The position numbers were made by a program, and so were the translations under genes. 64,000 bases of DNA from an uncultured Prevotellaceae bacterium. Lineage in GTDB: Bacteria; Bacteroidota; Bacteroidia; Bacteroidales; Bacteroidaceae. Of this stretch, positions 1 to 64,000 are shown one piece after another. Below the pieces are notes generated by a model, which made no database searches, was not told where the DNA came from, and saw only the letters and a list, made by a program, of their open reading frames with translations. Location of the stretch: positions 1-64,000 of the forward strand of contig ONCK01000009.1 in the NCBI GenBank assembly GCA_900316315.1. Direction: 5' to 3'. Numbering within the stretch: position 1 is the stretch's first letter; every line of letters starts with the position of its first letter.

Positions 1-257
1 GTGCCGATGTAGTGATGACAAGTCGCCTTGTAAGCGCTACAAGGTCGGATGTAGTTTAAACTAGGTCGGACTTAGTTTAAACTGGAAGGCGAGTTGTTAC
101 CGTCTGATAGCCAGTTAGTTACGAGAGTGTCAAATCTTGTTTGTAATTCTTTGGATTTCAGTGAGTTACAAAGGCAATTTGAGGGTATTTCCATCTTTTT
201 GTCTTCAGGTGCAATCCGAGAAGCGTCATCCAATTTTTTATAATAAAAAAATTATTT
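1..257 (+). repeat. Interspersed ~290-bp repeat element, copy 1 (left end cut by window edge)
   Basis: This is the first of four copies of the same non-coding element; the others are at 18714-19001, 31863-32152 (inverted) and 53181-53469. The conserved 80-bp core lies at 18-97. Its ends, ACAAGTCGCCTT (18-29) and AAGGCGAGTTGT (86-97), pair with one mismatch. Inside are the hairpin CCTTGTA/TACAAGG (26-32 with 38-44) and the palindrome GTTTAAACTA/TAGTTTAAAC (54-63 with 73-82). The right boundary is an AT block at about 234-257. No reading frame is conserved between copies. A mobile MITE-like element or a structured RNA are both possible. Confidence 0.8.
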
Positions 258-299
258 CTGAGGAACTCGGATGGGAATGACTATCTGTATCTACACACT

Positions 300-470
300 T
301 GGCGATTGCGGAAAAATTTTCAGTCAAGCGCGTAATAGTTTCCGGTTAGCTGCAAAAAGTGTCCCGCTGGAATGTGTAAAATCCCATTGGAGTGCGAAAA
401 GAGTCCTAATGAAGTGCGAAAGGGATCCGGGGGAATGCGAGAGGAGTCCCGGTAAAGTGTGCCAAAGGTA
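300..470. repeat. Degenerate tandem array, 21-22 bp period, about 8 units
   Basis: Copies of a TGCG/TGTG-plus-A-tract anchor start at 307, 330, 351, 373, 393, 415, 436 and 458, giving steps of 20-23 bp. Units read roughly TGCGAAAAGAGTCCCGNTGGA. On the minus strand they become a T-tract followed about 13 bp later by CGGA-like bases, the same layout as the arrays at 37280-37510 and 47620-47875. The period is a multiple of three over part of the array, so a short plus-strand frame at 271-471 shows a seven-residue repeat. I do not treat that frame as a gene. The array lies directly right of repeat copy 1. Confidence 0.65.
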
Positions 471-1186
471 AATGTAATCGGAATATCATCCGTATCGCTC
501 CATTCGACCTGCTGTCAGGAGGGCCTCTGTCACGGATGTAGACCAGCCGATTTGCCGTGGGCGAAGAGGAGAATCGTGTGCCTGAGGTCTTTTGGACACC
601 AATGGAGACTCTTTCTCCTATATTTTCCGACGGCCCACGAATACTTGTTGTCACTACTCTAGTTGTCTCTTGTTTTAGAATCATTTTCGCTGTCGCTCCC
701 CTGTAGCCAGTTATCACGAGGCCTGTCCTTAGCGCTACGTTGAGGCCGCCATCTATTGTGTGACCCCTTGCTGGCATCAGAGAATACGTGTGGCAGGCGG
801 CAGACTGCGAGTCGCGAGCGAATGTACGCCTTGTGGGGTTGACGATATCTTACTGTAAGGAGAGGATGTCTTGCTCTCGTACAATGCTATCGGATTTATC
901 GGTATTTTTGAAGAAATGCTATAGAAAAGAGACGCCGATGAAATCATCATTTTTATTCTGAATCTCCGATTTATGCCGATGAAATCGACACAAATTTCTT
1001 TGTGGCTGTTTTTGTACTTGATTGCAGCATTGTTCTGTGTGGTGTCGGGACATTTTTGTCGCTTTTTTTCGGCGCTGTAATGTGGGCATATTGCCACAGG
1101 AGAGGGCAACCTCTCCTTAGTCGTCTTGGAGGGATGGAGATAGCAATATTTAGCGCGTAAATATCGGTATTTTGATAAAAAATCAG
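471..1186. other. Gene-free stretch upstream of mutS
   Basis: No convincing gene was found. The frames crossing it lack family motifs and run into mutS in antisense. The stretch contains no clear hairpin, tRNA or repeat copy. Its right end holds the candidate mutS promoter. Confidence 0.6.
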
Positions 1187-1194
1187 TACTTTTG
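1187..1194 (+). promoter_or_regulatory. Candidate -7 box for mutS (TACTTTTG)
   Basis: A perfect match to the Bacteroidetes -7 consensus TAnnTTTG, 22 bp before the mutS start codon. No TTTG -33 box is seen at the usual 19-21 bp; the nearest, at 1171, is too close. Confidence 0.5.
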
Positions 1195-1216
1195 AGCAAC
1201 AAAATACAGACATCCA

Positions 1217-3829
1217 ATGGCACAAGACGCACTTACTCCGATGATGGCCCAATTTCGCTCTCTTAAGGCGAAACATCCTGATGCGGTGATGCTCTTCCGT
1301 TGCGGCGACTTCTATGAGACTTATTGCGAGGACGCCATATTGGCGTCCAAGGTGCTGGGCATCACGCTCACCCACCGCAACAACAAGGGCGTAGGTCAGG
1401 CTATCGAGATGGCAGGCTTCCCCTATCATGCCCTGGATGCCTATCTCCCCAAGCTTATCCGCGCCGGCTACCGCGTAGCTATCTGCGACCAGCTCGAGGA
1501 TCCCAAGCTCGCTAAAAAGCTCGTCAAGCGCGGCATCACGGAGGTCGTAACGCCCGGCGTAGCGCTGACCGACAATATGCTCAATAGCAAGGAAAACAAT
1601 TTCCTGTCGGCGCTCACTATTAGTAAGGGGGCTTGCGGCATGGCGCTGATAGACATCTCTACGGGAGAGTTTGCTGTCGCTGAGGGAACCATCGACTATA
1701 TCGCCAAGCTGTACGTCAACTTTCAGCCCAAGGAGGTGCTTGTCGTGCGCGGCAGCAAGGACCGTGTCCTCTCCGCCCTGGGTCAGACTTACTATGTGCA
1801 CGAGATGGACGACTGGGCCTTCAATGAGCAGACCGCCGTCGAGCGGCTATGCAAGCTATTTAAGGTCAAAAATATGAAAGGCTTCGGTGTCGCCCACATG
1901 CATGCCGCACTTACGGCAGCGGGGGCCATACTGAGCTACCTGGAGGAGACCCAGCATACCCACCTGAGCCATATTACGACGCTCAAGCGCATCGATGAGG
2001 ATGAGTATGTCAGACTCGACAGCTTCACCCTGCGCAATCTGGAGCTGCTGCAGCCGCTCGCCGAGGGTGGCAAGAGCCTCCTGCAGGTTGTCGACCGTAC
2101 GCTGACGCCGATGGGAGGACGCCTGCTGAGACGTTGGCTGAGCTTCCCCCTCTGCCGTGTCAAGGATATCAAGCAGCGTCAGGACTGCGTGGAATACTGC
2201 TTCCGTGAGCCCTCGTTCCGCCGGACGGTGATAGAGCAGCTACAGACTATCGGCGACATGGAACGCTTGATTGCCAAGCTGTCCACGGGCCGTATCACTC
2301 CGCGCGAGATGCAGCAATTGCGCTACGACCTCGAGGCTATCCCCCCGCTCAAGAAGGCCTGCGAGGATAGCGATCTGTCGTCGCTGCGCGACATCGGCAG
2401 CCGTATGGATGGCCTTAAGGAACTTCACGACCTGATACGCGATACACTGGTGCCCGATCCGCCCTCGCAGACAAACAAGGGAGGATACATCGCCAAGGGA
2501 GTGGATGAAAAACTGGACGAACTGCGTGATATCTCGACCAATAGTCGAGAATATCTGCTCCAGATGCAGCAGCGGGAGAGCGAGCGCACGGGCATACAGA
2601 GTCTCAAGATAGGCTTCAACAATGTCTTTGGCTACTATCTGGAGGTGAGAAATACCTTCAAGGACAAAGTGCCGCCCGAGTGGGTACGCAAGCAGACACT
2701 GGTCAATGCCGAACGCTATATCACGCAAGAGCTTAAGGAGTACGAGGAGAAGATACTCGGTGCTGAGGACCGCATGCTCGTGATAGAGGCTCAGATCTAT
2801 GCGCGTCTGACCGCCCGTGTCGCCCAAGACATAGCGACGATACAGCGTGACGCACTGATGGTGAGCCAGCTGGACTGCTTGGTCAACTTTGCTACCGTGG
2901 CTGAGGAGCGCCGCTATACGAGGCCCATTGTGGACGAGAGCACTGAGCTCGACATACGCGACGGCCGCCACCCCGTGATCGAGACCGAGATGGCCGCAGG
3001 AGAGTCGTATGTACCCAATGATGTGCACCTCGACACAGAGCATCAGCAGATCCTCATCATTACTGGCCCCAATATGGCCGGTAAATCGGCGCTGCTGCGT
3101 CAGACGGCGCTTATCGTACTGCTTGCCCAGACCGGTAGTTTTGTGCCCGCCTCGAGTGCGCACATCGGGCTCGTAGACAAAATATTCACCCGCGTCGGCG
3201 CCAGCGACAATATCTCAGCCGGTGAGAGTACCTTCATGGTGGAGATGAGCGAGGCCGCAAGCATCATCAACGGCATCACGCAGCGCAGCCTCGTGCTCTT
3301 TGACGAACTGGGCCGAGGCACGTCTACTTACGACGGTATCTCTATCGCATGGGCCATTATCGAATACCTGCACGACAATCCGCACAATGCCCATCCGCGC
3401 ACGCTCTTCTCGACCCACTATCACGAGCTCAATGAGATGGAGAAGCGGTATCCGCGTGTCAAAAACTTCAATGTGAGTGTCAAGGAGGTGGGGCATCAGG
3501 TTATCTTCCTGCGTAAGTTGGTGCCGGGAGGTAGCGAGCACTCCTTTGGTATCCACGTGGCGCAGATGGCCGGCATGCCCGCGTCTATTGTCAAGAGGGC
3601 CAACCAAGTACTCAAGCAACTAGAGGCACACAGTCAGGGCCAGAGCGTCAGCAAACCGATACCCGAAAAACCGGAAGAAGAGGGCGTGCAGCTCAGCTTC
3701 TTCCAGCTCGATGATCCCGTGCTGTGCCAGATACGGGACCGTATTCTCAATCTTGATATCAACAGTCTGACACCCTTGCAAGCCCTTAACATGCTCAACG
3801 ATATCAAGCGCATCGTCAAGGGTGAGTAG
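1217..3829 (+). CDS. mutS: DNA mismatch repair protein MutS
   Basis: Cytoplasmic mismatch-recognition ATPase that binds mispaired or looped DNA and starts repair together with MutL. The 870-residue product has the normal length. The mismatch-contacting Phe-x-Glu motif is visible as GDFYE at residues 30-34. The core and lever domains follow, then the C-terminal ABC-type ATPase with Walker [10 protein letters not shown] near residue 616, Walker B and signature residues [12 protein letters not shown] near 695, and the downstream STHYHEL motif. The ATG at 1217 fits the family N terminus and lies just after a candidate -7 box. The gene ends 24 bp before the convergent SGNH esterase gene, with no strong terminator between them. 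There is no mutL in the window. Confidence 0.97.
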
Positions 3830-3853
3830 GAAAATCAACTGAACGCCTTACCG

Positions 3854-4696
3854 TCACTTCTCATAGCTCAACCTTGTACCGATAAAGCCCGCTTGGGCAA
3901 ACTCAGACGGGTGCTGGCGAATGATATGGTCGATGTAGGTCATCATGACCCAGGCTGTCCACTCGTAGCCTGCGGCATTGAGGTGGCCGCCTACAAAGTA
4001 GCGGCTTCTGAACTCCTTGTCGCTATAGTCGGGTCCGTACTTGTGGAGATCGATCACGTAGAGGCGGCTAAACTTGGCGGGGAGCTGGCGGATAAATGAG
4101 TTGTAGGGACTCTCAGCTCCATTGTAGCGCCCGGGATCTGTGACTACGAAGACGAAGCAGTCGGGGCTGATGCTGCGTATGCGCTGTATGATACCGGCAT
4201 ACTGGCCTGCAAAAGTGTTTGCATTGTGATGATAGTCGTCTAGGTCGATGTCTGTGTCGATGTTGCCGGCAGGTACTTTGTGGAGGGCGTCGTTTACGCC
4301 GAGCGCGATGATATAGGCTTGCTTTGGGCTCCGATGGGCATCGATATTGCGATTGATGTTGTAGGGATGACTCCAGAAGTGGTCAATCCATCCTCGCGCC
4401 GTCTCGCCGCCTTGGGAGTAATTGTCGCCGTCAACTCCCATCAGCCGGCACATACGCTGCCCCCAGGAGTACTCATAGAAGTCGTGGTAGCCACGCTTGC
4501 CGTCCTTGAGACTCTCAAACTCGCCGCTGGAGAGCGAGTCTCCGATGAAGCCCCAGTGATGAAAGATGGAGCAAAAACCAGGATACTGATGGATGGTGGC
4601 AAGAGGGTTGTCAGTGGCTGTTGTGCCGAGCGTATGCTGCACAAAAGGCATGAAGAGAAAGAGGGTAAGTAGAAGAAAAATTTTTCGCAGAGACAT
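3854..4696 (-). CDS. Secreted SGNH/GDSL-family esterase
   Basis: Probable exported hydrolase of the SGNH fold, acting on ester bonds of an unknown substrate. The 280-residue product begins with a signal peptide (SLRKIFLLLTLFLFMPF). Block I appears as GDSLSSGEFES with the catalytic Ser, block III as ALGVNDAL, and block V as GGHLNAAGY with the catalytic His. The usual Asp three residues before that His is Val here. I chose ATG 4696 because the signal peptide starts there; an upstream GTG at 4753 would only add an Asn/Lys-rich leader and overlap comM. A run of 12 A residues (4699-4710) sits immediately before the start and could vary in length. The gene is last in a minus-strand group after comM, 37 bp away. 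Confidence 0.8.
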   Translation of the reverse strand: MSLRKIFLLLTLFLFMPFVQHTLGTTATDNPLATIHQYPGFCSIFHHWGFIGDSLSSGEFESLKDGKRGYHDFYEYSWGQRMCRLMGVDGDNYSQGGETARGWIDHFWSHPYNINRNIDAHRSPKQAYIIALGVNDALHKVPAGNIDTDIDLDDYHHNANTFAGQYAGIIQRIRSISPDCFVFVVTDPGRYNGAESPYNSFIRQLPAKFSRLYVIDLHKYGPDYSDKEFRSRYFVGGHLNAAGYEWTAWVMMTYIDHIIRQHPSEFAQAGFIGTRLSYEK

Positions 4697-4733
4697 ACTT
4701 TTTTTTTTTTGAGATTGATATACTGTCTGGAAG

Positions 4734-6272
4734 TTATTCGCCCCACGTACCACGGTCGAGGTTGCGATAGCCTACGGCCTCGCTGATATGGTGAGCCCGG
4801 ATGGTGTCACTATGGTCGAGGTCGGCGATGGTGCGGGCTACCTTGAGGATACGCTCATAGGCTCTGGCACTGAGATCGAGGCGTGTCATGGCCGCTTGGA
4901 GGAGTTGTCGGCCGGCTTGGTCGGGCTCAGCATATGCGCGGAGCATCTTGGAGGTCATCTGGGCGTTGCAGTAGATGCCCGGGATGCCTTGGAAGCGTGC
5001 CTTCTGCCGCTCGCGGGCCTCGACGACGCGGCCGCGTATCGTCGCGCTGGACTCTCCCTGCGGCGCTGCGGCGAGCTCCTTGAAGGGCACCGGTGTCACC
5101 TCGATCTGGAGGTCTATGCGGTCGAGCAGGGGGCCGCTGATGCGGCTCAGATACTGCTTGATCTGTCCCGGCGTACAGGTACAGGCGTGGGTAGGATGGT
5201 TGTAGTACCCGCAGGGGCAGGGATTCATGCTCGCCACGAGCATGAAGGAGCAGGGCAGCTGGATGGTGTAGCGTGCACGGCTGATGGTGATGACCCTGTC
5301 CTCAAGGGGCTGACGCAGTGTCTCAAGGGCATTTTTGCTAAAGTGGGGAAGTTCGTCGAGGAAGAGCACTCCATTGTGTGCCAGACTGATTTCGCCGGGC
5401 TGGAAGGTCGTACCTCCGCCGATGAGGGCGACGTCTGATATCGTGTGATGAGGACTACGGAACGGGCGGCGTGAGATGAGCGACGTACCGGGAGGGAGAA
5501 CGCCGGCTACAGAGTGGATCTGAGTGGTCTCAAGGCTCTCATGAAGAGTGAGAGGAGGTAGAATAGAGGGTAGCCGCTTGGCCATCATGGACTTGCCGCA
5601 GCCGGGTGATCCGACGAGGATGATATTGTGTCCGCCGGCGGCGGCAATCTCGAGGGCGCGCTTCACATTGTCCTGCCCCTTGACGTCGATAAAGTCGGAC
5701 TGGAAGGTCGCCTGCTGGCTGTAAAACTCCTTGCGCGTATCGACGATGGTGGGCTGGAGCGTACCGCGTCCATTGAGGAAGTCAGCAACCTCGGTGATGT
5801 GGTGGGCGCCATAGACCTTGAGGCGATTGACGACGGCTGCTTCGCGTGCATTGTCGGCCGGGAGGATGAGACTCTCAAATCCTTCCTCGCGCGCCTTGAT
5901 GGCTATCGGGAGCGCTCCCCGTACGGGACGCAACGAGCCGTCGAGTCCGAGCTCGCCGACGAAGACATAGCGCTTGAGATTGTCCGCCGATATGACTTGG
6001 CTGGCGGCCAGCATGCCGATGGCAAGAGGCAGATCATAGGCGGTGCCTTCCTTGCGGATGTTGGCGGGGGCCATATTGATGACAACGCGTCGCTGAGGCA
6101 TGTGGAAACCTGTATTGGCTATCGCGGTCTGGATGCGCTTGGCGCTCTCGCGCACCGCATTGTCGGGCAAGCCGACGAGGGAGAAGTCGGCGCCGTTGGA
6201 CACGTTGATTTCGATAAGTACGGTAGTGGCCTTCAGACCGTCGACTGCTGTGCTGAAGAGTTGTATCAACAT
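4734..6272 (-). CDS. comM: YifB/ComM-family Mg-chelatase-like AAA+ ATPase
   Basis: Cytoplasmic AAA+ protein. The ComM family forms a hexameric helicase that promotes branch migration when incoming DNA is integrated during natural transformation. The 512-residue product has the typical family length. It has an N-terminal ChlI/Lon-protease-like domain (TAVDGLKATTVLIEINVSNG to about residue 170), Walker A GSPGCGKSMMAKRLP near residue 215, Walker B FLDELPHF, a zinc-ribbon-like insert (CPCGYYNHPTHACTCTPGQ), an arginine-finger region (LLDRIDLQIE) and a C-terminal Mg-chelatase domain. The start at MLIQLF (6272) matches the family; the open frame upstream is unsupported. The gene begins 20 bp after the thioredoxin-like gene, suggesting co-transcription. 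Confidence 0.92.
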   Translation of the reverse strand: MLIQLFSTAVDGLKATTVLIEINVSNGADFSLVGLPDNAVRESAKRIQTAIANTGFHMPQRRVVINMAPANIRKEGTAYDLPLAIGMLAASQVISADNLKRYVFVGELGLDGSLRPVRGALPIAIKAREEGFESLILPADNAREAAVVNRLKVYGAHHITEVADFLNGRGTLQPTIVDTRKEFYSQQATFQSDFIDVKGQDNVKRALEIAAAGGHNIILVGSPGCGKSMMAKRLPSILPPLTLHESLETTQIHSVAGVLPPGTSLISRRPFRSPHHTISDVALIGGGTTFQPGEISLAHNGVLFLDELPHFSKNALETLRQPLEDRVITISRARYTIQLPCSFMLVASMNPCPCGYYNHPTHACTCTPGQIKQYLSRISGPLLDRIDLQIEVTPVPFKELAAAPQGESSATIRGRVVEARERQKARFQGIPGIYCNAQMTSKMLRAYAEPDQAGRQLLQAAMTRLDLSARAYERILKVARTIADLDHSDTIRAHHISEAVGYRNLDRGTWGE

Positions 6273-6292
6273 GGGGAGGGGGAGTTGGGTAG

Positions 6293-7339
6293 CTATTTGC
6301 TGTAGCCGAGCTTGGTAAAGATCTGGTCCGGCGTCAGGTCGCGTCCGATGATGACGCCCTGAGAGTTGACCACGATATTGCCCGGCACATATCGCAGGCC
6401 GAGCTTTCTGACAAGAGGCGACATGAAGTGGCGGCGGTCGCAGACGGTATATCCGCGTAGCGTGTCGCGGCGTATGACATTGTTGCACTGGATCGTGTCA
6501 GCATCGAGGCAGATATTGAGCATATTGAGTTTGACACTGCGGCTACGGACCATGGAGGAGAGCTGACGCAAGGGGCTGGAGAAGTCTGTGCTCCAGCTCG
6601 CCCAGAAAGAGATGACGAGAGGCTGGCCGCTAAAAGTGCGGTCGTTGACCGTTTGCCCCGACAGTGTCTTGGCAGTGAAGGAGGGGAGTCGGCTGCCCTC
6701 CCGATTGGTAAGCACAGAGGTCAGCTGATTGGACAACAACTTGAGCTGCGGGCGGTTGGGGGCAGCGTGCTGCATGAGTTTGAGCAGACGTGACGCTTCG
6801 ACGCAGTCTATCTGGTCAACATTGAGAAAGACCTCAGAAAAGATAGCCAGCGAGGCAAACGATGCAGGATGCTGCTCGATCATGCGCGCGGCAATCTTGC
6901 GACGCTCTGCATCCGACTTGTGGAAGATAAGCTCTCGGTACTGGGTGAGCAGCTTGTTTTCGGGGCTTCCGCTGACCTTGATACGCAGCATATTGCTGGC
7001 ATCCCCTTCGACCTTGATGGTCTTGCCGGGAATGGCTACGAGGGTCGTTTGCATGAAGTTGGGATACTGTAGCGTCACAAGCAGGGTGTCGGTCGCAGGG
7101 CGGCTGATGGAGAAGCTGCCGTCCTTGACCTGGATGGTGTCAAATCCGTCCCACTGCGACGAGGGGCTGTAGGCGTAGAGCTCACCCTCGCCGAGATGCT
7201 TAAAGTGTCCCTTGATGCGTATATGACCTTTGCCCGCGCCGCAGGAGGCGAGGATGAGGGTCAGCACAAAACAAGACAGAAGGGTAAAAAGTCCCCGCCT
7301 GCCTATGACTGATAGTCTGCTTGACTTGGTCAAATGCAT
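6293..7339 (-). CDS. Thioredoxin-fold lipoprotein lacking the CxxC active site
   Basis: A 348-residue envelope lipoprotein. The N terminus is a signal peptide ending in the lipobox LASC (Cys33). Residues ~37-140 resemble the DUF4369 domain that often precedes thioredoxin folds in Bacteroidetes. Residues ~215-345 have a TlpA/AhpC-like fold with SFWASW, but the expected WCxxC that follows is STDFSSP, so no redox cysteine pair is present. The C-terminal part keeps the fold (RKLGLRYVPGNIVVNSQGVIIGRDL), including the family cis-Pro region. It is probably not an oxidoreductase, although a binding or scaffolding role is only inference. The gene lies between the TPR lipoprotein and comM, all on the minus strand with short gaps. 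Confidence 0.78.
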   Translation of the reverse strand: MHLTKSSRLSVIGRRGLFTLLSCFVLTLILASCGAGKGHIRIKGHFKHLGEGELYAYSPSSQWDGFDTIQVKDGSFSISRPATDTLLVTLQYPNFMQTTLVAIPGKTIKVEGDASNMLRIKVSGSPENKLLTQYRELIFHKSDAERRKIAARMIEQHPASFASLAIFSEVFLNVDQIDCVEASRLLKLMQHAAPNRPQLKLLSNQLTSVLTNREGSRLPSFTAKTLSGQTVNDRTFSGQPLVISFWASWSTDFSSPLRQLSSMVRSRSVKLNMLNICLDADTIQCNNVIRRDTLRGYTVCDRRHFMSPLVRKLGLRYVPGNIVVNSQGVIIGRDLTPDQIFTKLGYSK

Positions 7340-7387
7340 GGTGAGCGGTGCTTTTTACCCTTCTGAATATATGGAGACGGGATGGTC

Positions 7388-9091
7388 TTATTTTGTCAGC
7401 ACTTGGAAGGCTGCGTTGGCGGCGATCTTCTTAAACTCCAAGTCATTGGCAGCGTACTTGGCCAGGGATGCATCCTGCTGGACGGCATTGCGCAGATTGT
7501 CAATGGCTAGAGAGGTATTGTTGGTGCGGGCGGCGATGATGGCCTTGAGGTAGTAGGTCATGGCATCGGGCTTGCTGACAGACGAGAGTGTGCTGGCAGC
7601 GGTCATATAGTCCTTGGTCAGCAGTTGTGCGAGGCCTGCGGAGTTGCTCTTGGCGTCGCCAAATGCCTTGACAGCCTGAGCATACTTGCCCTGCTTGAGA
7701 TACAGGTTGCCCAGGGCTTCGCCTGCAGCGTCGCTGGTGCTACCCTTGGCGAGGTAAGTCTCGGCAGCAGCATTGTCGCCTGCGAGCATGGCGAGGTAGC
7801 CGGCGTTGACATTGGGCTCTGCAGCATTGCTGTTGGCCTTGAGGGCTTGCTGTACATAGTCCTTGGCGGTTGTGAAGTCGCCCTTCTGATAAGCGAGTAC
7901 CGCGAGGTCGTTGTAGGCACGATAGTCATTGGGGTAGATCTGCGTAGTCTTCTTGTAGATCTCTGCCTGCTTGGCCTGGTCGTCAGTAAGGGTAGCAGAG
8001 TAAAGCATTTCCTCTACGCTGAGCTTGCTGGGGTCGCTCTTGTACTGCTGCTCTATCTCGTCGTCGCTGCGCCCGATGAGGTTGTAGTTGACGGTGATGC
8101 GGCTGCGGCGCAACTCGGGCAGTACCTCCTTGGCCAACTCGGTAAATGCAGCGGAGATATTCTTGATCTGACGCTCGCGTTCCTCAGGGTCTTTGTACAT
8201 AGAGAGGACGCGCAAGATGACCTCCTTGTCCTGTATGTTGGACTGGCTGACGAGTTGCTGGAAGCCTTCCCAGTCCTCGGCGGTGTACTTGGTATTGATA
8301 TTGCCGTCGAGACCTGCACGCTTGAGGGTGCCGCTGACGTATTGCTTGGTATTCTTCTCACGGTTCTTGGCGAGAGCTGTATTGAGCTTCATGCCGCCAT
8401 CGGGAGAGGCGTAGGCTGATACTTCAACATTCTCGAGGTCCTTGCGCTCCTGGTCGTTGCGTATGTCGCGCAGAGTCTTGATAAAGTCTTTGACAGATAC
8501 GCTATGCAACTCAGAGTTGCGGATTTTGGCTTGCTGGATGAGGAACTTGATGTTGGCGTTAGCCTTCTGCTTGATGACATGCTGGTAGGCGTCGGGTGCA
8601 AAAGCTATGTTGCTGCTCTTCATAGTGCGGTTGACGAGTGCCGAGGTGGCGAGTACGCCTTCTCCAACCTTGACTTCGGGAACATTGTAACGCTTGTTGC
8701 CTTTGCGCGCATCAAACTTGAGATAGAGATCGCTCTTTTCCATTTCGGGCACGTAGGCGAAGTTGCTCTTCATGGTGTAGTTGCCGCCGATACGGTAAGA
8801 GATGGTCTGATTGTTGCCTTCGACTTTCTCGCCCTGGAAAGTGGCGGGAGCACCTATAGCCTCGCCTCCGTCATACTTCAGAACAGGAGTAACGGTGACG
8901 ACAGCCTTCTTTTTCATGTATTTCTGGGGGAAGCGTCCGTTGATGGTCACGGGTACTTGGTCGCCTACGGCCTCGATAGGCGAGGGGGTAACGTTGAAGT
9001 TGTCTGCAGAGAGGGCTCCCATCTTACTGCATGAGGTGAGGCCAAGTGCAGCTGAGCCGATGATGAGTGCAAGATACAGTTTAGTTTGCAT
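7388..9091 (-). CDS. TPR-repeat outer-membrane-type lipoprotein
   Basis: A 567-residue lipoprotein with signal peptide and lipobox LTSC. Residues ~35-160 form a beta-rich region. The middle, about 165-330, reads like an OmpA-type segment (VEVSAYASPDGGMKLNTALAKNREKNTKQYV), where OmpA_C proteins contact peptidoglycan. The C-terminal ~200 residues are tetratricopeptide repeats (NDYRAYNDLAVLAYQKGDFTTAKDYVQQAL, AEPNVNAGYLAMLAGDNAAAETYLAKG). This combination suggests an envelope scaffold protein; the exact function is unknown to me. I chose the ATG at 9091 over the upstream ATG at 9133 because the signal peptide begins there and the -7 box is at 9131-9138. It heads a likely four-gene unit (TPR, thioredoxin-like, comM, SGNH). 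Confidence 0.8.
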   Translation of the reverse strand: MQTKLYLALIIGSAALGLTSCSKMGALSADNFNVTPSPIEAVGDQVPVTINGRFPQKYMKKKAVVTVTPVLKYDGGEAIGAPATFQGEKVEGNNQTISYRIGGNYTMKSNFAYVPEMEKSDLYLKFDARKGNKRYNVPEVKVGEGVLATSALVNRTMKSSNIAFAPDAYQHVIKQKANANIKFLIQQAKIRNSELHSVSVKDFIKTLRDIRNDQERKDLENVEVSAYASPDGGMKLNTALAKNREKNTKQYVSGTLKRAGLDGNINTKYTAEDWEGFQQLVSQSNIQDKEVILRVLSMYKDPEERERQIKNISAAFTELAKEVLPELRRSRITVNYNLIGRSDDEIEQQYKSDPSKLSVEEMLYSATLTDDQAKQAEIYKKTTQIYPNDYRAYNDLAVLAYQKGDFTTAKDYVQQALKANSNAAEPNVNAGYLAMLAGDNAAAETYLAKGSTSDAAGEALGNLYLKQGKYAQAVKAFGDAKSNSAGLAQLLTKDYMTAASTLSSVSKPDAMTYYLKAIIAARTNNTSLAIDNLRNAVQQDASLAKYAANDLEFKKIAANAAFQVLTK

Positions 9092-9130
9092 AGTGTATGG
9101 ATATTTGATGTATTCGATGAGACTTAAATG

Positions 9131-9162
9131 CAAAAGTAGCGATTTATGCTGATGTTGCCAAA
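9131..9162 (-). promoter_or_regulatory. Strong Bacteroidetes-type promoter for the TPR lipoprotein gene group
   Basis: On the minus strand, TTTG (9159-9162) is followed after exactly 20 bp by TACTTTTG (9131-9138). Both boxes match the -33 and -7 consensus with standard spacing. The start codon at 9091 is about 40 bp downstream. Confidence 0.8.
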
Positions 9163-9230
9163 GGCTTAATGTTTTTTAAATGCTGGCTTGCAGTTAGCAG
9201 GCCATATTTTGTCGGAGGAGAGACCTATAG

Positions 9231-9261
9231 TGTCAAGACCTCGTCGAGTACAGTCTTGACA
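9231..9261 (-). terminator. Hairpin downstream of the metallophosphoesterase gene
   Basis: TGTCAAGAC (9231-9239) pairs perfectly with GTCTTGACA (9253-9261) around a 13-base loop, 10 bp past the stop of the minus-strand gene. There is no clear U-tract, so it may be a weak or RNA-stabilising hairpin rather than a terminator. Confidence 0.4.
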
Positions 9262-9270
9262 GATTTTGAC

Positions 9271-11151
9271 CTATTTCTTCCGGAGCTTGGCCTTGTGACG
9301 CGGTGTGTCAAAGGTGAGTCGCAAGGGGGCAGACTTTTGCTTGGCAGCATCGAGTGCCCATACGGTGACGGTGAGTCTCTGTCCGGCTGGGAGCTGACCT
9401 ATGCCCAGCGTGAGGGCTTTGGCGAACTGTGGCCCGCGGTTGAAGAGGCTCGCCTGCATGATGTCGTGACGTACCTTGTGCCCTGATTTGTCACAGACGC
9501 TGACCTGGTAAGCAAGGGTAAACTCGTCGTCGGTCGCCTGCGGCACATAGAGGTTGATACTGTCGCAGGTGAGATAGGTCAGGGCGAGGCTGTCGCCTGA
9601 GTGGAAGTGGGGCGTTTGTCCGCCGTCGACCTTCTGATAGGTAAACTGGCTGCTGTTAAAGGGAGACTTGACGACCCAGTCGGCTCCGCATTTCTTGTTG
9701 AGGGCAGTATTCCACCGCTCGATGACGACGTTGTCGGATGCGTCAAAATGGACGATGAGACCTTCGGTCACCGTCTCGGCAATCTTGCCGTGGATAGCGT
9801 GGTCGGATACGCGCAGGCTGGCGAAGTGGGTGCTGCGGTGGGCGCCGTCATTGATGGCGGTGAACTGTTGCTGATTAATGCTCTGGGCATCGCAGACGCT
9901 GATATGACTGTGCCCTGAGAAGTCGATGACTTGTGGATACTGGCTGAGGATCTGTGTAAGTTCGGCCACGCCCCGTCCGTTATGAGACCCCATGATGGTG
10001 TTGGCAGGTGGTATATGGTTGAAGACGAAGATGGGCTTGCCTGGGAAACGCTCGGAGGCGTCTTTGAGAGAACGGGAGAGGAAGTCTCTCGCCTCCTGAT
10101 CGTAGCACATCGTACCCCGCAGTGCGCGGCTTGTGCTGCTGATGGAGATGAAGGGGTAGCCGTCTATGATTTGGTACTGGTGTTCTGGTTGGCCGACAAT
10201 CTGAGCAAAGAGCTGCTGGCCGTCGGGGCGCTTGTTGTCGTGGTTACCCCGTATCAGCGTGACGCCGACGCCTGGACTCACGAGGGCGGTGTCTCTGAAG
10301 AGCTTCATCATCTCGATGTACTCCTGCTTGAGGCAGGCGTTAGACAAGTCGCCTACGACAAAGATATGTCTCACTTGGGGCTCATAGGCCTTGATGTGGC
10401 GGAGCATACGCGGGATCTTAACCTGCCAGCCCTCGCCGTCGGGGGCACCGATATGGATGTCTGAGACGACAGCAAAGCAGGGTTTCCGGTACCAGTAGGA
10501 AGGTGAGGCGTGCTGGATCACTTTGACAGTTGCGATGGAGGGACCCCGGTCGTCGCTGAAGGTGATGTTGCCTGTGCGTGTCTCGCCCTCGCTGAGCGGT
10601 TGTGCTGTGAAGACGAGTCGGCATCCGTCTGCGCTGGGGCTGTAGCTTAGCCAATCGGGCATATTGAGATGAAAGCGCTTATTGGCGAGCATGTCGAGGG
10701 TGAAGGTGGGCTCGTCACCGCAGATGGTCACTTGCTGCTTGCTGAGCAGGACATCAGGCTCCTGCCCGAGCTGATGGATGAGATACACGACGCGCTTGCC
10801 GCATTTGCACCTGGCGATGAGGCTATCGAGGCGCGTGCCTGCGTGGCGGTTTTTGCGCACCTTGAAGGTCACGTTGCCTGCCTTATCCTGCTTGATTCTG
10901 ATCCACTTGGGATGGTACAGGGGGCTGTGCCAGTCATAATGGGGATGCTTGACAATGAGTCGGCTCTTGGTGGCTGGCAGGTTGAATGTCTCGCAGTCAG
11001 GGCAGGAGCGGAAGTAGGGCACGTCGCACTCCAGTCGGACAGAGTCCCGCTGAGGCTGTGCCGTGTCGCAACAGGATTGGGCAGCGAGGCTCATCGTGGG
11101 CAACAGGGTGAGGACGGCAGTGGATAGATACAGGGATAAGAATTTCATCAT
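9271..11151 (-). CDS. Secreted calcineurin-like metallophosphoesterase with N-terminal BACON-like domains
   Basis: A 626-residue exported protein whose signal peptide covers about residues 1-24. Residues ~30-215 hold two Ig-like repeats of the BACON type, common in Bacteroidetes surface enzymes. The phosphoesterase domain follows with all metal-binding blocks in order: SDIHIG, GDLSN, GNHD, NHIPP and GHSH. This indicates a two-metal phosphohydrolase facing the periplasm or outside, with unknown substrate. The C-terminal ~120 residues form another beta-sandwich-like region ending in a basic tail (RHKAKLRKK). The gene is alone on the minus strand, divergent from the DEAD-box helicase gene, with a hairpin after its stop. 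Confidence 0.85.
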   Translation of the reverse strand: MMKFLSLYLSTAVLTLLPTMSLAAQSCCDTAQPQRDSVRLECDVPYFRSCPDCETFNLPATKSRLIVKHPHYDWHSPLYHPKWIRIKQDKAGNVTFKVRKNRHAGTRLDSLIARCKCGKRVVYLIHQLGQEPDVLLSKQQVTICGDEPTFTLDMLANKRFHLNMPDWLSYSPSADGCRLVFTAQPLSEGETRTGNITFSDDRGPSIATVKVIQHASPSYWYRKPCFAVVSDIHIGAPDGEGWQVKIPRMLRHIKAYEPQVRHIFVVGDLSNACLKQEYIEMMKLFRDTALVSPGVGVTLIRGNHDNKRPDGQQLFAQIVGQPEHQYQIIDGYPFISISSTSRALRGTMCYDQEARDFLSRSLKDASERFPGKPIFVFNHIPPANTIMGSHNGRGVAELTQILSQYPQVIDFSGHSHISVCDAQSINQQQFTAINDGAHRSTHFASLRVSDHAIHGKIAETVTEGLIVHFDASDNVVIERWNTALNKKCGADWVVKSPFNSSQFTYQKVDGGQTPHFHSGDSLALTYLTCDSINLYVPQATDDEFTLAYQVSVCDKSGHKVRHDIMQASLFNRGPQFAKALTLGIGQLPAGQRLTVTVWALDAAKQKSAPLRLTFDTPRHKAKLRKK

Positions 11152-11292
11152 CAGTATGTTTTAGTTGCAAAGCCGTGCTTGTGCTGCCGATGCGGCTCGA
11201 AGCACCCTCCTGGTTTGATCTTGCGGAGATGAGTGGCATGCCCGTCGGCACAGTGGGGCTGGGCGACAGGTCCGGACGCGACTTTGTTGGCA

Positions 11293-11300
11293 CAAAGGTA
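11293..11300 (-). promoter_or_regulatory. Candidate -7 box for the metallophosphoesterase gene (TACCTTTG)
   Basis: The minus strand reads TACCTTTG, a perfect TAnnTTTG match, about 140 bp before the start codon. The -33 region is not clear. Confidence 0.45.
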
Positions 11301-11415
11301 AACTTTTTCAATCAAAGGAAGCCTGTTTTTTGACAAATAATCTCATATTTTGACCGGCAGGACCGACAGCCTGACTCCAGACAAGGTTTTTATCCTTTGT
11401 TTTTGGCCGAATAGG

Positions 11416-11446
11416 TTGGTTTGTCCGCTGATTTGCAGTAATTTTG
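11416..11446 (+). promoter_or_regulatory. Candidate promoter for the DEAD-box helicase gene
   Basis: TTG (11416-11418) lies 20 bp before TAATTTTG (11439-11446), a perfect -7 match, 26 bp upstream of the start codon at 11473. Confidence 0.6.
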
Positions 11447-11472
11447 CAGCCTATTTGAAATCTCTATTTCCC

Positions 11473-13239
11473 ATGACATTTCAGGAACTTGGCGTAGCGG
11501 AGCCTATCATCCGCGCTATTGACGAACTGGGCTTTGACCGGCCGATGCCTATACAGGAGGCTGTCATTCCCAAGTTGCTGTCCAAGCACAGCGACCTCGT
11601 AGGTCTGGCGCAGACGGGCACAGGCAAGACGGCCGCCTACGGCATACCACTCATACAGGGAGTCGATACGCAGCAATCCCATCCGCAGGCGCTGGTCGTA
11701 TGTCCCACGCGCGAGCTCTGCCTTCAGATAGCGGGCGACCTGACCGACTTCAGTAAGTATATAGACGGCATCCACATACTGCCTGTCTACGGTGGCTCAA
11801 GCATAGAACGGCAGATCAGCGCGCTCAGACGCGGTGTGCAGATCATCATTGCCACGCCCGGACGTCTCATTGACCTCTGTGAGCGCGGCGCGGCGAGTCT
11901 TGACACGGTTAAATCTATCGTGCTCGACGAAGCAGACGAGATGCTCAACATGGGATTTGCCGACGATATCGAGCGCATCTTCTCCCAGTTGCCCGCAGAC
12001 CACACCACGCTCCTCTTTTCAGCGACTATGAGCAAAGAGATAGAGCACATAGCCTCCCACTTCCTCCGAGATGCTGAAGAGGTGGTCATAGGTAGTCGCA
12101 ACGAGGGTGCCGAGAAGGTGCAACACGAGTACTACCTCGTGCGTGCCAGCGATAAGTATGCAGCGCTCAAGCGCCTTGTAGACTACTACCCCAAGATATA
12201 TGCGATCATCTTCTGCCGGACCAAGATGGAGACACAGGAGATTGCGGACAAGCTAATACGGGACGGCTACAACGCGGAGCCCCTCCACGGCGACCTGAGT
12301 CAGGCCCAGCGCGACCTGACCATGCAGAAGTTCAGACTGCACAATACGCAGTTGCTCGTAGCTACCGACGTAGCTGCTCGTGGGCTCGATGTAGACGATC
12401 TGACCCACGTCATCAACTATGGCCTCCCCGATGATGTCGAGCAGTATACTCATCGCAGCGGGCGCACGGGCCGAGCCGGCAAGAAGGGGACCAGTATCTC
12501 TATCGTCCACCTCAGAGAGCAGGGCCGCATCAGGGCGATTGAGAAGGTCATAGGCAAGGAGTTTGTCAAGAAGGCCCTGCCTACTCCCAAGGACATCTGT
12601 ACCAAGCAGCTCTTCAACGCCATCGATATGCTCGAGCGTACCGACGTCGACGAAGCAGGTATCGCCCCCTTTATGCCGGAAGTCTTTCACAAGCTCGACT
12701 GGCTTGACAAGGAAGATATTATCAAGCGTTTTGTCACGATAGAGTTTGGCCGTTTCTTGAAGTACTACGCCAATGCGCCTGAGATAGAGGAACCTGCGCT
12801 GCGCGGACGCGGGGCTGAGCGCAAGCAGGCGGGCGACAAGCCGCGACGCAAGCGCAGGGAGACAGGTGTAGCCGAGGAAGGATATGCTCGCTTCTTCCTC
12901 TCGCTTGGCAAAAAAGACCATCTGTATCCGAGAGAGTTGCTGGGTATGCTCAACAAGATGACACGCCGTCCGGTTGATGTCGGACGTATCGACTTGAAAC
13001 AGAATTTCTCTTTCTTCGAAGTGCCGGAAGACCAGGCCAAGGAAGTGGAGCAGGCGCTCCGCAATCTCGTCGTCGACGGACGGCGCGTGACTTTGGAGCG
13101 TGCTACTCCAGCCTCTGCCGCTTATCATCGCGGCAAGCCCTCGTACAAGGAACGGCGCGGAGGCAACTACGCCCCTTCTGACGGTCCGCGTACCAAAGGC
13201 GGTAAACGCTATAAGCCATTTCACAAAAACAAAAAATGA
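11473..13239 (+). CDS. DEAD-box RNA helicase with C-terminal DbpA-type RNA-binding domain
   Basis: ATP-dependent RNA helicase, likely acting in ribosome assembly, RNA decay or cold adaptation like CsdA/DeaD and DbpA. The product has 588 residues. It shows the Q motif (FDRPMPIQ), Walker A AQTGTGKT, PTRELCLQ, the DEAD box (VLDEADEML), SAT, and the helicase C-terminal motifs including ARGLDVDDLTHVINYGLP and HRSGRTGRAG. A basic linker leads to an RRM-like DbpA domain (GYARFFLSLGKKDHLYPRELLGML), then an Arg/Lys/Gly-rich tail. ATG 11473 was chosen because the promoter -7 box lies just before it; the frame extends further upstream but without homology features. Its stop overlaps the start of the next gene (ATGA), so the two are probably translationally coupled. 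Confidence 0.93.
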   Translation: MTFQELGVAEPIIRAIDELGFDRPMPIQEAVIPKLLSKHSDLVGLAQTGTGKTAAYGIPLIQGVDTQQSHPQALVVCPTRELCLQIAGDLTDFSKYIDGIHILPVYGGSSIERQISALRRGVQIIIATPGRLIDLCERGAASLDTVKSIVLDEADEMLNMGFADDIERIFSQLPADHTTLLFSATMSKEIEHIASHFLRDAEEVVIGSRNEGAEKVQHEYYLVRASDKYAALKRLVDYYPKIYAIIFCRTKMETQEIADKLIRDGYNAEPLHGDLSQAQRDLTMQKFRLHNTQLLVATDVAARGLDVDDLTHVINYGLPDDVEQYTHRSGRTGRAGKKGTSISIVHLREQGRIRAIEKVIGKEFVKKALPTPKDICTKQLFNAIDMLERTDVDEAGIAPFMPEVFHKLDWLDKEDIIKRFVTIEFGRFLKYYANAPEIEEPALRGRGAERKQAGDKPRRKRRETGVAEEGYARFFLSLGKKDHLYPRELLGMLNKMTRRPVDVGRIDLKQNFSFFEVPEDQAKEVEQALRNLVVDGRRVTLERATPASAAYHRGKPSYKERRGGNYAPSDGPRTKGGKRYKPFHKNKK

Positions 13240-13904
13240 TGAAGAAGCTATTGACCCTTGCCCTTCTGCTGCTCAGCATGGCTTCTGCCTCTGCTCAGTA
13301 CCTAGTATTTCATGTTGGCGGCGGACTTGCGAGTCATTACGGTGGGTCGACCCGCAATATCGGCGCCTTCAAGGTAGGTGCGGGCTTCGAAGTGGAGCTC
13401 AGCCAGACGCTCTCCATCGAGCCAAGTCTGCTCTATTATGCCAAGGGTTGGAAGGACCACGACCTCACAGTGCCCCTGCTCGATGACGAAGGCCATCAGC
13501 TCTACGACGACAACGGAAATGCGCGCTACGGCAAGATGAATGTGACGACCAATACCAACTATATTGTCTTGCCAGTGCTACTTAATTACTACTTACCTCT
13601 CGGCCGTCCCCACTATATCGTCTTCTCGGCCGGTCCGTATGCGGCCTACGGCGTAGGAGGCAAGCAGAAGACCAAGGGAGACACGAGCCGCTCGGGCGCA
13701 GAGCGCTACAGCTACGAGGTAGATGCCTTTGACGTAGCCGGTGCACACCGATTTGATGCTGGCATCACGGCAGGTGTGAGTTACGAGTTCAATCGTCAGT
13801 TTGATGCAGGTCTCCAGGCGGATTTCGGACTCCTCAATGTCAATCACTCGGGAGGCAAAAACTTCTCCCTGGTGCTCAATCTGGCTTATCGCCTCGGCCT
13901 ATAG
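13236..13904 (+). CDS. Outer-membrane beta-barrel protein (PorT-like family)
   Basis: A 222-residue exported protein with a clear signal peptide (KKLLTLALLLLSMASASA, cleaved near residue 20). The mature part alternates hydrophobic and polar residues in strands (FHVGGGLASHYGG, NTNYIVLPVLLNYYL, YIVFSAGPYAAYGVGGK, DAGITAGVSYEF) and ends in an aromatic/hydrophobic barrel strand (SLVLNLAYRLGL). This is the usual look of small 8- to 10-stranded Bacteroidetes barrels (OMP_b-brl_2 type). No ligand can be inferred. It overlaps the helicase stop codon by four bases, an odd pairing of cytoplasmic and envelope genes, and is followed by a strong terminator. Confidence 0.85.
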   Translation: MMKKLLTLALLLLSMASASAQYLVFHVGGGLASHYGGSTRNIGAFKVGAGFEVELSQTLSIEPSLLYYAKGWKDHDLTVPLLDDEGHQLYDDNGNARYGKMNVTTNTNYIVLPVLLNYYLPLGRPHYIVFSAGPYAAYGVGGKQKTKGDTSRSGAERYSYEVDAFDVAGAHRFDAGITAGVSYEFNRQFDAGLQADFGLLNVNHSGGKNFSLVLNLAYRLGL

Positions 13905-13931
13905 TCAATCATCAGCGAAACCATGTGATCC

Positions 13932-13972
13932 ATATACGGCTCCGCCTGCAGACGGAGCCGTATATTTTTTTA
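13932..13972 (+). terminator. Rho-independent terminator after the helicase/beta-barrel operon
   Basis: ATATACGGCTCCG (13932-13944) pairs perfectly with CGGAGCCGTATAT (13953-13965) around an 8-base loop, followed by a T-run. Confidence 0.9.
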
Positions 13973-14013
13973 AAATATTGAGGGTGAAGAGCTTTTGTTT
14001 AAGTCGGAAAAGC

Positions 14014-14021
14014 TACCTTTG
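14014..14021 (+). promoter_or_regulatory. Candidate -7 box for the SGNH-LamG gene (TACCTTTG)
   Basis: A perfect TAnnTTTG match 27 bp before the start codon. A TTTG at 13994-13997 lies 16 bp upstream, slightly closer than ideal. Confidence 0.55.
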
Positions 14022-14048
14022 CAATATTAAAGTCAATCAAAACAAAGT

Positions 14049-16871
14049 ATGAAAAGATCAAGTGTGACCAAAATTCTCCTAAGTCTGATGCTGTACGTGT
14101 CGGGTCAGGCCTCTGCGCTGGCAGATCAGGACCAGATGACCTTTGCTGTGCTCGGCAACTCTATCTCTACCTATGAAAATTATCTGCCTGCGGGCTACGC
14201 TGTCTACTATGCGACCTCAAGAGGACATACCAAGGACCTGCAGGTAGGAGATACCTGGTGGATGCAGCTAAGTCGCATGAGCGGGATGTCCTTCCTATGC
14301 AATTCCTCGTGGAGCGGCTCGCGGGTGACCTCACAGTCCGACCAGAGCCCTATCTCCTACTTTACCTCTGACACGCGCATCAACTCTCTAAGCCGCGCAG
14401 GCGTACCCGATGCCGTCGTCATCGCGGGCGGTACCAATGACTGGACGTCCGGAGGACACCCTACACCCCTTGGCGAATACAGTACTACGGTCTTTGACGA
14501 CTCTACTACTTTTCGCGGAGCCTATACCATGCTCCTGTACAAAATCAAGAAGCGCTATCCCCATATCAAGCTCATCTGCTGCTCCATCTTTCCCCGAAGT
14601 CAGGGCGTCACGGTGGCCAATGCTGCCGGTTGGACCCAAGCCGACGCCAACGCGAGCATAGAGCATATCGCCAAGCAGTTTGGTGGTTACTACGTAGACT
14701 GCACGGGTGTCCCCTTCAGCAGCAACTGGTCCTACTACACCATAGACAATCTGCACCCGACGGCACCCGGTCACAAGCTCCTCGCCGAGTGCATCACAAA
14801 GTCTCTGCTCCAGCAGGGCGTCATCTCGGAGAATCTCAAGCAGACTGCTGAGGCCGATACGGCCGAATGCCTTCTCGATCTCTCCTTTGACAGTAAGGGT
14901 ATCGTCAACAAGGGGACCTTTGAGACCACAGTGGGAAGCGCCGGCGCAGCCGCCACGGTCTATGACAAGCAGAACAATACTTATTACGGCTGCACCAAGA
15001 TGGACAACACTGACTACTTCTACGCACTCTATGACGCCGACAGCAAGCTCGGGCAAGCCTTCAACAAGAGCGTCACATGGGAGACCTTGGTACGACTTGA
15101 GAGCGTCCGTGACGCCTCCAATGGCGGTGCTATCACAAAGTTCTTCTCAAACCAGCAAGACGGGGGCTGGACCTTTTACAATACAGCTGACAATGTGACC
15201 TTCGCCTATCTGACCCAGGCGGGCGTATACTCTATTATGAAGTATGAAGCCGCCGACTCTATCATGGTCGCAGGCAAATTTTATCACCTCGTCGTCACGC
15301 TTGATCGCCCGAGCCACACGATGCGCTTTTTCGTTAACGGCAAGCTGGTCGCTACGGGTACACGCGTGGCCACCGACCTCCGGTATCCCAACTGTGGGAC
15401 AACGCTCCGCGAGAAAAATCTCTGGATAGGACTCGGCGCAGATCCGGGGGCCAATACTGCAGGCAGTACCGGCGAAAACGGCGCTGCGACTACCTTTGTT
15501 TTCGCCCGCATCTACGGTAATGCCCTTACCGAGTCGGCCGCCGAGGCGCTCTACAACGATGATGTCAAGCGCTTTACTGAGCCGACAAAGCCCAATTCCA
15601 ACGACCTCATCATGGATGCTGTCTTTACTCCGACGGGAGCCGACAACAAGGCCCTGGGAGCCACTGTGCCCATAGAGCGGGTAGGTGAGCCTATACTGGC
15701 TTACAATACGGACCTCAATCAGTACGAGGCACAGTTTACCGGCGACAAGGGACAGTTTTTCAAGTACAATATCGGTGCGACACCTGCTATTATGCATCAG
15801 ATGGCGGATGCTTATTCGGTTGAGGTCTTTACCAAGGCACAGTCAGCCCTGCCCTCGGCATCGATACGTCCCGTCAGCTTCATCGACGGATACGGCAGCG
15901 CGCTCCATATGAACGCCAAAGGCAATATCGCCTACGGTACAATCACTTACGGAGCCAATGCTGCCAATGCCTTCTCGCGCTTTTCGTGGACATGGACCGG
16001 AGAGGGCGTCCTGCAGGACGGGTATCATCACTACGTCTACACGTTTGATCGCAAGGATGGCGTATCCAAGCTATATATCGACGGCGTGGAGAAGGGGTCA
16101 CGCTCCTTCTACTTCAAGCAGTGTGGCTACTACGAGTGGGCACCCTCCGACTGGCTGGGCATAGGCGGTGTCCCCAATTCGACTTACGACGCTGCTGCGC
16201 AGGGTGGCAAGTATCCCTACATCGGCAGTATCAGCAGCGTGCGTCTCTGGGGCAAGGCGCTGAGTGCCAAGGAGGCGGCCGCGCTGAGCAAGGTCGTCAG
16301 TGCGTCGGCCGACACGGTAATCTTCAATGTAGGAGGCTACGCCAGTGTCTGCCTGCCCTTTGCCTTTGTAGTGCCGGAAGGCGTTACAGTATACAAGGTG
16401 TCTGATGAAGATGCTACCACTGTCACGCTGACCCCGATTGCGTCGGCGGGAATGGCCGTGCCCTATGCGACTCCGGTGATCTTGGCAGGCACGCCGCGCG
16501 GCCAATCCGTCATCAAGTCTGTTGACCAGCGCACTGTCGACAGTGTGGCAGTGGTTGGGGACAATCTGCTCAAGGGCGGATTTGGCGCGACAAGCATTCC
16601 GGCCATGTCATATTTCCTTGCTCCCAACGGCAAGGGCATGATGAAGGCTTCTTCAAGGCATACGCTGGAGTCCTTTGCCTGCTGGCTGTCTGCCTCGTCG
16701 GCTACCCGCACGCGCAGGGCCTTTAAGATCGTTGACCCAACGGGCATACGACAGGTATCGGCCGACGGCAGCGACGACCGCGGAGCCTTCTACGACCTGC
16801 AGGGCCGTAAGGTCAGCCATCCGGTGCGCGGTATCTACATTAGAAACGGCAAGAAGGTTTTTGTCAAATAG
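14049..16871 (+). CDS. Secreted SGNH hydrolase with two LamG-type domains and a sorting-type C terminus
   Basis: A 940-residue exported protein with a signal peptide at ~1-25. Residues ~30-255 form an SGNH hydrolase: GNSIS with the nucleophile Ser, IAGGTNDW with the block III Asn, and DNLHPTAPGH with the catalytic Asp and His. Two concanavalin/LamG-like folds follow at ~270-490 and ~530-740, each with the FVNGKLV or YIDGVEKG signature typical of laminin-G sandwiches. They probably bind glycan or surface polymer. Residues ~750-895 are a further beta domain. The last ~40 residues (FYDLQGRKVSHPVRGIYI) resemble the C-terminal signals of secreted Bacteroidetes proteins, so type IX export or cell-surface attachment is possible but unproven. 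A deacetylase or esterase acting on host or capsular glycan is a reasonable guess. The gene stands alone with its own promoter and terminator. Confidence 0.82.
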   Translation: MKRSSVTKILLSLMLYVSGQASALADQDQMTFAVLGNSISTYENYLPAGYAVYYATSRGHTKDLQVGDTWWMQLSRMSGMSFLCNSSWSGSRVTSQSDQSPISYFTSDTRINSLSRAGVPDAVVIAGGTNDWTSGGHPTPLGEYSTTVFDDSTTFRGAYTMLLYKIKKRYPHIKLICCSIFPRSQGVTVANAAGWTQADANASIEHIAKQFGGYYVDCTGVPFSSNWSYYTIDNLHPTAPGHKLLAECITKSLLQQGVISENLKQTAEADTAECLLDLSFDSKGIVNKGTFETTVGSAGAAATVYDKQNNTYYGCTKMDNTDYFYALYDADSKLGQAFNKSVTWETLVRLESVRDASNGGAITKFFSNQQDGGWTFYNTADNVTFAYLTQAGVYSIMKYEAADSIMVAGKFYHLVVTLDRPSHTMRFFVNGKLVATGTRVATDLRYPNCGTTLREKNLWIGLGADPGANTAGSTGENGAATTFVFARIYGNALTESAAEALYNDDVKRFTEPTKPNSNDLIMDAVFTPTGADNKALGATVPIERVGEPILAYNTDLNQYEAQFTGDKGQFFKYNIGATPAIMHQMADAYSVEVFTKAQSALPSASIRPVSFIDGYGSALHMNAKGNIAYGTITYGANAANAFSRFSWTWTGEGVLQDGYHHYVYTFDRKDGVSKLYIDGVEKGSRSFYFKQCGYYEWAPSDWLGIGGVPNSTYDAAAQGGKYPYIGSISSVRLWGKALSAKEAAALSKVVSASADTVIFNVGGYASVCLPFAFVVPEGVTVYKVSDEDATTVTLTPIASAGMAVPYATPVILAGTPRGQSVIKSVDQRTVDSVAVVGDNLLKGGFGATSIPAMSYFLAPNGKGMMKASSRHTLESFACWLSASSATRTRRAFKIVDPTGIRQVSADGSDDRGAFYDLQGRKVSHPVRGIYIRNGKKVFVK

Positions 16872-16908
16872 ACATCAATCAGGTGTATAGGCCGGTCATA
16901 ATAAAATG

Positions 16909-16942
16909 TGGGTCCGGTCTGTCAGGCAGCAGACCGGACCCA
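16909..16942. terminator. Hairpin terminator between the SGNH-LamG gene and the AraC gene
   Basis: TGGGTCCGGTCTG (16909-16921) pairs perfectly with CAGACCGGACCCA (16930-16942), 8-base loop. The genes converge here, so it may serve both strands. The following bases are only moderately T-rich. Confidence 0.7.
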
Positions 16943-17062
16943 TTATCTGTATATTATAGGTTTTGATAGTTTCGACGCAGCGTGTTGAGGCGAAGGAACA
17001 GTATCCGGGAAGTGGGGAAGGCGGCTACCGGGTGATCAGAGGCAGCCTCGTGGGGCTTCGGA

Positions 17063-17932
17063 TCAGATCTTGCGAAGCTGCTGCCGGTACCTGCGGGGCG
17101 ACTGGCCCGTTTGCGACTTGAAGAATTTGCCAAACGATGCAATGGTCGGGAATCGGAGCTCATTGGCGATGTCCTTGATGCTCTTATCCGAGTATCTGAG
17201 CTTGCGTATGATGACGTTTATAGTGTGCTTGTGGATAAGCTGTAGGGGTGTCATGCCACTAGATTGCTTGATGAGGGTAGACAGGTACTTAGGGCTCACG
17301 TGCAGCTGGTCGGCATAGTCGCTCACGATGCGCCGGGTGCCATTGCTCTTGCCCAGTATCTCAATGAAGTGGCGGAAGAGCTGATCGCCCGGTTTGATGT
17401 TGGCATCGTCGACGTAGAGTGACCGGCTGCGCTCGATGACGTCAAAGATCTCATAGGCTACGCTCTGCAGCAGTGAGCGCGACATGCGGGAGGCGTAGCG
17501 GCTCATGGGCTTGCGCATCTTGAGGGTGGCGATGTCATTGAAGTGGCCCAGTACCTCCATCTCCTCATCATTGAGCCGGATGATTGGATGGTCGTTGTAG
17601 TCAGTGATGGCACGCCAGAGATTTTTGCCCACGTAGAATTCATCCTCGAGCGCACGGTATGTGAAGCCGATCATGCAGCATTTGAGGCCTGAACTAATCA
17701 TGAAGTTTGTCAGCGAGGTATTGGGGAAGCAGACCATCGCCTCGTGCGATTGCAGCGTGAAGGTATGCTCGTTGCGGTCGAGCTGGAAGCGTCCCTCGCG
17801 GCAGACGAAGAGGAGGGTCAGGTCGAGGCTCAGTTCGACCACCTCGTGATCCAGCAGGCTCGTCACGTTGCTTACAAAGAGGATGTCGCCGTCATTGTAG
17901 TCTGCCCATTCTTTTATATCACTTTTTTTCAT
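17063..17932 (-). CDS. AraC/XylS-family transcriptional regulator
   Basis: A 289-residue DNA-binding regulator. The C-terminal ~100 residues carry the paired helix-turn-helix: the first helix set at LHVSPKYLSTLIKQSSGMTPLQLI and the second at KSIKDIANELRFPTIASFGKFFKSQTGQSPRRYR, matching the AraC signature. The N-terminal ~170 residues look like a cupin-type sensing domain (VCREGRFQLDRNEHTFTLQSHEAMVCFP). The ligand is unknown. It converges on the SGNH-LamG gene and may or may not control it. The start at 17932 gives a natural N terminus, with a -7 box about 33 bp upstream. Confidence 0.9.
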   Translation of the reverse strand: MKKSDIKEWADYNDGDILFVSNVTSLLDHEVVELSLDLTLLFVCREGRFQLDRNEHTFTLQSHEAMVCFPNTSLTNFMISSGLKCCMIGFTYRALEDEFYVGKNLWRAITDYNDHPIIRLNDEEMEVLGHFNDIATLKMRKPMSRYASRMSRSLLQSVAYEIFDVIERSRSLYVDDANIKPGDQLFRHFIEILGKSNGTRRIVSDYADQLHVSPKYLSTLIKQSSGMTPLQLIHKHTINVIIRKLRYSDKSIKDIANELRFPTIASFGKFFKSQTGQSPRRYRQQLRKI

Positions 17933-17964
17933 AGTTTTTCAGTATTTTGGGCTAATAATCACTG

Positions 17965-17972
17965 CAAAGATA
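17965..17972 (-). promoter_or_regulatory. Candidate -7 box for the AraC regulator gene (TATCTTTG)
   Basis: The minus strand reads TATCTTTG, a perfect match, about 33 bp before the start codon. The -33 box is unclear. Confidence 0.5.
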
Positions 17973-18713
17973 CGGGTATTTGGACTACAATGTACCTCAA
18001 AAATTCTTTTTTTCTCTATTTTGTATGGCAAAAAGTCCTTTTTCTAGCTCTCAGACGACACGGAAATGGGTGTAGTTGGCTTGACAGATTGAGTAAAGCT
18101 GGGGCGGCAAGATACGATATCCGATGTTGGCGGCGCGGAGCTGGAATGGAGGTAAACTCCATGTAGTCTGGATAAAATCGCATCAGGCTTGGCTTGAACC
18201 GCATCCGACCTTGTCGTTTCTGCTGAGTGTCGTCCTTTAATCTTTCTGACGGATAGTATGCCATTTTTCCGAGAGTTTGTCTACGGCATCCGATTGTACG
18301 AGGAGAGAGACTCGAGGGGGATATTGGGCAGTGGAAGACAGACAGAAGCAGACGTATCGTCTAGCGATGAGGGAAGGAGGAAAAAATACTTATCTGTCCT
18401 GTCTTTTCGGCGTGTACGGTGGTTTCCATCTCGGCGTCAGAAGTTGGTGCCACAGCATTCGGCGAATGGTCTATAGGAGGGATGACCATCTCGTTGCCAT
18501 GCTCTATAAATGCGGCCACCATGAGGCTGGACCATTTTAAGCCGGCCGCGCCAACTTAGCCGCGCTATTTGCGCCATTGACTGTCGCATGCTTTCTCAGA
18601 TAGTATGCTTTGGAAGTATGCTACGCGCGGGAGGTCGACGTACGTAGTTGATCTCTGTATCCGAAGCGTCCCACAAGCGTATAGCAGCCCGGCAGAATTT
18701 AGATAGTCTATCA
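17973..18713. other. Gene-free stretch left of repeat copy 2, including the repeat's left arm
   Basis: No gene with family features is present. From about 18603 the sequence (GTATGCTTTGGAAGTATGCT and onward) is recognisably related to 53068 onward, so the repeat's homology extends about 111 bp left of its AT block. Two CGGA/CCGA anchors 21 bp apart near 18184-18208 suggest decayed 21-bp units. Confidence 0.5.
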
Positions 18714-19001
18714 TTTTTTATATAATAAATTCGGTATACTGCCTCGTACAGGAGCTGATGTTGTGATGACAAGTCGCCTTGTAAGCGCAACAAGGTCGGA
18801 TGTAGTTTAAACTAGGTCGGACTTAGTTTAAACTGGAAGGCGAGTTGTTGTCGCCTGATAGCCAACTAGTTACGAGAAAACCAAATCTTGTTTATAATTC
18901 GTTGGATTTCAGCGAGTTACAAAGGCGTCTTGAGGGGATTTGCGCCATTTTGTCTTCGGGAGAAGCGAAGACACTCAGCTCAATTTTCTTATTATAAAAA
19001 A
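18714..19001 (+). repeat. Interspersed ~290-bp repeat element, copy 2
   Basis: This complete copy is bounded by AT blocks TTTTTTATATAATAAAT (18714-18730) and TTTTCTTATTATAAAAAA (18984-19001). The 80-bp core is at 18769-18848, with outer pairing arms ACAAGTCGCCTT and AAGGCGAGTTGT and the internal GTTTAAAC palindrome. A second inverted pair, TTTATAATTC with GAGTTACAAA, lies in the right half. Flanking arms related to those of copy 4 extend to about 18603 and beyond 19081. It has no coding content. Confidence 0.9.
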
Positions 19002-19398
19002 TGATTGTTCCTTTAAGTTCTTGGGGCATCGTGTGCTTGTGCTGCTAGGCTTGACCTTCACAGGATGATTTACGGCAAAGTGCGGAAAACTTCCAGGGAA
19101 AGTTAGGCGGTAAGGAGGCACAATGGGACGGCAGGGGGATCGTGATTGAGCCCATGGGGAACATCATCGTGCAGTGGGATAAGTAATCAGGACAACGTTG
19201 GTTTCATCCCCGCTTAAAGGCCGAACGGGTATCGTCCGTCACGGATGTCTACCAGCGGTCCCGCGATGAGGGTAGAGGAGGAGTCGTCGGATGACCTTCT
19301 GCGGTCGGCGAAGAAGGTTTTACTCCTTCCTTCAACGTTTTTTCTGCTGACTCCGGATATGCCGGTGAGGGATTTTCGATCCAGAGGATGTCTCCGGT
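19002..19398. other. Gene-free stretch right of repeat copy 2
   Basis: No gene is supported. Around 19081 the sequence TGCGGAAAACTTCCAGGG matches the right arm of copy 4 near 53552 and of copy 1 near 307. A short minus-strand frame at 19249-19497 has no family features. Confidence 0.5.
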
Positions 19399-19440
19399 GT
19401 AAATACGGCAGCGGCGTGAAGTAAATGCTTCACGCCGCTG
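19399..19440 (-). terminator. Terminator for the unknown lipoprotein gene
   Basis: CAGCGGCGTGAAG (19409-19421) pairs perfectly with CTTCACGCCGCTG (19428-19440), 6-base loop. On the minus strand it is followed by a TATTTACA tract, about 65 bp after the stop. Confidence 0.75.
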
Positions 19441-19503
19441 AGAGGTATATGTTGCTAGTGCGGTAGGCAGGGTCGGGATGACGCTGCCCGACGTCAACCT
19501 TGT

Positions 19504-20700
19504 CTACTCGGTTGTTGGAGCTTCGGTACGATAACTCGTGCGCGAGATGATGTAGTTCTCAGGATTCTTCTTGTTGGAGAAGGTCACGCTTGAATTGAAG
19601 ACGGCCTTGTAGACTGCAGTCGCAATCTTGTTGGTCTGCTGTTCGTCCGCACCCTCCTTGAGGCAGTAACTGTGTACCTCAATGGTGAGCCCGTCGGAAG
19701 TCTCATTGAGCAGCTTGGCGATAAGAGCCTTCACTTCATCGTTGACGGTGACATGGATCTTGATGGCATCGCTTGCATGCTCCACTGTGACGTTGACTGG
19801 TACTTCGGAGTCTCCTATTTTGTAGTACGCCTGGTAAGTGCGGATGGCGAAGTCGTCAGCCTCTACTTGGTACTCGCGACTCAAGGGGATGTTGACGGTC
19901 ATACCGTCAATCTCGGAGCAGCGTATATGGATACTGGTCTTGATCTCGCCCCAGTCCTTGTGCTCCTGTTCGTGCACATTGACTTCTACGAGACCGGGCA
20001 CGATTTTCGGCTTGGTCTGTGTGCCTTCCGGATCATATGTTTTGGTAATCTCCTCGCCTTGAGAAGTCTCTGAGATGTCCTGGGTCTCCTTGCTGGTCAA
20101 GATACCGTCGACATGCCAGCAGTAATCACTGGGGACATACTTGGCCACATACCAGATGACCTTGTAGTCGTCGGCATTGAGTCCCGGCTTGTAGGAGTCC
20201 AGCATGCCTTGGATGTCGGGCTGGTCTACGATGACCTTGGAAGTGTTGACGCCATCGGGAGCATAGATGTAGCTATAGACGCCTACGAGTTTGCTATTGT
20301 CTGCTTGCTGATACAGAGGCTGAGTAAGGTCAATCACACCCCCATGTAATTGGTCATTCTCGGTGGTCTGAGTAGAGATATAATTGTACTTGCCCGTAGG
20401 AATGTACTGCTCGGGGGGATAACTCTTGGGTTCCTCCTGTATCTTGCCGTCGACGCGGATGAAGAAGTAGGCTCTGGCTTGATTCCAGCCGGCTATGGTG
20501 GTCGACGCGGTCTCAGTAGCCTTCATCGGTGACAGGGATATGGAGTCGTTGGCGCCACGGATCTGCATGGTCGTCGTAGGTACGGTGAGCTTGTCGTTAG
20601 GTTGGGTCTCGGGGATTTGCTCTGTGATATCGCTAGAGCATCCTGCAAAGAGCAGAAGCATGGCTGCCAAGAGATAGCTAAAGGAATTCTTCTGTTTCAT
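19504..20700 (-). CDS. Lipoprotein of unknown function
   Basis: A 398-residue lipoprotein. The signal peptide FSYLLAAMLLLFAGC ends in a lipobox (FAGC, Cys21), followed by a Ser/Thr/Pro-rich linker. The mature part is acidic and beta-rich with many Tyr/Trp residues (VIWYVAKYVPSDYCWHVDG, IHIRCSEIDGMTVNIPLS, VPVNVTVEHASDAIKIHVTV). The size and start resemble fimbrillin-type lipoproteins, but I cannot place it in a family, so this is speculative. The gene is monocistronic, with its own promoter and terminator, beside repeat copy 2. Confidence 0.75.
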   Translation of the reverse strand: MKQKNSFSYLLAAMLLLFAGCSSDITEQIPETQPNDKLTVPTTTMQIRGANDSISLSPMKATETASTTIAGWNQARAYFFIRVDGKIQEEPKSYPPEQYIPTGKYNYISTQTTENDQLHGGVIDLTQPLYQQADNSKLVGVYSYIYAPDGVNTSKVIVDQPDIQGMLDSYKPGLNADDYKVIWYVAKYVPSDYCWHVDGILTSKETQDISETSQGEEITKTYDPEGTQTKPKIVPGLVEVNVHEQEHKDWGEIKTSIHIRCSEIDGMTVNIPLSREYQVEADDFAIRTYQAYYKIGDSEVPVNVTVEHASDAIKIHVTVNDEVKALIAKLLNETSDGLTIEVHSYCLKEGADEQQTNKIATAVYKAVFNSSVTFSNKKNPENYIISRTSYRTEAPTTE

Positions 20701-21099
20701 TATGATGTAATTTTTTATGGTCTGGTTCTTTCTATACTAATTTATTATGTTAAGGTAACAATGAGTCGATCGTAACTGCCTGTATCCCAGATGTTGTGCA
20801 TAAGGCGCTTTTTTGAGGTGCAAAGGTAACATGTAGAGATAATGCTCTGAGTCAAAAACATTTAAAAAAGAAGTTTGTGAATAATTTTTATTTGCCTGAT
20901 ATTCATGCAGCTCTGATGTCGGACACAATCAGATGGTCCTGAAAAGAGGCAGTATCGGATGAGCTCTGGATGGGCAGGGAACAGATGTCAACAGCATCTG
21001 GCATGGCATCGGCGCGGACTGGACTGGCTATAGTTATGTGGGATTGGGGCTGAACGGGGCGGCGGCTGAATGCGCGTACGTCGGCTTGGGTAAGTAAGA
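20701..21099. other. Gene-free stretch between the lipoprotein gene and the pyr operon terminator
   Basis: It holds a promoter candidate for the lipoprotein gene on its left side (a TACCTTTG box at 20821-20828) and otherwise nothing I recognise. Confidence 0.55.
20821..20828 (-). promoter_or_regulatory. Candidate -7 box for the unknown lipoprotein gene (TACCTTTG)
   Basis: A perfect TAnnTTTG match on the minus strand, about 120 bp before the start codon. TTTG lies 24 bp upstream, wider than usual. Confidence 0.45.
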
Positions 21100-21132
21100 A
21101 GGCCGAACCTTGCAGTGTGCAAGGTCCGGCCT
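21100..21132 (-). terminator. Terminator of the pyr operon
   Basis: AGGCCGAACCTTGCA (21100-21114) pairs with TGCAAGGTCCGGCCT (21118-21132) with one mismatch and a 3-base loop, about 90 bp after the pyrB stop. The T-tract on the minus strand is short (TTCTTACTT). Confidence 0.75.
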
Positions 21133-21222
21133 AGATGGGATATGGATAGGAAATGAGGCTGGCGCAGGGTAGCGGGACAGCTGCGACTGCGGGCCTGTGG
21201 GGGAGGATGTCTGGAGGAAGGA

Positions 21223-22302
21223 CTATCTGATGCGTGTGTCGCAGTAGGCACAGCGCGTGACGCCGTCGGCAGATCGGTAGTAGAGGGGCTCTACATCCTC
21301 ATTGTTGCAGATGCACTTGGAGTTGTGACAGTGCAGGGTGGAATCTTGGAAGGTCTTGCGGCTGGGCGGTGTCTCGTGGGCGGGATCGTCTTGCCAGTCG
21401 AGCAGACGGCACATGAGCGCCATGCGGACAAATTTGCCGTTCTCCACTTGCCGGAAGTAGGCGGCACGCGGGTCTGCGTCTACGTCCTTGGCAATCTCGT
21501 TGACGCGGGGAAGGGGGTGGAGCACGGTCATATCCGGACGAGCGAGCTTCATTTTTTCGGCGTTGAGCACGAAGCTGTCTTTGACGCGGTCATACTCGTC
21601 TTCGTCGAGGAAACGCTCCTTTTGCACACGGGTCATATAGAGGACGTCGAGGCGGGGAATGGCGGCCTCGAGGGAGGGGACCTCCTCATAGTGTATACCG
21701 AGGCGGTCGCACACGTCCTGCTTGATGTAGTCGGGGAGCTTGAGCTCGTCGGGTGCGATGAGGATGACGTGGATATCTTCGTAGCGGGAGAGCGCCTTGA
21801 TGAGCGAGTGTACGGTGCGGCCGAAGCGCAGGTCACCACAGAAGCCGATGGTGATGCCCGAGATGTGACCCAGTTCGCGCTGGATGGTCAGCAGGTCGGT
21901 GAGGGTCTGTGTGGGATGGCTGTGGGAGCCGTCGCCGGCATTGATGATGGGCACGCGGCTCACCTGGGAGGCGACGAGAGGCGCACCCTCGACGCTGTGG
22001 CGCATGGCGATGATATCTGCGAAGCAGCCGACGACGCGTACGGTATCCTGGACGGTCTCTCCCTTGGAGACGGAGCTGCTGCGTGCGTCGCTAAAGCCGA
22101 GCACATTGCCGCCCAGTTCCATCATGGCGCTGGTGAAACTGAGGCGCGTACGCGTAGAGGGCTCGTAGAAGAGTGTAGCCAGCTTCTTGCCGCACATGCG
22201 CTGGCTGTACTGGCTGCGGTGAGCGATGATGTCCTGTGCCAGGGCGATGATGTCGTCGGTTTCCTGGCGGCTGAGATCGGTGGGATCAATGAGATGTTTC
22301 AT
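21223..22302 (-). CDS. pyrB: Aspartate carbamoyltransferase catalytic chain fused to a PyrI-type zinc domain
   Basis: Condenses carbamoyl phosphate and aspartate to carbamoyl-aspartate, step 2 of UMP synthesis. Residues ~1-305 are a full ATCase catalytic chain: carbamoyl-phosphate loop FYEPSTRTRLSF, SVSKGETVQDT, HPTQTLTDL and HPLPRVNEI. The total of 359 residues exceeds the usual ~305-310. The extra C terminus holds Cys-x4-Cys (CHNSKC) and, about 20 residues later, Cys-x2-Cys (CAYC). This matches the zinc-binding domain of the regulatory chain PyrI (CPNSNC and CKYC in E. coli). The nucleotide-binding half of PyrI is absent, and no separate pyrI is seen. It is the last gene of the pyr operon, 36 bp after pyrE. 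Confidence 0.95.
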   Translation of the reverse strand: MKHLIDPTDLSRQETDDIIALAQDIIAHRSQYSQRMCGKKLATLFYEPSTRTRLSFTSAMMELGGNVLGFSDARSSSVSKGETVQDTVRVVGCFADIIAMRHSVEGAPLVASQVSRVPIINAGDGSHSHPTQTLTDLLTIQRELGHISGITIGFCGDLRFGRTVHSLIKALSRYEDIHVILIAPDELKLPDYIKQDVCDRLGIHYEEVPSLEAAIPRLDVLYMTRVQKERFLDEDEYDRVKDSFVLNAEKMKLARPDMTVLHPLPRVNEIAKDVDADPRAAYFRQVENGKFVRMALMCRLLDWQDDPAHETPPSRKTFQDSTLHCHNSKCICNNEDVEPLYYRSADGVTRCAYCDTRIR

Positions 22303-22338
22303 AGTGTATGATAATATAGTCGAGGGGACAGACTTAAA

Positions 22339-22971
22339 TCATTTTATCCAGGACTCGTCGGAGGGATTGTCGCGAAACGTGAGGATGCGGACCTTGGCTT
22401 CGGGGGTGATAAGTCCCTGCTCGACGGCGACATCTACGAGGGTGTCCAGATTGGAGAGGGAGTAGTTGACGGTATGGGCGGCGGCGATGCGGTCGAGTCC
22501 CTTCTGCATGCCGTAGGTAAAGATGCTGACGATGCCGAGTACGTCGGCCTGGGCCTCACGCAGGGCCTCAACGACATCGATGCAGCTGCCGGCGGTGGAG
22601 ATCAGGTCTTCGACGACGACGACCTTGGTGTCCGAGTCAAGACGTCCCTCTATACGGTTGGCACGTCCGTGGTCCTTGGCGCTGCTGCGGACGTAGCCCA
22701 TAGGGAGTCCGAGGATAGTGGCGGTAATGGCGGCGTGGGCGATGCCGGCAGTAGATGTGCCCATGAGCATCTGGCACTCAGGGAAGTGCTCTTTGACGAG
22801 TTGTGCGAGCCCGTTCTCGACGTGCTCTCTTACCTCGGGGGCGGAGAGGGTCAGACGATTGTCACAGTAGATAGGACTTTTTATGCCGCTGGCCCAGGTA
22901 AAGGGCTGGTCGGGGCGCAGAAAGACGGCGCCGATGCGGAGCAGGTCTTTGGCTATTTCTTGTTGGATCAT
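22339..22971 (-). CDS. pyrE: Orotate phosphoribosyltransferase
   Basis: Converts orotate and PRPP to OMP, step 5 of the pathway. The 210-residue product has the usual length. The PRPP-binding motif is VVVVEDLISTAGSC, and upstream is the orotate-binding segment KSPIYCDNRLTLS. The start MIQQEIAKDLL (22971) fits the family; the open frame continues upstream into pyrF in another frame and is not used. The gene lies 28 bp after pyrF and 36 bp before pyrB. Confidence 0.96.
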   Translation of the reverse strand: MIQQEIAKDLLRIGAVFLRPDQPFTWASGIKSPIYCDNRLTLSAPEVREHVENGLAQLVKEHFPECQMLMGTSTAGIAHAAITATILGLPMGYVRSSAKDHGRANRIEGRLDSDTKVVVVEDLISTAGSCIDVVEALREAQADVLGIVSIFTYGMQKGLDRIAAAHTVNYSLSNLDTLVDVAVEQGLITPEAKVRILTFRDNPSDESWIK

Positions 22972-22999
22972 GATGATGGGGTATTTGGTTGAAGATGGA

Positions 23000-23698
23000 T
23001 TATCCCAAAAACTCGCGGATACAGCGCTCATAGGCTGCGACGGGGTCGGCGGCCTGCGTGATGGGGCGTCCGACGACGATGTAGTCACTGCCGATCTCGC
23101 GGGCACGGGCCGGCGTGGTGATACGTACTTGGTCGTCCTTGGCAGCGTCGGCAAAGCGGATGCCGGGTGTCACGGTCAGAAATTGGGCGCCGCAGTGCTG
23201 CTTGACGAGACTCGACTCGAGGGGTGAGCAGACTACGCCGTCGAGTCCGGACTGCTGGGCGTTGACAGCATAGTGGACGATGGTATCCTGTATGGACGCT
23301 CCGATGAGAAGCTCTTGCTGCATGCGTTCCTGGCTGGTCGAGGTGAGCTGCGTGACGGCGATGAGCAGGGGGCGCGTGCCGTCGGGACGGGTGAGGCCTT
23401 CGATGGCTGCACGCATCATCTCGGAGGTACCGGCGGCATGGACATTGGTCATATCTACGTCGAGCTGGCTGAGTACGCGCATGGCTTTCTTCACGGTATT
23501 AGGGATGTCGTGGAGCTTAAGGTCGAGGAAGATCTTATGTCCACGGCGCTTGATTTCGCGCACGATAGACGGGCCCTCGGCGTAGTAGAGTTCCATGCCG
23601 ATCTTGACGAAGGGCTTGCGGCCGTGAAACTGGTCGAGGAAACTTAGCGTGTCGGCGGCGCTGCTAAAATCGCACGCGATGATGACGTCTTTTGCCAT
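23000..23698 (-). CDS. pyrF: Orotidine 5'-phosphate decarboxylase
   Basis: Decarboxylates OMP to UMP, the last step of the pathway. The 232-residue product is of the type I class, with the catalytic DxKxxDI array [13 protein letters not shown], an N-terminal Asp (IACDFSS) and the phosphate-gripper region near the C terminus ([11 protein letters not shown]). It lies in the pyr operon, 66 bp after pyrD and 28 bp before pyrE. Confidence 0.96.
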
Positions 23699-23764
23699 AG
23701 TCTGATGAGGTATATAAGAGTTTATTGTGTAGTGGATCGTATATGTGAGGTATAAGTCCCGAGG

Positions 23765-24694
23765 TCAGGACTTGGGCAGAGCGGCTCCGATGATGTCGCT
23801 GATATGGTCTATCTTGAGACGGTCAAGCTCGGCGGGCAGCTGCTCGATAATCTCCTTGCAAGCCATGGGGCGGCGCAGATTGGCCGCGCCGACCTGAACT
23901 GCCGTGGCGCCAGCCATCATCATCTCGATGACATCGCGGGCTGTGCTGACGCCGCCGCATCCTATAATGGGTACGGGGCAGGCCTGGGCGACCTGGTAGA
24001 CCATTCTGATAGCTAAGGGCAGGATGGCGGGGCCGGAGAGCCCGCCCGTGGTGTTGGCCAGTACGGGCTGGCGACGGCGCGGGTCAATGCGCATGCCCAT
24101 GAGGGTGTTGATGAGCGTGAGTCCGTCGGCTCCTGCATCGACACAAGCGCGGGCGATGCTGACGATGTCAGTCACGTTAGGACTCAGCTTGAGATAGACG
24201 GGCTTGTGGGTGACGGCCTTGACGGCGCGGGTCACTGCTGCGGCCTGCTCAGGCGAGGTGCCGAAGGCGAGCCCGCCTCCGTGTACATTGGGGCAGGAGA
24301 TATTGACTTCGAGAATGGCGACCTGCTCCTCGGCGTCCATCTTCTGACAGGTCTGGACGTAGTCTTGTATGGAGAAGCCGCTGACATTGGCGATGATGGG
24401 CTGATGGAAGCAGGCGCGGAGCTTGGGTAGCTCGTTGCTGATGACTTGGTCTACACCGGGGTTTTGGAGTCCGACGGCGTTGAGCAGACCTGATGGGGCT
24501 TCGGCGATACGTGGGAGCGGATTGCCGTAGCGTGGGAGCGCCGTGGTCCCCTTGATGGAGATAGAGCCCAGGATATCGATGTCGTAGACTTGGGCCATCT
24601 CGTAACCAAATCCGAAGGTGCCGCTGGCAGGTATGATGGGATTTTGCAGACGTACGCTGCCGAGCTCAACAGCGAGGCGGTTGGTTGTTACCAT
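23765..24694 (-). CDS. pyrD: Dihydroorotate dehydrogenase, catalytic subunit (class 1B)
   Basis: Oxidises dihydroorotate to orotate using FMN; in class 1B, electrons pass through PyrK to NAD+. The 309-residue product shows ASGTFGFGYE, the active-site Cys segment EVNISCPNVHGGG, SPNVTDIVSIA and the FMN-phosphate loop IIGCGGVSTARD. The start [12 protein letters not shown] (24694) overlaps pyrK by 7 bp, indicating translational coupling. The longer upstream frame lacks homology features. Presence of the partner PyrK beside it supports class 1B over 1A or 2. Confidence 0.96.
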   Translation of the reverse strand: MVTTNRLAVELGSVRLQNPIIPASGTFGFGYEMAQVYDIDILGSISIKGTTALPRYGNPLPRIAEAPSGLLNAVGLQNPGVDQVISNELPKLRACFHQPIIANVSGFSIQDYVQTCQKMDAEEQVAILEVNISCPNVHGGGLAFGTSPEQAAAVTRAVKAVTHKPVYLKLSPNVTDIVSIARACVDAGADGLTLINTLMGMRIDPRRRQPVLANTTGGLSGPAILPLAIRMVYQVAQACPVPIIGCGGVSTARDVIEMMMAGATAVQVGAANLRRPMACKEIIEQLPAELDRLKIDHISDIIGAALPKS

Positions 24695-25425
24695 ATGAGT
24701 TCCTCCTTTCTGAAGACGGGGCCTTCCTTGCAGACGCGCTGAGGCCCTTGCCTGGTCTCGATACTGCATCCCATGCAGATGCCGAATCCGCAGCCCATCC
24801 GGGCTTCCAGACTGACTTCACCGCTATAGTCGAGGCTATGGCACAGGGCGGAGAGCATGGGCATGGGACCACAGGCGTAGAAGTAGTCGGCCTGTATGTT
24901 GTGGGCACGGATGGCATCGGTCACGAAGCCCTTGGTGCCTACATCGCCCTTGACAGTAGAGACATAGACTTGGGCACCGAGCTGCTGAAACCGCTTCAAG
25001 TAGAAGCAGTCAGCCCATGAGGTAAACCCGAGTACGATAGTAACTTGACAATGCAGGCCAATCAAGTCTTTGGTCAAGTGGTAGAGCGGCGCGGCACCGA
25101 TACCGCCGCCGACAAGCAGGATGTTGCGCGACTGGTCGGGCAAGCTGAAGCCGTTGCCCAGCCCCGTGAGCAAGTCAAGCTGGGTACCTGGAGACATCGA
25201 AGCCATTTGTGCAGTGCCCTCTCCGACGACCTTGTAGAGCAGCGAGACGCCCCGGGGCGTGAAGTCGGCCACTGAGATAGGCCGCCTCAGATAGTGTCCT
25301 GGCAAGGAGAGATTGACGAACTGCCCGGAGCGGGTCACATCGGAGGCATCGCCTGTCAGTGTCATGCAGTAGATGTCTTGTGCGATCTGCTCGTTGGCTG
25401 TCAGTGTGAAAGTGGCTTGCTTCAT
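24688..25425 (-). CDS. pyrK: Dihydroorotate dehydrogenase electron-transfer subunit
   Basis: FAD and [2Fe-2S] protein that passes electrons from PyrD to NAD+. The 245-residue product has the flavin-binding RRPISVADF segment, the nucleotide-binding [12 protein letters not shown] loop and a C-terminal iron-sulfur cluster site with spaced cysteines ([12 protein letters not shown], then RVCKEGP). It overlaps carB by 4 bp (ATGA) and pyrD by 7 bp, so the three genes are tightly coupled. Confidence 0.95.
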
Positions 25426-28400
25426 CGTCCTATCATGTGGCCCTTGTACTCGGCATCGATGGTGGAGACTCCCATAGTGATGTCCTCAAGCACATCTAGG
25501 AGTACGCGCACAGTCTCAAAGGCTGTGAAGAGTGTGACATTGTTCTCAATAGCTGCTTGTCGGATTTCGTAGCCGTCGCGGCGGGTATGGTGCTGATTGA
25601 TGTCAATCTTGTTGATGACATAAGTCACGTGTCCTTTGCGTATAGCCTCGACGATATCGTCGCTGCCCTCGCTGAGCTTGTGCAGGCAGTGGGTACGGAT
25701 ACCGTTCTTCTTGAGGAACTCTGCAGTACCCGGGGTGGCCTCGATATTAAATCCGAGCTTGTAGAAACGGCGTATGAGGGGTAGCGCCTCACGCTTGTAG
25801 TCGTCGGCAATAGTGACGAGCACGGTGCCATAGTTGACAACTGTCATGCCGCTGGCTTGGAGCGACTTGTAGAGCGCCCGGCGCAAGGACTTATCGTATC
25901 CGATGGCCTCGCCCGTAGACTTCATCTCGGGGGAGAGATAGGAGTCGGCGCCTTTCAACTTGGCGAAGGAGAAGGCAGGGGACTTGACATAGTGGCGCTT
26001 CTGCTCGGTATGGTAGACAGTAGTAATGCCTTGTTCGGCCAGAGAGTGGCCCAGCATGACTCGGGTAGCAATCCTGGCCATCTCTACACCGGTACTCTTG
26101 GAGAGGAAGGGCACAGTGCGTGACGAGCGGGGGTTGACCTCGATGACGTAGACCTTATCCTGCGGGTCGACGATGAACTGTATATTGTACAGACCGACGA
26201 TTCCGATGGCGAGGCCGAGACGTACGGTGTACTCGATAATGGTCTTTTTGACTTCATCTGAGAGGCTGAAGGATGGATACACGCTGATGGAGTCACCAGA
26301 GTGGATACCAGTGTGCTCCACATGCTCCATGATGCCTGGGATGAAGACGTTCTTTCCGTCGCAGATGGCGTCTACTTCGGTCTCGCGGCCCATGATGTAT
26401 TTGTCGACGAGGACGGGGGCGTTTTCATTGATTTCTACGGCGTTGTGGAGGTAGTATCGCAGGGCCTGGGTGTTGCCTACGATTTGCATGGCGCGGCCTC
26501 CGAGTACGAAGCTGGGACGTACCAGCACAGGGTAGCCGATGCGCTCGGCGGCCTCGACACCTTTTTCGATGTCGGTGACGGCTTGTGCTTCGGGCTGGGG
26601 AATGCCTACCTCGCGCATGATATGTTCAAACTGCTTGCGGTCTTCTGCGCGGTCGATGGCCTTGAGGTCTGTGCCAATGATCTTGACTCCTCGCTTGACG
26701 AGGGGCTCTGCAAGATTGATGGCGGTCTGTCCGCCGAGCGTGACGATGACTCCGTCGGGCTTCTCGAGACGTATGACGTTCATGACATCCTCTGCGGTGA
26801 GGGGCTCGAAGTACAGTTTGTCGGAGATGGAGTAGTCGGTCGAGACCGTCTCGGGGTTGTTGTTGATGATAATGGCCTCGTAGCCTGCAGCCCGGATGGC
26901 CCAGATAGCGTGTACGGTGGAGTAGTCAAACTCTACGCCCTGTCCGATACGAATCGGCCCCGAGCCGAGTACAACTATCTTTTTGCGGTCGCTGACGACG
27001 GACTCGTTTTCGTCTTCATAGGTTGAGTAGAAGTAGGGGACGTAGCTGCTGAACTCGCTGGCGCATGTGTCTATCATCTTGTAGACGGGGAAGATGTTGT
27101 ACTCGATACGCTTTTGGTACACGTGGTCTTCGTCGCAGTCCCAGAGGCGGGCGATGTATTTGTCGCTGAAGCCCATGCGTTTCGCCTCGTAGAGTGTGTC
27201 GCGGTCGTCGACGTGGTCTTTGACGACATACTCGAAGTCTACGATGTTCTTGATTTTGTCAAGGAAGAACATGTCGATCTTTGTCCTGTCGTAGATAAGT
27301 GACATGTCGATGCCGCGGCTTACGAGTTCGGCGATGGCGTATATGCGGTCGTCGGTCGGACGCCGGATGTACTGGAGCATTTCCTCGGCCGACATATCGT
27401 CAAACTTCTTGTTGTAGATATGGCATACTCCGGTCTCGAGGGAACGTACGGCCTTGAGGAGGCTCTCCTCAAATGTACGGCCTACGCTCATGACCTCGCC
27501 GGTGGCCTTCATCTGAGTGCCCAGCTCGTTGTCGGCTTCGGCAAATTTGTCGAAGGGGAAGCGGGGTATCTTGGTGACGATATAGTCAAGGGCGGGCTCA
27601 AAGCTAGCCGGCGTGTTGGCAATAGCGATTTCGTCGAGGGTCATGCCCACAGCGATCTTGGCGCTCACGCGGGCGATGGGGTAGCCGCTGGCCTTGGAGG
27701 CAAGGGCTGAGGAGCGCGACACGCGGGGATTGACCTCGATGATGTAATAATTAAATGAGAGTGGGTCAAGCGCAAATTGCACATTGCATCCTCCCTCTAT
27801 CTTGAGGGCGCGGATGATTTTGAGGGCGCTGTCGCGCAGCATCTGATACTCTTTGTTGGTGAGCGTCTGGCTGGGTGCGACGACGATACTGTCTCCGGTG
27901 TGGATGCCGACGGGGTCGACGTTCTCCATATTACAGATAGTGATAGCGGTATCATTGTGGTCGCGCATCACCTCGTATTCGATTTCCTTGTATCCTCGTA
28001 TGCTCTTCTCAACGAGTACTTGATGTACGGGGCTGAGTACGAGCGCGTTTCTCATGATCTGCCGCAGTTCCTCCTCGTTGTCGGCAAATCCGCCGCCGGT
28101 ACCGCCGAGCGTGAAGGCGGGGCGCAGTACGACGGGGTAGCCTATCTCGTCGCGGGCGACGCGTACGGCGTCTTCGACGGTGGTGACAACGTCGCTCTTG
28201 AGCACCGGTTCGCCGAGGCTCAGGCAGAGTTCCTTAAACTTCTCACGGTCTTCAGCCTGCTCGATGCTCTGGAATGAGGTGCCCAGTATCTCTACCTGGC
28301 ACTCGTCGAGTACGCCCTTCTTGGCGAGCTGTACGGCGAGGTTGAGTCCCGTCTGGCCGCCGAGGCCAGGCAGTATGGCGTCGGGACGCTCGTACCTGAT

Positions 28401-28631
28401 GATTTTTGCCACGTACTCCAGTTTAAGCGGCTCCATGTATACTTTGTCCGCGATGTGGGTATCTGTCATGATGGTTGCGGGGTTGGAGTTGACGAGCACT
28501 ACTTCGTAGCCCTCTTCCTTGAGCGCGAGGCAGGCCTGCGTACCTGCGTAGTCAAACTCGGCGGCCTGTCCGATGACGATGGGACCTGAGCCGATGACCA
28601 TCACTTTGTGTATATCTGTTCTCTTAGGCAT
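25422..28631 (-). CDS. carB: Carbamoyl-phosphate synthase large subunit
   Basis: Makes carbamoyl phosphate from bicarbonate, ammonia and two ATP, feeding both pyrimidine and arginine synthesis. The 1069-residue product has the full length, with two homologous ATP-grasp halves: [26 protein letters not shown] and [12 protein letters not shown] in the first, [25 protein letters not shown] and [12 protein letters not shown] in the second. The C-terminal ~140 residues form the allosteric MGS-like domain. It overlaps carA by 8 bp and pyrK by 4 bp. Confidence 0.98.
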
Positions 28632-29715
28632 TGTTGCTGTCCTCCATGAGTTTTATGAATTTGTCAAATAGGTATCTACTGTCTTGCGGACCTGGTGCGC
28701 TCTCGGGGTGGTACTGTACGGAGAATACCCGGTCTGCCTTGCACTCCATGCCTTCGACGGTATTGTCGAGCAGGTTGATATGGGTCACCTTGAGGGGTGT
28801 GCCCTTCATAGACTCGGTGTCGATGGCGTAGTTGTGGTTCTGGCTTGTGATTTCGAGCTTGCCTGTTTCGAGATTTTTGACAGGATGGTTGCCGCCGCGG
28901 TGCCCGAACTTGAGCTTGTAGGTGCGTGCGCCGTAGCTCAGCCCTATGAGTTGGTGGCCCAGGCAAATGCCGAAGATAGGCAGTTTGCCGCGCAGCTGCT
29001 TGAGCGTCTCGACTACTTCGGGCACGTCTTCAGGGTCGCCGGGGCCGTTGGAGATGAAGAGGCCGTCGGGATTGAAGGAGAGAATGTTGTCTGCAGACGT
29101 GTTGTACGGCACGATGGTGACGTTGCAGCCGCGCTTGTTGAGCGAGCGTACGATGTTGAGCTTCATGCCGCAGTCTATGGCGACCACGTTGAAGCGGTGG
29201 TGGGCGGTACGACTGAACCAGCGCTTCTTGCAGCTCACCTGGCTGACCTGATTGTGCTGCTCCGGTGTCTCGGCAATGAGCTTGACGGCCTCGGCCTGGC
29301 TCATAGTCGCGTCTACGATAGCTGCGCGCTGGCAGCCCTCGTTGCGGATGATGCGCGTGAGGCGGCGTGTGTCAATCCCGCTGATACAGGGGATGTTGTG
29401 TTCCTCGAGTGCTTCACTCAGGGTCTTGGTGTAGCGGAAGTTGCTGGGAGTCTCGCAGCACTCTCTGACTACCATGCCGCCGATGGTCAGGCTGCGGGCT
29501 TCGTAGTCCTCGTCGTTGATGCCGTAGTTGCCGATGAGCGGATAGGTCATCACGACTATCTGTCCCGTGTAGGAAGGGTCGGAGAGGATCTCCTGATATC
29601 CTACCATCGAGGTGTTGAATACGAGCTCACAGACGGCGTTGCGGTCGGCACCGTAGCCGTAGCCGTAAAACTCGCGTCCGTCTGCCAGTACTAGCTTCTT
29701 GTTGGGCTCTTTCAT
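28624..29715 (-). CDS. carA: Carbamoyl-phosphate synthase small subunit (glutaminase)
   Basis: Hydrolyses glutamine to supply ammonia to CarB. The 363-residue product has the N-terminal CPSase_sm_chain domain ([31 protein letters not shown]) and a class I glutamine amidotransferase domain with the nucleophile in [11 protein letters not shown] and the catalytic His/Glu in [10 protein letters not shown]. It lies 45 bp after pyrC and overlaps carB by 8 bp. Confidence 0.97.
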
Positions 29716-29760
29716 ATATCTGATTATTTGTCTTTGTTGTCTTGTCCTTGTCTGTCGGGG

Positions 29761-31047
29761 TCAGTTTTGCGGAGCTGAGCTCCATACCTTGCGTCCTCTG
29801 AAGAGTGTCAGGAGACAGCGCCCCTTGACTTCCATGCCGTCAAACGGCGTGGCCTTGCCCTTGGAGAGGAATGTGTGGCTGTCTATGTGGTAGGGCGTAG
29901 TGATATCCATCAAGGTGAGATCGGCGGATTCGCCTTCGTGCAGGGAGCCTCCCAGACCAAATGTCTCTCTGGGGCGGTCGCACATGAGCTGTATGAGCTG
30001 CTCGATGGAGATAAGGCCCCGCTCGACGAGTGTAGTATAGGCTACTGCAAAGGAAGTCTCCAGCCCGACTATCCCCATGGCACTGTGCTCCAGTCCGCGT
30101 GCCTTCTCCTCGGCGGAGTGGGGCGCGTGGTCGGTGGCGATGCAGGTGATGGTGCCGTCCTGGATGCCTCGGATGAGGGCCGCCTGGTCTTCGCGTGAGC
30201 GCAGGGGCGGGTTCATCTTGTAGCGGCCCTCTTCGCGGAGGTCGTCCTCGCAGAGGGCGAGATAGTGAGGCCCGGTCTCGCAGGTCACGTGGACGCCGGC
30301 TTGCTGCGCCTTGCGGATGATGTCGACGCTCTCCTTGGTCGAGATGTGGCAGACGTGATAGTGGCATCCGGTCTCGGCGGCGAGCTTGACGTCACGGGCA
30401 ATCTGTCCCCACTCGCTCTCGGAGCAGATGCCTCGGTGACCGTGTTCACGGGCATATCTGCCGTCGTGTATATAGCCGCCGTGGATCAGGCTATTGTCCT
30501 CGCAGTGTGCCGCGATGAGGCTGCCGGCCTCCTTGACGCGTATCATGGCCTGGCGCATCACCTCGGCGCGCTGTATGCCGCTGCCGTCGTCGCTAAATCC
30601 GCATACCTTGTCCCGTAGCGCCTCGACGTCGACTACCTCTGTGCCCTTGCGTCCTCGCGTGATGGTGGCGTATGGGCGTACGTCGATGACGGCGTCGCGG
30701 TGGATGGCGTCAAGTTCTACCTGGAGGGCCTCGGGACTGTCGGGCGCGGGCTTGAGATTGGGCATGGCGCAGACGGTGGTAAATCCTCCGTGGGCGGCGG
30801 CACGGCTTCCGGTAGCGATGGTCTCCTTGTACTCATATCCTGGCTCGCGCAGGTGGACATGGACATCACATAGCCCATAACTCACGATGCATCCCTTAGC
30901 GGGGATGACTTCCATAGCGGGTGTCGCCTCGATGGAGTCGGCTATGCGCCGGATGCGTCCGTCAGCAACCAGCACGTCAGCCTGTCGGCTCTTGCCTTGG
31001 CCTACACAGAGACCGCCCTTGATCAGTATCGTTTTGTCGTCTGCCAT
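29761..31047 (-). CDS. pyrC: Dihydroorotase (class I)
   Basis: Closes carbamoyl-aspartate to dihydroorotate, step 3 of UMP synthesis. The 428-residue product carries the zinc motif DVHVHLREPG, later metal/active-site segments (AAHCEDNSL, HVCHISTKESV) and CIATDHAPHSAEEK with the catalytic Asp. I chose MADDKTILIKGG (31047) because it matches the family start and lies one base after the stop of the leader frame. An in-frame extension to 31146 would place coding sequence across the attenuator and is unlikely. First enzyme gene of the operon. Confidence 0.96.
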   Translation of the reverse strand: MADDKTILIKGGLCVGQGKSRQADVLVADGRIRRIADSIEATPAMEVIPAKGCIVSYGLCDVHVHLREPGYEYKETIATGSRAAAHGGFTTVCAMPNLKPAPDSPEALQVELDAIHRDAVIDVRPYATITRGRKGTEVVDVEALRDKVCGFSDDGSGIQRAEVMRQAMIRVKEAGSLIAAHCEDNSLIHGGYIHDGRYAREHGHRGICSESEWGQIARDVKLAAETGCHYHVCHISTKESVDIIRKAQQAGVHVTCETGPHYLALCEDDLREEGRYKMNPPLRSREDQAALIRGIQDGTITCIATDHAPHSAEEKARGLEHSAMGIVGLETSFAVAYTTLVERGLISIEQLIQLMCDRPRETFGLGGSLHEGESADLTLMDITTPYHIDSHTFLSKGKATPFDGMEVKGRCLLTLFRGRKVWSSAPQN

Positions 31048-31048
31048 C

Positions 31049-31240
31049 CTATAGATAAAAAAACAGGCGACCCGTAAAGTGCCGCCTGAATGAGATATCT
31101 GATTGATTACCAATAATCTTGCAAAGATTAGTATCGGAGCAAGCAAGTATCACCGGCGATGAAAAAAACTTCCCCCTCCATGCCGGTCTCGTGGCCTGGG
31201 CATGTGTACTGAGCGGGGTTGCAATTGGGCGCAGATACAT
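31049..31240 (-). CDS. Putative pyr operon leader peptide (63 codons)
   Basis: A short frame between the promoter and pyrC. It begins with ATG at 31240 after a Shine-Dalgarno-like AGGAAG. It runs over a T7 tract (31162-31168), which encodes Phe-Phe, and over the terminator hairpin at 31064-31088. It stops (TAG) one base before the pyrC ATG, so its last residues (GRLFFYL) come from the hairpin and U-tract. The arrangement copies the E. coli pyrBI leader, in which translation through the attenuator allows readthrough when UTP is low. The peptide has no recognisable function of its own. Support is from layout only. Confidence 0.6.
   Translation of the reverse strand: MYLRPIATPLSTHAQATRPAWRGKFFSSPVILACSDTNLCKIIGNQSDISFRRHFTGRLFFYL
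31057..31088 (-). promoter_or_regulatory. Candidate pyr attenuator (terminator hairpin plus T7)
   Basis: On the minus strand CAGGCGGC (31088-31081) pairs with GTCGCCTG (31071-31064), one G-U pair, 9-base loop, followed immediately by seven T (31063-31057). The pyrC start codon is only 10 bp further. A strong intrinsic terminator this close to a start codon, inside an open leader frame, indicates attenuation control rather than termination of an upstream gene. Confidence 0.8.
31162..31204 (-). promoter_or_regulatory. Candidate RNA polymerase pause site in the pyr leader
   Basis: CATGCC (31204-31199) can pair with GGCATG (31184-31179). About 10 bases later come seven T (31168-31162). A hairpin followed by a U-run is the form of the UTP-sensitive pause in E. 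coli pyrBI. The distance to the attenuator, about 75 nt, is longer than in E. coli. Confidence 0.5.
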
Positions 31241-31260
31241 TGCTTCCTAGATTACTGGGT

Positions 31261-31270
31261 GCAAAGATAC
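31261..31270 (-). promoter_or_regulatory. Candidate pyr operon promoter (TATCTTTG)
   Basis: The minus strand reads GTATCTTTGC, a perfect TAnnTTTG -7 box, about 22 bp before the leader start codon. No convincing TTTG -33 box is seen. A weaker candidate, TACTAATCTTTGC, lies at about 31120-31132 and would bypass the leader start. Confidence 0.6.
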
Positions 31271-31862
31271 GAAAAATCAGATACATGATGGGTCCGTGAG
31301 AGATGCTTTTTTGATTAATTCTGACAAGATATTTTTTTACTGCCTCTGATACCCGTTTTAGGATACCCTCGTGCCGGACCTGTCAGGTGCCCGAAAGTGT
31401 CCCCGGACAGGCGAAGAAGTGGATGCCAGATGCGGCTGAGGAATATATGCGATCCGTGTCGTCCGGTCCAGTGGGCTCAATGGGAGAGACAAGCAGAGGG
31501 TAGCGCAAAATCAGGAAGGAATGTCTCCTCTCTTGCCGCTTGCTGGATGTCAGCCAGCGGCTCACCCGCTGCTCTCGTAGCTGTTTGACGAATTTATGTC
31601 CGCGGCGGATACTGTCTAATCGGGCAGGCCAATAGGGCGGGACGGATAAAGCCTCAATCACTTTGCCTGCCGCATCGGTCGCGCCGTCTGCTGCCCGATA
31701 ACTTTCCGGGGCGCCTCCTGCTACCTCTCTTATTTCCCAATCGCTTGCCTCTATCGTGCTGCTTTCATCGGTAGTTTTCCTCTCTTCACCGAAGGCTTTT
31801 ACCCGAGAGTCAGACCTATCTTTGCAGGCATCTGCTGTATCAAGGGTTTAAGGAGACCGTAA
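31271..31862. other. Gene-free stretch between the pyr promoter and repeat copy 3
   Basis: No gene is supported. On the minus strand the part near 31750-31800 (GAGGAAAACTACCGATGAAA) resembles the right arms of repeat copies 2 and 4, so the element extends into this stretch. The rest is unrecognised. Confidence 0.45.
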
Positions 31863-32152
31863 TTTTATTATATAAAAAAATTGAGATGAGCTTCCTCGAT
31901 TGTCTCTGAAGACGAAAAGATGAAAATTGTTCCGGAACGCCTCTGTAACTCACTGAAATACAATGAATTAAAAACAAGTTTTGACGTTCTTGCAACTAAC
32001 TGGCTATCAGGTGATAACAACTCGCCTTCCAGTTTAAACAAAGTCCGACCTAGTTTAAATTACATCCGACCTTGTTGCGCTTACAAGGCGACTTGTTAGC
32101 ACAACATCGGCACCTGTATCGGACAGAATGCCGGATTTATTATATAAAAAAA
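31863..32152 (-). repeat. Interspersed ~290-bp repeat element, copy 3 (inverted)
   Basis: A complete copy in the opposite orientation. AT blocks lie at 31863-31880 and 32135-32152. The core at 32017-32096 is again exactly 80 bp between the outer arm ends. On the minus strand it reads the same CCTTGT/ACAAGG hairpin, two GGTCGGA units and the GTTTAAAC segments, with a few substitutions. It ends about 555 bp upstream of the porin stop, and there is no coding frame. Confidence 0.9.
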
Positions 32153-32630
32153 CAAGGAGCTGTCATACACTTTGGAAAGCCCTCGGAGATGAAAGCCGAC
32201 TATGGAGGGTGCTGTCCCTTGCGTAAGGATTTTCAGCGAATCCCGTCAAGGACATCGCGCGACGGGTTGTGGCGGGGCGGTGCAATAAGGCCGATGAGTG
32301 GGGGCAGAATTCGTCCGACATCCTGATTGCTGCCTTGAGGGAGCATGACGAGGAAATTTTTAAGGCATCCTGTACAATTTCCGTTACTCAAATACTGTCG
32401 TGGGAGCTACCTGTCATTGACTGTGACGCTTCGGATTCCGTCAGGGAGGCGTTGCAGATAAAATGGGGCATACTTTTTCTCCATCATAAGGCCATATACT
32501 TGTTTTTTGAGGGATGTTATTGGGCCAAGGACTGGCCGAGTAGAGGTCATGTCTGATGTAGGCCGGCGAGGGTGCGCTCCCTTACGGTCTAGTCTGCGAT
32601 GTCGGCTAGATGATAGGGTATTTAAAAGGA
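32153..32630. other. Gene-free stretch right of repeat copy 3
   Basis: The first ~110 bp are distantly related to the left arm of copies 2 and 4 (CATCTCCGAGGGCTTTCC on the minus strand). No gene or RNA is recognised in the remainder. Confidence 0.45.
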
Positions 32631-32664
32631 ACAGGGAGCAGACCTGATAGGGCCTGCTCCCTGT
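32621..32664 (-). terminator. Terminator after the porin gene
   Basis: ACAGGGAGCAG (32631-32641) pairs perfectly with CTGCTCCCTGT (32654-32664). On the minus strand it is followed by TCCTTTTAAAT. It lies 44 bp after the porin stop. Confidence 0.8.
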
Positions 32665-32707
32665 ATGGAGGATGCGGAGTGCGCTTGGCCGCAACAGTGC
32701 TCAGAGA

Positions 32708-33814
32708 TCAGAAGCGCACGTAGAGTTGTAGATCAAACGTGTTGTAGTGACTGTCGAGCGTAGTGGTCTTGTCGTTGTTGTAGGCGTAGTTGGCTTGCAG
32801 CTTGAGGTTCTTGTAAAACCAGTACTCGGCGCCCAGTGCATAAATACTCTTGGAGGTGCCCCACGTCTTCTGGTCGCGGTAGACATCCCATTTGCCTTGC
32901 ACGCGCAGCTTCTTGTCCTTGGTGACAGGTACTGCGGTCATGACGTACCAAGCATCGGCTCCGTCGTCTACGCCCTCCTTGAGTACTCTCGCGCCCGTGG
33001 ATGCGTCGGTGGTATAGTCGGAGATCTTGTGTCCCTCGCTCACTCCGTATTCGGCGCGTACGGTGATAGGACCAGCGTATCTCAGACCCCATGCCATACG
33101 GTTGCGGTCTACGGTGATGCCATTCTTGGCATAGTTGCCCGTCCATCCGAAGAAGGCTACCGACAGCTCCTTAAAGGGGTTGATAGTGATGTTTCCGATA
33201 AGGTCTTTGTGGCTGTTTACATCATTGTGGTTGATACCTTGTCCATTGTAGACGCCGAGTTGATAAGAGACGAAGGGGTGTCCGTCCTTGTGGCTCTTGA
33301 AGAGATCACCGTTGACCTGGATACCGGCGTCGCGGCCGCCGCTGGAGTGCTCTCCGTTTCGGTCATTCATACCAGCAAGTCTGTCGACGAGCTGAGAGTA
33401 TCCGCCGAAGCTGATGTCCCAGGGGTTGGTGGGGTTCTCAAAGGTGAAAGCGCGCTTAAACTGACCGGCCTTGATGCGCAGGAAGTCATACTTCTGCCAC
33501 TGTGCATAGGCATCTACGATGTGCGGTCCTTTTTCCTTGGCGCCGCCATAGCCCTCGTACTCGATCTGGAGCATATATGCAAAGTCGAGTACCGTACCTT
33601 TGACATAGCCTCTCACGAGACGGAGGTCAAAGTCGCTGTGCTTGGTATTAGCGGTTGAGATGTCGCGGTCATTAAAGGCGGCCCTGCCGATGATATATCC
33701 GCCTAGGGTGGTTTTTTGCAGGAGGTCCTGCTTAGCTTGCTGGACCGGGGTGTTATCAGCCTTGCTGCCCATGCACGCGAGAAGCAAGGCAGCGATGATA
33801 AGAGTTTTTTTCAT
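32708..33814 (-). CDS. Phosphate-selective porin O/P-family outer-membrane porin
   Basis: A 368-residue exported beta-barrel with a signal peptide (KKTLIIAALLLACMGSKA). The family pattern of Porin_O_P is visible: LGGYIIGRAAFND near the start, DFDLRLVRGYVKG, YMLQIEYEGYG, IKAGQFKRAFTFENP and the repeated Arg/Tyr strands. It ends in an aromatic strand (YNTFDLQLYVRF) with a terminal Phe as in barrel proteins. Members take up phosphate or other anions; in Bacteroidetes the substrate is often unknown. It starts 35 bp after the NhaD gene on the same strand and probably shares its transcript, so a role in anion or carboxylate entry is plausible. Confidence 0.85.
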   Translation of the reverse strand: MKKTLIIAALLLACMGSKADNTPVQQAKQDLLQKTTLGGYIIGRAAFNDRDISTANTKHSDFDLRLVRGYVKGTVLDFAYMLQIEYEGYGGAKEKGPHIVDAYAQWQKYDFLRIKAGQFKRAFTFENPTNPWDISFGGYSQLVDRLAGMNDRNGEHSSGGRDAGIQVNGDLFKSHKDGHPFVSYQLGVYNGQGINHNDVNSHKDLIGNITINPFKELSVAFFGWTGNYAKNGITVDRNRMAWGLRYAGPITVRAEYGVSEGHKISDYTTDASTGARVLKEGVDDGADAWYVMTAVPVTKDKKLRVQGKWDVYRDQKTWGTSKSIYALGAEYWFYKNLKLQANYAYNNDKTTTLDSHYNTFDLQLYVRF

Positions 33815-33849
33815 TATGATGATGTTTTGATTTGTATAAGTCTATATGG

Positions 33850-35139
33850 TTAGAAGATAAATGTACGTATTATCCAGTAGCAGCCGATACCGGCTATGTA
33901 GCCTGTGAAGGCAATCCAGGTAATCTTTTTCATGTACCAGCCAAATGTAATCTTCTCCAAGCCCATGGCTACGACGCCTGCAGCAGAACCTATGATGAGC
34001 ATCGAGCCGCCGACACCGGCGCAGTAAGCGAGCAGTTGCCAGAAGATACCGTCTTGAGCCATATCTCCGACGGGCATGATGGGGTACATCTTCATCGCAC
34101 CGGCTACGAGCGGCACATTGTCGACGATGCTCGAGAGTACACCGATGCTGCCTGTGACGAGGTAGTGGTTGCCGACGTTTTGGTCAAGCCAGCTGCCTAC
34201 GGAGTGGAGTACTCCAATCTCTGCCAGCACGCTGACGGCCATCAGGATGCCGAGGAAGAAGAGAATGGTGCTCATGTCGATACGTGAGAGCAGGTTGACG
34301 ACGCGTTTCTTGGTCTTCTCCGCATGACGGTAGAAGGAGTCGGTTACAATCCACAGGATGGACAGGACCAAGAGTATGCCCACAAAGGGAGGAAGTCCCG
34401 TCAAGCTGTGAAAGACTGGCACACTGCAGAGTCCACCCACGCCCAGGATGAAGACTGTACGGCGATGTTTCTTGCTGGTGATGATGTTGGGGTCCTGCAC
34501 GGCGGGAGTGGAGATGTCAGGTGCGGAGAGCTCTCCCTTGAGGGAGGTTTGCAGTACCAGCGCGGGCACGACCATGCTGACCAGTGACGGGATAAATATC
34601 TCCTCCATCACGCCCAGGGCAGTGATCATCTTGCTATTCCAGAGCATGATGGTCGTCACGTCGCCGATGGGCGAGAAGGCACCGCCCGAGTTGGCTGCGA
34701 TGACAATCATGGAAGCGTAGATGATACGGTCTTGATGCTCCTTGACGAGCTTGCGGAGGATCATGATCATCACGATAGTCGTGGTCAGATTGTCCAGCAC
34801 GGCACTGAGAAAGAAGGTCATCAGAGACATGCGCCACAGGAGGGCACGTTTGGACTTGGTCATCATGACCTCGCGCACGAAGTTGAAACCTCCGTGCTGG
34901 TCGACGATTTCGACGATGGTCATGGCGCCCATCAGAAAGAAGAGGGTAGTGCCTGCTTCACCCAGATTGCGCTGTATGACTTCGCCCAGTTGTTCTCCGG
35001 CAAATCCTCCCAGAGCATAGAGTACCCAGCATGCGGCACACATCATCAGGGCAAAGGCTGCCTTGTTGATACGCGTGATGCTCTCGGTTGCTATCAGGAA
35101 GTAGCCGATGAGAAATACGATTACGATACTTGTTACCAT
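33850..35139 (-). CDS. nhaD: NhaD-type Na+/H+ antiporter
   Basis: A 429-residue inner-membrane protein with about 12 hydrophobic segments. It exchanges Na+ (or Li+) for H+. Family features include the conserved intramembrane segments LDNLTTTIVMIMILRK and AANSGGAFSPIGDVTTIMLW and the late SSIVDNVPLVAGAMKMYP, typical of the ion transporter (IT) superfamily branch of NhaD. A hairpin separates it from the upstream SLC13-type transporter gene, while the porin follows after 35 bp. Confidence 0.88.
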   Translation of the reverse strand: MVTSIVIVFLIGYFLIATESITRINKAAFALMMCAACWVLYALGGFAGEQLGEVIQRNLGEAGTTLFFLMGAMTIVEIVDQHGGFNFVREVMMTKSKRALLWRMSLMTFFLSAVLDNLTTTIVMIMILRKLVKEHQDRIIYASMIVIAANSGGAFSPIGDVTTIMLWNSKMITALGVMEEIFIPSLVSMVVPALVLQTSLKGELSAPDISTPAVQDPNIITSKKHRRTVFILGVGGLCSVPVFHSLTGLPPFVGILLVLSILWIVTDSFYRHAEKTKKRVVNLLSRIDMSTILFFLGILMAVSVLAEIGVLHSVGSWLDQNVGNHYLVTGSIGVLSSIVDNVPLVAGAMKMYPIMPVGDMAQDGIFWQLLAYCAGVGGSMLIIGSAAGVVAMGLEKITFGWYMKKITWIAFTGYIAGIGCYWIIRTFIF

Positions 35140-35168
35140 GGTTATTGTAAGATGTATATTTGCACAAA

Positions 35169-35209
35169 CATGCGGGGAACGTCGATCTCAGTCAGGCATT
35201 CCCCACATG
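35169..35209 (-). terminator. Hairpin between the SLC13-type transporter gene and nhaD
   Basis: On the minus strand CATGTGGGGAA (35209-35199) pairs with TTCCCCGCATG (35179-35169) and TTTGTGC follows. The single non-Watson-Crick position is U-G in minus-strand RNA but C-A in plus-strand RNA, which supports minus-strand function. It may reduce readthrough into nhaD. Confidence 0.6.
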
Positions 35210-35237
35210 ATATATTTTTGTCAAGACGGCTCAGTCA

Positions 35238-36746
35238 CTAAGCGGCGGGTAAACCAAAGATACCCATCTTGCCGATAATCACAAGCACGGTATAGCCGAT
35301 AACCATGGAGATGACACCGATGATGACTCCGACCTTGGCCATCTGCGAACTCTTGATGAGACCCGTAGAGTAGGCGATGGCATTTGGAGGCGTGGAGATA
35401 GGCAGTGCCATGGCAAAGCTGGCAGAGAGTGCTACGCCTACGATCAGTGTGATGAGGCCTCCGATACCGGCAAACTGGGCTTCCATACCCTTGCCGACGG
35501 CGACCAGGATGGGCACCATCAGTGCTGCGGAGGCGCTGTTGCTGATAAATGTGGACATAATCCAGCAGATGACGCCGCCGCCGACGAGTACGAGGATGAC
35601 GGGCCACTGGTCAAACGGTATGGCCTCTACCATAGCGTCAGCCAAGCCGGTCTTGTCCATGCCGATGCCGAGCGCAAAACCGCCGGCGACCATCCAGAGC
35701 ACCGCCCAGTCGATCTGTTGCAAGTCGTGGTGGTCTATGAGGCCTGCAGCGGCAAAGGCGGCAAATGGGAAGAGCGCTACGACGTAGACATTGAGACCCA
35801 GATTTTTGCCGAAGCACCATAGCAGGATTGTCACTACGAGGATGAAGTAGATATAGTTGGTCTGCCAGCCCTTTTGTGCGCCGCCCTCGATCTTAAGCTC
35901 GATCTTCTTGCTGGTAAAGGGAAACATATTGCGTAGCAGAAGCCATGCGATGAAGAGTATGACAACCATCAGGGGAAACATGACGACCATCCAGTCCAGA
36001 AAACTTATGTTGTAGCCAAGACCACCCTCGTTGACGGCTTTATTGATATAGCCCAGGGCGATACCATTGGGCGGCGTGCCGATCGGTGTGGCGATACCGC
36101 CGATATTGGCTCCGATGGGGATGGCAAGTGCAAGCGCTGCGCTACCCTTCTCCGAGGAGGGCAGAGACTTGAGCACAGGAGCGAGAAAGGTCAGCATCAT
36201 GGCTGCCGTAGCTGTATTGCTGACAAACATGGAGAAGATGGCTGTTACAAAGATGAAACCCAGCAATACGATGTTGCTGTTGGTACCAAAGGGCTTGAGG
36301 AGCACGCGGGCAAGCGTCACGTCGACGCCGCTCTTGGACGCTACGAGAGCCAGGATAAATCCGCCCATGAAGAGCATGATCGTCGGGTCGGCAAAAGAGG
36401 CCATGATGGCCTTGTAACTGATCAGGCCGGCTACGCCGGTGACCTCACCCGTCACCTCGTCGACGACACGCTGCGAGGCAGGGAAATTGGCTGGATTGAT
36501 GAGTACCGCAAGTGAGCTGTCGCTCACCGTAAAGAGCATAATGACGACGATAAGTACGGATGTGACCCACGCAGGTACGACCTCGAGTATCCACATCAAG
36601 GCTGCAAAAGCAAAAATAGCAATCATGCGCTGTTGCAGAATGGTTAGATTGGGAATGCCAAAGGCAGTCGATGGCATCCACCACAAAGCAATAAAGACCA
36701 CAAGCACTATAAGGAGCTTGATGATCTTGGCTAAATTTAATTTCAT
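35238..36746 (-). CDS. SLC13/DASS-family sodium-coupled carboxylate transporter
   Basis: A 502-residue inner-membrane protein with about 12 hydrophobic segments. Both diagnostic Ser-Asn-Thr/Ser signatures are present in the two inverted repeats (FVSNTATAAMML and FISNSASAALMVPI), with matching Na+-site loops such as GIATPIGTPPNGIALGY and LPISTPPNAIAYSTG. DASS proteins import succinate, fumarate, malate, citrate or sulfate with Na+; the exact substrate cannot be read. The neighbouring Na+/H+ antiporter could restore the Na+ gradient. A -7-like TAATTTCG lies about 50 bp upstream. Confidence 0.9.
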   Translation of the reverse strand: MKLNLAKIIKLLIVLVVFIALWWMPSTAFGIPNLTILQQRMIAIFAFAALMWILEVVPAWVTSVLIVVIMLFTVSDSSLAVLINPANFPASQRVVDEVTGEVTGVAGLISYKAIMASFADPTIMLFMGGFILALVASKSGVDVTLARVLLKPFGTNSNIVLLGFIFVTAIFSMFVSNTATAAMMLTFLAPVLKSLPSSEKGSAALALAIPIGANIGGIATPIGTPPNGIALGYINKAVNEGGLGYNISFLDWMVVMFPLMVVILFIAWLLLRNMFPFTSKKIELKIEGGAQKGWQTNYIYFILVVTILLWCFGKNLGLNVYVVALFPFAAFAAAGLIDHHDLQQIDWAVLWMVAGGFALGIGMDKTGLADAMVEAIPFDQWPVILVLVGGGVICWIMSTFISNSASAALMVPILVAVGKGMEAQFAGIGGLITLIVGVALSASFAMALPISTPPNAIAYSTGLIKSSQMAKVGVIIGVISMVIGYTVLVIIGKMGIFGLPAA

Positions 36747-37279
36747 CAGTATATATGTTTTTGATTATTTAGACTCGGTCGGTGTAATCAACCGTGCGAA
36801 ATTACTAAATTTCTACATCTGGGGCAATAGATTTCTTAATTTTTTGCCATTATCCCAGTCAAAAAGTGCAGGTTCCGGCCTTTTTGCCTCGCATTTTGAC
36901 AAGAAATAGGGTCAAGACAAATGTAAAAAAATTAACTTTTGATGTTGCCGAACATAAATGCGTTTTTCTGTCTCCGTCCACTTGGGGAGATAGGACCGTA
37001 AAGCGGCATTGCAATCACCTCCGGCGCGCGTGGGGATAGCTGTATCGGCCGTTGTCAGGTTGATGTCCTGCCGGAGGACGGCTCGATAGGGGACATGGAG
37101 TAGAGACCGAGGAGATGATATGTTTGGATATCGGAGACTTGCGACGGTGACAGACTGGGTGTAGCTACGGATAGGGCCGACGGTGACGGGATGGGACGGG
37201 CGTGCGCTTGGTCGTGTCTCTGTGTCGGGCAAGAGGAGGGTAGAGCGCCTTGCCTGCGACTTGGCTATCGCAAGAGTCT
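36747..37279. other. Gene-free stretch upstream of the SLC13-type transporter gene
   Basis: It contains the transporter's promoter region near 36795 and no supported gene. A minus-strand frame at 36912-37232 has no family features. Confidence 0.5.
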
Positions 37280-37510
37280 ATACATATTTTAAATAGGGAC
37301 CATCTGGGCTAAATCAAAGTATGATGTGATTTTGACAGAGCGGGTCCTGGCTTCAATAGAGCCTGACGTAGTTTGAATTGGGTAGTATCCTATTTTAAAC
37401 AAGGTAAGAGATAGTTTTGCCAAGACGGCTTGGTGTCTCAATCAGATAGAATGTATTTTAAACAAGATGGCTCCTGGTCGAAACAAGGTCGGACCTTGTT
37501 TTGCTTCTGG
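37280..37510 (+). repeat. Degenerate tandem array, 21-bp period, about 11 units
   Basis: A TTTTAAA-like anchor recurs at 37287, 37309, 37330, 37351, 37372, 37393, 37415, 37436, 37456, 37477 and 37499, i.e. steps of 20-22 bp. The best units read TATTTTAAACAAGGTAAGA, TATTTTAAACAAGATGGCTC and GTCGAAACAAGGTCGGACC. The consensus is a T-rich start, AAAC, then AAGGTCGGAC, the same unit as in the cores of the four interspersed repeats. Units are only about half identical to each other, but the spacing is kept. It ends with the palindrome AACAAGGTCGGACCTTGTT. There is no coding frame through it. Confidence 0.7.
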
Positions 37511-37602
37511 CGGGGGTACGTATGAGGGGCAGGTTTGGGCCTGTGACAATCGGGGTGCTGACGAGGCGCCCATCGTATTTGCGCTTGACAGGACAGACTA
37601 AA

Positions 37603-37635
37603 AGAGAGCCTTGCCCCTGTGGGGCAAGGCTCTCT
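37603..37635 (-). terminator. Terminator after the 179-residue outer-membrane protein gene
   Basis: A perfect 15-bp stem: AGAGAGCCTTGCCCC (37603-37617) with GGGGCAAGGCTCTCT (37621-37635) and a 3-base loop. On the minus strand it is followed by TTTAG. It lies 24 bp after the stop codon. Confidence 0.88.
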
Positions 37636-37658
37636 GTCTTGCTTGGTAGATACTAAGT

Positions 37659-38198
37659 TTAGAAGTTGAAGTACAGACCGAAGCTGATGTCGTTGGCATC
37701 GAGGTCTACGCCCCAAGCATTGTTGGCCTTGGCGCCATCCTCTGTGCCCTTGACAGTCTTGTATCCGAGAAAGCCTGCATGAGCTACGAGATCGAAGGAC
37801 TTGCCCAGGTGTACGGCGATACCAGGCTTCAAGCCGATGTTCCACTGATTGGCCAAGCCATTGTAGTGACGGTACATGAAACCGCCGTCAACAAATACGT
37901 TGACGATATCATTCTTTACAAATGTGAAGCGAGCGTAAGGTGCTACTTCAAATGTGCGGACAGCCTGAGTGGCATCTTCGATGCTGACGGGAGTGCCTTT
38001 GCCCCAGCCGATTACAGTTCCGATTGCCCAGTTGTCATTGAAGTTGTAACCAACTTCGGGCAGTACCTTGTAAGTTGTCTCGTTGTCACCGCCGGCAATC
38101 TTAGTGCTTGCGACGCCAAGATTTCCGCCTACGTAAAACTGTGCGCTGGCTGTGAGCGTGCTGACTGCGAGAGCCAAAATCATAAATACCTTTTTCAT
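37659..38198 (-). CDS. Small outer-membrane beta-barrel protein
   Basis: A 179-residue exported protein with a clear signal peptide (KKVFMILALAVSTLTASA). The mature ~160 residues fit an 8-stranded barrel with repeated amphipathic strands: FYVGGNLGVAST, KVLPEVGYNFNDNWAIGTVIGWG, FEVAPYARFTFV, GLKPGIAVHLG, FDLVAHAGFLGY. It ends in ISFGLYFNF with terminal Phe. It belongs to the OmpX/OMP_b-brl-like group, and no ligand can be assigned. Single gene with a strong promoter (38255-38287) and a strong terminator, suggesting high expression. Confidence 0.85.
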   Translation of the reverse strand: MKKVFMILALAVSTLTASAQFYVGGNLGVASTKIAGGDNETTYKVLPEVGYNFNDNWAIGTVIGWGKGTPVSIEDATQAVRTFEVAPYARFTFVKNDIVNVFVDGGFMYRHYNGLANQWNIGLKPGIAVHLGKSFDLVAHAGFLGYKTVKGTEDGAKANNAWGVDLDANDISFGLYFNF

Positions 38199-38254
38199 TT
38201 TAATTAAATGGTTTGAGGTTAAACAATATGCCCTTTAGGGACCTAAATGTGGTG

Positions 38255-38287
38255 CAAAGATAATTCCTTTTTCCGATTAGAAACAAA
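38255..38287 (-). promoter_or_regulatory. Promoter of the small outer-membrane protein gene
   Basis: On the minus strand TTTG (38284-38287) is followed after 21 bp by TATCTTTG (38255-38262), both consensus boxes, about 57 bp before the start codon. Confidence 0.75.
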
Positions 38288-38399
38288 TTTTTTTTTGGAA
38301 AAATGATTGTAGGCGGCACCTAAGGTGAAATAGGTCAGTTTTTGGCTTGTTTTTGTTACTTTTGGGTAAACTTTGTTGGCGTCTGCGGGTAAAAATTGA

Positions 38400-41396
38400 C
38401 TATTTGCGTCCGTTTCGGGAGCCGTTTGTCCGATTGCCGGGGGGTCGGCTGCCGCTTTGGGGTCGGTTATAGCCATTGCGCTGTCTTTGCTGCGACCCGC
38501 GCTGCCAACGTTGTCCGCGCTGTCCGCGGCGCATGGTATTGATACGGTACTGGAAGGAGGCGAGAAAGTAGCTGCCGAGTACCATCGAGTGGGTATCGGT
38601 GATGGTCAGTCCGCTGATGGAGCGGTTGACATTGGTACGCTGGTGGAGGAGGTCAAATACCTGGAGACTCAGGAGGCCGGCATCGTGGGCAAAGAGGCGC
38701 TTGGTAAGCTGGGCATTCCAGATGGCGCGGTTTTTGACGATGTTGGAGGAGTATCCGTGGCGGCTGAGATAGTTTATATTGGTACTGATCTGCATATCGA
38801 AGGGGAGATCGGATTGCAGGTTAGCTCTGATGGCGTAGTCAAAGGTTTCTCTCTCGGCAGCCTTGTTGATGCTGTTTTGTACCTTGTAATAGTTTATTGA
38901 CCCGCTGAGACGCCAGGAGAAGTGCCCGAGACGGTATTGCAGCGAAGCGCTCTGTACAAGGCGCAGGGTCTGGGTGTGATTGCGCAGGGCGTAGGGCTGC
39001 AGCCTGTCAATGTCGTTGAAGCTGATGTCTTGGAAGTCTGTGGTAATGCCGGCGGCGTGGAGCATGTCGCGGGTGAGAGGGGTGGAGTTGTAGTTGGTGC
39101 CCTCATTGTAGCTGAGGGCGGAGTTGGTGCTTACATTCCAGCGCATGGAGCTGTCAAGCGGGGTGTTGAAGTTGATGTTGCCCGAGGTGGACCAGCGGCC
39201 ATTGACATTCATCAGTTTGGAAACCCTGACGCCCGTACTGGACTCGTTGAAGGTCATATTTGACGTGGCATTCTGTACATTGGTATAGTTCCAGTTGGTG
39301 ACAAGGCTGCGGTGGGTCTTCTCGCTATAGAGGTTGAGGTTGGCGCGTACGTTGTGGTTGAATCCAGGCTTGAGGCTGGGGTTGCCGTATCGGATGTTGG
39401 AGGTATTGCTCTTGTCTATAATCTCCTGGAGCTCGTCTATGTTGGGCTCATCGCTGTTGCCGGTATAGACGAGGTCAAAGGTGTTGCGCTTGGTGAAGCG
39501 GTATTTGAAGTGGAGATTGGGAGACCAGTTCATCAGATGCTGTGTGAGGAGTCCACGGTCCATCTTTTGTCCGAAGATGTAGTCTGTCTGATTGGTGCGT
39601 GGATTGAGGTGTACACCGTAGCTCAGATTAAGCTTAGGCGTGGTGTGACGCATATTGATATTGATGCTGTGTGAGCGGTACGTATTCTGGTAGACGTTGC
39701 TCAGAGTCGTATCTATGGGTACGGAGGTCCAGTCTATGGCGTCGGCGATGAGGGTGGTGTCTTGTGTGAGATAGTCGTACTCATAGCCATAGCGCTCGGA
39801 GCGTGCGTGGTGGTAGCTGTAGGAGTAGCGTAGCTGGAGGTAGGTGTGCTTGAAGAGTGGCTCGTTATAGGCCAGTCCGACGGAGTAGTTGAGAGAGTGA
39901 CTGTTGCTGTCCCAGTAGCGCATGTAGTTGCGGTTGCGCCGAGGCCGGAGAAAATAGTGGGCGATGTGACGCGAGTCATTGTTGCCCTGTGCGTCGCTGT
40001 ATCCGAAGGAGGTGTTGAGGGTCAGGCTGCGGCCGCGAGGATTGAGCCTGCGGTAGACGAGGAGACTGAGGCTCTCGCTCCAGGAATGGGAGTCGGAAGT
40101 GGTGCGTCCGGAGATATCATTTATATCAATGGTGTCGGAGGAGGCAAGTCCGTTCCAGCTCTGTGAGGCAGAGTGGGTGGTGCCCCAATTGTCGGTCTTG
40201 CTGTAGCTCACATTGGGCCTGAAGTCGATGCGGGTCAGCGTGTCGGGCTGCCACTCCAGCTTCATGTTCATGTTGAGCTCATGCCGCCGGCGGTCGGAGT
40301 GGTTCTCGCCCTGTCCATAGCGGAAGGTGGAGTCATTGTAAGCCGTCTCGGAGCGACGGTCAGACATCTCCTCGCCATTAGTATAGTTGTAACGTACATT
40401 GCCGGAGACCTCGTACTCCTTTTTCTTCTCCTTGGCAAATGTCAGTCCCGCTGATTTGGAAGCTGTGAGGCCGGGGCGAGAGGAGCGGGAGTAATTGGCA
40501 GCCCCGTTGCCGCGCTCTGCAAAGACGGGATTGTTGACATTGTTCATACTACCTACGAGGGCGACGTGTCTATCTTTGCGGAAGCGGTTGACATTGAGCT
40601 GGGTATTGTATCGGTCATGGTTTCCTGCCGAGGCGCCGGCGCTTCCTACCAGCCCCTTGAAGAGATTGGGCTTGATCTCGATGTCGATGACATTGTTCTC
40701 TATACCGTCGTCAATGCCCGTGATGCGAGCCTGTGCTGACTTGCGGTCGTATGTGCGGATGCGCTTGATGATGTTTGCCGGCAGATTCTTGAGTGTGGCG
40801 CTCGGGTCGTCGCCAAAAAACTCCTTGCCGTCAATCAGTATCTTATTGTACTCTTTGCCATTGATCTTGATCTTGCCGTCATCAGCGATTTCGGCACCTG
40901 GTATCTGCTCGATGAGGTCCTCGGTCATCGCCCCCTCGGCTGTCTTGTAGGCATCGGCATTGTAGGAGACGGTATCGCCCTCCACAGTGACCGGAGTCGC
41001 TACGCCTGTGACTACGGCCTCCTGGAGCATCAGGTCGGAACCGGTGAGGGTGACGGGGGCTATGGAGGCGTTGGGCTGCTGCGGCGACAGGGTGAAGGGA
41101 AGGCGGCCTCCGTTGTATCCCAGTGCCGAGTAGACGAGCACATATCGGCCCATGGGCAGCCCGCTGATGCGGTACATACCGAGAGAGTCGGATGCCGTGC
41201 CATTGACCACAGCGCTGTCGGGCAGGTGGAGGGCCCGGAGGATGACGCCCTGAGCTCCGTGGCCGTCGGTGTCAAGGATGCGTCCGCTTACGCTGCCCCC
41301 TGTGTTGATGGAGTCGGCGGAGGACAGGGGCTTGGCGGCGCCGGATACAGCCACGGTAAGGGCGAGTATCGTCAGGGATAGTAGCAATCTTCTCAT
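38400..41396 (-). CDS. TonB-dependent-receptor-like outer-membrane protein (OMP_b-brl type)
   Basis: A 998-residue outer-membrane protein. The signal peptide covers ~1-22. Residues ~32-115 form a carboxypeptidase-regulatory-like beta-sandwich (SGRILDTDGHGAQGVILRALHLPD), common at the front of Bacteroidetes receptors. A plug-like domain follows at ~125-240 (VTVEGDTVSYNADAYKTAEGAMTEDLIEQIPGAEI, INGKEYNKILIDGKEFFGDDP), then a large barrel rich in Tyr/Asn/Ser strands. The C terminus is an unusual Arg/Gly/Gln/Asn-rich tail of about 45 residues after the last strand. Substrate unknown; no SusD partner is adjacent, so it is not a typical polysaccharide-utilisation pair. Confidence 0.85.
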   Translation of the reverse strand: MRRLLLSLTILALTVAVSGAAKPLSSADSINTGGSVSGRILDTDGHGAQGVILRALHLPDSAVVNGTASDSLGMYRISGLPMGRYVLVYSALGYNGGRLPFTLSPQQPNASIAPVTLTGSDLMLQEAVVTGVATPVTVEGDTVSYNADAYKTAEGAMTEDLIEQIPGAEIADDGKIKINGKEYNKILIDGKEFFGDDPSATLKNLPANIIKRIRTYDRKSAQARITGIDDGIENNVIDIEIKPNLFKGLVGSAGASAGNHDRYNTQLNVNRFRKDRHVALVGSMNNVNNPVFAERGNGAANYSRSSRPGLTASKSAGLTFAKEKKKEYEVSGNVRYNYTNGEEMSDRRSETAYNDSTFRYGQGENHSDRRRHELNMNMKLEWQPDTLTRIDFRPNVSYSKTDNWGTTHSASQSWNGLASSDTIDINDISGRTTSDSHSWSESLSLLVYRRLNPRGRSLTLNTSFGYSDAQGNNDSRHIAHYFLRPRRNRNYMRYWDSNSHSLNYSVGLAYNEPLFKHTYLQLRYSYSYHHARSERYGYEYDYLTQDTTLIADAIDWTSVPIDTTLSNVYQNTYRSHSININMRHTTPKLNLSYGVHLNPRTNQTDYIFGQKMDRGLLTQHLMNWSPNLHFKYRFTKRNTFDLVYTGNSDEPNIDELQEIIDKSNTSNIRYGNPSLKPGFNHNVRANLNLYSEKTHRSLVTNWNYTNVQNATSNMTFNESSTGVRVSKLMNVNGRWSTSGNINFNTPLDSSMRWNVSTNSALSYNEGTNYNSTPLTRDMLHAAGITTDFQDISFNDIDRLQPYALRNHTQTLRLVQSASLQYRLGHFSWRLSGSINYYKVQNSINKAAERETFDYAIRANLQSDLPFDMQISTNINYLSRHGYSSNIVKNRAIWNAQLTKRLFAHDAGLLSLQVFDLLHQRTNVNRSISGLTITDTHSMVLGSYFLASFQYRINTMRRGQRGQRWQRGSQQRQRNGYNRPQSGSRPPGNRTNGSRNGRK

Positions 41397-41992
41397 GAGG
41401 GCGGTGGGTCTCTAGCAGGATAGGAGATACATTAATATATAAAGGTTTTTACGATGGCAGATCGTACCAAAGTGTCGCGGCAAGCACAAAAGTACTAAAA
41501 CTTGATAACCTGAAACTTATCTGCCGGAAAAATTGTTGGCTGCGACAGCCTATTGATTTGTCTCATGTCGCATACGCTCTATAGATGCAGGGGAAAGAGA
41601 AAAGTTAAAATAGGAGAATAGAAAAAATTTCGTCTTATGCGGGAGATTCTGCCAGCGGCCTAGCGGAGAGCGAACCGGATATTGCCAGAAAACAAGACTG
41701 GACCGAGTTTAAACGATATCCGAGCCTATCGACCGAGACTCAAGGTACAGAGCTATCATCAGCGGATTGACAGCATCAGGGCCTTGTGGTATCATCGAGG
41801 CATCGCTCATCGTCCCGATACGACGCCCGACTTGTCCCGGGCGATGCTTCCGCGGTCTTTGTAAGAGGGAGATGCGGGAAACGCAACGGGGGCTTAGCGT
41901 CTTGCTGCCAATGAGTGGTAAGTGAGGAAGCGGAAGAATAGGGCTTTATCTTTTTTTGCGCTCAAGGTGAAGGCGTTCAGCGCAGAAGAAAC
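41397..41992. other. Gene-free stretch between the receptor and the mechanosensitive channel genes
   Basis: It carries divergent promoter elements at its ends. Around 41676-41763, CGGA-like anchors at about 21-22 bp (41676, 41698, 41720, 41741, 41763) and one GAGTTTAAACGATATCCGAG segment suggest a few decayed units of the 21-bp family, with weak support. No gene is present. Confidence 0.4.
41487..41494 (-). promoter_or_regulatory. Candidate -7 box for the TonB-receptor-like gene (TACTTTTG)
   Basis: A perfect TAnnTTTG match on the minus strand, about 90 bp before the start codon. No clear -33 box. Confidence 0.5.
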
Positions 41993-42000
41993 TAACTTTG
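41993..42000 (+). promoter_or_regulatory. Candidate -7 box for the MscS-family gene (TAACTTTG)
   Basis: A perfect match, 43 bp before the start codon. The -33 region is not clear. Confidence 0.5.
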
Positions 42001-42043
42001 CAGGCAAATAAGTGAATCCTAATTCAATCAATCGGAAACTTGC

Positions 42044-44815
42044 ATGAAAAAACTAATCCTTGCCATTCTGCTGGGCGCCTTCTGCCTGCGTGGCCACGCC
42101 GTGCTCAATGAGCAAAACTTGGGTCAGACGCTGAGCGTACTCCGTGTAGAGCTCGCTGTGACCTACAATGATATGAAGCAGATCATGGATCGTCTGGAAA
42201 TATCCTCAAAGGCGCAGCACCAGGACCTGATCAATACGCTCAAGCGCAGTAACAAGACGGCCTTGATGCTCTACTCGCAAAACGCCAACTACACCTTCAA
42301 TCAAGCATATGCCTGCCACGAAGCGACAGAGCAGTACTATGAGTTTTCAAAAAAGATGATGCCTTATGGCAAGTTTGTTGAAGGTCTCAACCAGGAGATT
42401 GATAGATACAACAAGCTCATTAAGGTGCTTCAGGACTTGCCTCCCCGAGTCACGCTGTCGGCGGCTGTCAATGACAAAAGCGCATCTGAAACCATCAAGA
42501 AAGAGGCCGAGCTCCATGCCCTTATGGAGCAGGAGATGCAGAAGAAGGATGGCAATCAGAGTGTCCTGACCCGCGCCTTGCTAGGTCCCGACAAGAAGCC
42601 GTTGGCTGCCGGGTCCAATGACACAGCCCTCAAGGACGCGTCGCGTCCCCGAACCCATATCGACTCCCTTCGCGCTGAGCTGGAGCACCATCAGCACAAT
42701 CATATGGCAGAGGGGGATCATGAGCCCTTTACCCTTGACAAGAAAGGACAGGCTGACCGTGCGGAGTGCATCAAGTTTGCCATTGTCATACGCAGCCAGT
42801 ATATACAGATGCGCAATGCGGTTCAGGAGGACAGCAAGCACTATGAAGAGCTCAAGAGTCACCTGGAGACAATATACAAATACGCCCAGCAGCGCTATAA
42901 AGACATACAGAAGGACATCTTTGTCAATGGCGATCGCAGCTATTTCAGCGTCTTGGCCAACCTGCCCCGATATATCCATTACGCGGAGCGTGAAGTAAGC
43001 GACAAATACGCGAGCAAAAACTTTGAGTACAATCATGTACGCTCCGAGTGGCGCGGCCCTATCATCTTCGGCCTTGTCTTCGCGGTATTCTTTTACCTGT
43101 TCTTGGGATTTGCCGTGAGCAACTTGATTGTACGCGTGATGATGAAGCGTGTGAAGCGCTTGCGTGACAGCGAGACTATGCAGATGAAGATGAACTGCAT
43201 CATAGTTGCGGCGAGCTTGCTACTATTTGCCATAGGCTCGATGATAGCCCGTAATACGATAGACCACAACTTCTTCATCATGGCCTTCGGCTTGCTCATC
43301 AACTACGCCTGGCTGGTCGCTATCATCCTGCTCTCTCTGCTCATGAGATTGGATGGCCATCAGATCAAGGCCACGCTGCCACTATACATGCCTATCATTG
43401 TGCTAGGCTTCATCATTATTGTTTTTCGCATCATCTTTATTCCCAACACGCTGGTCAATATTGTGTTTCCCCCACTTCTGGTCCTGTTTTTCGTATGGCA
43501 GCTGTATGCACTCCGACGTTTCGGCAAGGAGGCTAAGACCAGCGACCGCGTCTATGCATATGTCTCTCTTGCGCTCATGGGGGCCGCCACGGTGATTGCG
43601 TGGACCGGCTACGTGCTCCTGTCTGTGGAAGTATTTATATGGTGGCTCTTCCAGCTGATGTTTATCCTGACCATCACGTGCATATACGACATCCTGATGC
43701 GCTATGAAGGCCGCTACCTGCGGCACAAGTTCAAGCTTAAGGAACCCATCAAGCAGTCGTACATACGGCGCGACGGCAAGCTGATACAGTATACGTGGCT
43801 CTTTGATCTCTTTGCCATGTGCATCGTGCCGGTCGGCGCTGTATGGTCTATCTTCTGGAGTATCTATCTCGCCGCCGACGTCTTCGATCTCACGGAGATG
43901 ATGATTCATATCTTTGTCACGCCTTTTGTCAATGTCAAGGGCGTCTGCCGGCTCTCTGTCTTCATGCTGGTATTGGTAGCCTCCATGTATTTCGTCTTCA
44001 ACTACGTATGCTATGCCATCAAGTCGGGTTACCGTTACTTCAGGATCAAACGCCTGGCCGCCCACAACAAGGGTATGGCTGTCGCGACCAATCAGGCTAA
44101 CTTGACGCTCTTTTACAATGTCACCGCCATCGTAGTCTGGGGTATTTACATCATCATTGCGCTGCTCCTCTTCCAAGTGCCCAAGAGCGGCCTCAGTATT
44201 GTTACCGCCGGCCTCGCTACCGGTGTCGGTTTTGCCATGAAGGATTTACTCAACAACTTCTTCTATGGCATTTCGTTGATGACTGGGCGTCTGCGTGTCG
44301 GTGACTGGATCGAGTGCGACGGCATCCGTGGTAAGGTAGACAGTATCACCTACCAGAGTACCCAGATTGCGACCGAAGACGGTTCGATCATCGCCTTTCT
44401 CAACAGCACCTTGTTTAATAAGAATTTCAAGAATCTGACGCGCAATCACTCCTACGTCATGTCCAAGGTGACCATCGGCGTCGCATATGGCACCGACATC
44501 AATCGGGTACGCCAGCTGCTTGTCAACGCCATCACGCCTATGATGCGCAAAAACAAGAGCGGACGTGACATCGTCAGTACCAAGAAAGGCATCAATGTGC
44601 TCGTGTCTAATTTTGGGGACAACAGTATCGACCTGCTCGTAGTCTACTGGACGCTGGTTGAGGAGAAGACGGTCTTTGACCTCAAGGTGAAGGAAACGAT
44701 CTACAATACGCTCAACGAAGCCCACGTGGAAATCCCCTTCCCGCAGCGCGACATCCATATACGTCAGGGCGACGCTCCCCTCACTTTGCAGCAGTTGCAG
44801 CCCTCTGCCGAATAA
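42044..44815 (+). CDS. Large MscS-family mechanosensitive channel
   Basis: A 923-residue inner-membrane protein. It has a signal peptide (KKLILAILLGAFCLRGHA), then a ~310-residue periplasmic region predicted as helical/coiled coil (VEQ/KLE-rich, e.g. QTLSVLRVELAVTYNDMKQIMDRLE). Many membrane segments follow from about residue 335. The conserved MscS pore helix and beta domain lie near residues 715-830 (SGLSIVTAGLATGVGFAMKDLLNNFFYGISLMTGRLRVGDWIECDGIRGKV), and a mixed C-terminal domain ends near 915. This long architecture is like MscK/YbdG-type channels, which release solutes upon hypo-osmotic shock. Single gene with promoter and strong terminator. Confidence 0.9.
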   Translation: MKKLILAILLGAFCLRGHAVLNEQNLGQTLSVLRVELAVTYNDMKQIMDRLEISSKAQHQDLINTLKRSNKTALMLYSQNANYTFNQAYACHEATEQYYEFSKKMMPYGKFVEGLNQEIDRYNKLIKVLQDLPPRVTLSAAVNDKSASETIKKEAELHALMEQEMQKKDGNQSVLTRALLGPDKKPLAAGSNDTALKDASRPRTHIDSLRAELEHHQHNHMAEGDHEPFTLDKKGQADRAECIKFAIVIRSQYIQMRNAVQEDSKHYEELKSHLETIYKYAQQRYKDIQKDIFVNGDRSYFSVLANLPRYIHYAEREVSDKYASKNFEYNHVRSEWRGPIIFGLVFAVFFYLFLGFAVSNLIVRVMMKRVKRLRDSETMQMKMNCIIVAASLLLFAIGSMIARNTIDHNFFIMAFGLLINYAWLVAIILLSLLMRLDGHQIKATLPLYMPIIVLGFIIIVFRIIFIPNTLVNIVFPPLLVLFFVWQLYALRRFGKEAKTSDRVYAYVSLALMGAATVIAWTGYVLLSVEVFIWWLFQLMFILTITCIYDILMRYEGRYLRHKFKLKEPIKQSYIRRDGKLIQYTWLFDLFAMCIVPVGAVWSIFWSIYLAADVFDLTEMMIHIFVTPFVNVKGVCRLSVFMLVLVASMYFVFNYVCYAIKSGYRYFRIKRLAAHNKGMAVATNQANLTLFYNVTAIVVWGIYIIIALLLFQVPKSGLSIVTAGLATGVGFAMKDLLNNFFYGISLMTGRLRVGDWIECDGIRGKVDSITYQSTQIATEDGSIIAFLNSTLFNKNFKNLTRNHSYVMSKVTIGVAYGTDINRVRQLLVNAITPMMRKNKSGRDIVSTKKGINVLVSNFGDNSIDLLVVYWTLVEEKTVFDLKVKETIYNTLNEAHVEIPFPQRDIHIRQGDAPLTLQQLQPSAE

Positions 44816-44836
44816 CAGCCGCGCCATCCCATGCCA

Positions 44837-44887
44837 AAGGCTGTCTGCCGAACTTTCTCAGGAAAGCGGCAGACAGCCTTTGTGTTT
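44837..44887 (+). terminator. Terminator after the MscS gene, next to the tRNA 3' end
   Basis: A perfect 14-bp stem: AAGGCTGTCTGCCG (44837-44850) with CGGCAGACAGCCTT (44867-44880). CTTTC/GAAAG can pair inside the loop, and a TGTGTTT tract follows. It lies just downstream of the minus-strand tRNA gene too, so it may work in both directions. Confidence 0.85.
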
Positions 44888-44889
44888 AG

Positions 44890-44961
44890 TATCCCCACCG
44901 GGAATCGAACCCGGATCAAAGGTTTAGGAAACCTCCGTTCTATCCATTGAACTATGGAGAC
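44890..44961 (-). tRNA. tRNA-Arg (anticodon CCT)
   Basis: A 72-nt cloverleaf on the minus strand. The acceptor stem is GTCTCCA with TGGGGAT and the discriminator base is A. The D-stem is GTTC/GAAC. The anticodon stem GAGGT/ACCTT carries the loop TTCCTAA, giving anticodon CCT. The variable loop is TGAT and the T-arm CCGGG-TTCGATT-CCCGG. It reads AGG codons. The 3' CCA is not encoded. A Bacteroidetes -7 box (TATCTTTG) lies 29 bp upstream. Confidence 0.97.
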
Positions 44962-44989
44962 CGATAGCGCCCTCAGGGCATATGCGGTG

Positions 44990-44997
44990 CAAAGATA
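44990..44997 (-). promoter_or_regulatory. Candidate -7 box for the tRNA-Arg gene (TATCTTTG)
   Basis: A perfect TAnnTTTG match on the minus strand about 29 bp before the mature tRNA 5' end. Confidence 0.55.
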
Positions 44998-45544
44998 CGG
45001 AAATCATTTTGATAAAACCCGTTTTTTGCGCTCCGAAGTGAGTCGGCATTACCCGAGTCCGGCAGCCCGCGTCATCATCCCTGTCTGCGGACCTGCTCCT
45101 AGTGCGTCTCCAAGGCGCTGGCCGGTGAAGGGCACAATCTCCACGGCTCTTTGCAGCCGCGACAGGCCCTCATCTTTGAGGCATGTCCCGTCCCGAAGAT
45201 GAGGAGAGGTGCGCCGTCTGGCACGAAGTACATTTCGTCAGTTCGGCCTACCGGACGCGAGATGTAGCCCACCTTCTTGACATGGTCCTGCGTCCCTGTG
45301 CCACCTCTGATCCGTACTTGGCCGGCGCGATGTGGCTGCGGCCATGCTGGAGCGCCGATGCGGGACCGACTGGATGCCGGCTGTTGTGTCGGCAGCGGGA
45401 CTATCCTGACCTACAATCCGAAACTGCCATACTCGCTTGCCAATTTGAGGTAACTTAATGAGGATAAATATTAAAAAAGACTTAATATGACGAAGTTACA
45501 TGGGAAAAATTAAGAAAAAACATCGGTTTCGTCCAATGATTTAG
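44998..45544. other. Gene-free stretch between tRNA-Arg and pckA
   Basis: No gene, repeat copy or clear RNA is seen. Short plus-strand frames (e.g. 45183-45458) have no family features. The right end is AT-rich and leads into the pckA promoter. Confidence 0.55.
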
Positions 45545-45552
45545 TAATTTTG
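45545..45552 (+). promoter_or_regulatory. Candidate -7 box for pckA (TAATTTTG)
   Basis: A perfect TAnnTTTG match, implying a 5' untranslated region of roughly 80 nt before the start codon at 45641. The -33 box is unclear. Confidence 0.55.
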
Positions 45553-45640
45553 CCACGGTCAGAAGAAGGGCCAGACAAGAAACGACAGAACCTACAACAT
45601 AGAAAATCAGATTAACAACACTTAATACACACTTTAGTTT

Positions 45641-47257
45641 ATGGCAAAGTTCAACAAAGCAGTTTTAGCTACCTACGGTATCCAGACAGGTACCGCCGAG
45701 GTACTGTACAATCCCTCCTACGAGGTACTCTTCAACGAGGAGACAAAGGCAGGTCTCACAGGCTTTGACAAAGGTCAGGAGACAGAGCTTGGCGCAATCA
45801 ATGTAATGACCGGTGTCTACACAGGTCGTTCGCCCAAGGACAAGTTTATCGTCGACGACGAGACTTCTCATGACACCGTATGGTGGACTTCTGACGAGTA
45901 CAAGAATGATAACCACCGCGCTACCAAGGAAGCTTGGGACGCAGTCAAGGATATTGCCAAGAAGGAGCTCAGCAATAAGAAGCTGTACGTAGTCGATGGC
46001 TTCTGCGGCACTCACAAGGATACCCGTATGAAGGTTCGCTTCATCATGGAGGTAGCTTGGCAGGCTCACTTCGTAACCAATATGTTCATCCGTCCGCAGA
46101 GCGAGGCTGACTTCGAGCAGGAGCCCGACTTCATCGTCTACAATGCCTCCAAGGCCAAGGTGACCAATTACAAGGAGCTCGGCCTCAACTCTGAGACCGC
46201 CGTCGTCTTCAACGTAACCAGCAAGGAGCAGGTCATTATCAACACTTGGTACGGTGGTGAAATGAAGAAAGGTATGTTCTCTATGATGAACTACTTCCTG
46301 CCTCTGAAGGGCATCGCTTCCATGCACTGCTCTGCCAACACAGATATGAAGGGCGAAAACACCGCCATCTTCTTCGGTCTCTCCGGTACGGGTAAGACCA
46401 CTCTGTCTACCGACCCGAAGCGTAAGCTCATCGGTGATGACGAGCACGGATGGGATGACAAAGGCGTCTTCAACTTCGAAGGTGGTTGCTATGCCAAGGT
46501 TATCAACCTCGACAAGGAAGCTGAGCCTGACATCTACAACGCTATCACACGTGATGCCCTCCTGGAGAACGTTACAGTTGACAAGGACGGCAAGGTCGAC
46601 TTCGCAGACAAGAGCGTAACCGAGAATACACGTGTCAGCTACCCGATCTATCACATCAAGAACATCCAGCGTCCCGCCAGCGAGGGTCCCGCTGCAAAGC
46701 AGGTCATCTTCCTTTCCGCCGACGCCTTTGGTGTACTGCCCCCTGTCAGCATCCTGACTCCTGAGCAGACCAAGTATTACTTCCTCTCCGGCTTCACAGC
46801 TAAGCTGGCCGGTACAGAGCGCGGCATCACTGAGCCTACTCCTACCTTCTCCGCTTGCTTCGGCCAGGCATTCCTCGAGCTGCATCCTACAAAGTACGCC
46901 GAGGAGCTCGTAAAGAAGATGCAAAAGAGCGGTGCTAAGGCTTACCTCGTCAACACTGGCTGGAACGGTACTGGCAAGCGTATCTCCATCCGTGATACCC
47001 GCGGTATCATCGACGCTATCCTCAATCACAGCATCGATGCAGCTCCTACCAAGCAGATACCTTACTTCAACTTCACTGTACCTACACAGTTGGAGGGCGT
47101 AGATCCCGCTATCCTCGATCCTCGCGACACTTATGCTAATGCAGCTCAGTGGGAGGAGAAGGCAAAGGACCTCGCAAGCCGCTTCATCAAGAACTTCGCC
47201 AAGTACGAAGGCAACGAAGCTGGCAAGGCTCTCGTAGCTGCTGGTCCTAAACTCTAA
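45641..47257 (+). CDS. pckA: Phosphoenolpyruvate carboxykinase (ATP-type)
   Basis: Interconverts oxaloacetate plus ATP and PEP plus CO2 plus ADP. In fermentative Bacteroidales it usually runs in the carboxylating direction toward succinate. The 538-residue product has the full family length, with [14 protein letters not shown], the metal/active-site segments, the P-loop [11 protein letters not shown] and kinase-2 motif [12 protein letters not shown], and the Arg-bearing ENTRVSYPI. Codon use is markedly biased towards a small set, which suggests high expression. It has a promoter with a long leader and a strong terminator and is monocistronic. Confidence 0.97.
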
Positions 47258-47310
47258 TAGCTGACCCGTCGCAAGGCATCCGGTTTGTCCGAGTGGCTTT
47301 GCTGCATGAT

Positions 47311-47357
47311 AGAGGTCGCACCTTGTAGATACAGGGTGCGACCTCTTGTCTTTTTTG
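47311..47357 (+). terminator. Terminator of pckA
   Basis: A perfect 12-bp stem: AGAGGTCGCACC (47311-47322) with GGTGCGACCTCT (47335-47346), followed by TGTCTTTTTT. Confidence 0.88.
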
Positions 47358-47574
47358 TCTGCGCCTGTCGGGACGTGACAGGCGCGGAAGTAGCCCTGCA
47401 GAGGCACCTGCAGACTGTAAGCCCAGTCCGAAAAGGGGATAGAGCGGGCTGTGGAACTCATTGAAACCGATGTGGTAGAACCAGCATCATTTTCCCCCGC
47501 ATTTAGCACGAGGAAGTGGGAAATCATTTGGCTAGATACAAATGGTTGAAAGACAATAATTTACAGCAAAATCG

Positions 47575-47620
47575 GCCTCTCTTGTAACTGGCTGGCTATC
47601 AGTGGATAACAACTCGCCTT
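47575..47620 (-). repeat. Fragment of the interspersed repeat element
   Basis: On the minus strand the arm AAGGCGAGTTGT (47609-47620 as its complement) and the adjoining GATAGCCAGCC segment match one side of the repeat core. The rest of the element is missing; instead the sequence runs directly into the tandem array at 47620-47875. Confidence 0.7.
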
Positions 47621-47875
47621 CCCGTTTAAACTACATCGGATCTAGTTTAAACTACATCCAACCTTGTTTTAAAGACAACGGATATTGTTTTTAGTCAGGT
47701 CGGATAATTTTTATTCTGCATCGGGAGTTTTTCAAAGTAGCATCGGATTTTCCTGAGCAATATCGGACATTGCTTCAAGCATCAACGGATATCCTTTGAG
47801 TTGCTTCAGATATTGTCCGAGCGAGGCAGGATATCCGTCGAGTCGTATCAGGCTATGCGGCGATTTCATCGGGTA
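47620..47875 (+). repeat. Degenerate tandem array, 21-22 bp period, about 12 units
   Basis: A CGGA-like anchor recurs at 47637, 47658, 47679, 47701, 47722, 47744, 47764, 47786, 47807, 47827, 47849 and 47870, i.e. steps of 20-22 bp. Example units are TTGTTTTAAAGACAACGGAT and TTGTTTTTAGTCAGGTCGG, then increasingly diverged ones. The first units (CGTTTAAACTACATCGGATC) are identical in type to the core of the interspersed repeat. The array therefore appears to grow out of a partial repeat copy and decay with distance. No reading frame runs through it. Confidence 0.75.
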
Positions 47876-48230
47876 TGGAGGGGAGGCTGAGGCTTCTTTT
47901 CGCTGATGGGTCTCATGTGGATTTGTGGTGAGCTGACACAGTGCTGTCGAGATGCGTTGATATCATTTTTCACCCTCTTACGGTAGTCTTTAGGATAGAG
48001 CGTAGGGACAGGCAGCTCGCTCGGGGCGGGTAGTTTGTCTGTCCGCCCCGTTCCCTGCGAGGCTGTGTACGCTGCAGCTTCCGGTCTGATAGATTATGGA
48101 GGCCGATTTGACGCCACTATCTCTCCTCCGTGTCCGACAAGGGGCGCCTTTGCGTAGTGTACCCCTATCCGGATAGGACGCGGATACGAAAATTTCATTT
48201 TCTTTATCCTTCATTGTGCTCGCTTATTCG
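47876..48230. other. Gene-free stretch between the tandem array and the GH3 gene
   Basis: No gene or structured RNA is recognised. The short minus-strand frame at 47990-48214 has no family features. Confidence 0.5.
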
Positions 48231-48238
48231 TACCTTTG
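48231..48238 (+). promoter_or_regulatory. Candidate -7 box for the GH3 operon (TACCTTTG)
   Basis: A perfect TAnnTTTG match, 51 bp before the GH3 start codon. A TTG lies about 14 bp upstream, closer than ideal. Confidence 0.5.
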
Positions 48239-48289
48239 TCTACTCATATGGAGTACAGAGCTCCGATATCCAAATACATAGAATAGCCA

Positions 48290-49798
48290 ATGAGTCTGAC
48301 ATCTGTCATAAGGCCATATTTTGAACACTATCTTACGCGTGTGGAGCAGCAGGAGGCCGCGGCTGCCGATACCCAGCGTAAGTTGCTGGCGCGTATGCTC
48401 TACGAAGCAAGTCAGACGGAGTGGGGACGCAAGTACCACTATGCCTCGCTGCAACGTTACGAGGAGTTTAACAAGTCCGTGCCCGTCAATACTTACGAGG
48501 AGCTTAAGGGATACATCGACCGCATGCGTCATGGCGAGCGCAACGTACTCTGGCCTGGCTATGTCAACTGGTATGCCAAGTCATCGGGCACGACCAATGA
48601 CAAGAGCAAGTTTATCCCCGTCAGCAAGCAGTTTATACGCGACACCCACTACGCCGGTGGTCAGGACTGCGTCGCCTACTATCTGCACCAACACCCCGAA
48701 AGCCACCTTTTCGACGGTCGTAGTCTCATACTTGGCGGCAGCCATCAGGATAATTACGATGTAAAGGGCAGTATAGTGGGAGATCTGAGCGCCATCCTCA
48801 TAGAGAATATCAATCCGCTGGCCAATCTGGTGCGCGTACCTCGCAAGTCGACAGCCCTGCTGAGCGACTTTGAGGTCAAGAGAGACCGTATAGCGCGAGA
48901 GACAGCCGACAAGGACGTGACCAATATCAGTGGCGTACCCAGCTGGATGCTCTCAGTGCTGACTAGACTGCTCGAAGTGACAGGTAAGCAGTATGTGACC
49001 GAGGTCTGGCCTCATTTGGAAGTCTTCTTCCACGGTGGTGTCGCCTTTACCCCCTATCGTGAGGCATACAAGGCTATTATCCCATCGGAGCGGATGCACT
49101 ATATGGAGACCTACAATGCGAGCGAGGGCTTCTTTGCCCTGCAGACAGATCCCGGAGACAGCGCCATGCAGCTGATGACTCACCTCGGTGTCTTCTACGA
49201 GTTTGTCCCGCTGGAAGATGTAGGGCGTCCCGATGCTGAGGCCATCCCGCTTTGGAGCGTCGAGACGGGACGCAACTATGCCATGGTCATCTCTACGACG
49301 GCCGGCCTCTGGCGCTATATGATCGGTGACACGGTTGAGTTTACCTCGGTCAACCCCTACAAGATCAAGATTACAGGCCGTACCAAGAGCTTCATCAATG
49401 CATTTGGCGAGGAGCTTATTGTGGACAATGCGGAGAAGGGCCTTGAAGAGGCCTGTCTGGCTACAGGCGCTGAGGTCCAGGAGTATACCGCCGCGCCCAT
49501 ATTTATGAATGAACATGCCCAGTGCCGTCATCAGTGGATGATAGAGTTTCGCAAGGCGCCCGCAGATGTCAATGAGTTTGCCCGCCTGCTCGACGAGGCA
49601 CTTCAGCGTATCAACTCAGACTACGAGGCCAAGCGGGCCAAAAATATCACCCTGCAGCCACTGGAAATCATCGTGGCACGCCGGGGCCTCTTTGATGACT
49701 GGCTCCGGAGCGAGGGCAAGTTGGGCGGACAGCACAAAGTGCCGCGTCTGAGCAGCAACAGACAGATCATAGAGCGACTGATCGAGCTCAATAAGTGA
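48290..49798 (+). CDS. GH3-family acyl-adenylase-like protein
   Basis: A 502-residue cytoplasmic protein of the GH3 superfamily, which in plants joins amino acids to hormones via an adenylated acid. The bacterial members, common in Bacteroidetes, have no settled role. Visible features: the N-terminal helical lead (FEHYLTRVEQQ, EASQTEWGRKYHY), the ATP-binding segment WYAKSSGTTNDKSKFIPVS, the substrate-loop region ETYNASEGFF, the hinge TAGLWRYMIGDTVEFT and the late ITGRTKSFINAFGEELI. All core motifs of an active enzyme are present. It heads an operon with an Ig-like lipoprotein gene (5 bp gap) and a DUF3108 gene, suggesting an envelope-linked function. The acid it activates cannot be inferred. 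Confidence 0.9.
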   Translation: MSLTSVIRPYFEHYLTRVEQQEAAAADTQRKLLARMLYEASQTEWGRKYHYASLQRYEEFNKSVPVNTYEELKGYIDRMRHGERNVLWPGYVNWYAKSSGTTNDKSKFIPVSKQFIRDTHYAGGQDCVAYYLHQHPESHLFDGRSLILGGSHQDNYDVKGSIVGDLSAILIENINPLANLVRVPRKSTALLSDFEVKRDRIARETADKDVTNISGVPSWMLSVLTRLLEVTGKQYVTEVWPHLEVFFHGGVAFTPYREAYKAIIPSERMHYMETYNASEGFFALQTDPGDSAMQLMTHLGVFYEFVPLEDVGRPDAEAIPLWSVETGRNYAMVISTTAGLWRYMIGDTVEFTSVNPYKIKITGRTKSFINAFGEELIVDNAEKGLEEACLATGAEVQEYTAAPIFMNEHAQCRHQWMIEFRKAPADVNEFARLLDEALQRINSDYEAKRAKNITLQPLEIIVARRGLFDDWLRSEGKLGGQHKVPRLSSNRQIIERLIELNK

Positions 49799-49803
49799 TT
49801 TAG

Positions 49804-51768
49804 ATGAAGATAATCCGAACGCTGGATACTGCAAGGCAGCTGATGCGACGCATCAGACGAGGGCGGGGAGCGATGCTGTCGCTGGCCGCACTTATGCTGG
49901 TCGCCTGTGCCAATCCCGGCACGCCCGACGGCGGCCCCTATGACGAGACTCCGCCCCATGTGGTGGCCAGCAATCCCGTCTATGCCTCGCTTGACAGCAA
50001 GGGCAAGGATATAAAGATTTACTTTGACGAACTTGTGGCGCTCGACAATGCGACGGACAAGGTCGTCGTCTCTCCTCCCCAGATCACACCGCCGGATATT
50101 ACCTCTATGGGGAGGTATATACGCATCAAGCTCCAGGATTCGCTCAAGAGCAACACCACTTATACTATTGACTTCAGCGACGCCATTGTTGACAACAATG
50201 AGGGCAACCCCTTGGGCAACTATTCGTTTGTCTTCTCCACGGGTAAGACCGTCGACTCCATGGCAGTGAGCGGCACAGTGGTCAACGCAAGCAATCTCGA
50301 GCCCATCAAGGGCATACTGGTCGGCCTCCAGAGCGATACGGCTGATACGGCCTTTCAGCATAAGCCCTTCATACGCGTCGCCCGTACCGACAGTCGCGGA
50401 CATTTCAGCATACGCGGCGTAGCCGACGGTACCTACCGCGTCTATGCCCTGCAGGACGCCGACGGAGACTTCATCTACTCGCAAAAGAGTGAGCAGATCG
50501 CCTTTCTGCCCCGCACGATCAAGACAGGCTGTTTCCCCGATGTAAGACCGGATACCGTCTGGCGTGACAGTACTCACTGGGACAGCATACGCCAAGTGCA
50601 CTTCACCCACTATACTCCCGACGACATCGTACTGCGCGCCTTTACCGAGAGCCACAGCGACCGCCATCTGCTCAAGGTAGAGAGGAACGTGCCAGAACAT
50701 TTTGATGTCTACTTTACGGCTCCCTCCACCGAGCTCCCGACAGTCAAGGGACTCAATTTCAACGCCGACAATGCCTTTGCCATCGACTTCAACGAGACCA
50801 AGGATACCATCCGGTATTGGGCCAAAGACACGCTGCTGGCTTATCAGGACACCCTGGCGATGGTCCTTACCTATCTGGAAAACGACAGCACGGGTAATGT
50901 CATCACTACCTCGGACACACTCGAGGTCGTGCCCCGTGTCACTCACGCCAGACAGCAGAAATGGGCTGACGAAGCCTACAAGAAGTGGAAAAAGGAGCAA
51001 GACAAGCTTAAGAAGCGCGGCTTGCCGTATCTCACTGAGCAGCCTCCTACGCCGCTGGAGATGGATCAGCATGCTGTAAGTACGCTCGCCCCCAACGAAA
51101 ACCTGTCCTTTGTCATGAAGGAGCCCCTCGCGCTTGTAGACAGCAATAAGATACATCTCTATCTCAGGGTGGATTCGGTTGCAAAGGAGGCCTCCTTCAT
51201 CTTCCGGCAGGACGGGTCGTCTATCATGAAGTACAAGCTCTATGGCGAGTGGCGTCCGCAGCAGCAGTATACGCTTGTCATTGACTCGGCAGCCTTTGTC
51301 GGTATCTACGGCCACGCTTCCGCCAAAGTTGACTTCTCCTTCAGTATCCCCTCACTCGATACCTATTCGTCTCTCCTGGTCAATCTGCAGGGTGTCTACG
51401 ACACTACGGCAGTCGTCGAGCTGCTCAACAGCAGCGACAAGCCTGTCTTGACCACTCGGAGCCGTAACGGGCACGCTGAGTTTTACTTCGTAAGGCCGGG
51501 CACATACTACCTGCGCCTCTTCTTCGACCGCAATAACAATGGCAAGTGGGACGAAGGGGACTTTGATACCGGACAGGAGCCCGAGGAGACCTATTACTAT
51601 CCTGACAAGCTCCAGTTACGGGCCAAATGGGACGAGACCTGCAACTGGCCAGTCTTCAGCCTGCCGTTTAACAGACAGAAGCCAATCGCCATCACAAAGC
51701 AAAAACCTGACAAAGAAAAGAAAATCCAGAATAGAAATGCAGAACGTGAACGCAACAAAAACAAATAG
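49804..51768 (+). CDS. Lipoprotein with bacterial Ig-like (Big_5) domain
   Basis: A 654-residue exported lipoprotein. The start at 49804 gives a basic N region (IIRTLDTARQLMRRIRRGRGAM), a hydrophobic segment and the lipobox LVAC. The next residues (ANPGTPDGGPYDETPPHVVASNP) lead into a Big_5-type Ig-like domain at ~50-145 (DSLKSNTTYTIDFSDAIVDNNEGNPLGNYSFVFSTG). A carboxypeptidase-regulatory-like sandwich follows (VVNASNLEPIKGILVGLQSDT, VARTDSRGHFSIRGVADGTYRVYALQDADGD), then more beta-sandwich repeats. The tail is strongly basic. It is a common Bacteroidetes surface or periplasmic protein with unknown role. It lies 5 bp after GH3 and overlaps the next gene by 32 bp. Confidence 0.85.
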   Translation: MKIIRTLDTARQLMRRIRRGRGAMLSLAALMLVACANPGTPDGGPYDETPPHVVASNPVYASLDSKGKDIKIYFDELVALDNATDKVVVSPPQITPPDITSMGRYIRIKLQDSLKSNTTYTIDFSDAIVDNNEGNPLGNYSFVFSTGKTVDSMAVSGTVVNASNLEPIKGILVGLQSDTADTAFQHKPFIRVARTDSRGHFSIRGVADGTYRVYALQDADGDFIYSQKSEQIAFLPRTIKTGCFPDVRPDTVWRDSTHWDSIRQVHFTHYTPDDIVLRAFTESHSDRHLLKVERNVPEHFDVYFTAPSTELPTVKGLNFNADNAFAIDFNETKDTIRYWAKDTLLAYQDTLAMVLTYLENDSTGNVITTSDTLEVVPRVTHARQQKWADEAYKKWKKEQDKLKKRGLPYLTEQPPTPLEMDQHAVSTLAPNENLSFVMKEPLALVDSNKIHLYLRVDSVAKEASFIFRQDGSSIMKYKLYGEWRPQQQYTLVIDSAAFVGIYGHASAKVDFSFSIPSLDTYSSLLVNLQGVYDTTAVVELLNSSDKPVLTTRSRNGHAEFYFVRPGTYYLRLFFDRNNNGKWDEGDFDTGQEPEETYYYPDKLQLRAKWDETCNWPVFSLPFNRQKPIAITKQKPDKEKKIQNRNAERERNKNK

Positions 51769-52594
51769 CCAACGCCTCAGAATGCTTGCTACACTGGCGG
51801 TCTTTGTCCTCACCCTGGGCTTGGCCGCAGGCAGCCATGCCGCCGTCACCAACTCAGCCACCAATACCGCCTTTCGCAGTGGGGAGACCGTGCAGTATGA
51901 CCTCTACTACAATTGGCACTTCGTCTGGGTCAAGGCCGGCTCAGCTACGATGAGCGTTACGACCACGACCTACAGAGGCAGGCCTGCCTACCGCACGCGC
52001 CTGCTTACCAGGGGCTCGAAACAGGCCGACAGGTTCTGGGTCCTGCGCGACACCCTCACGAGCGTGATGACCTACAACCTGTTGCCTCTCGCGTACAGCA
52101 AGACCGATATGGAGGGGGACAAGTACAGACAGCGCAATGTATGGTATAGCTACAAGGGAGGCCGCTCCTATGCCCGACAGCAGTATATCAATCCCTATGG
52201 CGCTCAGAGCTGGAAGACACAGAGCAGCCATCTCACCATCTACGATATGCTCAGTATCCTGATGAGAGCCCGCTCGCTTGATGCCAGCAAGCTCCAGGTG
52301 GGTCACAAGATCAAGTTTGTCATGACCGACGGCGACGGTATAGCCGATCAGACGCTGATCTTCCGCGGCCGCAAGAATGTTAAGATGAAGACGGGCGCAG
52401 GAACGTACCGCTGCCTCGTAGTCAGTTTTGTCGAGTACGAAGAAGGTAAGCAGAGGGAGGTGGGGACCTTCTACGTGACCGATGATGGCAATCACCTGCC
52501 CGTAGCGGCTGACCTGTATCTCAAGATTGGTTCGGCCAAGATCTATATGTCTGGTTACAAAAACCTTAAGGGCCCTATGCGTGCCCGCAAATAG
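51737..52594 (+). CDS. DUF3108-family exported protein
   Basis: A 285-residue protein with an N-terminal signal (LATLAVFVLTLGLAAGSHA). The mature part is beta-rich and fits the DUF3108 family: FRSGETVQYDLYYNWHFVWVKAGSATMSV at the start, YRTRLLTRGSKQADRFWVLRDTLTSVM, DMLSILMRARSLDASKLQVGHKIKF, FVEYEEGKQREVGTFYVTDDGNHLPVAADLYLKIGSAKIY. The function of the family is unknown; it is periplasmic in Gram-negatives. I chose ATG 51737 because the signal peptide starts there. It overlaps the upstream gene by 32 bp in another frame, implying coupled translation. Last gene of the GH3 operon. Confidence 0.88.
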   Translation: MQNVNATKTNSQRLRMLATLAVFVLTLGLAAGSHAAVTNSATNTAFRSGETVQYDLYYNWHFVWVKAGSATMSVTTTTYRGRPAYRTRLLTRGSKQADRFWVLRDTLTSVMTYNLLPLAYSKTDMEGDKYRQRNVWYSYKGGRSYARQQYINPYGAQSWKTQSSHLTIYDMLSILMRARSLDASKLQVGHKIKFVMTDGDGIADQTLIFRGRKNVKMKTGAGTYRCLVVSFVEYEEGKQREVGTFYVTDDGNHLPVAADLYLKIGSAKIYMSGYKNLKGPMRARK

Positions 52595-53180
52595 AGCTTC
52601 ACAAAGGTCGCCGGAGGAGAGATTTCGTCGACTGCTTCGGGCGAATACAGACGAATAGTCGACAGGCTGGGCCTCTACAGAGACGAGGTCGGATATAGCT
52701 TAGGCTGCATCCGACCTCGTCCTTTTGTCGGGCATATCTGTATATAGATGACTTCAGACACTGTGTGGTTTTGTCCGGGTGTTGAGCTCAGCGCACTGTC
52801 AGTGGAGACGGGCGTATCGCTTAATCATTGGGAGAAGCAGGACGAGGAGACGCAGCATCGTCTCTCAGACAGGTACGGAAACGCTTTATTGTTGAGACAA
52901 AAAAGGCGCTTTATGGCTATGATGGACAGTGATTGTACAGGAAAGGTAGAGCTTTTCCCCGTAAAGCCTGTACGAAGTAGCAGCTATGATGCTGTATGAT
53001 GTTGGCTCGCTTCTATCTGTCTTGTTGTGCCGCCGAGTCTATACTCGTTCTGCATCCTTTTTGACGGTATGCTTTGAAAATGCTATATGCAAGGGGGAGA
53101 AGTTTGTCCGCACTTAGTCTCTGTCTCCGAAGATTCCTAGAAATGTACAATGGTCCGTCGGTCTTTAAGTAGTGCATTAG
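52595..53180. other. Gene-free stretch with the GH3 operon terminator and the left arm of repeat copy 4
   Basis: No gene is supported. From about 53068 (GTATGCTTTGAAAATGCT) the sequence is related to the left arm of copy 2 at 18603 onward, the same distance (about 112 bp) from the AT block. Confidence 0.5.
52682..52727 (+). terminator. Terminator of the GH3 operon, built from 21-bp repeat units
   Basis: GACGAGGTCGGAT (52682-52694) pairs perfectly with ATCCGACCTCGTC (52709-52721), followed by CTTTTG. The arms carry the GGTCGGA motif of the interspersed repeat, with the CGGA and CCGA anchors about 21 bp apart. Confidence 0.8.
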
Positions 53181-53469
53181 TTTTTTTTATATAATAAATC
53201 CGCAATACCGTTTCGTACAGGTGCCGATGTATTGATGACAAGTTGCCTTGTAAGCGTTACAAGGTCGGATGTAGTTTAAACTAGGCCGGACTTAGTTTAA
53301 ACTGGAAGGCGAGTTGTTATCGCTTGATAACCAGTTAGTTACAAGAGCTCCAAATGCTGTTTGTAATTTATTGGTTTTCAGCGTGTTACAGAGGTGATTT
53401 GAGGGGAATTTCATCCTTGTGTCTTCGGGTATAATCCGAGGAACTCAGTTCAATTTTTTATTATAAAAA
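53181..53469 (+). repeat. Interspersed ~290-bp repeat element, copy 4
   Basis: A complete copy bounded by AT blocks TTTTTTTTATATAATAAAT (53181-53199) and TTTTTTATTATAAAAA (53454-53469). The 80-bp core is at 53238-53317. One arm change, ACAAGTTGCCTT instead of ACAAGTCGCCTT, leaves a G-U pair. The inner hairpin is longest here (CCTTGTAA/TTACAAGG). One GGTCGGA has become GGCCGGA. Related arms extend left to about 53068 and right past 53552. Confidence 0.9.
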
Positions 53470-54300
53470 GAGATTGATCCTTTGCCTCCTTAATAGTTCG
53501 GCTACTTGTACAGCTGGATTGTACCTTCGCTGAAAAACGTCCAATGTGGTGTGAGAAAACTTCCGTTGAAAAGGGGTATTGCCAAGAAGGCCGATCGGAC
53601 GGCAAGGAGAGGGATTGGGCCGGCGAGGGAGTGTAACTGGTCAGTCGAGGAAAGCCTTCGGGTAACGAGGCGAGTAATCAGAGCTGCGGGACGGGCGATG
53701 AGAGTAGCGGGCCGTATTGCGGGGCCGCCTCTTTCATGCCCGAGTTCTGCCGCTGCATGGCCGGCCATGGGTGAAGGCCGGTGTTTTGGAAGCCTGACTT
53801 CCGGAAGTTGCCCTGATGGAAGTCCTTTGCCCTGCGTCCGATGACGACGGGGAGGTTGCGCCGGAGGAGTTGTTCGACCTCACGCTGCTTTTTTTTTTTG
53901 AGCTCGTTGGAAAAATCTTTTATGTCCATTTGCTTGTTATTCAGAATAAAGTTGTACCGTTATAGTGGGTATTCAGCGCCGCCCTTTGAGGCCTTGTGGC
54001 TGGATATTGGTGCCGGGATGTGCGTTAGTGCGGCCAGGCTTTCTTTTTGCCTTTAATCTGGAATGTCAAATACCTGCAATTTATTCTGCCCAGTTGGTCA
54101 GTCAGAGAGTATCCGCCGTGGGAGTATGCTTACACGTCGGCCAAGAGAGCAAAGGGGAGCAGCTTGCTGACATCTTTCGAGCAGCAGAGGAGATATTGTC
54201 CCCTTCTGATATTTCTACGGCGCCGATTTCGGGACTCTGCGTATGCTTGCGCATAGCTGCGGATACGCATCGCTGTGTGTCGGATGAGTCTTGACAGATA
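53470..54300. other. Gene-free stretch right of repeat copy 4
   Basis: Near 53552 (TGTGAGAAAACTTCCGTTGA) it matches the right arm of copy 2 at 19081. GC-rich, T-poor units with loose 21-bp spacing follow to about 53660. No gene is supported; the frames at 53502-53929 and 53965-54294 lack family features. Confidence 0.45.
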
Positions 54301-54341
54301 CAAAAACCTCCGGCATGCTTTGTAGCAGACAGTGCCGGAGG
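54301..54341 (-). terminator. Terminator of the AspT/YidE-type transporter gene
   Basis: CCTCCGGCA (54307-54315) pairs perfectly with TGCCGGAGG (54333-54341). On the minus strand TTTTTG follows, 32 bp after the stop. Confidence 0.82.
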
Positions 54342-54372
54342 AAAAGTTATGAAGAAAATTATATTTGTAGAG

Positions 54373-56067
54373 TTATGCGCCACAGAAGAAGAGCACTATG
54401 ATCTGCGCGGTGAAGATGCGTAGGAACATGGAGAGAGGGTATACCGTAGAGTATCCCACAGCGGGCGCCTCCTTGGAGCAAGTCTGATTGGCGTAAGCCA
54501 GCGCAGGAGGGTCTGTGCAGGTTCCGGCGAGCATACCCATGATGGTGAAGTAATTAAACTTGTACTTCATTCTCGCTATGATGCCTATGATAAGGATGGG
54601 GATGACTGTAATGAGAAATCCGGTGCCGACGTATTTGATACCGTCGCCTTGTACGACTGTCTCCCAGAAGTCTGCGCCAGCCTTTATGCCTACGCTGGCG
54701 AGGAAGAGCACGAGTCCTACCTCGCGGAGCATGAGGTTGGCCGACGTGGTGGTATATGTGACGAGGTGTATGCGGTGTCCGTAGCGTCCGATGAGGATGG
54801 CGATGATGAGGGGTCCGCCTGCGATACCCAGCTTGAGAGGTACGGGCATACCAGGTATGGCAATGGGGATACTACCAAAGATGATGCCAAGCAAGATACC
54901 GATAAAAATGGTAGCGATATTGGGGGCGTTAAGACTCTTTACCGAGTTTCCCATCAAGTCTGCGACGCGGTTGACACTATCCTCGGGACCGACGACCATA
55001 ATACGGTCTCCGACATGGAAATGGTGGTCTCTGCTGGCAAACAGGTCAATGCCTTGGCGCGTGATACGCGTTACGTTGACGCCGTAGACGGAGCTGAAGT
55101 GCATCTTGCCCAGTGTCCGGCCGTTCATGGAGGGATTGGTGACGATGATGCGCTTGGATACGAGTACCTGGCTGGAGGGCTCTTCGTGCCATTCGGTGTC
55201 TACCTGTGGGCCGATGAAGGCTTGTATGGCCTCGGCGTCGGCTTCGGCGCACACGATGAGGACTTCGTCACCGAGATTGAAGATGGTGTCGCGATGAGGT
55301 ATCGTCACGTGGCCATCATGCATGAGTCTGGTGCAGACAATGTCTCGCTTGAGAAACTCTGAAATCTCGCTCAGCTTACGCCCGCTCATATACTTGTTGC
55401 TCACTTTGAGATGCATCTGGTAGGGCTTGGCATGCGGGTTTTGCTCTTCGGCGCGGTCGAGCTCCTCTTCCTCCTTGTTGAGGTTGACACGACAGATATA
55501 CCTGACGGCAATTGTCGCCCCGATGATACCCAGCACACCCAGCGGATAAGCGCAGGCGTATCCAGAGGCGATCTGTGGCGCTGTCCCATTGGGGAAGACG
55601 GACCCCAGTGCCTCGTTGGCGGCACCCAGACCAGGCGTGTTGGTGACTGCACCGTAGAGTGTGCCGACCATCATCGGCAGGTTGCGCGGATTGCTGGTGT
55701 CAAAAAAGAGGTAGTAGCATGCAAACATAACTCCGATATTGAGCAGGACCAATACAGTCGAGAGTACATTGAGTATTATGCCGTCCTTGCGGAAGCTCTC
55801 AAAGAAGCCGGGGCCGACTTGCAGTCCGATGCAGAAGACAAATAGTATCAGTCCAAAGTCCTGTATAAAGTTGAGGATGTTTACGGGTGCCGTAAAATGG
55901 AAGTGCCCGGCCAGAATGCCGGCAAAAAGTACAAAGGTCACTCCCAGTGAGATACCACCCACCTTGATCTTGCCTAGCAAGACACCTACTGATATCACGA
56001 CGGCATAGAGCAGCGCGATATGCGCGACTGAGTCAGTCGAGGTGAAGAGATTTATCAACCAGTCCAC
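54373..56067 (-). CDS. AspT/YidE-family transporter with two TrkA_C domains
   Basis: A 564-residue inner-membrane protein. Two homologous membrane halves of about five segments each (residues ~1-175 and ~375-560) flank a cytoplasmic pair of TrkA_C/RCK_C-type domains (~205-365, e.g. [32 protein letters not shown] and [31 protein letters not shown]). This is the layout of aspartate:alanine antiporters and the related YidE group. The segment [13 protein letters not shown]-like ([18 protein letters not shown]) and [14 protein letters not shown] repeat the family signature. The substrate is probably a dicarboxylate or amino acid but cannot be fixed. Monocistronic with a near-perfect promoter and a terminator. 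Confidence 0.88.
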
Positions 56068-56110
56068 GATAAAATATTTTGTAAAAGATGATTTAATTCA
56101 ATTGATGTTG

Positions 56111-56141
56111 CAAAATTACTGCTTAATGTCTGAATTACAAA
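56111..56141 (-). promoter_or_regulatory. Strong Bacteroidetes-type promoter for the AspT/YidE-type gene
   Basis: On the minus strand TTTG (56138-56141) is followed after 19 bp by TAATTTTG (56111-56118). Both boxes and the spacing match the consensus; the start codon is about 43 bp downstream. Confidence 0.82.
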
Positions 56142-56241
56142 ATGTAAAATATGTTTTTCGACATAGTATTTCAGACTTTGAGACGATTGGGGCGTTTTGT
56201 CTTAAGACTACATCAGATAGTGTCAGCCATAAAGTGCAAAA

Positions 56242-57669
56242 TCAGTGGCTCTCCACGTTGTCCAGATTGATGAATTCACCGTGCCGTCTCTTACGTTCGA
56301 TAAGCAGGTCGAGCAGCTTGCGCTTGCGTTTGGGCGAGATGAGACGTCGTACGAAGATATTGGGGATGGCGACGCCCACAGCGATGAAGAGGATGATCAA
56401 CGAAGCCCTGATAGCGTTGCTCATAGCTACTGTGACTTCACCGACCACGCCGTGCATATCGATAAAGGCAAAGAGTGCTCTGTACATCAGCACTCCAGGT
56501 ATCATCGGGATGACGCTTGGGATGGAGAGACAGTGATGGGGAGTGTGCAGGGTGTGCATGGCGCGCGTGGCGATGAGACTGACGACGGCCGATCCGACAA
56601 ATGATCCAATCACGGGGCCGAAGTCGAGGCCGAAATTGTGGGTCGAGGGGCCGAGGCTTACGAAGTTGCGCGTGCAGACTGCGATGATGCCGCCCAGGGC
56701 AACGGCCCAGAGGAGACGGCGTGGGATGTTGAAGATCATGGAGAAGCCCATGGCGGAGATAGCCGCCGCTACGGCGTAAGAGATATAGGTGTGGTGGGGC
56801 GTCATTGAGAGGTCGCGTACGAAATTGTCAATGCCGCACACGTCTATGGCAAATGCGATACCAAATGACATGGCCAGTACGATGAGCAGGGTCTGAGTGG
56901 CGCGTGTCCAGCCCATTTGCATATAGTTGTTGAGCATATCGTTGACAAAATTGATCAGGGGTACACCGGGCACGATGAAAAGTGCGCACGCCATCAAGGG
57001 ATGCCAGGGCGTATCCGTCAGCATCCAGGAGGGCAGGATGCCGGCCATGGGCCTGCTGGTGCCGCAGAAGGTGAATACCCAAGCTATCAGTGTCGATACA
57101 AATGCGGCCATTGTGATGTTGAGATAGGAGTTGCTGCCCTTCCAGTTGAGCCATGTGCGTAGGCGCATGCCGAGTATGGCTGCGATGGAGGCGTATGCGA
57201 AGGCCGTCCAGTCACATCCAAACTGCACGCAGAAGCCTCCGCACGCCAGCCCACTGCCTATGGCTACTTGCCACGACGTGTAATTGCGCTTGCGCGAGGC
57301 TATCTGCTCCAGCTCTGTTTCGTAGCGCGCCATAGAGTAGTCTTCCTGGATAGCGCGCCAGGACAGCTTGCTGATAGACTCAAGGGCTGTCATATTGATG
57401 CCGTGCTTGTCGATGCGCCGGAACTGGGTGAAGGAGTGCTCCTCGTCGCTGAGGTTGACCATCACCATATTAAAGTTGATGAAGAGATGGAGGTGTTCCT
57501 CGGGTAGTCCGAGATAGGCGGCAGTGCGCTTCATGTTGCGCATGACACGAGAAGTGTCGGCACCACTCTCTACGAGCAGGCAGCCCGTGCGTAGGAGCAG
57601 GTCGAGCTTACGTCGGAGCAGGGGTTCAGGAGTGGTGTTGATTATGATACAAGGTGCTTCACAGCCCAT
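56242..57669 (-). CDS. ThrE-family threonine/serine exporter
   Basis: A 475-residue inner-membrane protein containing both halves of the ThrE exporter in one chain. The N-terminal part (~20-285) has the cytoplasmic lead LLRTGCLLVESGADTSRVMRNMKRTAAYLG and membrane segments including SGLACGGFCVQFGCDWTAF and FIVPGVPLINFVNDMLN. The C-terminal ThrE_2-like part (~300-440) contains SAMGFSMIFNIPRRLLWAVALGGI and PSVIPMIPGVLMYRA. In many bacteria the two parts are separate genes. It likely exports threonine/serine or another small solute. A -7 box (TAAATTTG) lies at 57704-57711. No clear terminator follows. Confidence 0.88.
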   Translation of the reverse strand: MGCEAPCIIINTTPEPLLRRKLDLLLRTGCLLVESGADTSRVMRNMKRTAAYLGLPEEHLHLFINFNMVMVNLSDEEHSFTQFRRIDKHGINMTALESISKLSWRAIQEDYSMARYETELEQIASRKRNYTSWQVAIGSGLACGGFCVQFGCDWTAFAYASIAAILGMRLRTWLNWKGSNSYLNITMAAFVSTLIAWVFTFCGTSRPMAGILPSWMLTDTPWHPLMACALFIVPGVPLINFVNDMLNNYMQMGWTRATQTLLIVLAMSFGIAFAIDVCGIDNFVRDLSMTPHHTYISYAVAAAISAMGFSMIFNIPRRLLWAVALGGIIAVCTRNFVSLGPSTHNFGLDFGPVIGSFVGSAVVSLIATRAMHTLHTPHHCLSIPSVIPMIPGVLMYRALFAFIDMHGVVGEVTVAMSNAIRASLIILFIAVGVAIPNIFVRRLISPKRKRKLLDLLIERKRRHGEFINLDNVESH

Positions 57670-57703
57670 GGTAAGTATAGTTTGAATGATTGCTAAGGGG
57701 CTG

Positions 57704-57711
57704 CAAATTTA
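57704..57711 (-). promoter_or_regulatory. Candidate -7 box for the ThrE-type exporter gene (TAAATTTG)
   Basis: A perfect TAnnTTTG match on the minus strand, 35 bp before the start codon. The -33 box is unclear. Confidence 0.5.
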
Positions 57712-57781
57712 CGAAAAATTGATGATATGTACTTTTGGATGAGAAGCAAAAGCTATGGGGCAGATGTCGGCGTGACAGTAT

Positions 57782-57854
57782 CCGATGTTTTAAAGACAAG
57801 GTCGGACCTGTTTTTTTCTAGGTCCGACCTTGTCTAAACTGGAAGGCGAGTTGT
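57782..57854 (+). repeat. Partial interspersed repeat: three 21-bp units plus core arm
   Basis: CCGA/CGGA anchors lie at 57782, 57803 and 57824, exactly 21 bp apart, followed by TAAACTGGAAGGCGAGTTGT, the right arm of the interspersed core. The units (TTTTAAAGACAAGGTCGGAC) link the core unit to the units of the array at 47620-47875. The AT blocks and the rest of the element are missing. Confidence 0.75.
57794..57835 (-). terminator. 16-bp perfect hairpin made of repeat units, after the EEP phosphatase gene
   Basis: AGACAAGGTCGGACCT (57794-57809) pairs perfectly with AGGTCCGACCTTGTCT (57820-57835), 10-base loop. It lies 109 bp past the stop of the minus-strand gene, with only a short T-tract after it (TTTAAAAC), so termination is plausible but not certain. 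Confidence 0.55.
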
Positions 57855-57943
57855 ATGGAGCTGTCGCTGATGTATCTATCGCGGGTCTCTGGCGGAGGGG
57901 ACGAGAGGGGTGCTGAGTGCGCTGGGAGAGCGGACTGTCCGCA

Positions 57944-58981
57944 TCACTTCAGCATAAAGTCGACGATGATGGGACGGTGATCCGACGGATGCCAGAAGTT
58001 TGACAGATTTTGCGGGTCGCGCACCGGCGTAGTGTAGCTGTCTGAGATCACTTGTACGTTCTTAACCAGTTGATAGAGGGGCGCGGTGGCATAGATGAAG
58101 TCAATGCGCGACTTGTGTCCCGTCGTGGTCAGGAAAGTGCCGGGGTACTGCTTCTTGACAATGTCTACATAGGGCGTATGTGCCAGAATGTAGTTGTGTA
58201 CCCAGAATACCGAACTGTTTTCATCCAACTTGTAGGTATCATTGTCGAGAGGTGAGCGGGCGTTGAAGTCGCCCATCATCATCCAGAGCTCATCCTTGGC
58301 ATTGGGATGCGTAAGTATAGTGTTGTTGCAGATATACTGCAATTCTGCAGTGCGCGTGCTGTCGCCTCCATGTCGCTTGGTGCTGGCCTGGCGATCCGAG
58401 GTGGGGATACCGTAAGCGTAGGATTGGGGCCAGGTATGGAGCGTGACGATATTGATGCGCTTCTTGGCTATCTTGAGCACTGACCATGAGGCTCCGTGGG
58501 CTACGATGGTGTCGCTCGGCTGGCCTGTGAGGCGCTTGATGACCTCGACGGGATACTTGGAGGTAATGACCTGAGGGTAGTTGTCGCGATGTGCGCTGAG
58601 GTAGATATTGGCGTGGCCGTAGCGTGCGGCGAGACGTTTCCACCGGCTGAGACACTCAGCTTCGGTTTCGCGCTCTGCAGAGGCGGAATTGGTCGCGTAG
58701 TTTTTCTGTCCCTCACACCATACGCAGATGTCGGGATCTTGAGCGGCGACCCAATCGGTGAAGCGCTTGTAGTCGTCGGTCTGGCCGTCCCACATGCCGT
58801 TTTGGATATTCCAGTAGAGGAGACGGAGAGTCGTGGGCGTCTTGGCGGAAGACGTCAGCACGAGCTGCTGGGCAGCCGTAGTGGGCTCCGAAGGGCTGCT
58901 AGCCGAAGCGGTCAGACATGGTGCGGCGCTGAACAGGAAAGCTAGGATAGTAAAAGACTTGAAAAGGGGTTTGTTAATCAT
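57944..58981 (-). CDS. Secreted endonuclease/exonuclease/phosphatase-family protein
   Basis: A 345-residue exported protein with a signal peptide (KPLFKSFTILAFLFSAAPCLTASA). The EEP fold motifs appear in order: YWNIQNG (metal-binding Asn), WCEGQ (Glu), LHTWP, MGDFNARSP (Asp/Asn), DFIYAT and SDHRPIIVDF (catalytic Asp-His). Members cleave phosphodiesters in DNA, lipids or inositol phosphates; an exported member might be a DNase or phosphatase in the envelope or outside. The substrate is not clear. It starts 60 bp after the small lipoprotein gene on the same strand. Confidence 0.87.
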   Translation of the reverse strand: MINKPLFKSFTILAFLFSAAPCLTASASSPSEPTTAAQQLVLTSSAKTPTTLRLLYWNIQNGMWDGQTDDYKRFTDWVAAQDPDICVWCEGQKNYATNSASAERETEAECLSRWKRLAARYGHANIYLSAHRDNYPQVITSKYPVEVIKRLTGQPSDTIVAHGASWSVLKIAKKRINIVTLHTWPQSYAYGIPTSDRQASTKRHGGDSTRTAELQYICNNTILTHPNAKDELWMMMGDFNARSPLDNDTYKLDENSSVFWVHNYILAHTPYVDIVKKQYPGTFLTTTGHKSRIDFIYATAPLYQLVKNVQVISDSYTTPVRDPQNLSNFWHPSDHRPIIVDFMLK

Positions 58982-59041
58982 AGCGCTTTTGTTTGATGAT
59001 GAATAATCGCTTTAACAGGCTACCACGAAGCCGTGCCAGAG

Positions 59042-59443
59042 CTATTTGTGCTCCTGGCTGTAAATGAGCGTGGCTTTGTGGTAGAGCTGGAGCATACCAT
59101 GCTCCGTGCGGAGGAGAAACGAGCCTTGCTGCCACTGGCCTGCTGTGCTCTTGGTCAGAATGGGACGCGTAGGGATGGAGGGCAGAAAGAGCTCAGCCCG
59201 GCTGCTGTCTGGACTCATCACGACGTAGGTGCATGTGGTGGCGGCTGAGTCGATGGCATTGAGGAGACGTGTGCCGGCTTCCCAGGGCTGTATGCAGTCT
59301 TGTCGCACCTGACTCCAAGTGTATCCGGCTGAGGTGTAGCAGCCGTGCTTGTTCTTGTGACCGCCTATGGCCTGCTGCTTGCTGCTGCAGGAGGTGGCTG
59401 TGACGAGAGTGATGAGGGAGAGCGTGAATACGAGCTTGTGCAT
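59042..59443 (-). CDS. Small lipoprotein of unknown function
   Basis: A 133-residue lipoprotein. The signal peptide (VFTLSLITLVTATSC) has the lipobox ATSC with Cys19. Near the N terminus of the mature part comes GCYTSAGYTWSQVRQDCIQPWEAG, a Cys-pair motif that I have the impression recurs in small Bacteroidetes lipoproteins, followed by a beta-rich stretch. No family name or function can be given. It starts 8 bp after the purD stop, so it is probably co-transcribed with purD, and is followed by the EEP phosphatase gene after 60 bp. Confidence 0.75.
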   Translation of the reverse strand: MHKLVFTLSLITLVTATSCSSKQQAIGGHKNKHGCYTSAGYTWSQVRQDCIQPWEAGTRLLNAIDSAATTCTYVVMSPDSSRAELFLPSIPTRPILTKSTAGQWQQGSFLLRTEHGMLQLYHKATLIYSQEHK

Positions 59444-59451
59444 GATAATGC

Positions 59452-60732
59452 CTATTGTAAATCTTGCCCGATGTCTCGGCGGTAATATTTGTCCTGATAC
59501 TGTATCTCGCTGGCGCCGAGCATGCTCTTGGCAAGTGCCTCGTCCTTGTCCTTACCAAAGGAAGTGACAGAGATGACACGCCCTCCGTTGGTTACGAGCT
59601 GGCCCTCGCTGTTGAGCGCTGTGCCGCTGTGGAAGATGAGACTCTCCTTGCTGACCTTGTCGAGGCCGCTGATGACGTAGCCCTTGTGGTATTCTTGCGG
59701 ATAGCCGCCGCTGACGAGCATCACGTTGACTGCTGAGCGCGGGTCAATCTCGAGCTGTCGCTTGTCAAGGTCGCCCTTGACGACACCCTCCATGAGGTCG
59801 AGGAGATCAGACTGGATACGTGGCATGACACTCTCGGTCTCAGGATCGCCCATGCGGCAGTTGTACTCTATGACGTAGGGATCTCCGCCGACATTGATGA
59901 GGCCGAAGAAGATGAAGCCCTTGTAGTCTATCTGCTCGTCGAGGAGCCCTTGGATCGTGGGGCGGATGATGCGCTCCTCAACCTTGGCCATCCACTCCGG
60001 GGTGGCGAAGCTGACGGGCGAGACGCTTCCCATGCCACCCGTATTGAGGCCGCAGTCATGCTCGCCGATACGCTTGTAATCCTTGGCCTCGGGGAGTATC
60101 TTATAGTGTCCCTTGCCGTCGGTCAAGACAAAGACGCTGCACTCGATACCACTGAGGAATTGCTCGATGACGACGCTTGCTGAGGCGTTGCCAAACATGC
60201 CGTCGAGCATCGCCTTGAACTCCTTTTGCGCCTCCTTGAGATTGTTGATGATCAGGACGCCTTTGCCGGCTGCCAGACCGTCGGCCTTGAGCACGTAGGG
60301 CGGCTGCTGTGTCTCGAGATAGGCGAGGCCTTCCTTGATGGTCGTACCGTCAAATGTACGGTGAGCGGCCGTGGGGATGCCATGACGCTGCATAAACTGC
60401 TTGGCAAAATCCTTGCTTCCCTCGAGTCGGGCGCCGCCCTTGCTAGGACCGATGACGGCGATATGCTGCAGGTCCTTGTGGGTGGCAAAGTAGTCAGCGA
60501 TACCATTGACAAGGGGTACTTCGGGGCCTACGACCATCATGTCTATCTGTTTGTCGAGGGCAAATTTTCCCACTGCCTCAAAGTCGAGGATATCCAGGTT
60601 GACCAGTTCGCCCTGAGCCGCCATGCCGGGGTTGCCGGGGGCGATGTAGAGATGCTTGAGGCGGGGACTCTGTGCGATCTTATACGCTATTGCGTGTTCG
60701 CGGCCGCCACTGCCGAGGAGTAATATGTTCAT
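59452..60732 (-). CDS. purD: Phosphoribosylamine-glycine ligase
   Basis: Joins phosphoribosylamine and glycine with ATP to form GAR, step 2 of purine synthesis. The 426-residue product has the family length and start ([19 protein letters not shown]). Visible segments: [16 protein letters not shown], the ATP-grasp loop [16 protein letters not shown], the GARS signature region [17 protein letters not shown] and [16 protein letters not shown]. It lies 70 bp after the DPP IV-like gene and 8 bp before a small lipoprotein gene. No other purine gene is in the window. Confidence 0.97.
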
Positions 60733-60802
60733 GTGAGTAGTGTTTGAGTAGCTGTATATTTAAATGTATGTGTCGCAGTAGTTGTGGGCCGCCTCGGAGA
60801 GA

Positions 60803-63037
60803 CTATTTGAGATGGTCCTCAAAGTAGCGGGTGATTTGCTCGTGGAGATGGACGCGGTCCCGGCCGAACATATTGTGCCCGTCGCCCGGGTAGGTGAGGA
60901 GGTCGGGATGCGTGCCGGCTGTCTCGCAGGCGCGGATGAAGGACAGCGTGTGTTGGGGCACGCATGTGGGGTCATTGTATCCGAAGATGACGAGCAGACG
61001 TCCCTTCAGGTTGCCTGCACGCAGGCGCAGGTTGTTAGCGTGGTAGCCTTCCGGATTGTCTTGAGGGCGGTCCATGTAGCGCTCCCCGTACATCACTTCG
61101 TAGTAGCTCCAGTCTATGACAGGCCCGCCGGCGACTCCGCATTTGAAGGTCTCGGGGTGGGTGAGCATAAGGTTGATGGTCATAAATCCTCCATAGCTCC
61201 AGCCGTGTACGCCGAGGCGGGTGCTGTCGACATAGGGCAGGCTCTTGAGCAGGTCTACGCCGCGCATTTGGTCCTTCATCTCCTCTGTGCCTAAATGGCG
61301 GAAGATGACGTTTTCGAAGTCGCGTCCCCGTTCGCTGCTGCCGCGGTTGTCGAGCACGAAGACGACGTATCCGCGCTGCGCCATGTAGATTTCCCAGCCG
61401 CGGTAGGCGTAGCCCCAGGAGGCTAAGACGTTGCGGGCGTGGGGGCCGCCGTATACATAGACTACGGCGGGATACCGCTTGGTGGAGTCAAAGTCTGTAG
61501 GCTTGATGAGGCGATAGTAGAGGTCGGTGGTGCCGTCTGCGGCCTTGATGGTGCCGCAGGAGATGTCGGGCACCTTGTATCCGCTCCACTGGCTGTAGCT
61601 TGCGAGGAGCGTGATGCGGGTTGCGTTGCCGGTATTGACGATGTCTGTAGAGCGGGGCATACTGGGCGATGACCAGGTGTCGACCAGATGACTGCCGTCT
61701 TCGGAGAGCATGGCGCGGTGCACTCCTTCTCCATTGTCGAGGGGAGTAGCAGTGCCGTTGTTGAGACTTACGCTGTACAGATTGTGCTGTATGGGCGATG
61801 CCCAGGTAGTATTGACGATAATGCTGCGAGTTGCGACATTGAAGCCCAGAAAGTCGACGACGACGCCTTGGTGCCCCTCGGTGACACATCGGAGGGTGCG
61901 CCCTTCACTGAGGCTGTAGAGATAGAGATTGTCGTATCCGGACTGCTGGCTCCAGTAGACAAACTTGTCACTGTCCCATGGCAGGAAGGTCACGGGGTGC
62001 TGTGGCTCGACGTACTTGGGATGGCTGACCTCCATGAGCTCTCTCTCGAGCTCGCCAGTCTTGGCATCAAACTCGAGGAGTCGGGCATGGTTTTGGTCGC
62101 GGTTGATATTGTAGAGCAGGATATGCTTGCTGTCGGGCGTCCAGCTGATGCAGGCATAGTATTGGTCCGTGTTGTCGCCGGTCTGAAGCCATACTGTGCG
62201 GTCGCGGCTCAGATCGTAGACGCCCATGCTCACCTTGTGGCTTGTCTCGCCGGCCATCGGGTACTTGATGGGCTGGACAGTGGCGATGCGGGTGCTGATG
62301 TCTACGAGTGGGTAGTCGGCTACCATCGACTGGTCCATACGGTAGAAGCAGAGCTTGCGGCCGTCGGGACTCCAGAAGGTACCCTTGCTGATGCCAAACT
62401 CGTCTCTGTGGACGGACTGGCCGTATACGATTTCGCGGCTGCCGTCGTGGCTGAGCTGGATAGGCTTGCGGCGGCTTGCGGCGGCGATGTAGAGATTGTC
62501 GTCTTGATTGTAGGCGAGATAGCCCGACGCACTGGAGTAGTCTTGCCAGGAGATAGGGCTGTCAAAGGTGCGGCTCTTGGTGATGCACTTGCGCTTCCAG
62601 TCGTAGGAGAAGAGGAGGCGTGAGGTGACGAAGAGGGCTTCTGTGCGTCTGACGTCGGGGAAGGCGGCGCTCTTGAGACTGAGGTCGTTGGGCACGTCGA
62701 TGTGGTCGGCACGCAGGGCATCCTTGATCTCGTGGAGCTGGAAGATCGGTGTCCAGTCGTGACGTCCGTTGAGCTGATAGCAGGTCTCGGCGTCGAGGCG
62801 CAGGAGGTTGTCGCCCCACCATACGGTCTTGAGGCTTGTGGGCTGCATGGCGGTGTAGGTCTTGCCGCCCGGGATGAGATCTTCGAGAGTAAATGATTTC
62901 TGCTGAGCTGATATACTTGTCATACAGGTCAGGGCTACGACCGACAAGGCTAGGCGCAGCAGGTACGGAGTGCGGTTGTGCTTGGACGAGGCTTGACAGC
63001 CATTGCTGTCGGTCTGAAAGGAATAGTATTTAGTCAA
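60803..63037 (-). CDS. DPP IV-like S9B serine peptidase (secreted), TTG start proposed
   Basis: Exported prolyl dipeptidyl peptidase-type enzyme, typical of peptide-fermenting Bacteroidales. The N-terminal DPPIV_N beta-propeller contains SVHRDEFGISKGTFWSPDGRK, the family's N-terminus-binding Glu segment. The C-terminal alpha/beta-hydrolase has the nucleophile in GWSYGGF, the Asp in FGYNDPTCVPQ and the His in YPGDGHNMFGRD. No in-frame ATG precedes the signal peptide (YLLRLALSVVALTCMTSISA). The first ATG is inside it at 62923. TTG 63037 gives 744 residues, has a GGAGGA about 8 bases upstream and overlaps the stop of the methyltransferase gene by 8 bp. A different start or a frameshift near an out-of-frame ATG at about 63000 is possible. 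Confidence 0.85.
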   Translation of the reverse strand: MTKYYSFQTDSNGCQASSKHNRTPYLLRLALSVVALTCMTSISAQQKSFTLEDLIPGGKTYTAMQPTSLKTVWWGDNLLRLDAETCYQLNGRHDWTPIFQLHEIKDALRADHIDVPNDLSLKSAAFPDVRRTEALFVTSRLLFSYDWKRKCITKSRTFDSPISWQDYSSASGYLAYNQDDNLYIAAASRRKPIQLSHDGSREIVYGQSVHRDEFGISKGTFWSPDGRKLCFYRMDQSMVADYPLVDISTRIATVQPIKYPMAGETSHKVSMGVYDLSRDRTVWLQTGDNTDQYYACISWTPDSKHILLYNINRDQNHARLLEFDAKTGELERELMEVSHPKYVEPQHPVTFLPWDSDKFVYWSQQSGYDNLYLYSLSEGRTLRCVTEGHQGVVVDFLGFNVATRSIIVNTTWASPIQHNLYSVSLNNGTATPLDNGEGVHRAMLSEDGSHLVDTWSSPSMPRSTDIVNTGNATRITLLASYSQWSGYKVPDISCGTIKAADGTTDLYYRLIKPTDFDSTKRYPAVVYVYGGPHARNVLASWGYAYRGWEIYMAQRGYVVFVLDNRGSSERGRDFENVIFRHLGTEEMKDQMRGVDLLKSLPYVDSTRLGVHGWSYGGFMTINLMLTHPETFKCGVAGGPVIDWSYYEVMYGERYMDRPQDNPEGYHANNLRLRAGNLKGRLLVIFGYNDPTCVPQHTLSFIRACETAGTHPDLLTYPGDGHNMFGRDRVHLHEQITRYFEDHLK

Positions 63038-64000
63038 AGTGGCGTCCTCCCTTGTTAGGCTTAAAGTCTTTGCGGTCCTTGTAACTGCCGTATTTCTTGC
63101 CGCCTCCCTTGTCAAAGTTGCGGTGAGAGTCGTGAGCAGGGCTGTAGCCGCGGTCGCTGTGACGGGGACCGGAGCTATGGCGCGGCGCCTGATCGCTGTC
63201 AGAGCCGTGATTGTCGCTACTGTCGTAGTCATTGTAACGCGCCTTGCGGGCCTGACGCTGCTCATTGCTGACAAACTGGCGATGGCGTCTCAGTATGTAG
63301 TCAGGTATCTCGCTATCTATGTCGTCGCGGTCGTCGCGCTGAGGCTTGTAGTCGCGATGAGGCTTGAGACGCTTGCGCTGTGCGTTGCGCTGGCGCTCTT
63401 CGTCGGTCTTGAGCTCGCCTCCCTCTGCACGGTACTTGTCGAGCTGCCCGCTGAAGATGGTGTACTTGTTGAAGAGGCAGTTGAGTGAACCATTGTAGAG
63501 CGAGATCTTGAGGCTGGGCTTGAGACCTATCTGAGCAAAAGTCTCCTCGCGGAAGCCGATGATCCAGGCGTCGCCCCCGACAAACTGATGCTTGAGGCGC
63601 TCGCCCAGTGTATGGTAGAGACCGAGCAGATTGGGGCTGCTGATACGTTCTCCGTAGGGAGGATTGGTGACGATGATGCTCTTCTGGGCGGGCTGGGTAA
63701 ATTTCTGGATGGGTTGCACAGCGAGCGTGATATCGTTGGTGAGGCCCGCGGCCTTGACGTTGGCCGAGGCGGCGGCGATGGCGCTTGCGTCGATGTCGTA
63801 TCCGTAGATATGGTGCTCAAATGGCCGCTCTTTGGAGTCATCATTGTAGATGCGCTCGAGGAGTTGCGGGTCGAAGTCCTGCCATTTTTCAAATGCGTAG
63901 TGCTGTCTGAAGACGCCGGGTGCTATATTGCGTGCGATGAGGCCCGCCTCTATCAGCAGGGTGCCGCTGCCGCACATCGGGTCGATGAAGTCGCACTCCC
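63030..64000 (-). CDS. RlmL/YpsC-type 23S rRNA methyltransferase, 5' end outside window
   Basis: The 3' part of a gene for an SAM-dependent methyltransferase that modifies a guanine N2 in 23S rRNA. Visible are the SAM-binding DPMCGSGTLLIEAGL, GYDIDASAIAAASANVKAAG, the N2-guanine motif TNPPYGER, and the C-terminal domain of the catalytic fold up to about 185 residues from the start of what is visible. A further ~130 residues are low-complexity and charged (Arg/Asp/Ser/His/Gly), probably disordered and RNA-binding. The N-terminal THUMP domain lies beyond the edge. Its stop overlaps the proposed start of the DPP IV-like gene. Confidence 0.9.
   Translation of the reverse strand, partial: ECDFIDPMCGSGTLLIEAGLIARNIAPGVFRQHYAFEKWQDFDPQLLERIYNDDSKERPFEHHIYGYDIDASAIAAASANVKAAGLTNDITLAVQPIQKFTQPAQKSIIVTNPPYGERISSPNLLGLYHTLGERLKHQFVGGDAWIIGFREETFAQIGLKPSLKISLYNGSLNCLFNKYTIFSGQLDKYRAEGGELKTDEERQRNAQRKRLKPHRDYKPQRDDRDDIDSEIPDYILRRHRQFVSNEQRQARKARYNDYDSSDNHGSDSDQAPRHSSGPRHSDRGYSPAHDSHRNFDKGGGKKYGSYKDRKDFKPNKGGRHFD

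Follow-up and report, generated by a model that had tools for sequence, protein, structure and literature searches.

Element copies in the window

The window, i.e. the whole 64-kb stretch of DNA that was analysed, carries four main copies of a non-coding repeat, two partial copies, and several weak matches to its central modules (Table 1). The main copies lie at the places and on the strands given in the original prediction, which had taken four as the total; the truncated copy and the fragment come in addition. As also predicted, the outer arms of the core, ACAAGTCGCC ... GGCGAGTTGT (left arm ACAAGTTGCC in the fourth copy), are 80 bp apart in all main copies (18-97, 18769-18848, 32017-32096, and 53238-53317). 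With up to three mismatches, the 46-base core pattern has five matches in the window and none in each of 100 shuffles, and TRF detects period 21 at four places. Contig C23 shows an exact 94-bp overlap with copy 1, and the two may represent one and the same copy.

Table 1. Positions of element copies and 21-bp modules in the window
Feature	Position	Strand	Score or basis
Copy 1, 287-bp centre, left side cut by contig start	1..257	+	127.6 bits
Copy 2, complete 287-bp centre	18714..19001	+	126.9 bits
Copy 3, complete 287-bp centre	31863..32152	-	126.3 bits
Copy 4, complete 287-bp centre	53181..53469	+	126 bits
Copy 5, truncated: left part lost, modules and some of the right half kept	47536..47668	-	76 bits
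Copy 6, fragment: ACAAGGTC..GACCTTGT hairpin-like module, then GGAAGGCGAGTTGT	57757..57855	+	44.4 bits
Whole element around copy 2, approximate extent (weak, indel-rich arms)	18311..19411	+	block alignments
Whole element around copy 3, approximate extent	31454..32554	-	block alignments
Whole element around copy 4, approximate extent	52780..53880	+	block alignments
Two 21-bp dyad modules, copy 1	42..83	+	
Two 21-bp dyad modules, copy 2	18793..18834	+	
Two 21-bp dyad modules, copy 3	32031..32072	-	
Two 21-bp dyad modules, copy 4	53262..53303	+	
Possible solo module array, weak	18157..18216	-	E 0.0015
Possible solo module array, weak	37455..37504	-	E 0.0024
Possible solo module, very weak	41691..41731	-	E 0.093
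Possible solo palindromic module, very weak	52682..52720	not assigned (.)	E 0.067

The arms had been described as reaching about 110 bp to the left and 100 bp to the right, which proved too short. Aligned homology extends from about -500 to about +600 bp from the core centre, as determined from block alignments of 31 copies; pairwise BLAST by itself discloses little homology past -225 and +275. Within a non-coding element of roughly 1.1 kb, the 287-bp unit forms the centre, which is stable in length and organized around two 21-bp dyad modules. Its AT blocks, TTTTTTATATAATAAAT and, as reverse complement, TTTTTTATAATAAAAAATTG, form a short imperfect inverted pair and homology runs on outside them; long inverted termini are absent, in agreement with the earlier description.

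Family size and chromosomal distribution

A profile search of the whole genome, proposed in the original prediction, revealed many further copies. At least 111 places were found at ≥40 bits (model R1) in the 2.45-Mb genome, a lower bound because R1 scored 150 of 1095 candidates. The list was built from 148 rows, of which 19 were removed (below 31 bits and overlapped by a stronger row on the opposite strand), and places within 400 bp were merged. The entire 286-column HMM is covered at 76 of the 111 places. Length is within 3 bp of the model in 61 of these spanning copies, while seven are 20-25 bp shorter, i.e. by about one module. The idea of a distinct dispersed family under selection on form is borne out by the number of places, by length that stays steady while the sequence varies much, and by a conserved core.

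An HMM of the right flank, lacking the core, had 64 matches in ~980 kb, of which 63 are at known places and one is new; 7 of 50 left-flank HMM matches were located away from known places. The count of 111 misses a degenerate copy whose core has decayed (C29:90356-90629). Older and weaker copies on contigs C29, C13, and C28 indicate regional differences. As to a possible link with the replication origin, the dnaA gene is on contig C9, which has three middling copies; the contigs are unordered.

Midpoints of all 57 examined copies fall between genes, which were called from our own open frames with codon usage and not from an annotation. Copies occupy 25 of 241 tandem gaps, 13 of 69 convergent ones, and 11 of 66 divergent ones. 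The motif ACAAGGTCSGA or its complement occurs 74 times in 245 kb of non-coding DNA (elements included) and is absent from 735 kb of coding DNA.

Copies are spaced at a median of ~16 kb and more evenly than expected. For 86 gaps the CV is 0.64, compared to 0.98 under a uniform null, and just two gaps (2.3%) are shorter than 5 kb, compared to ~24%; neither value was as low in any of 5000 simulations. When copies were placed in random intergenic gaps (six stretches, 46 gaps), 3 of 5000 trials reached the observed CV and none either of the two short-gap measures. The effect is weaker if the null is restricted to gaps of ≥700 bp (35/2000 for CV, 34/2000 for the 5-kb measure, 0/2000 for 8 kb). Lowering the threshold to 25 bits left a CV of 0.67, with 3% of 99 gaps below 5 kb. 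The outward strand bias of arms is weak (26 of 35).

Conservation of the core and copying history

Features common to the copies are the inner core, comprised of the two 21-bp dyads and GGAAGGCGAGTTGTT, and the spacing between the two AT-rich blocks; the remainder differs. Changes per site per copy amount to 0.043 in the core (columns 77-136) and 0.240 in the flanks. The core value lies below that of the flanks in 45/45 young (≥110 bits) and 31/31 older (<95 bits) copies, leaving uncounted 11 of 87 copies of intermediate score. In the 45 young copies, gaps are limited to 0.000-0.006 per site per copy in every 20-column block of columns 41-280, insertions outside model columns being left uncounted. 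Private changes, a coarse measure, reach 0.48 per site in columns 38-150 and 0.38 in columns 77-136, compared to 0.53 in flanks. Since the deficit of private changes in the core is slight, the contrast between core and flanks derives mostly from changes common to several copies, which favours constraint in the source lineages. Gene conversion between cores could be another cause of their likeness. No clear ten-base periodicity of conservation was observed.

The number of modules per copy is one or two. Element modules exist also as solo intergenic arrays in the same genome, and similar 21-bp arrays were found in a few relatives.

Subfamilies, recognized by a tree with long tips and by linked diagnostic columns, support spreading of the family by copying from a few source forms in old waves, with no recent copy seen. 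This gives backing to the past transposition that had been suggested, as far as copying in the past is concerned. The highest pairwise identity among 87 copies is 88.4%, a value to be read with the possibility that identical recent copies were collapsed by assembly. Mean identity within contigs is 0.720 vs 0.688 (0/2000 shuffles); contig grouping in the subfamily tree analysis was picked after scores were seen. Local spreading along the chromosome was rejected, as 8 of 87 copies share a contig with their nearest relative and ~5 would be expected to do so. At the AT blocks of 74 copies we did not find any indication of target-site duplication (longest shared word on average 3.35, compared to 3.27 after shuffling, with 108 of 500 shuffles as high). 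A RAYT (Y1 transposase, PF01797) had no match at E ≤ 0.001 in the genome, which is 99.1% complete, while the same profile matched in 5 of 14 control genomes.

Searches of other genomes found no element copies. Plasmids and phages, inspected for a horizontal origin, gave no match, the exact core pattern was absent from the genome-contig collection and from viral contigs, and the double module from viral contigs; records of the window itself were perhaps excluded from these searches. Toward a comparison with empty sites, one flanking gene was searched in the genus and has matches in 5 of 18 other members at E ≤ 1e-60, just 62-66% identical. In open-licence literature, no description of the element or of 21-bp module arrays in Bacteroidales was recognized.

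Related repeats and possible roles of the element

As far as described in the parts of PMC4596501 considered here, BrickBuilt elements of Porphyromonas gingivalis are likewise intergenic, non-coding, and dispersed in a Bacteroidales host, with no internal transposase and with a central short tandem repeat between a different leader and tail. Their unit, however, is 23 nt in 1 to 22.8 repeats, compared to one or two units of 21 bp here; 19 copies are given for strain ATCC 33277 as opposed to at least 111; total length varies from 84 to 991 nt, whereas the centre studied here is mostly 287 ± 3 bp; and the same parts give 12-bp IS5-like termini and do not describe even spacing or core protection. 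The BrickBuilt terminus GAGACCTTTGCA has nine matches in the window, all with two mismatches (5.2 expected with up to two), and none is inside the element. Of the suggested relation to BrickBuilt, the distinctness stands, while membership is not supported in view of the termini missing from the window, the 21-bp unit, and lack of target-site duplication at the AT blocks. MITE239/464/700 of P. gingivalis, non-autonomous intergenic repeats of Bacteroidales as well, differ in being described with terminal inverted repeats in the same parts of that source. REP/BIME palindromes with RAYT, within what is covered here of PMC3733652, share with our modules short intergenic palindromes in high copy number, lineage-specific letters, and solo arrays often near gene ends; in contrast, our modules follow one another at 21-bp intervals and form part of a long element, show no single fixed GTAG or CGTC tag among those viewed, and are accompanied by no Y1 transposase match. 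Inspection of module ends by eye disclosed one variant with GTAG inside the palindrome and others with TTAG or CTAG.

Coding capacity was rejected. The sole frame without a consensus stop (+, columns 116-270) has 188 synonymous changes compared to 239.5 expected, and 38 stop-making changes compared to 43. Synonymous excess in three other frame tests (z 3.5, 3.6, and 5.4) and two whole-length ones (2.2 and 2.5) concerns frames whose consensus holds 1 to 7 stops. Several frames appear alike in the six-frame island comparison, which indicates similarity at the DNA level. The predicted absence of a conserved frame is thus confirmed, as coding constraint was detected in no stop-free frame.

The usual view of dispersed bacterial repeats is that they are remains of mobile DNA. 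In the studied genome, the copies look maintained, having stable geometry, a protected core, and mutual distance. We tentatively favour an old dispersed family whose centres are kept as putative protein-binding DNA of fixed geometry, with a chromosome-wide and probably architectural use, a reading that we hold as plausible rather than probable. A less likely, though credible, alternative is that the family is selfish, MITE-like, and decayed, has a minisatellite core in the manner of BrickBuilt, and serves no host function; in that case core likeness would follow from a need of transposition in source lineages or from gene conversion, and even spacing from target immunity or loss of close copies. 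A plain MITE by itself does not explain the spacing. The subfamily tree with long tips and linked diagnostic columns, module numbers changing between one and two, intergenic placement, and singletons per site almost as common in the core as in flanks all agree with a selfish origin. Such an origin is opposed by the lack of any pair above 88.4% identity (identical ones could be masked by assembly), of target-site duplication at the AT blocks of 74 copies, of BrickBuilt termini in the window, and of the Y1 transposase, the only transposase family searched; by the few indels in the centre; and by orientation, which neighbours share in 11 of 29 cases where gaps belong to the shortest third, a mild shortage only.

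It is rather improbable that the elements are islands of transcription insulation, in which the palindromic modules, like REP/BIME, would terminate transcription or form hairpins at mRNA ends, and the big element would block read-through from either side between transcription units. Solo modules would fit this role, being found in convergent gaps in 7 of 15 cases and in divergent ones in 0 of 15, with long hairpins possible for some (read by eye), and elements occupy 24 of 135 convergent or divergent gaps compared to 25 of 241 tandem ones. Nevertheless, big elements are found in both divergent and convergent gaps, and most are separated from called genes by hundreds of bp; a terminator needs neither fixed 287-bp geometry nor distance between copies; and no convincing pairing covariation was seen. 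The last point bears also on a multi-copy structured RNA of ~287 nt, which we consider very unlikely. In its favour are stable length, terminal AT-rich blocks that could serve as promoter and terminator, and 43 pairs predicted by RNAalifold, 3 of which have both sides changed in at least one sequence; covariation, however, contributes just -0.23 of -20.1 kcal/mol. The value of column pair 187/193 lies above the shuffled maximum (63% Watson-Crick, 45% expected), but the remaining above-null pairs are not pair-like, and paired fractions of the main hairpin in 87 copies equal those expected for independent columns, without compensatory base changes. Rfam covers none of the four copies with flanks (no match at E ≤ 1) and reports a single tRNA only for the window.

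Under the favoured reading of maintained protein-binding centres, a protein or complex would bind the 21-bp dyads and depend on a constant spacing from the AT blocks. As 21 bp corresponds to two helical turns, neighbouring dyad sites would be located on one face. Use across the chromosome (architecture, topology, or segregation), and not control of single genes, is suggested by the distance that copies maintain from one another, by their location outside coding DNA, and by the absence of a clear relation to the orientation of adjacent genes. Dispersed chromosome-organizing sites such as matS/MatP and BIME gyrase sites are similar in being conserved, many, and spaced; those sites are short, unlike the 287-bp unit within ~1.1 kb. 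An extended scenario, which we regard as unlikely in its entirety, is that about 100 protein-DNA assembly sites of 287 bp made of 21-bp dyads pave the chromosome, keep apart, and mark domains (median ~16 kb), the letters of a dyad module that is old in this family changing by lineage together with its binding protein, like centromere repeats. If bound by protein, the element would offer a concrete system for studying how repeats turn into chromosome architecture, and a way to approach domain organization in Bacteroidales. Lineage-to-lineage change of the modules could be used to seek a fast-changing binding protein. In addition, 5 of the 111 places are less than 1.2 kb from a contig end, and the element may account for some contig breaks in such genomes.

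Copies in the window and in the genome

All four copies of the original prediction were recovered at the positions and on the strands it gave, and in each the outer arms lie 80 bp from one another. When three mismatches are allowed, a core pattern recognizes five places within the window and none among 100 shuffles. Because of the overlap with contig C23 of the same assembly, the window contig and C23 may be neighbours split at the element repeat.

Copies and fragments of the element, with related features of the same assembly
Feature	Sequence	Position	Strand	Remark
Copy	window	1-257	+	
Overlap	window	1-94		exact 94-bp overlap with the reversed end of C23 (L275), within the element
Copy	window	18714-19001	+	
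Copy	window	31863-32152	-	
Incomplete fifth copy	window	47536-47668	-	core pattern and HMM; in a 1.0-kb gap
Copy	window	53181-53469	+	
Additional fragment	window	57757-57855		R1 match
Degenerate copy	C29	90356-90629		core decayed; new from left-flank HMM; absent from the 111-place count
Tandem repeat	C10	~15.9-16.3 kb		in the right arm adjoining the copy at 16715; period ~85 bp; when shifted by that offset, 285 bp are 97.5% identical

The profile search of the whole genome that had been proposed as a check revealed many further copies. Across the 31 contigs (2.45 Mb) of the assembly that contains the window, a 40-base pattern with up to three mismatches gave 69 matches, and its reversed control gave none. 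R1, a sequence model of 127 positions made from 30 copies, returned 148 rows, counting both strands and fragments (150 of 1095 candidates scored). After 19 overlapping rows on the opposite strand were dropped and the remainder merged, at least 111 places scored 40 bits or above. All 111 are matched by an HMM of the 287-bp centre, itself built from 30 of these places. Centres would occupy 1.3% of the genome, and entire elements ~5%.

Pairwise identity of 87 copies averages 0.69 and does not exceed 0.884, and no sign of recent copying was detected among them, barring copies concealed by assembly. In the copy tree the tips are long (median 0.19), and subfamilies defined by linked columns appear, with rough support values; this is the pattern expected of copied elements. 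A common young form resides on C10, C16, C21, C22, and C27, and the variant GGACTTATTTTAAA mostly on C9, C13, C14, C15, C18, and C28, with single occurrences on C23 and C26. We did not observe target-site duplication at the AT blocks.

The originally claimed lack of a conserved frame holds insofar as none of the stop-free frames shows coding constraint, and a protein-coding element was rejected. Base-pair covariation was not convincing for a structured RNA, and a known RNA family covering the element, considered at the outset as a refutation, was not found in Rfam. No match to the element was detected in plasmids, phages, or viral contigs, and a Y1 transposase was likewise not detected in the genome. 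Membership of the BrickBuilt family of Porphyromonas gingivalis (PMC4596501) was not supported, and the BrickBuilt terminal repeat was not found at the window copies.

Anatomy and extent of the element

Read from the left, the element shows the AT block TTTTTTATATAATAAAT and a variable 20 bp, followed by GTGCCGATG and the arm ACAAGTCGCC, which carries the small inverted repeat CCTTGTAAGCGCTACAAGG. Right of this arm are two 21-bp modules, AGGTCGGATGTAGTTTAAACT and AGGTCGGACTTAGTTTAAACT, both near dyads around a central C or G when read from AAAC to GTTT. Next, 3' of the modules, come GGAAGGCGAGTTGTT, a slowly fading right part, and the AT block CAATTTTTTATTATAAAA. The HMM is covered to within 15 columns of either end by 76 of the 111 places; of these, 61 are within 3 bp of its length, eight are 4-13 bp shorter, and seven are 20-25 bp shorter (about one module).

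The predicted size of ~290 bp holds for the inner, indel-poor part; homology reaches from about -500 to about +600. This was assessed as the mean majority-base fraction in block alignments of masked non-coding flanks from 31 copies, with values of 0.574 at -500 to -300 (n = 20), 0.637 at -300 to -95 (n = 24), 0.581 at +195 to +400 (n = 26), and 0.568 at +400 to +600 (n = 24). Eight control sets per block, made of real intergenic pieces distant from elements, had means of 0.47-0.49 (highest set 0.506), and single shuffles concur. At -700 to -500 (n = 10) and +600 to +800 (n = 14) the fraction equals the control. Pairwise BLAST among 43 islands discloses little similarity past -225 and +275, so the outer arms are only weakly alike; indels are tolerated in the arms and hardly in the centre. 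On the element strand, composition is C-rich left of the core (-300 to -200) and G-rich right of it (+250 to +450); among the 35 copies whose non-coding flanks were long enough, the right skew was above the left in 26.

Conservation, spacing, and possible function

Changes per site and copy in the inner core (columns 77-136) were compared with those in the flanks among the 87 aligned copies, leaving 11 of intermediate score uncounted. The core is lower in each of the 45 young copies (≥ 110 bits; 0.043 vs 0.240) and each of the 31 older ones (< 95 bits; 0.140 vs 0.352). In the flanks there are 0.53 singletons per site, and the core has nearly as many (0.48 in columns 38-150, 0.38 in columns 77-136); changes common to several copies therefore make up a large part of this contrast. 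Copies retaining the right flank without the core are rare: in ~980 kb of genome, 63 of 64 matches of a right-flank HMM fall at known places. For a left-flank HMM the figure is 43 of 50.

According to our gene calls on the contigs examined, all 57 places above 25 bits have intergenic midpoints, and occupied gaps have a median of 1340 bp. Where both neighbours were called (n = 49), gap types were 12 ++, 13 --, 13 +-, and 11 -+. Orientation is equally balanced, with 58 of 111 places on the plus strand and neighbours alike in 44 of 86 cases. The 86 gaps between successive places have a CV of 0.64, with 2.3% below 5 kb, compared with 0.98 and 24% under uniform placement (as low as observed in 0/5000). 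Lowering the threshold to 25 bits gives 99 gaps, a CV of 0.67, and 3% below 5 kb. Under placement in random intergenic gaps of at least 60 bp (46 observed gaps), the CV was matched in 3/5000 and each short-gap fraction in 0/5000. When only gaps no shorter than 300, 500, or 700 bp served as sites, the CV, 5-kb, and 8-kb measures were reached in 0/2/0, 11/0/0, and 35/34/0 of 2000, respectively. Match score correlates with local GC (rho 0.52, n = 52). Contig C29 has lower GC (0.49), is 65.5% coding, and shows a small GC-skew sign change around 120 kb; it contains 19 gaps above 1 kb, yet just four counted copies, all weak.

The analysis supports an old copied family with stable geometry, a conserved core, spacing, and intergenic location. 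A protein complex might occupy the 21-bp dyads and be held in a fixed relation to the AT blocks, and such protein-DNA complexes could serve chromosome organisation. We prefer this role to gene regulation mainly because the copies are evenly spaced and show no clear relation to the orientation of genes. The near-equal singleton rates of core and flanks count against this reading. The strongest rival explanation, still plausible, is that constraint from transposition, together with gene conversion and target immunity, accounts for the features of the element.

Solo modules and other genomes

Modules also occur outside the 287-bp frame in the same genome, often flanked by ACAAGGTC and GACCTTGT. 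A strict word search of the stretches examined revealed 15 gaps with solo modules, seven convergent and none divergent, and the module is visible in the alignment consensus of 43 random intergenic windows, drawn whether or not they bore elements.

The whole element was found by BLAST in none of 40 relatives, and R1 gave only weak module matches, in 3 of 18 genus members. One protein is 62-66% identical in five of these relatives. Because the relatives are distant, absence of the element from them says little about its age. The nearest named relatives by MutS (Bacteroidaceae and other Bacteroidales) reach at most 65% identity, from which the host would belong to the order Bacteroidales.

Two modules 21 bp apart (up to three mismatches) occur in 7 of 19 genus genomes, the window's own (G000) included. 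The backward control matches even more of them (9 of 19), and presence by itself is therefore meaningless. Counts, in which places within one array are counted more than once, did differ from control: 134 vs 3 in G000, 42 vs 0 in G010, 8 vs 1 in G008, 8 vs 2 in G007, and 6 vs 0 in G015; at least one G010 place (locus L109) is apparently located inside a coding repeat. With two mismatches, the pair matched in 14 and the control in 10 of 301 family genomes. Clear cases besides G000 are G220 (35), G010 (18), G310 (14), and G233 (8), with zero control matches in each. Genomes G220, G310, and G233 are three of 20 sampled from one other genus, and R1 matches there only stretches of up to ~87 of 127 positions around the modules, at best 27 bits.

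Among five loci inspected in other genera, L318, L319, and L321 show 21-bp tiling with different letters. By eye, their arrays are composed quite differently, e.g. CAAACAAAGTGTTTG, TATATCAGGATATAG, and TATGTCAGACATAG. As a lead, the family may harbour a broader class of intergenic palindromes tiled at 21 bp. In the genus member G016 the backward control pattern matched six and four times, and this genome may hold a different periodic repeat.
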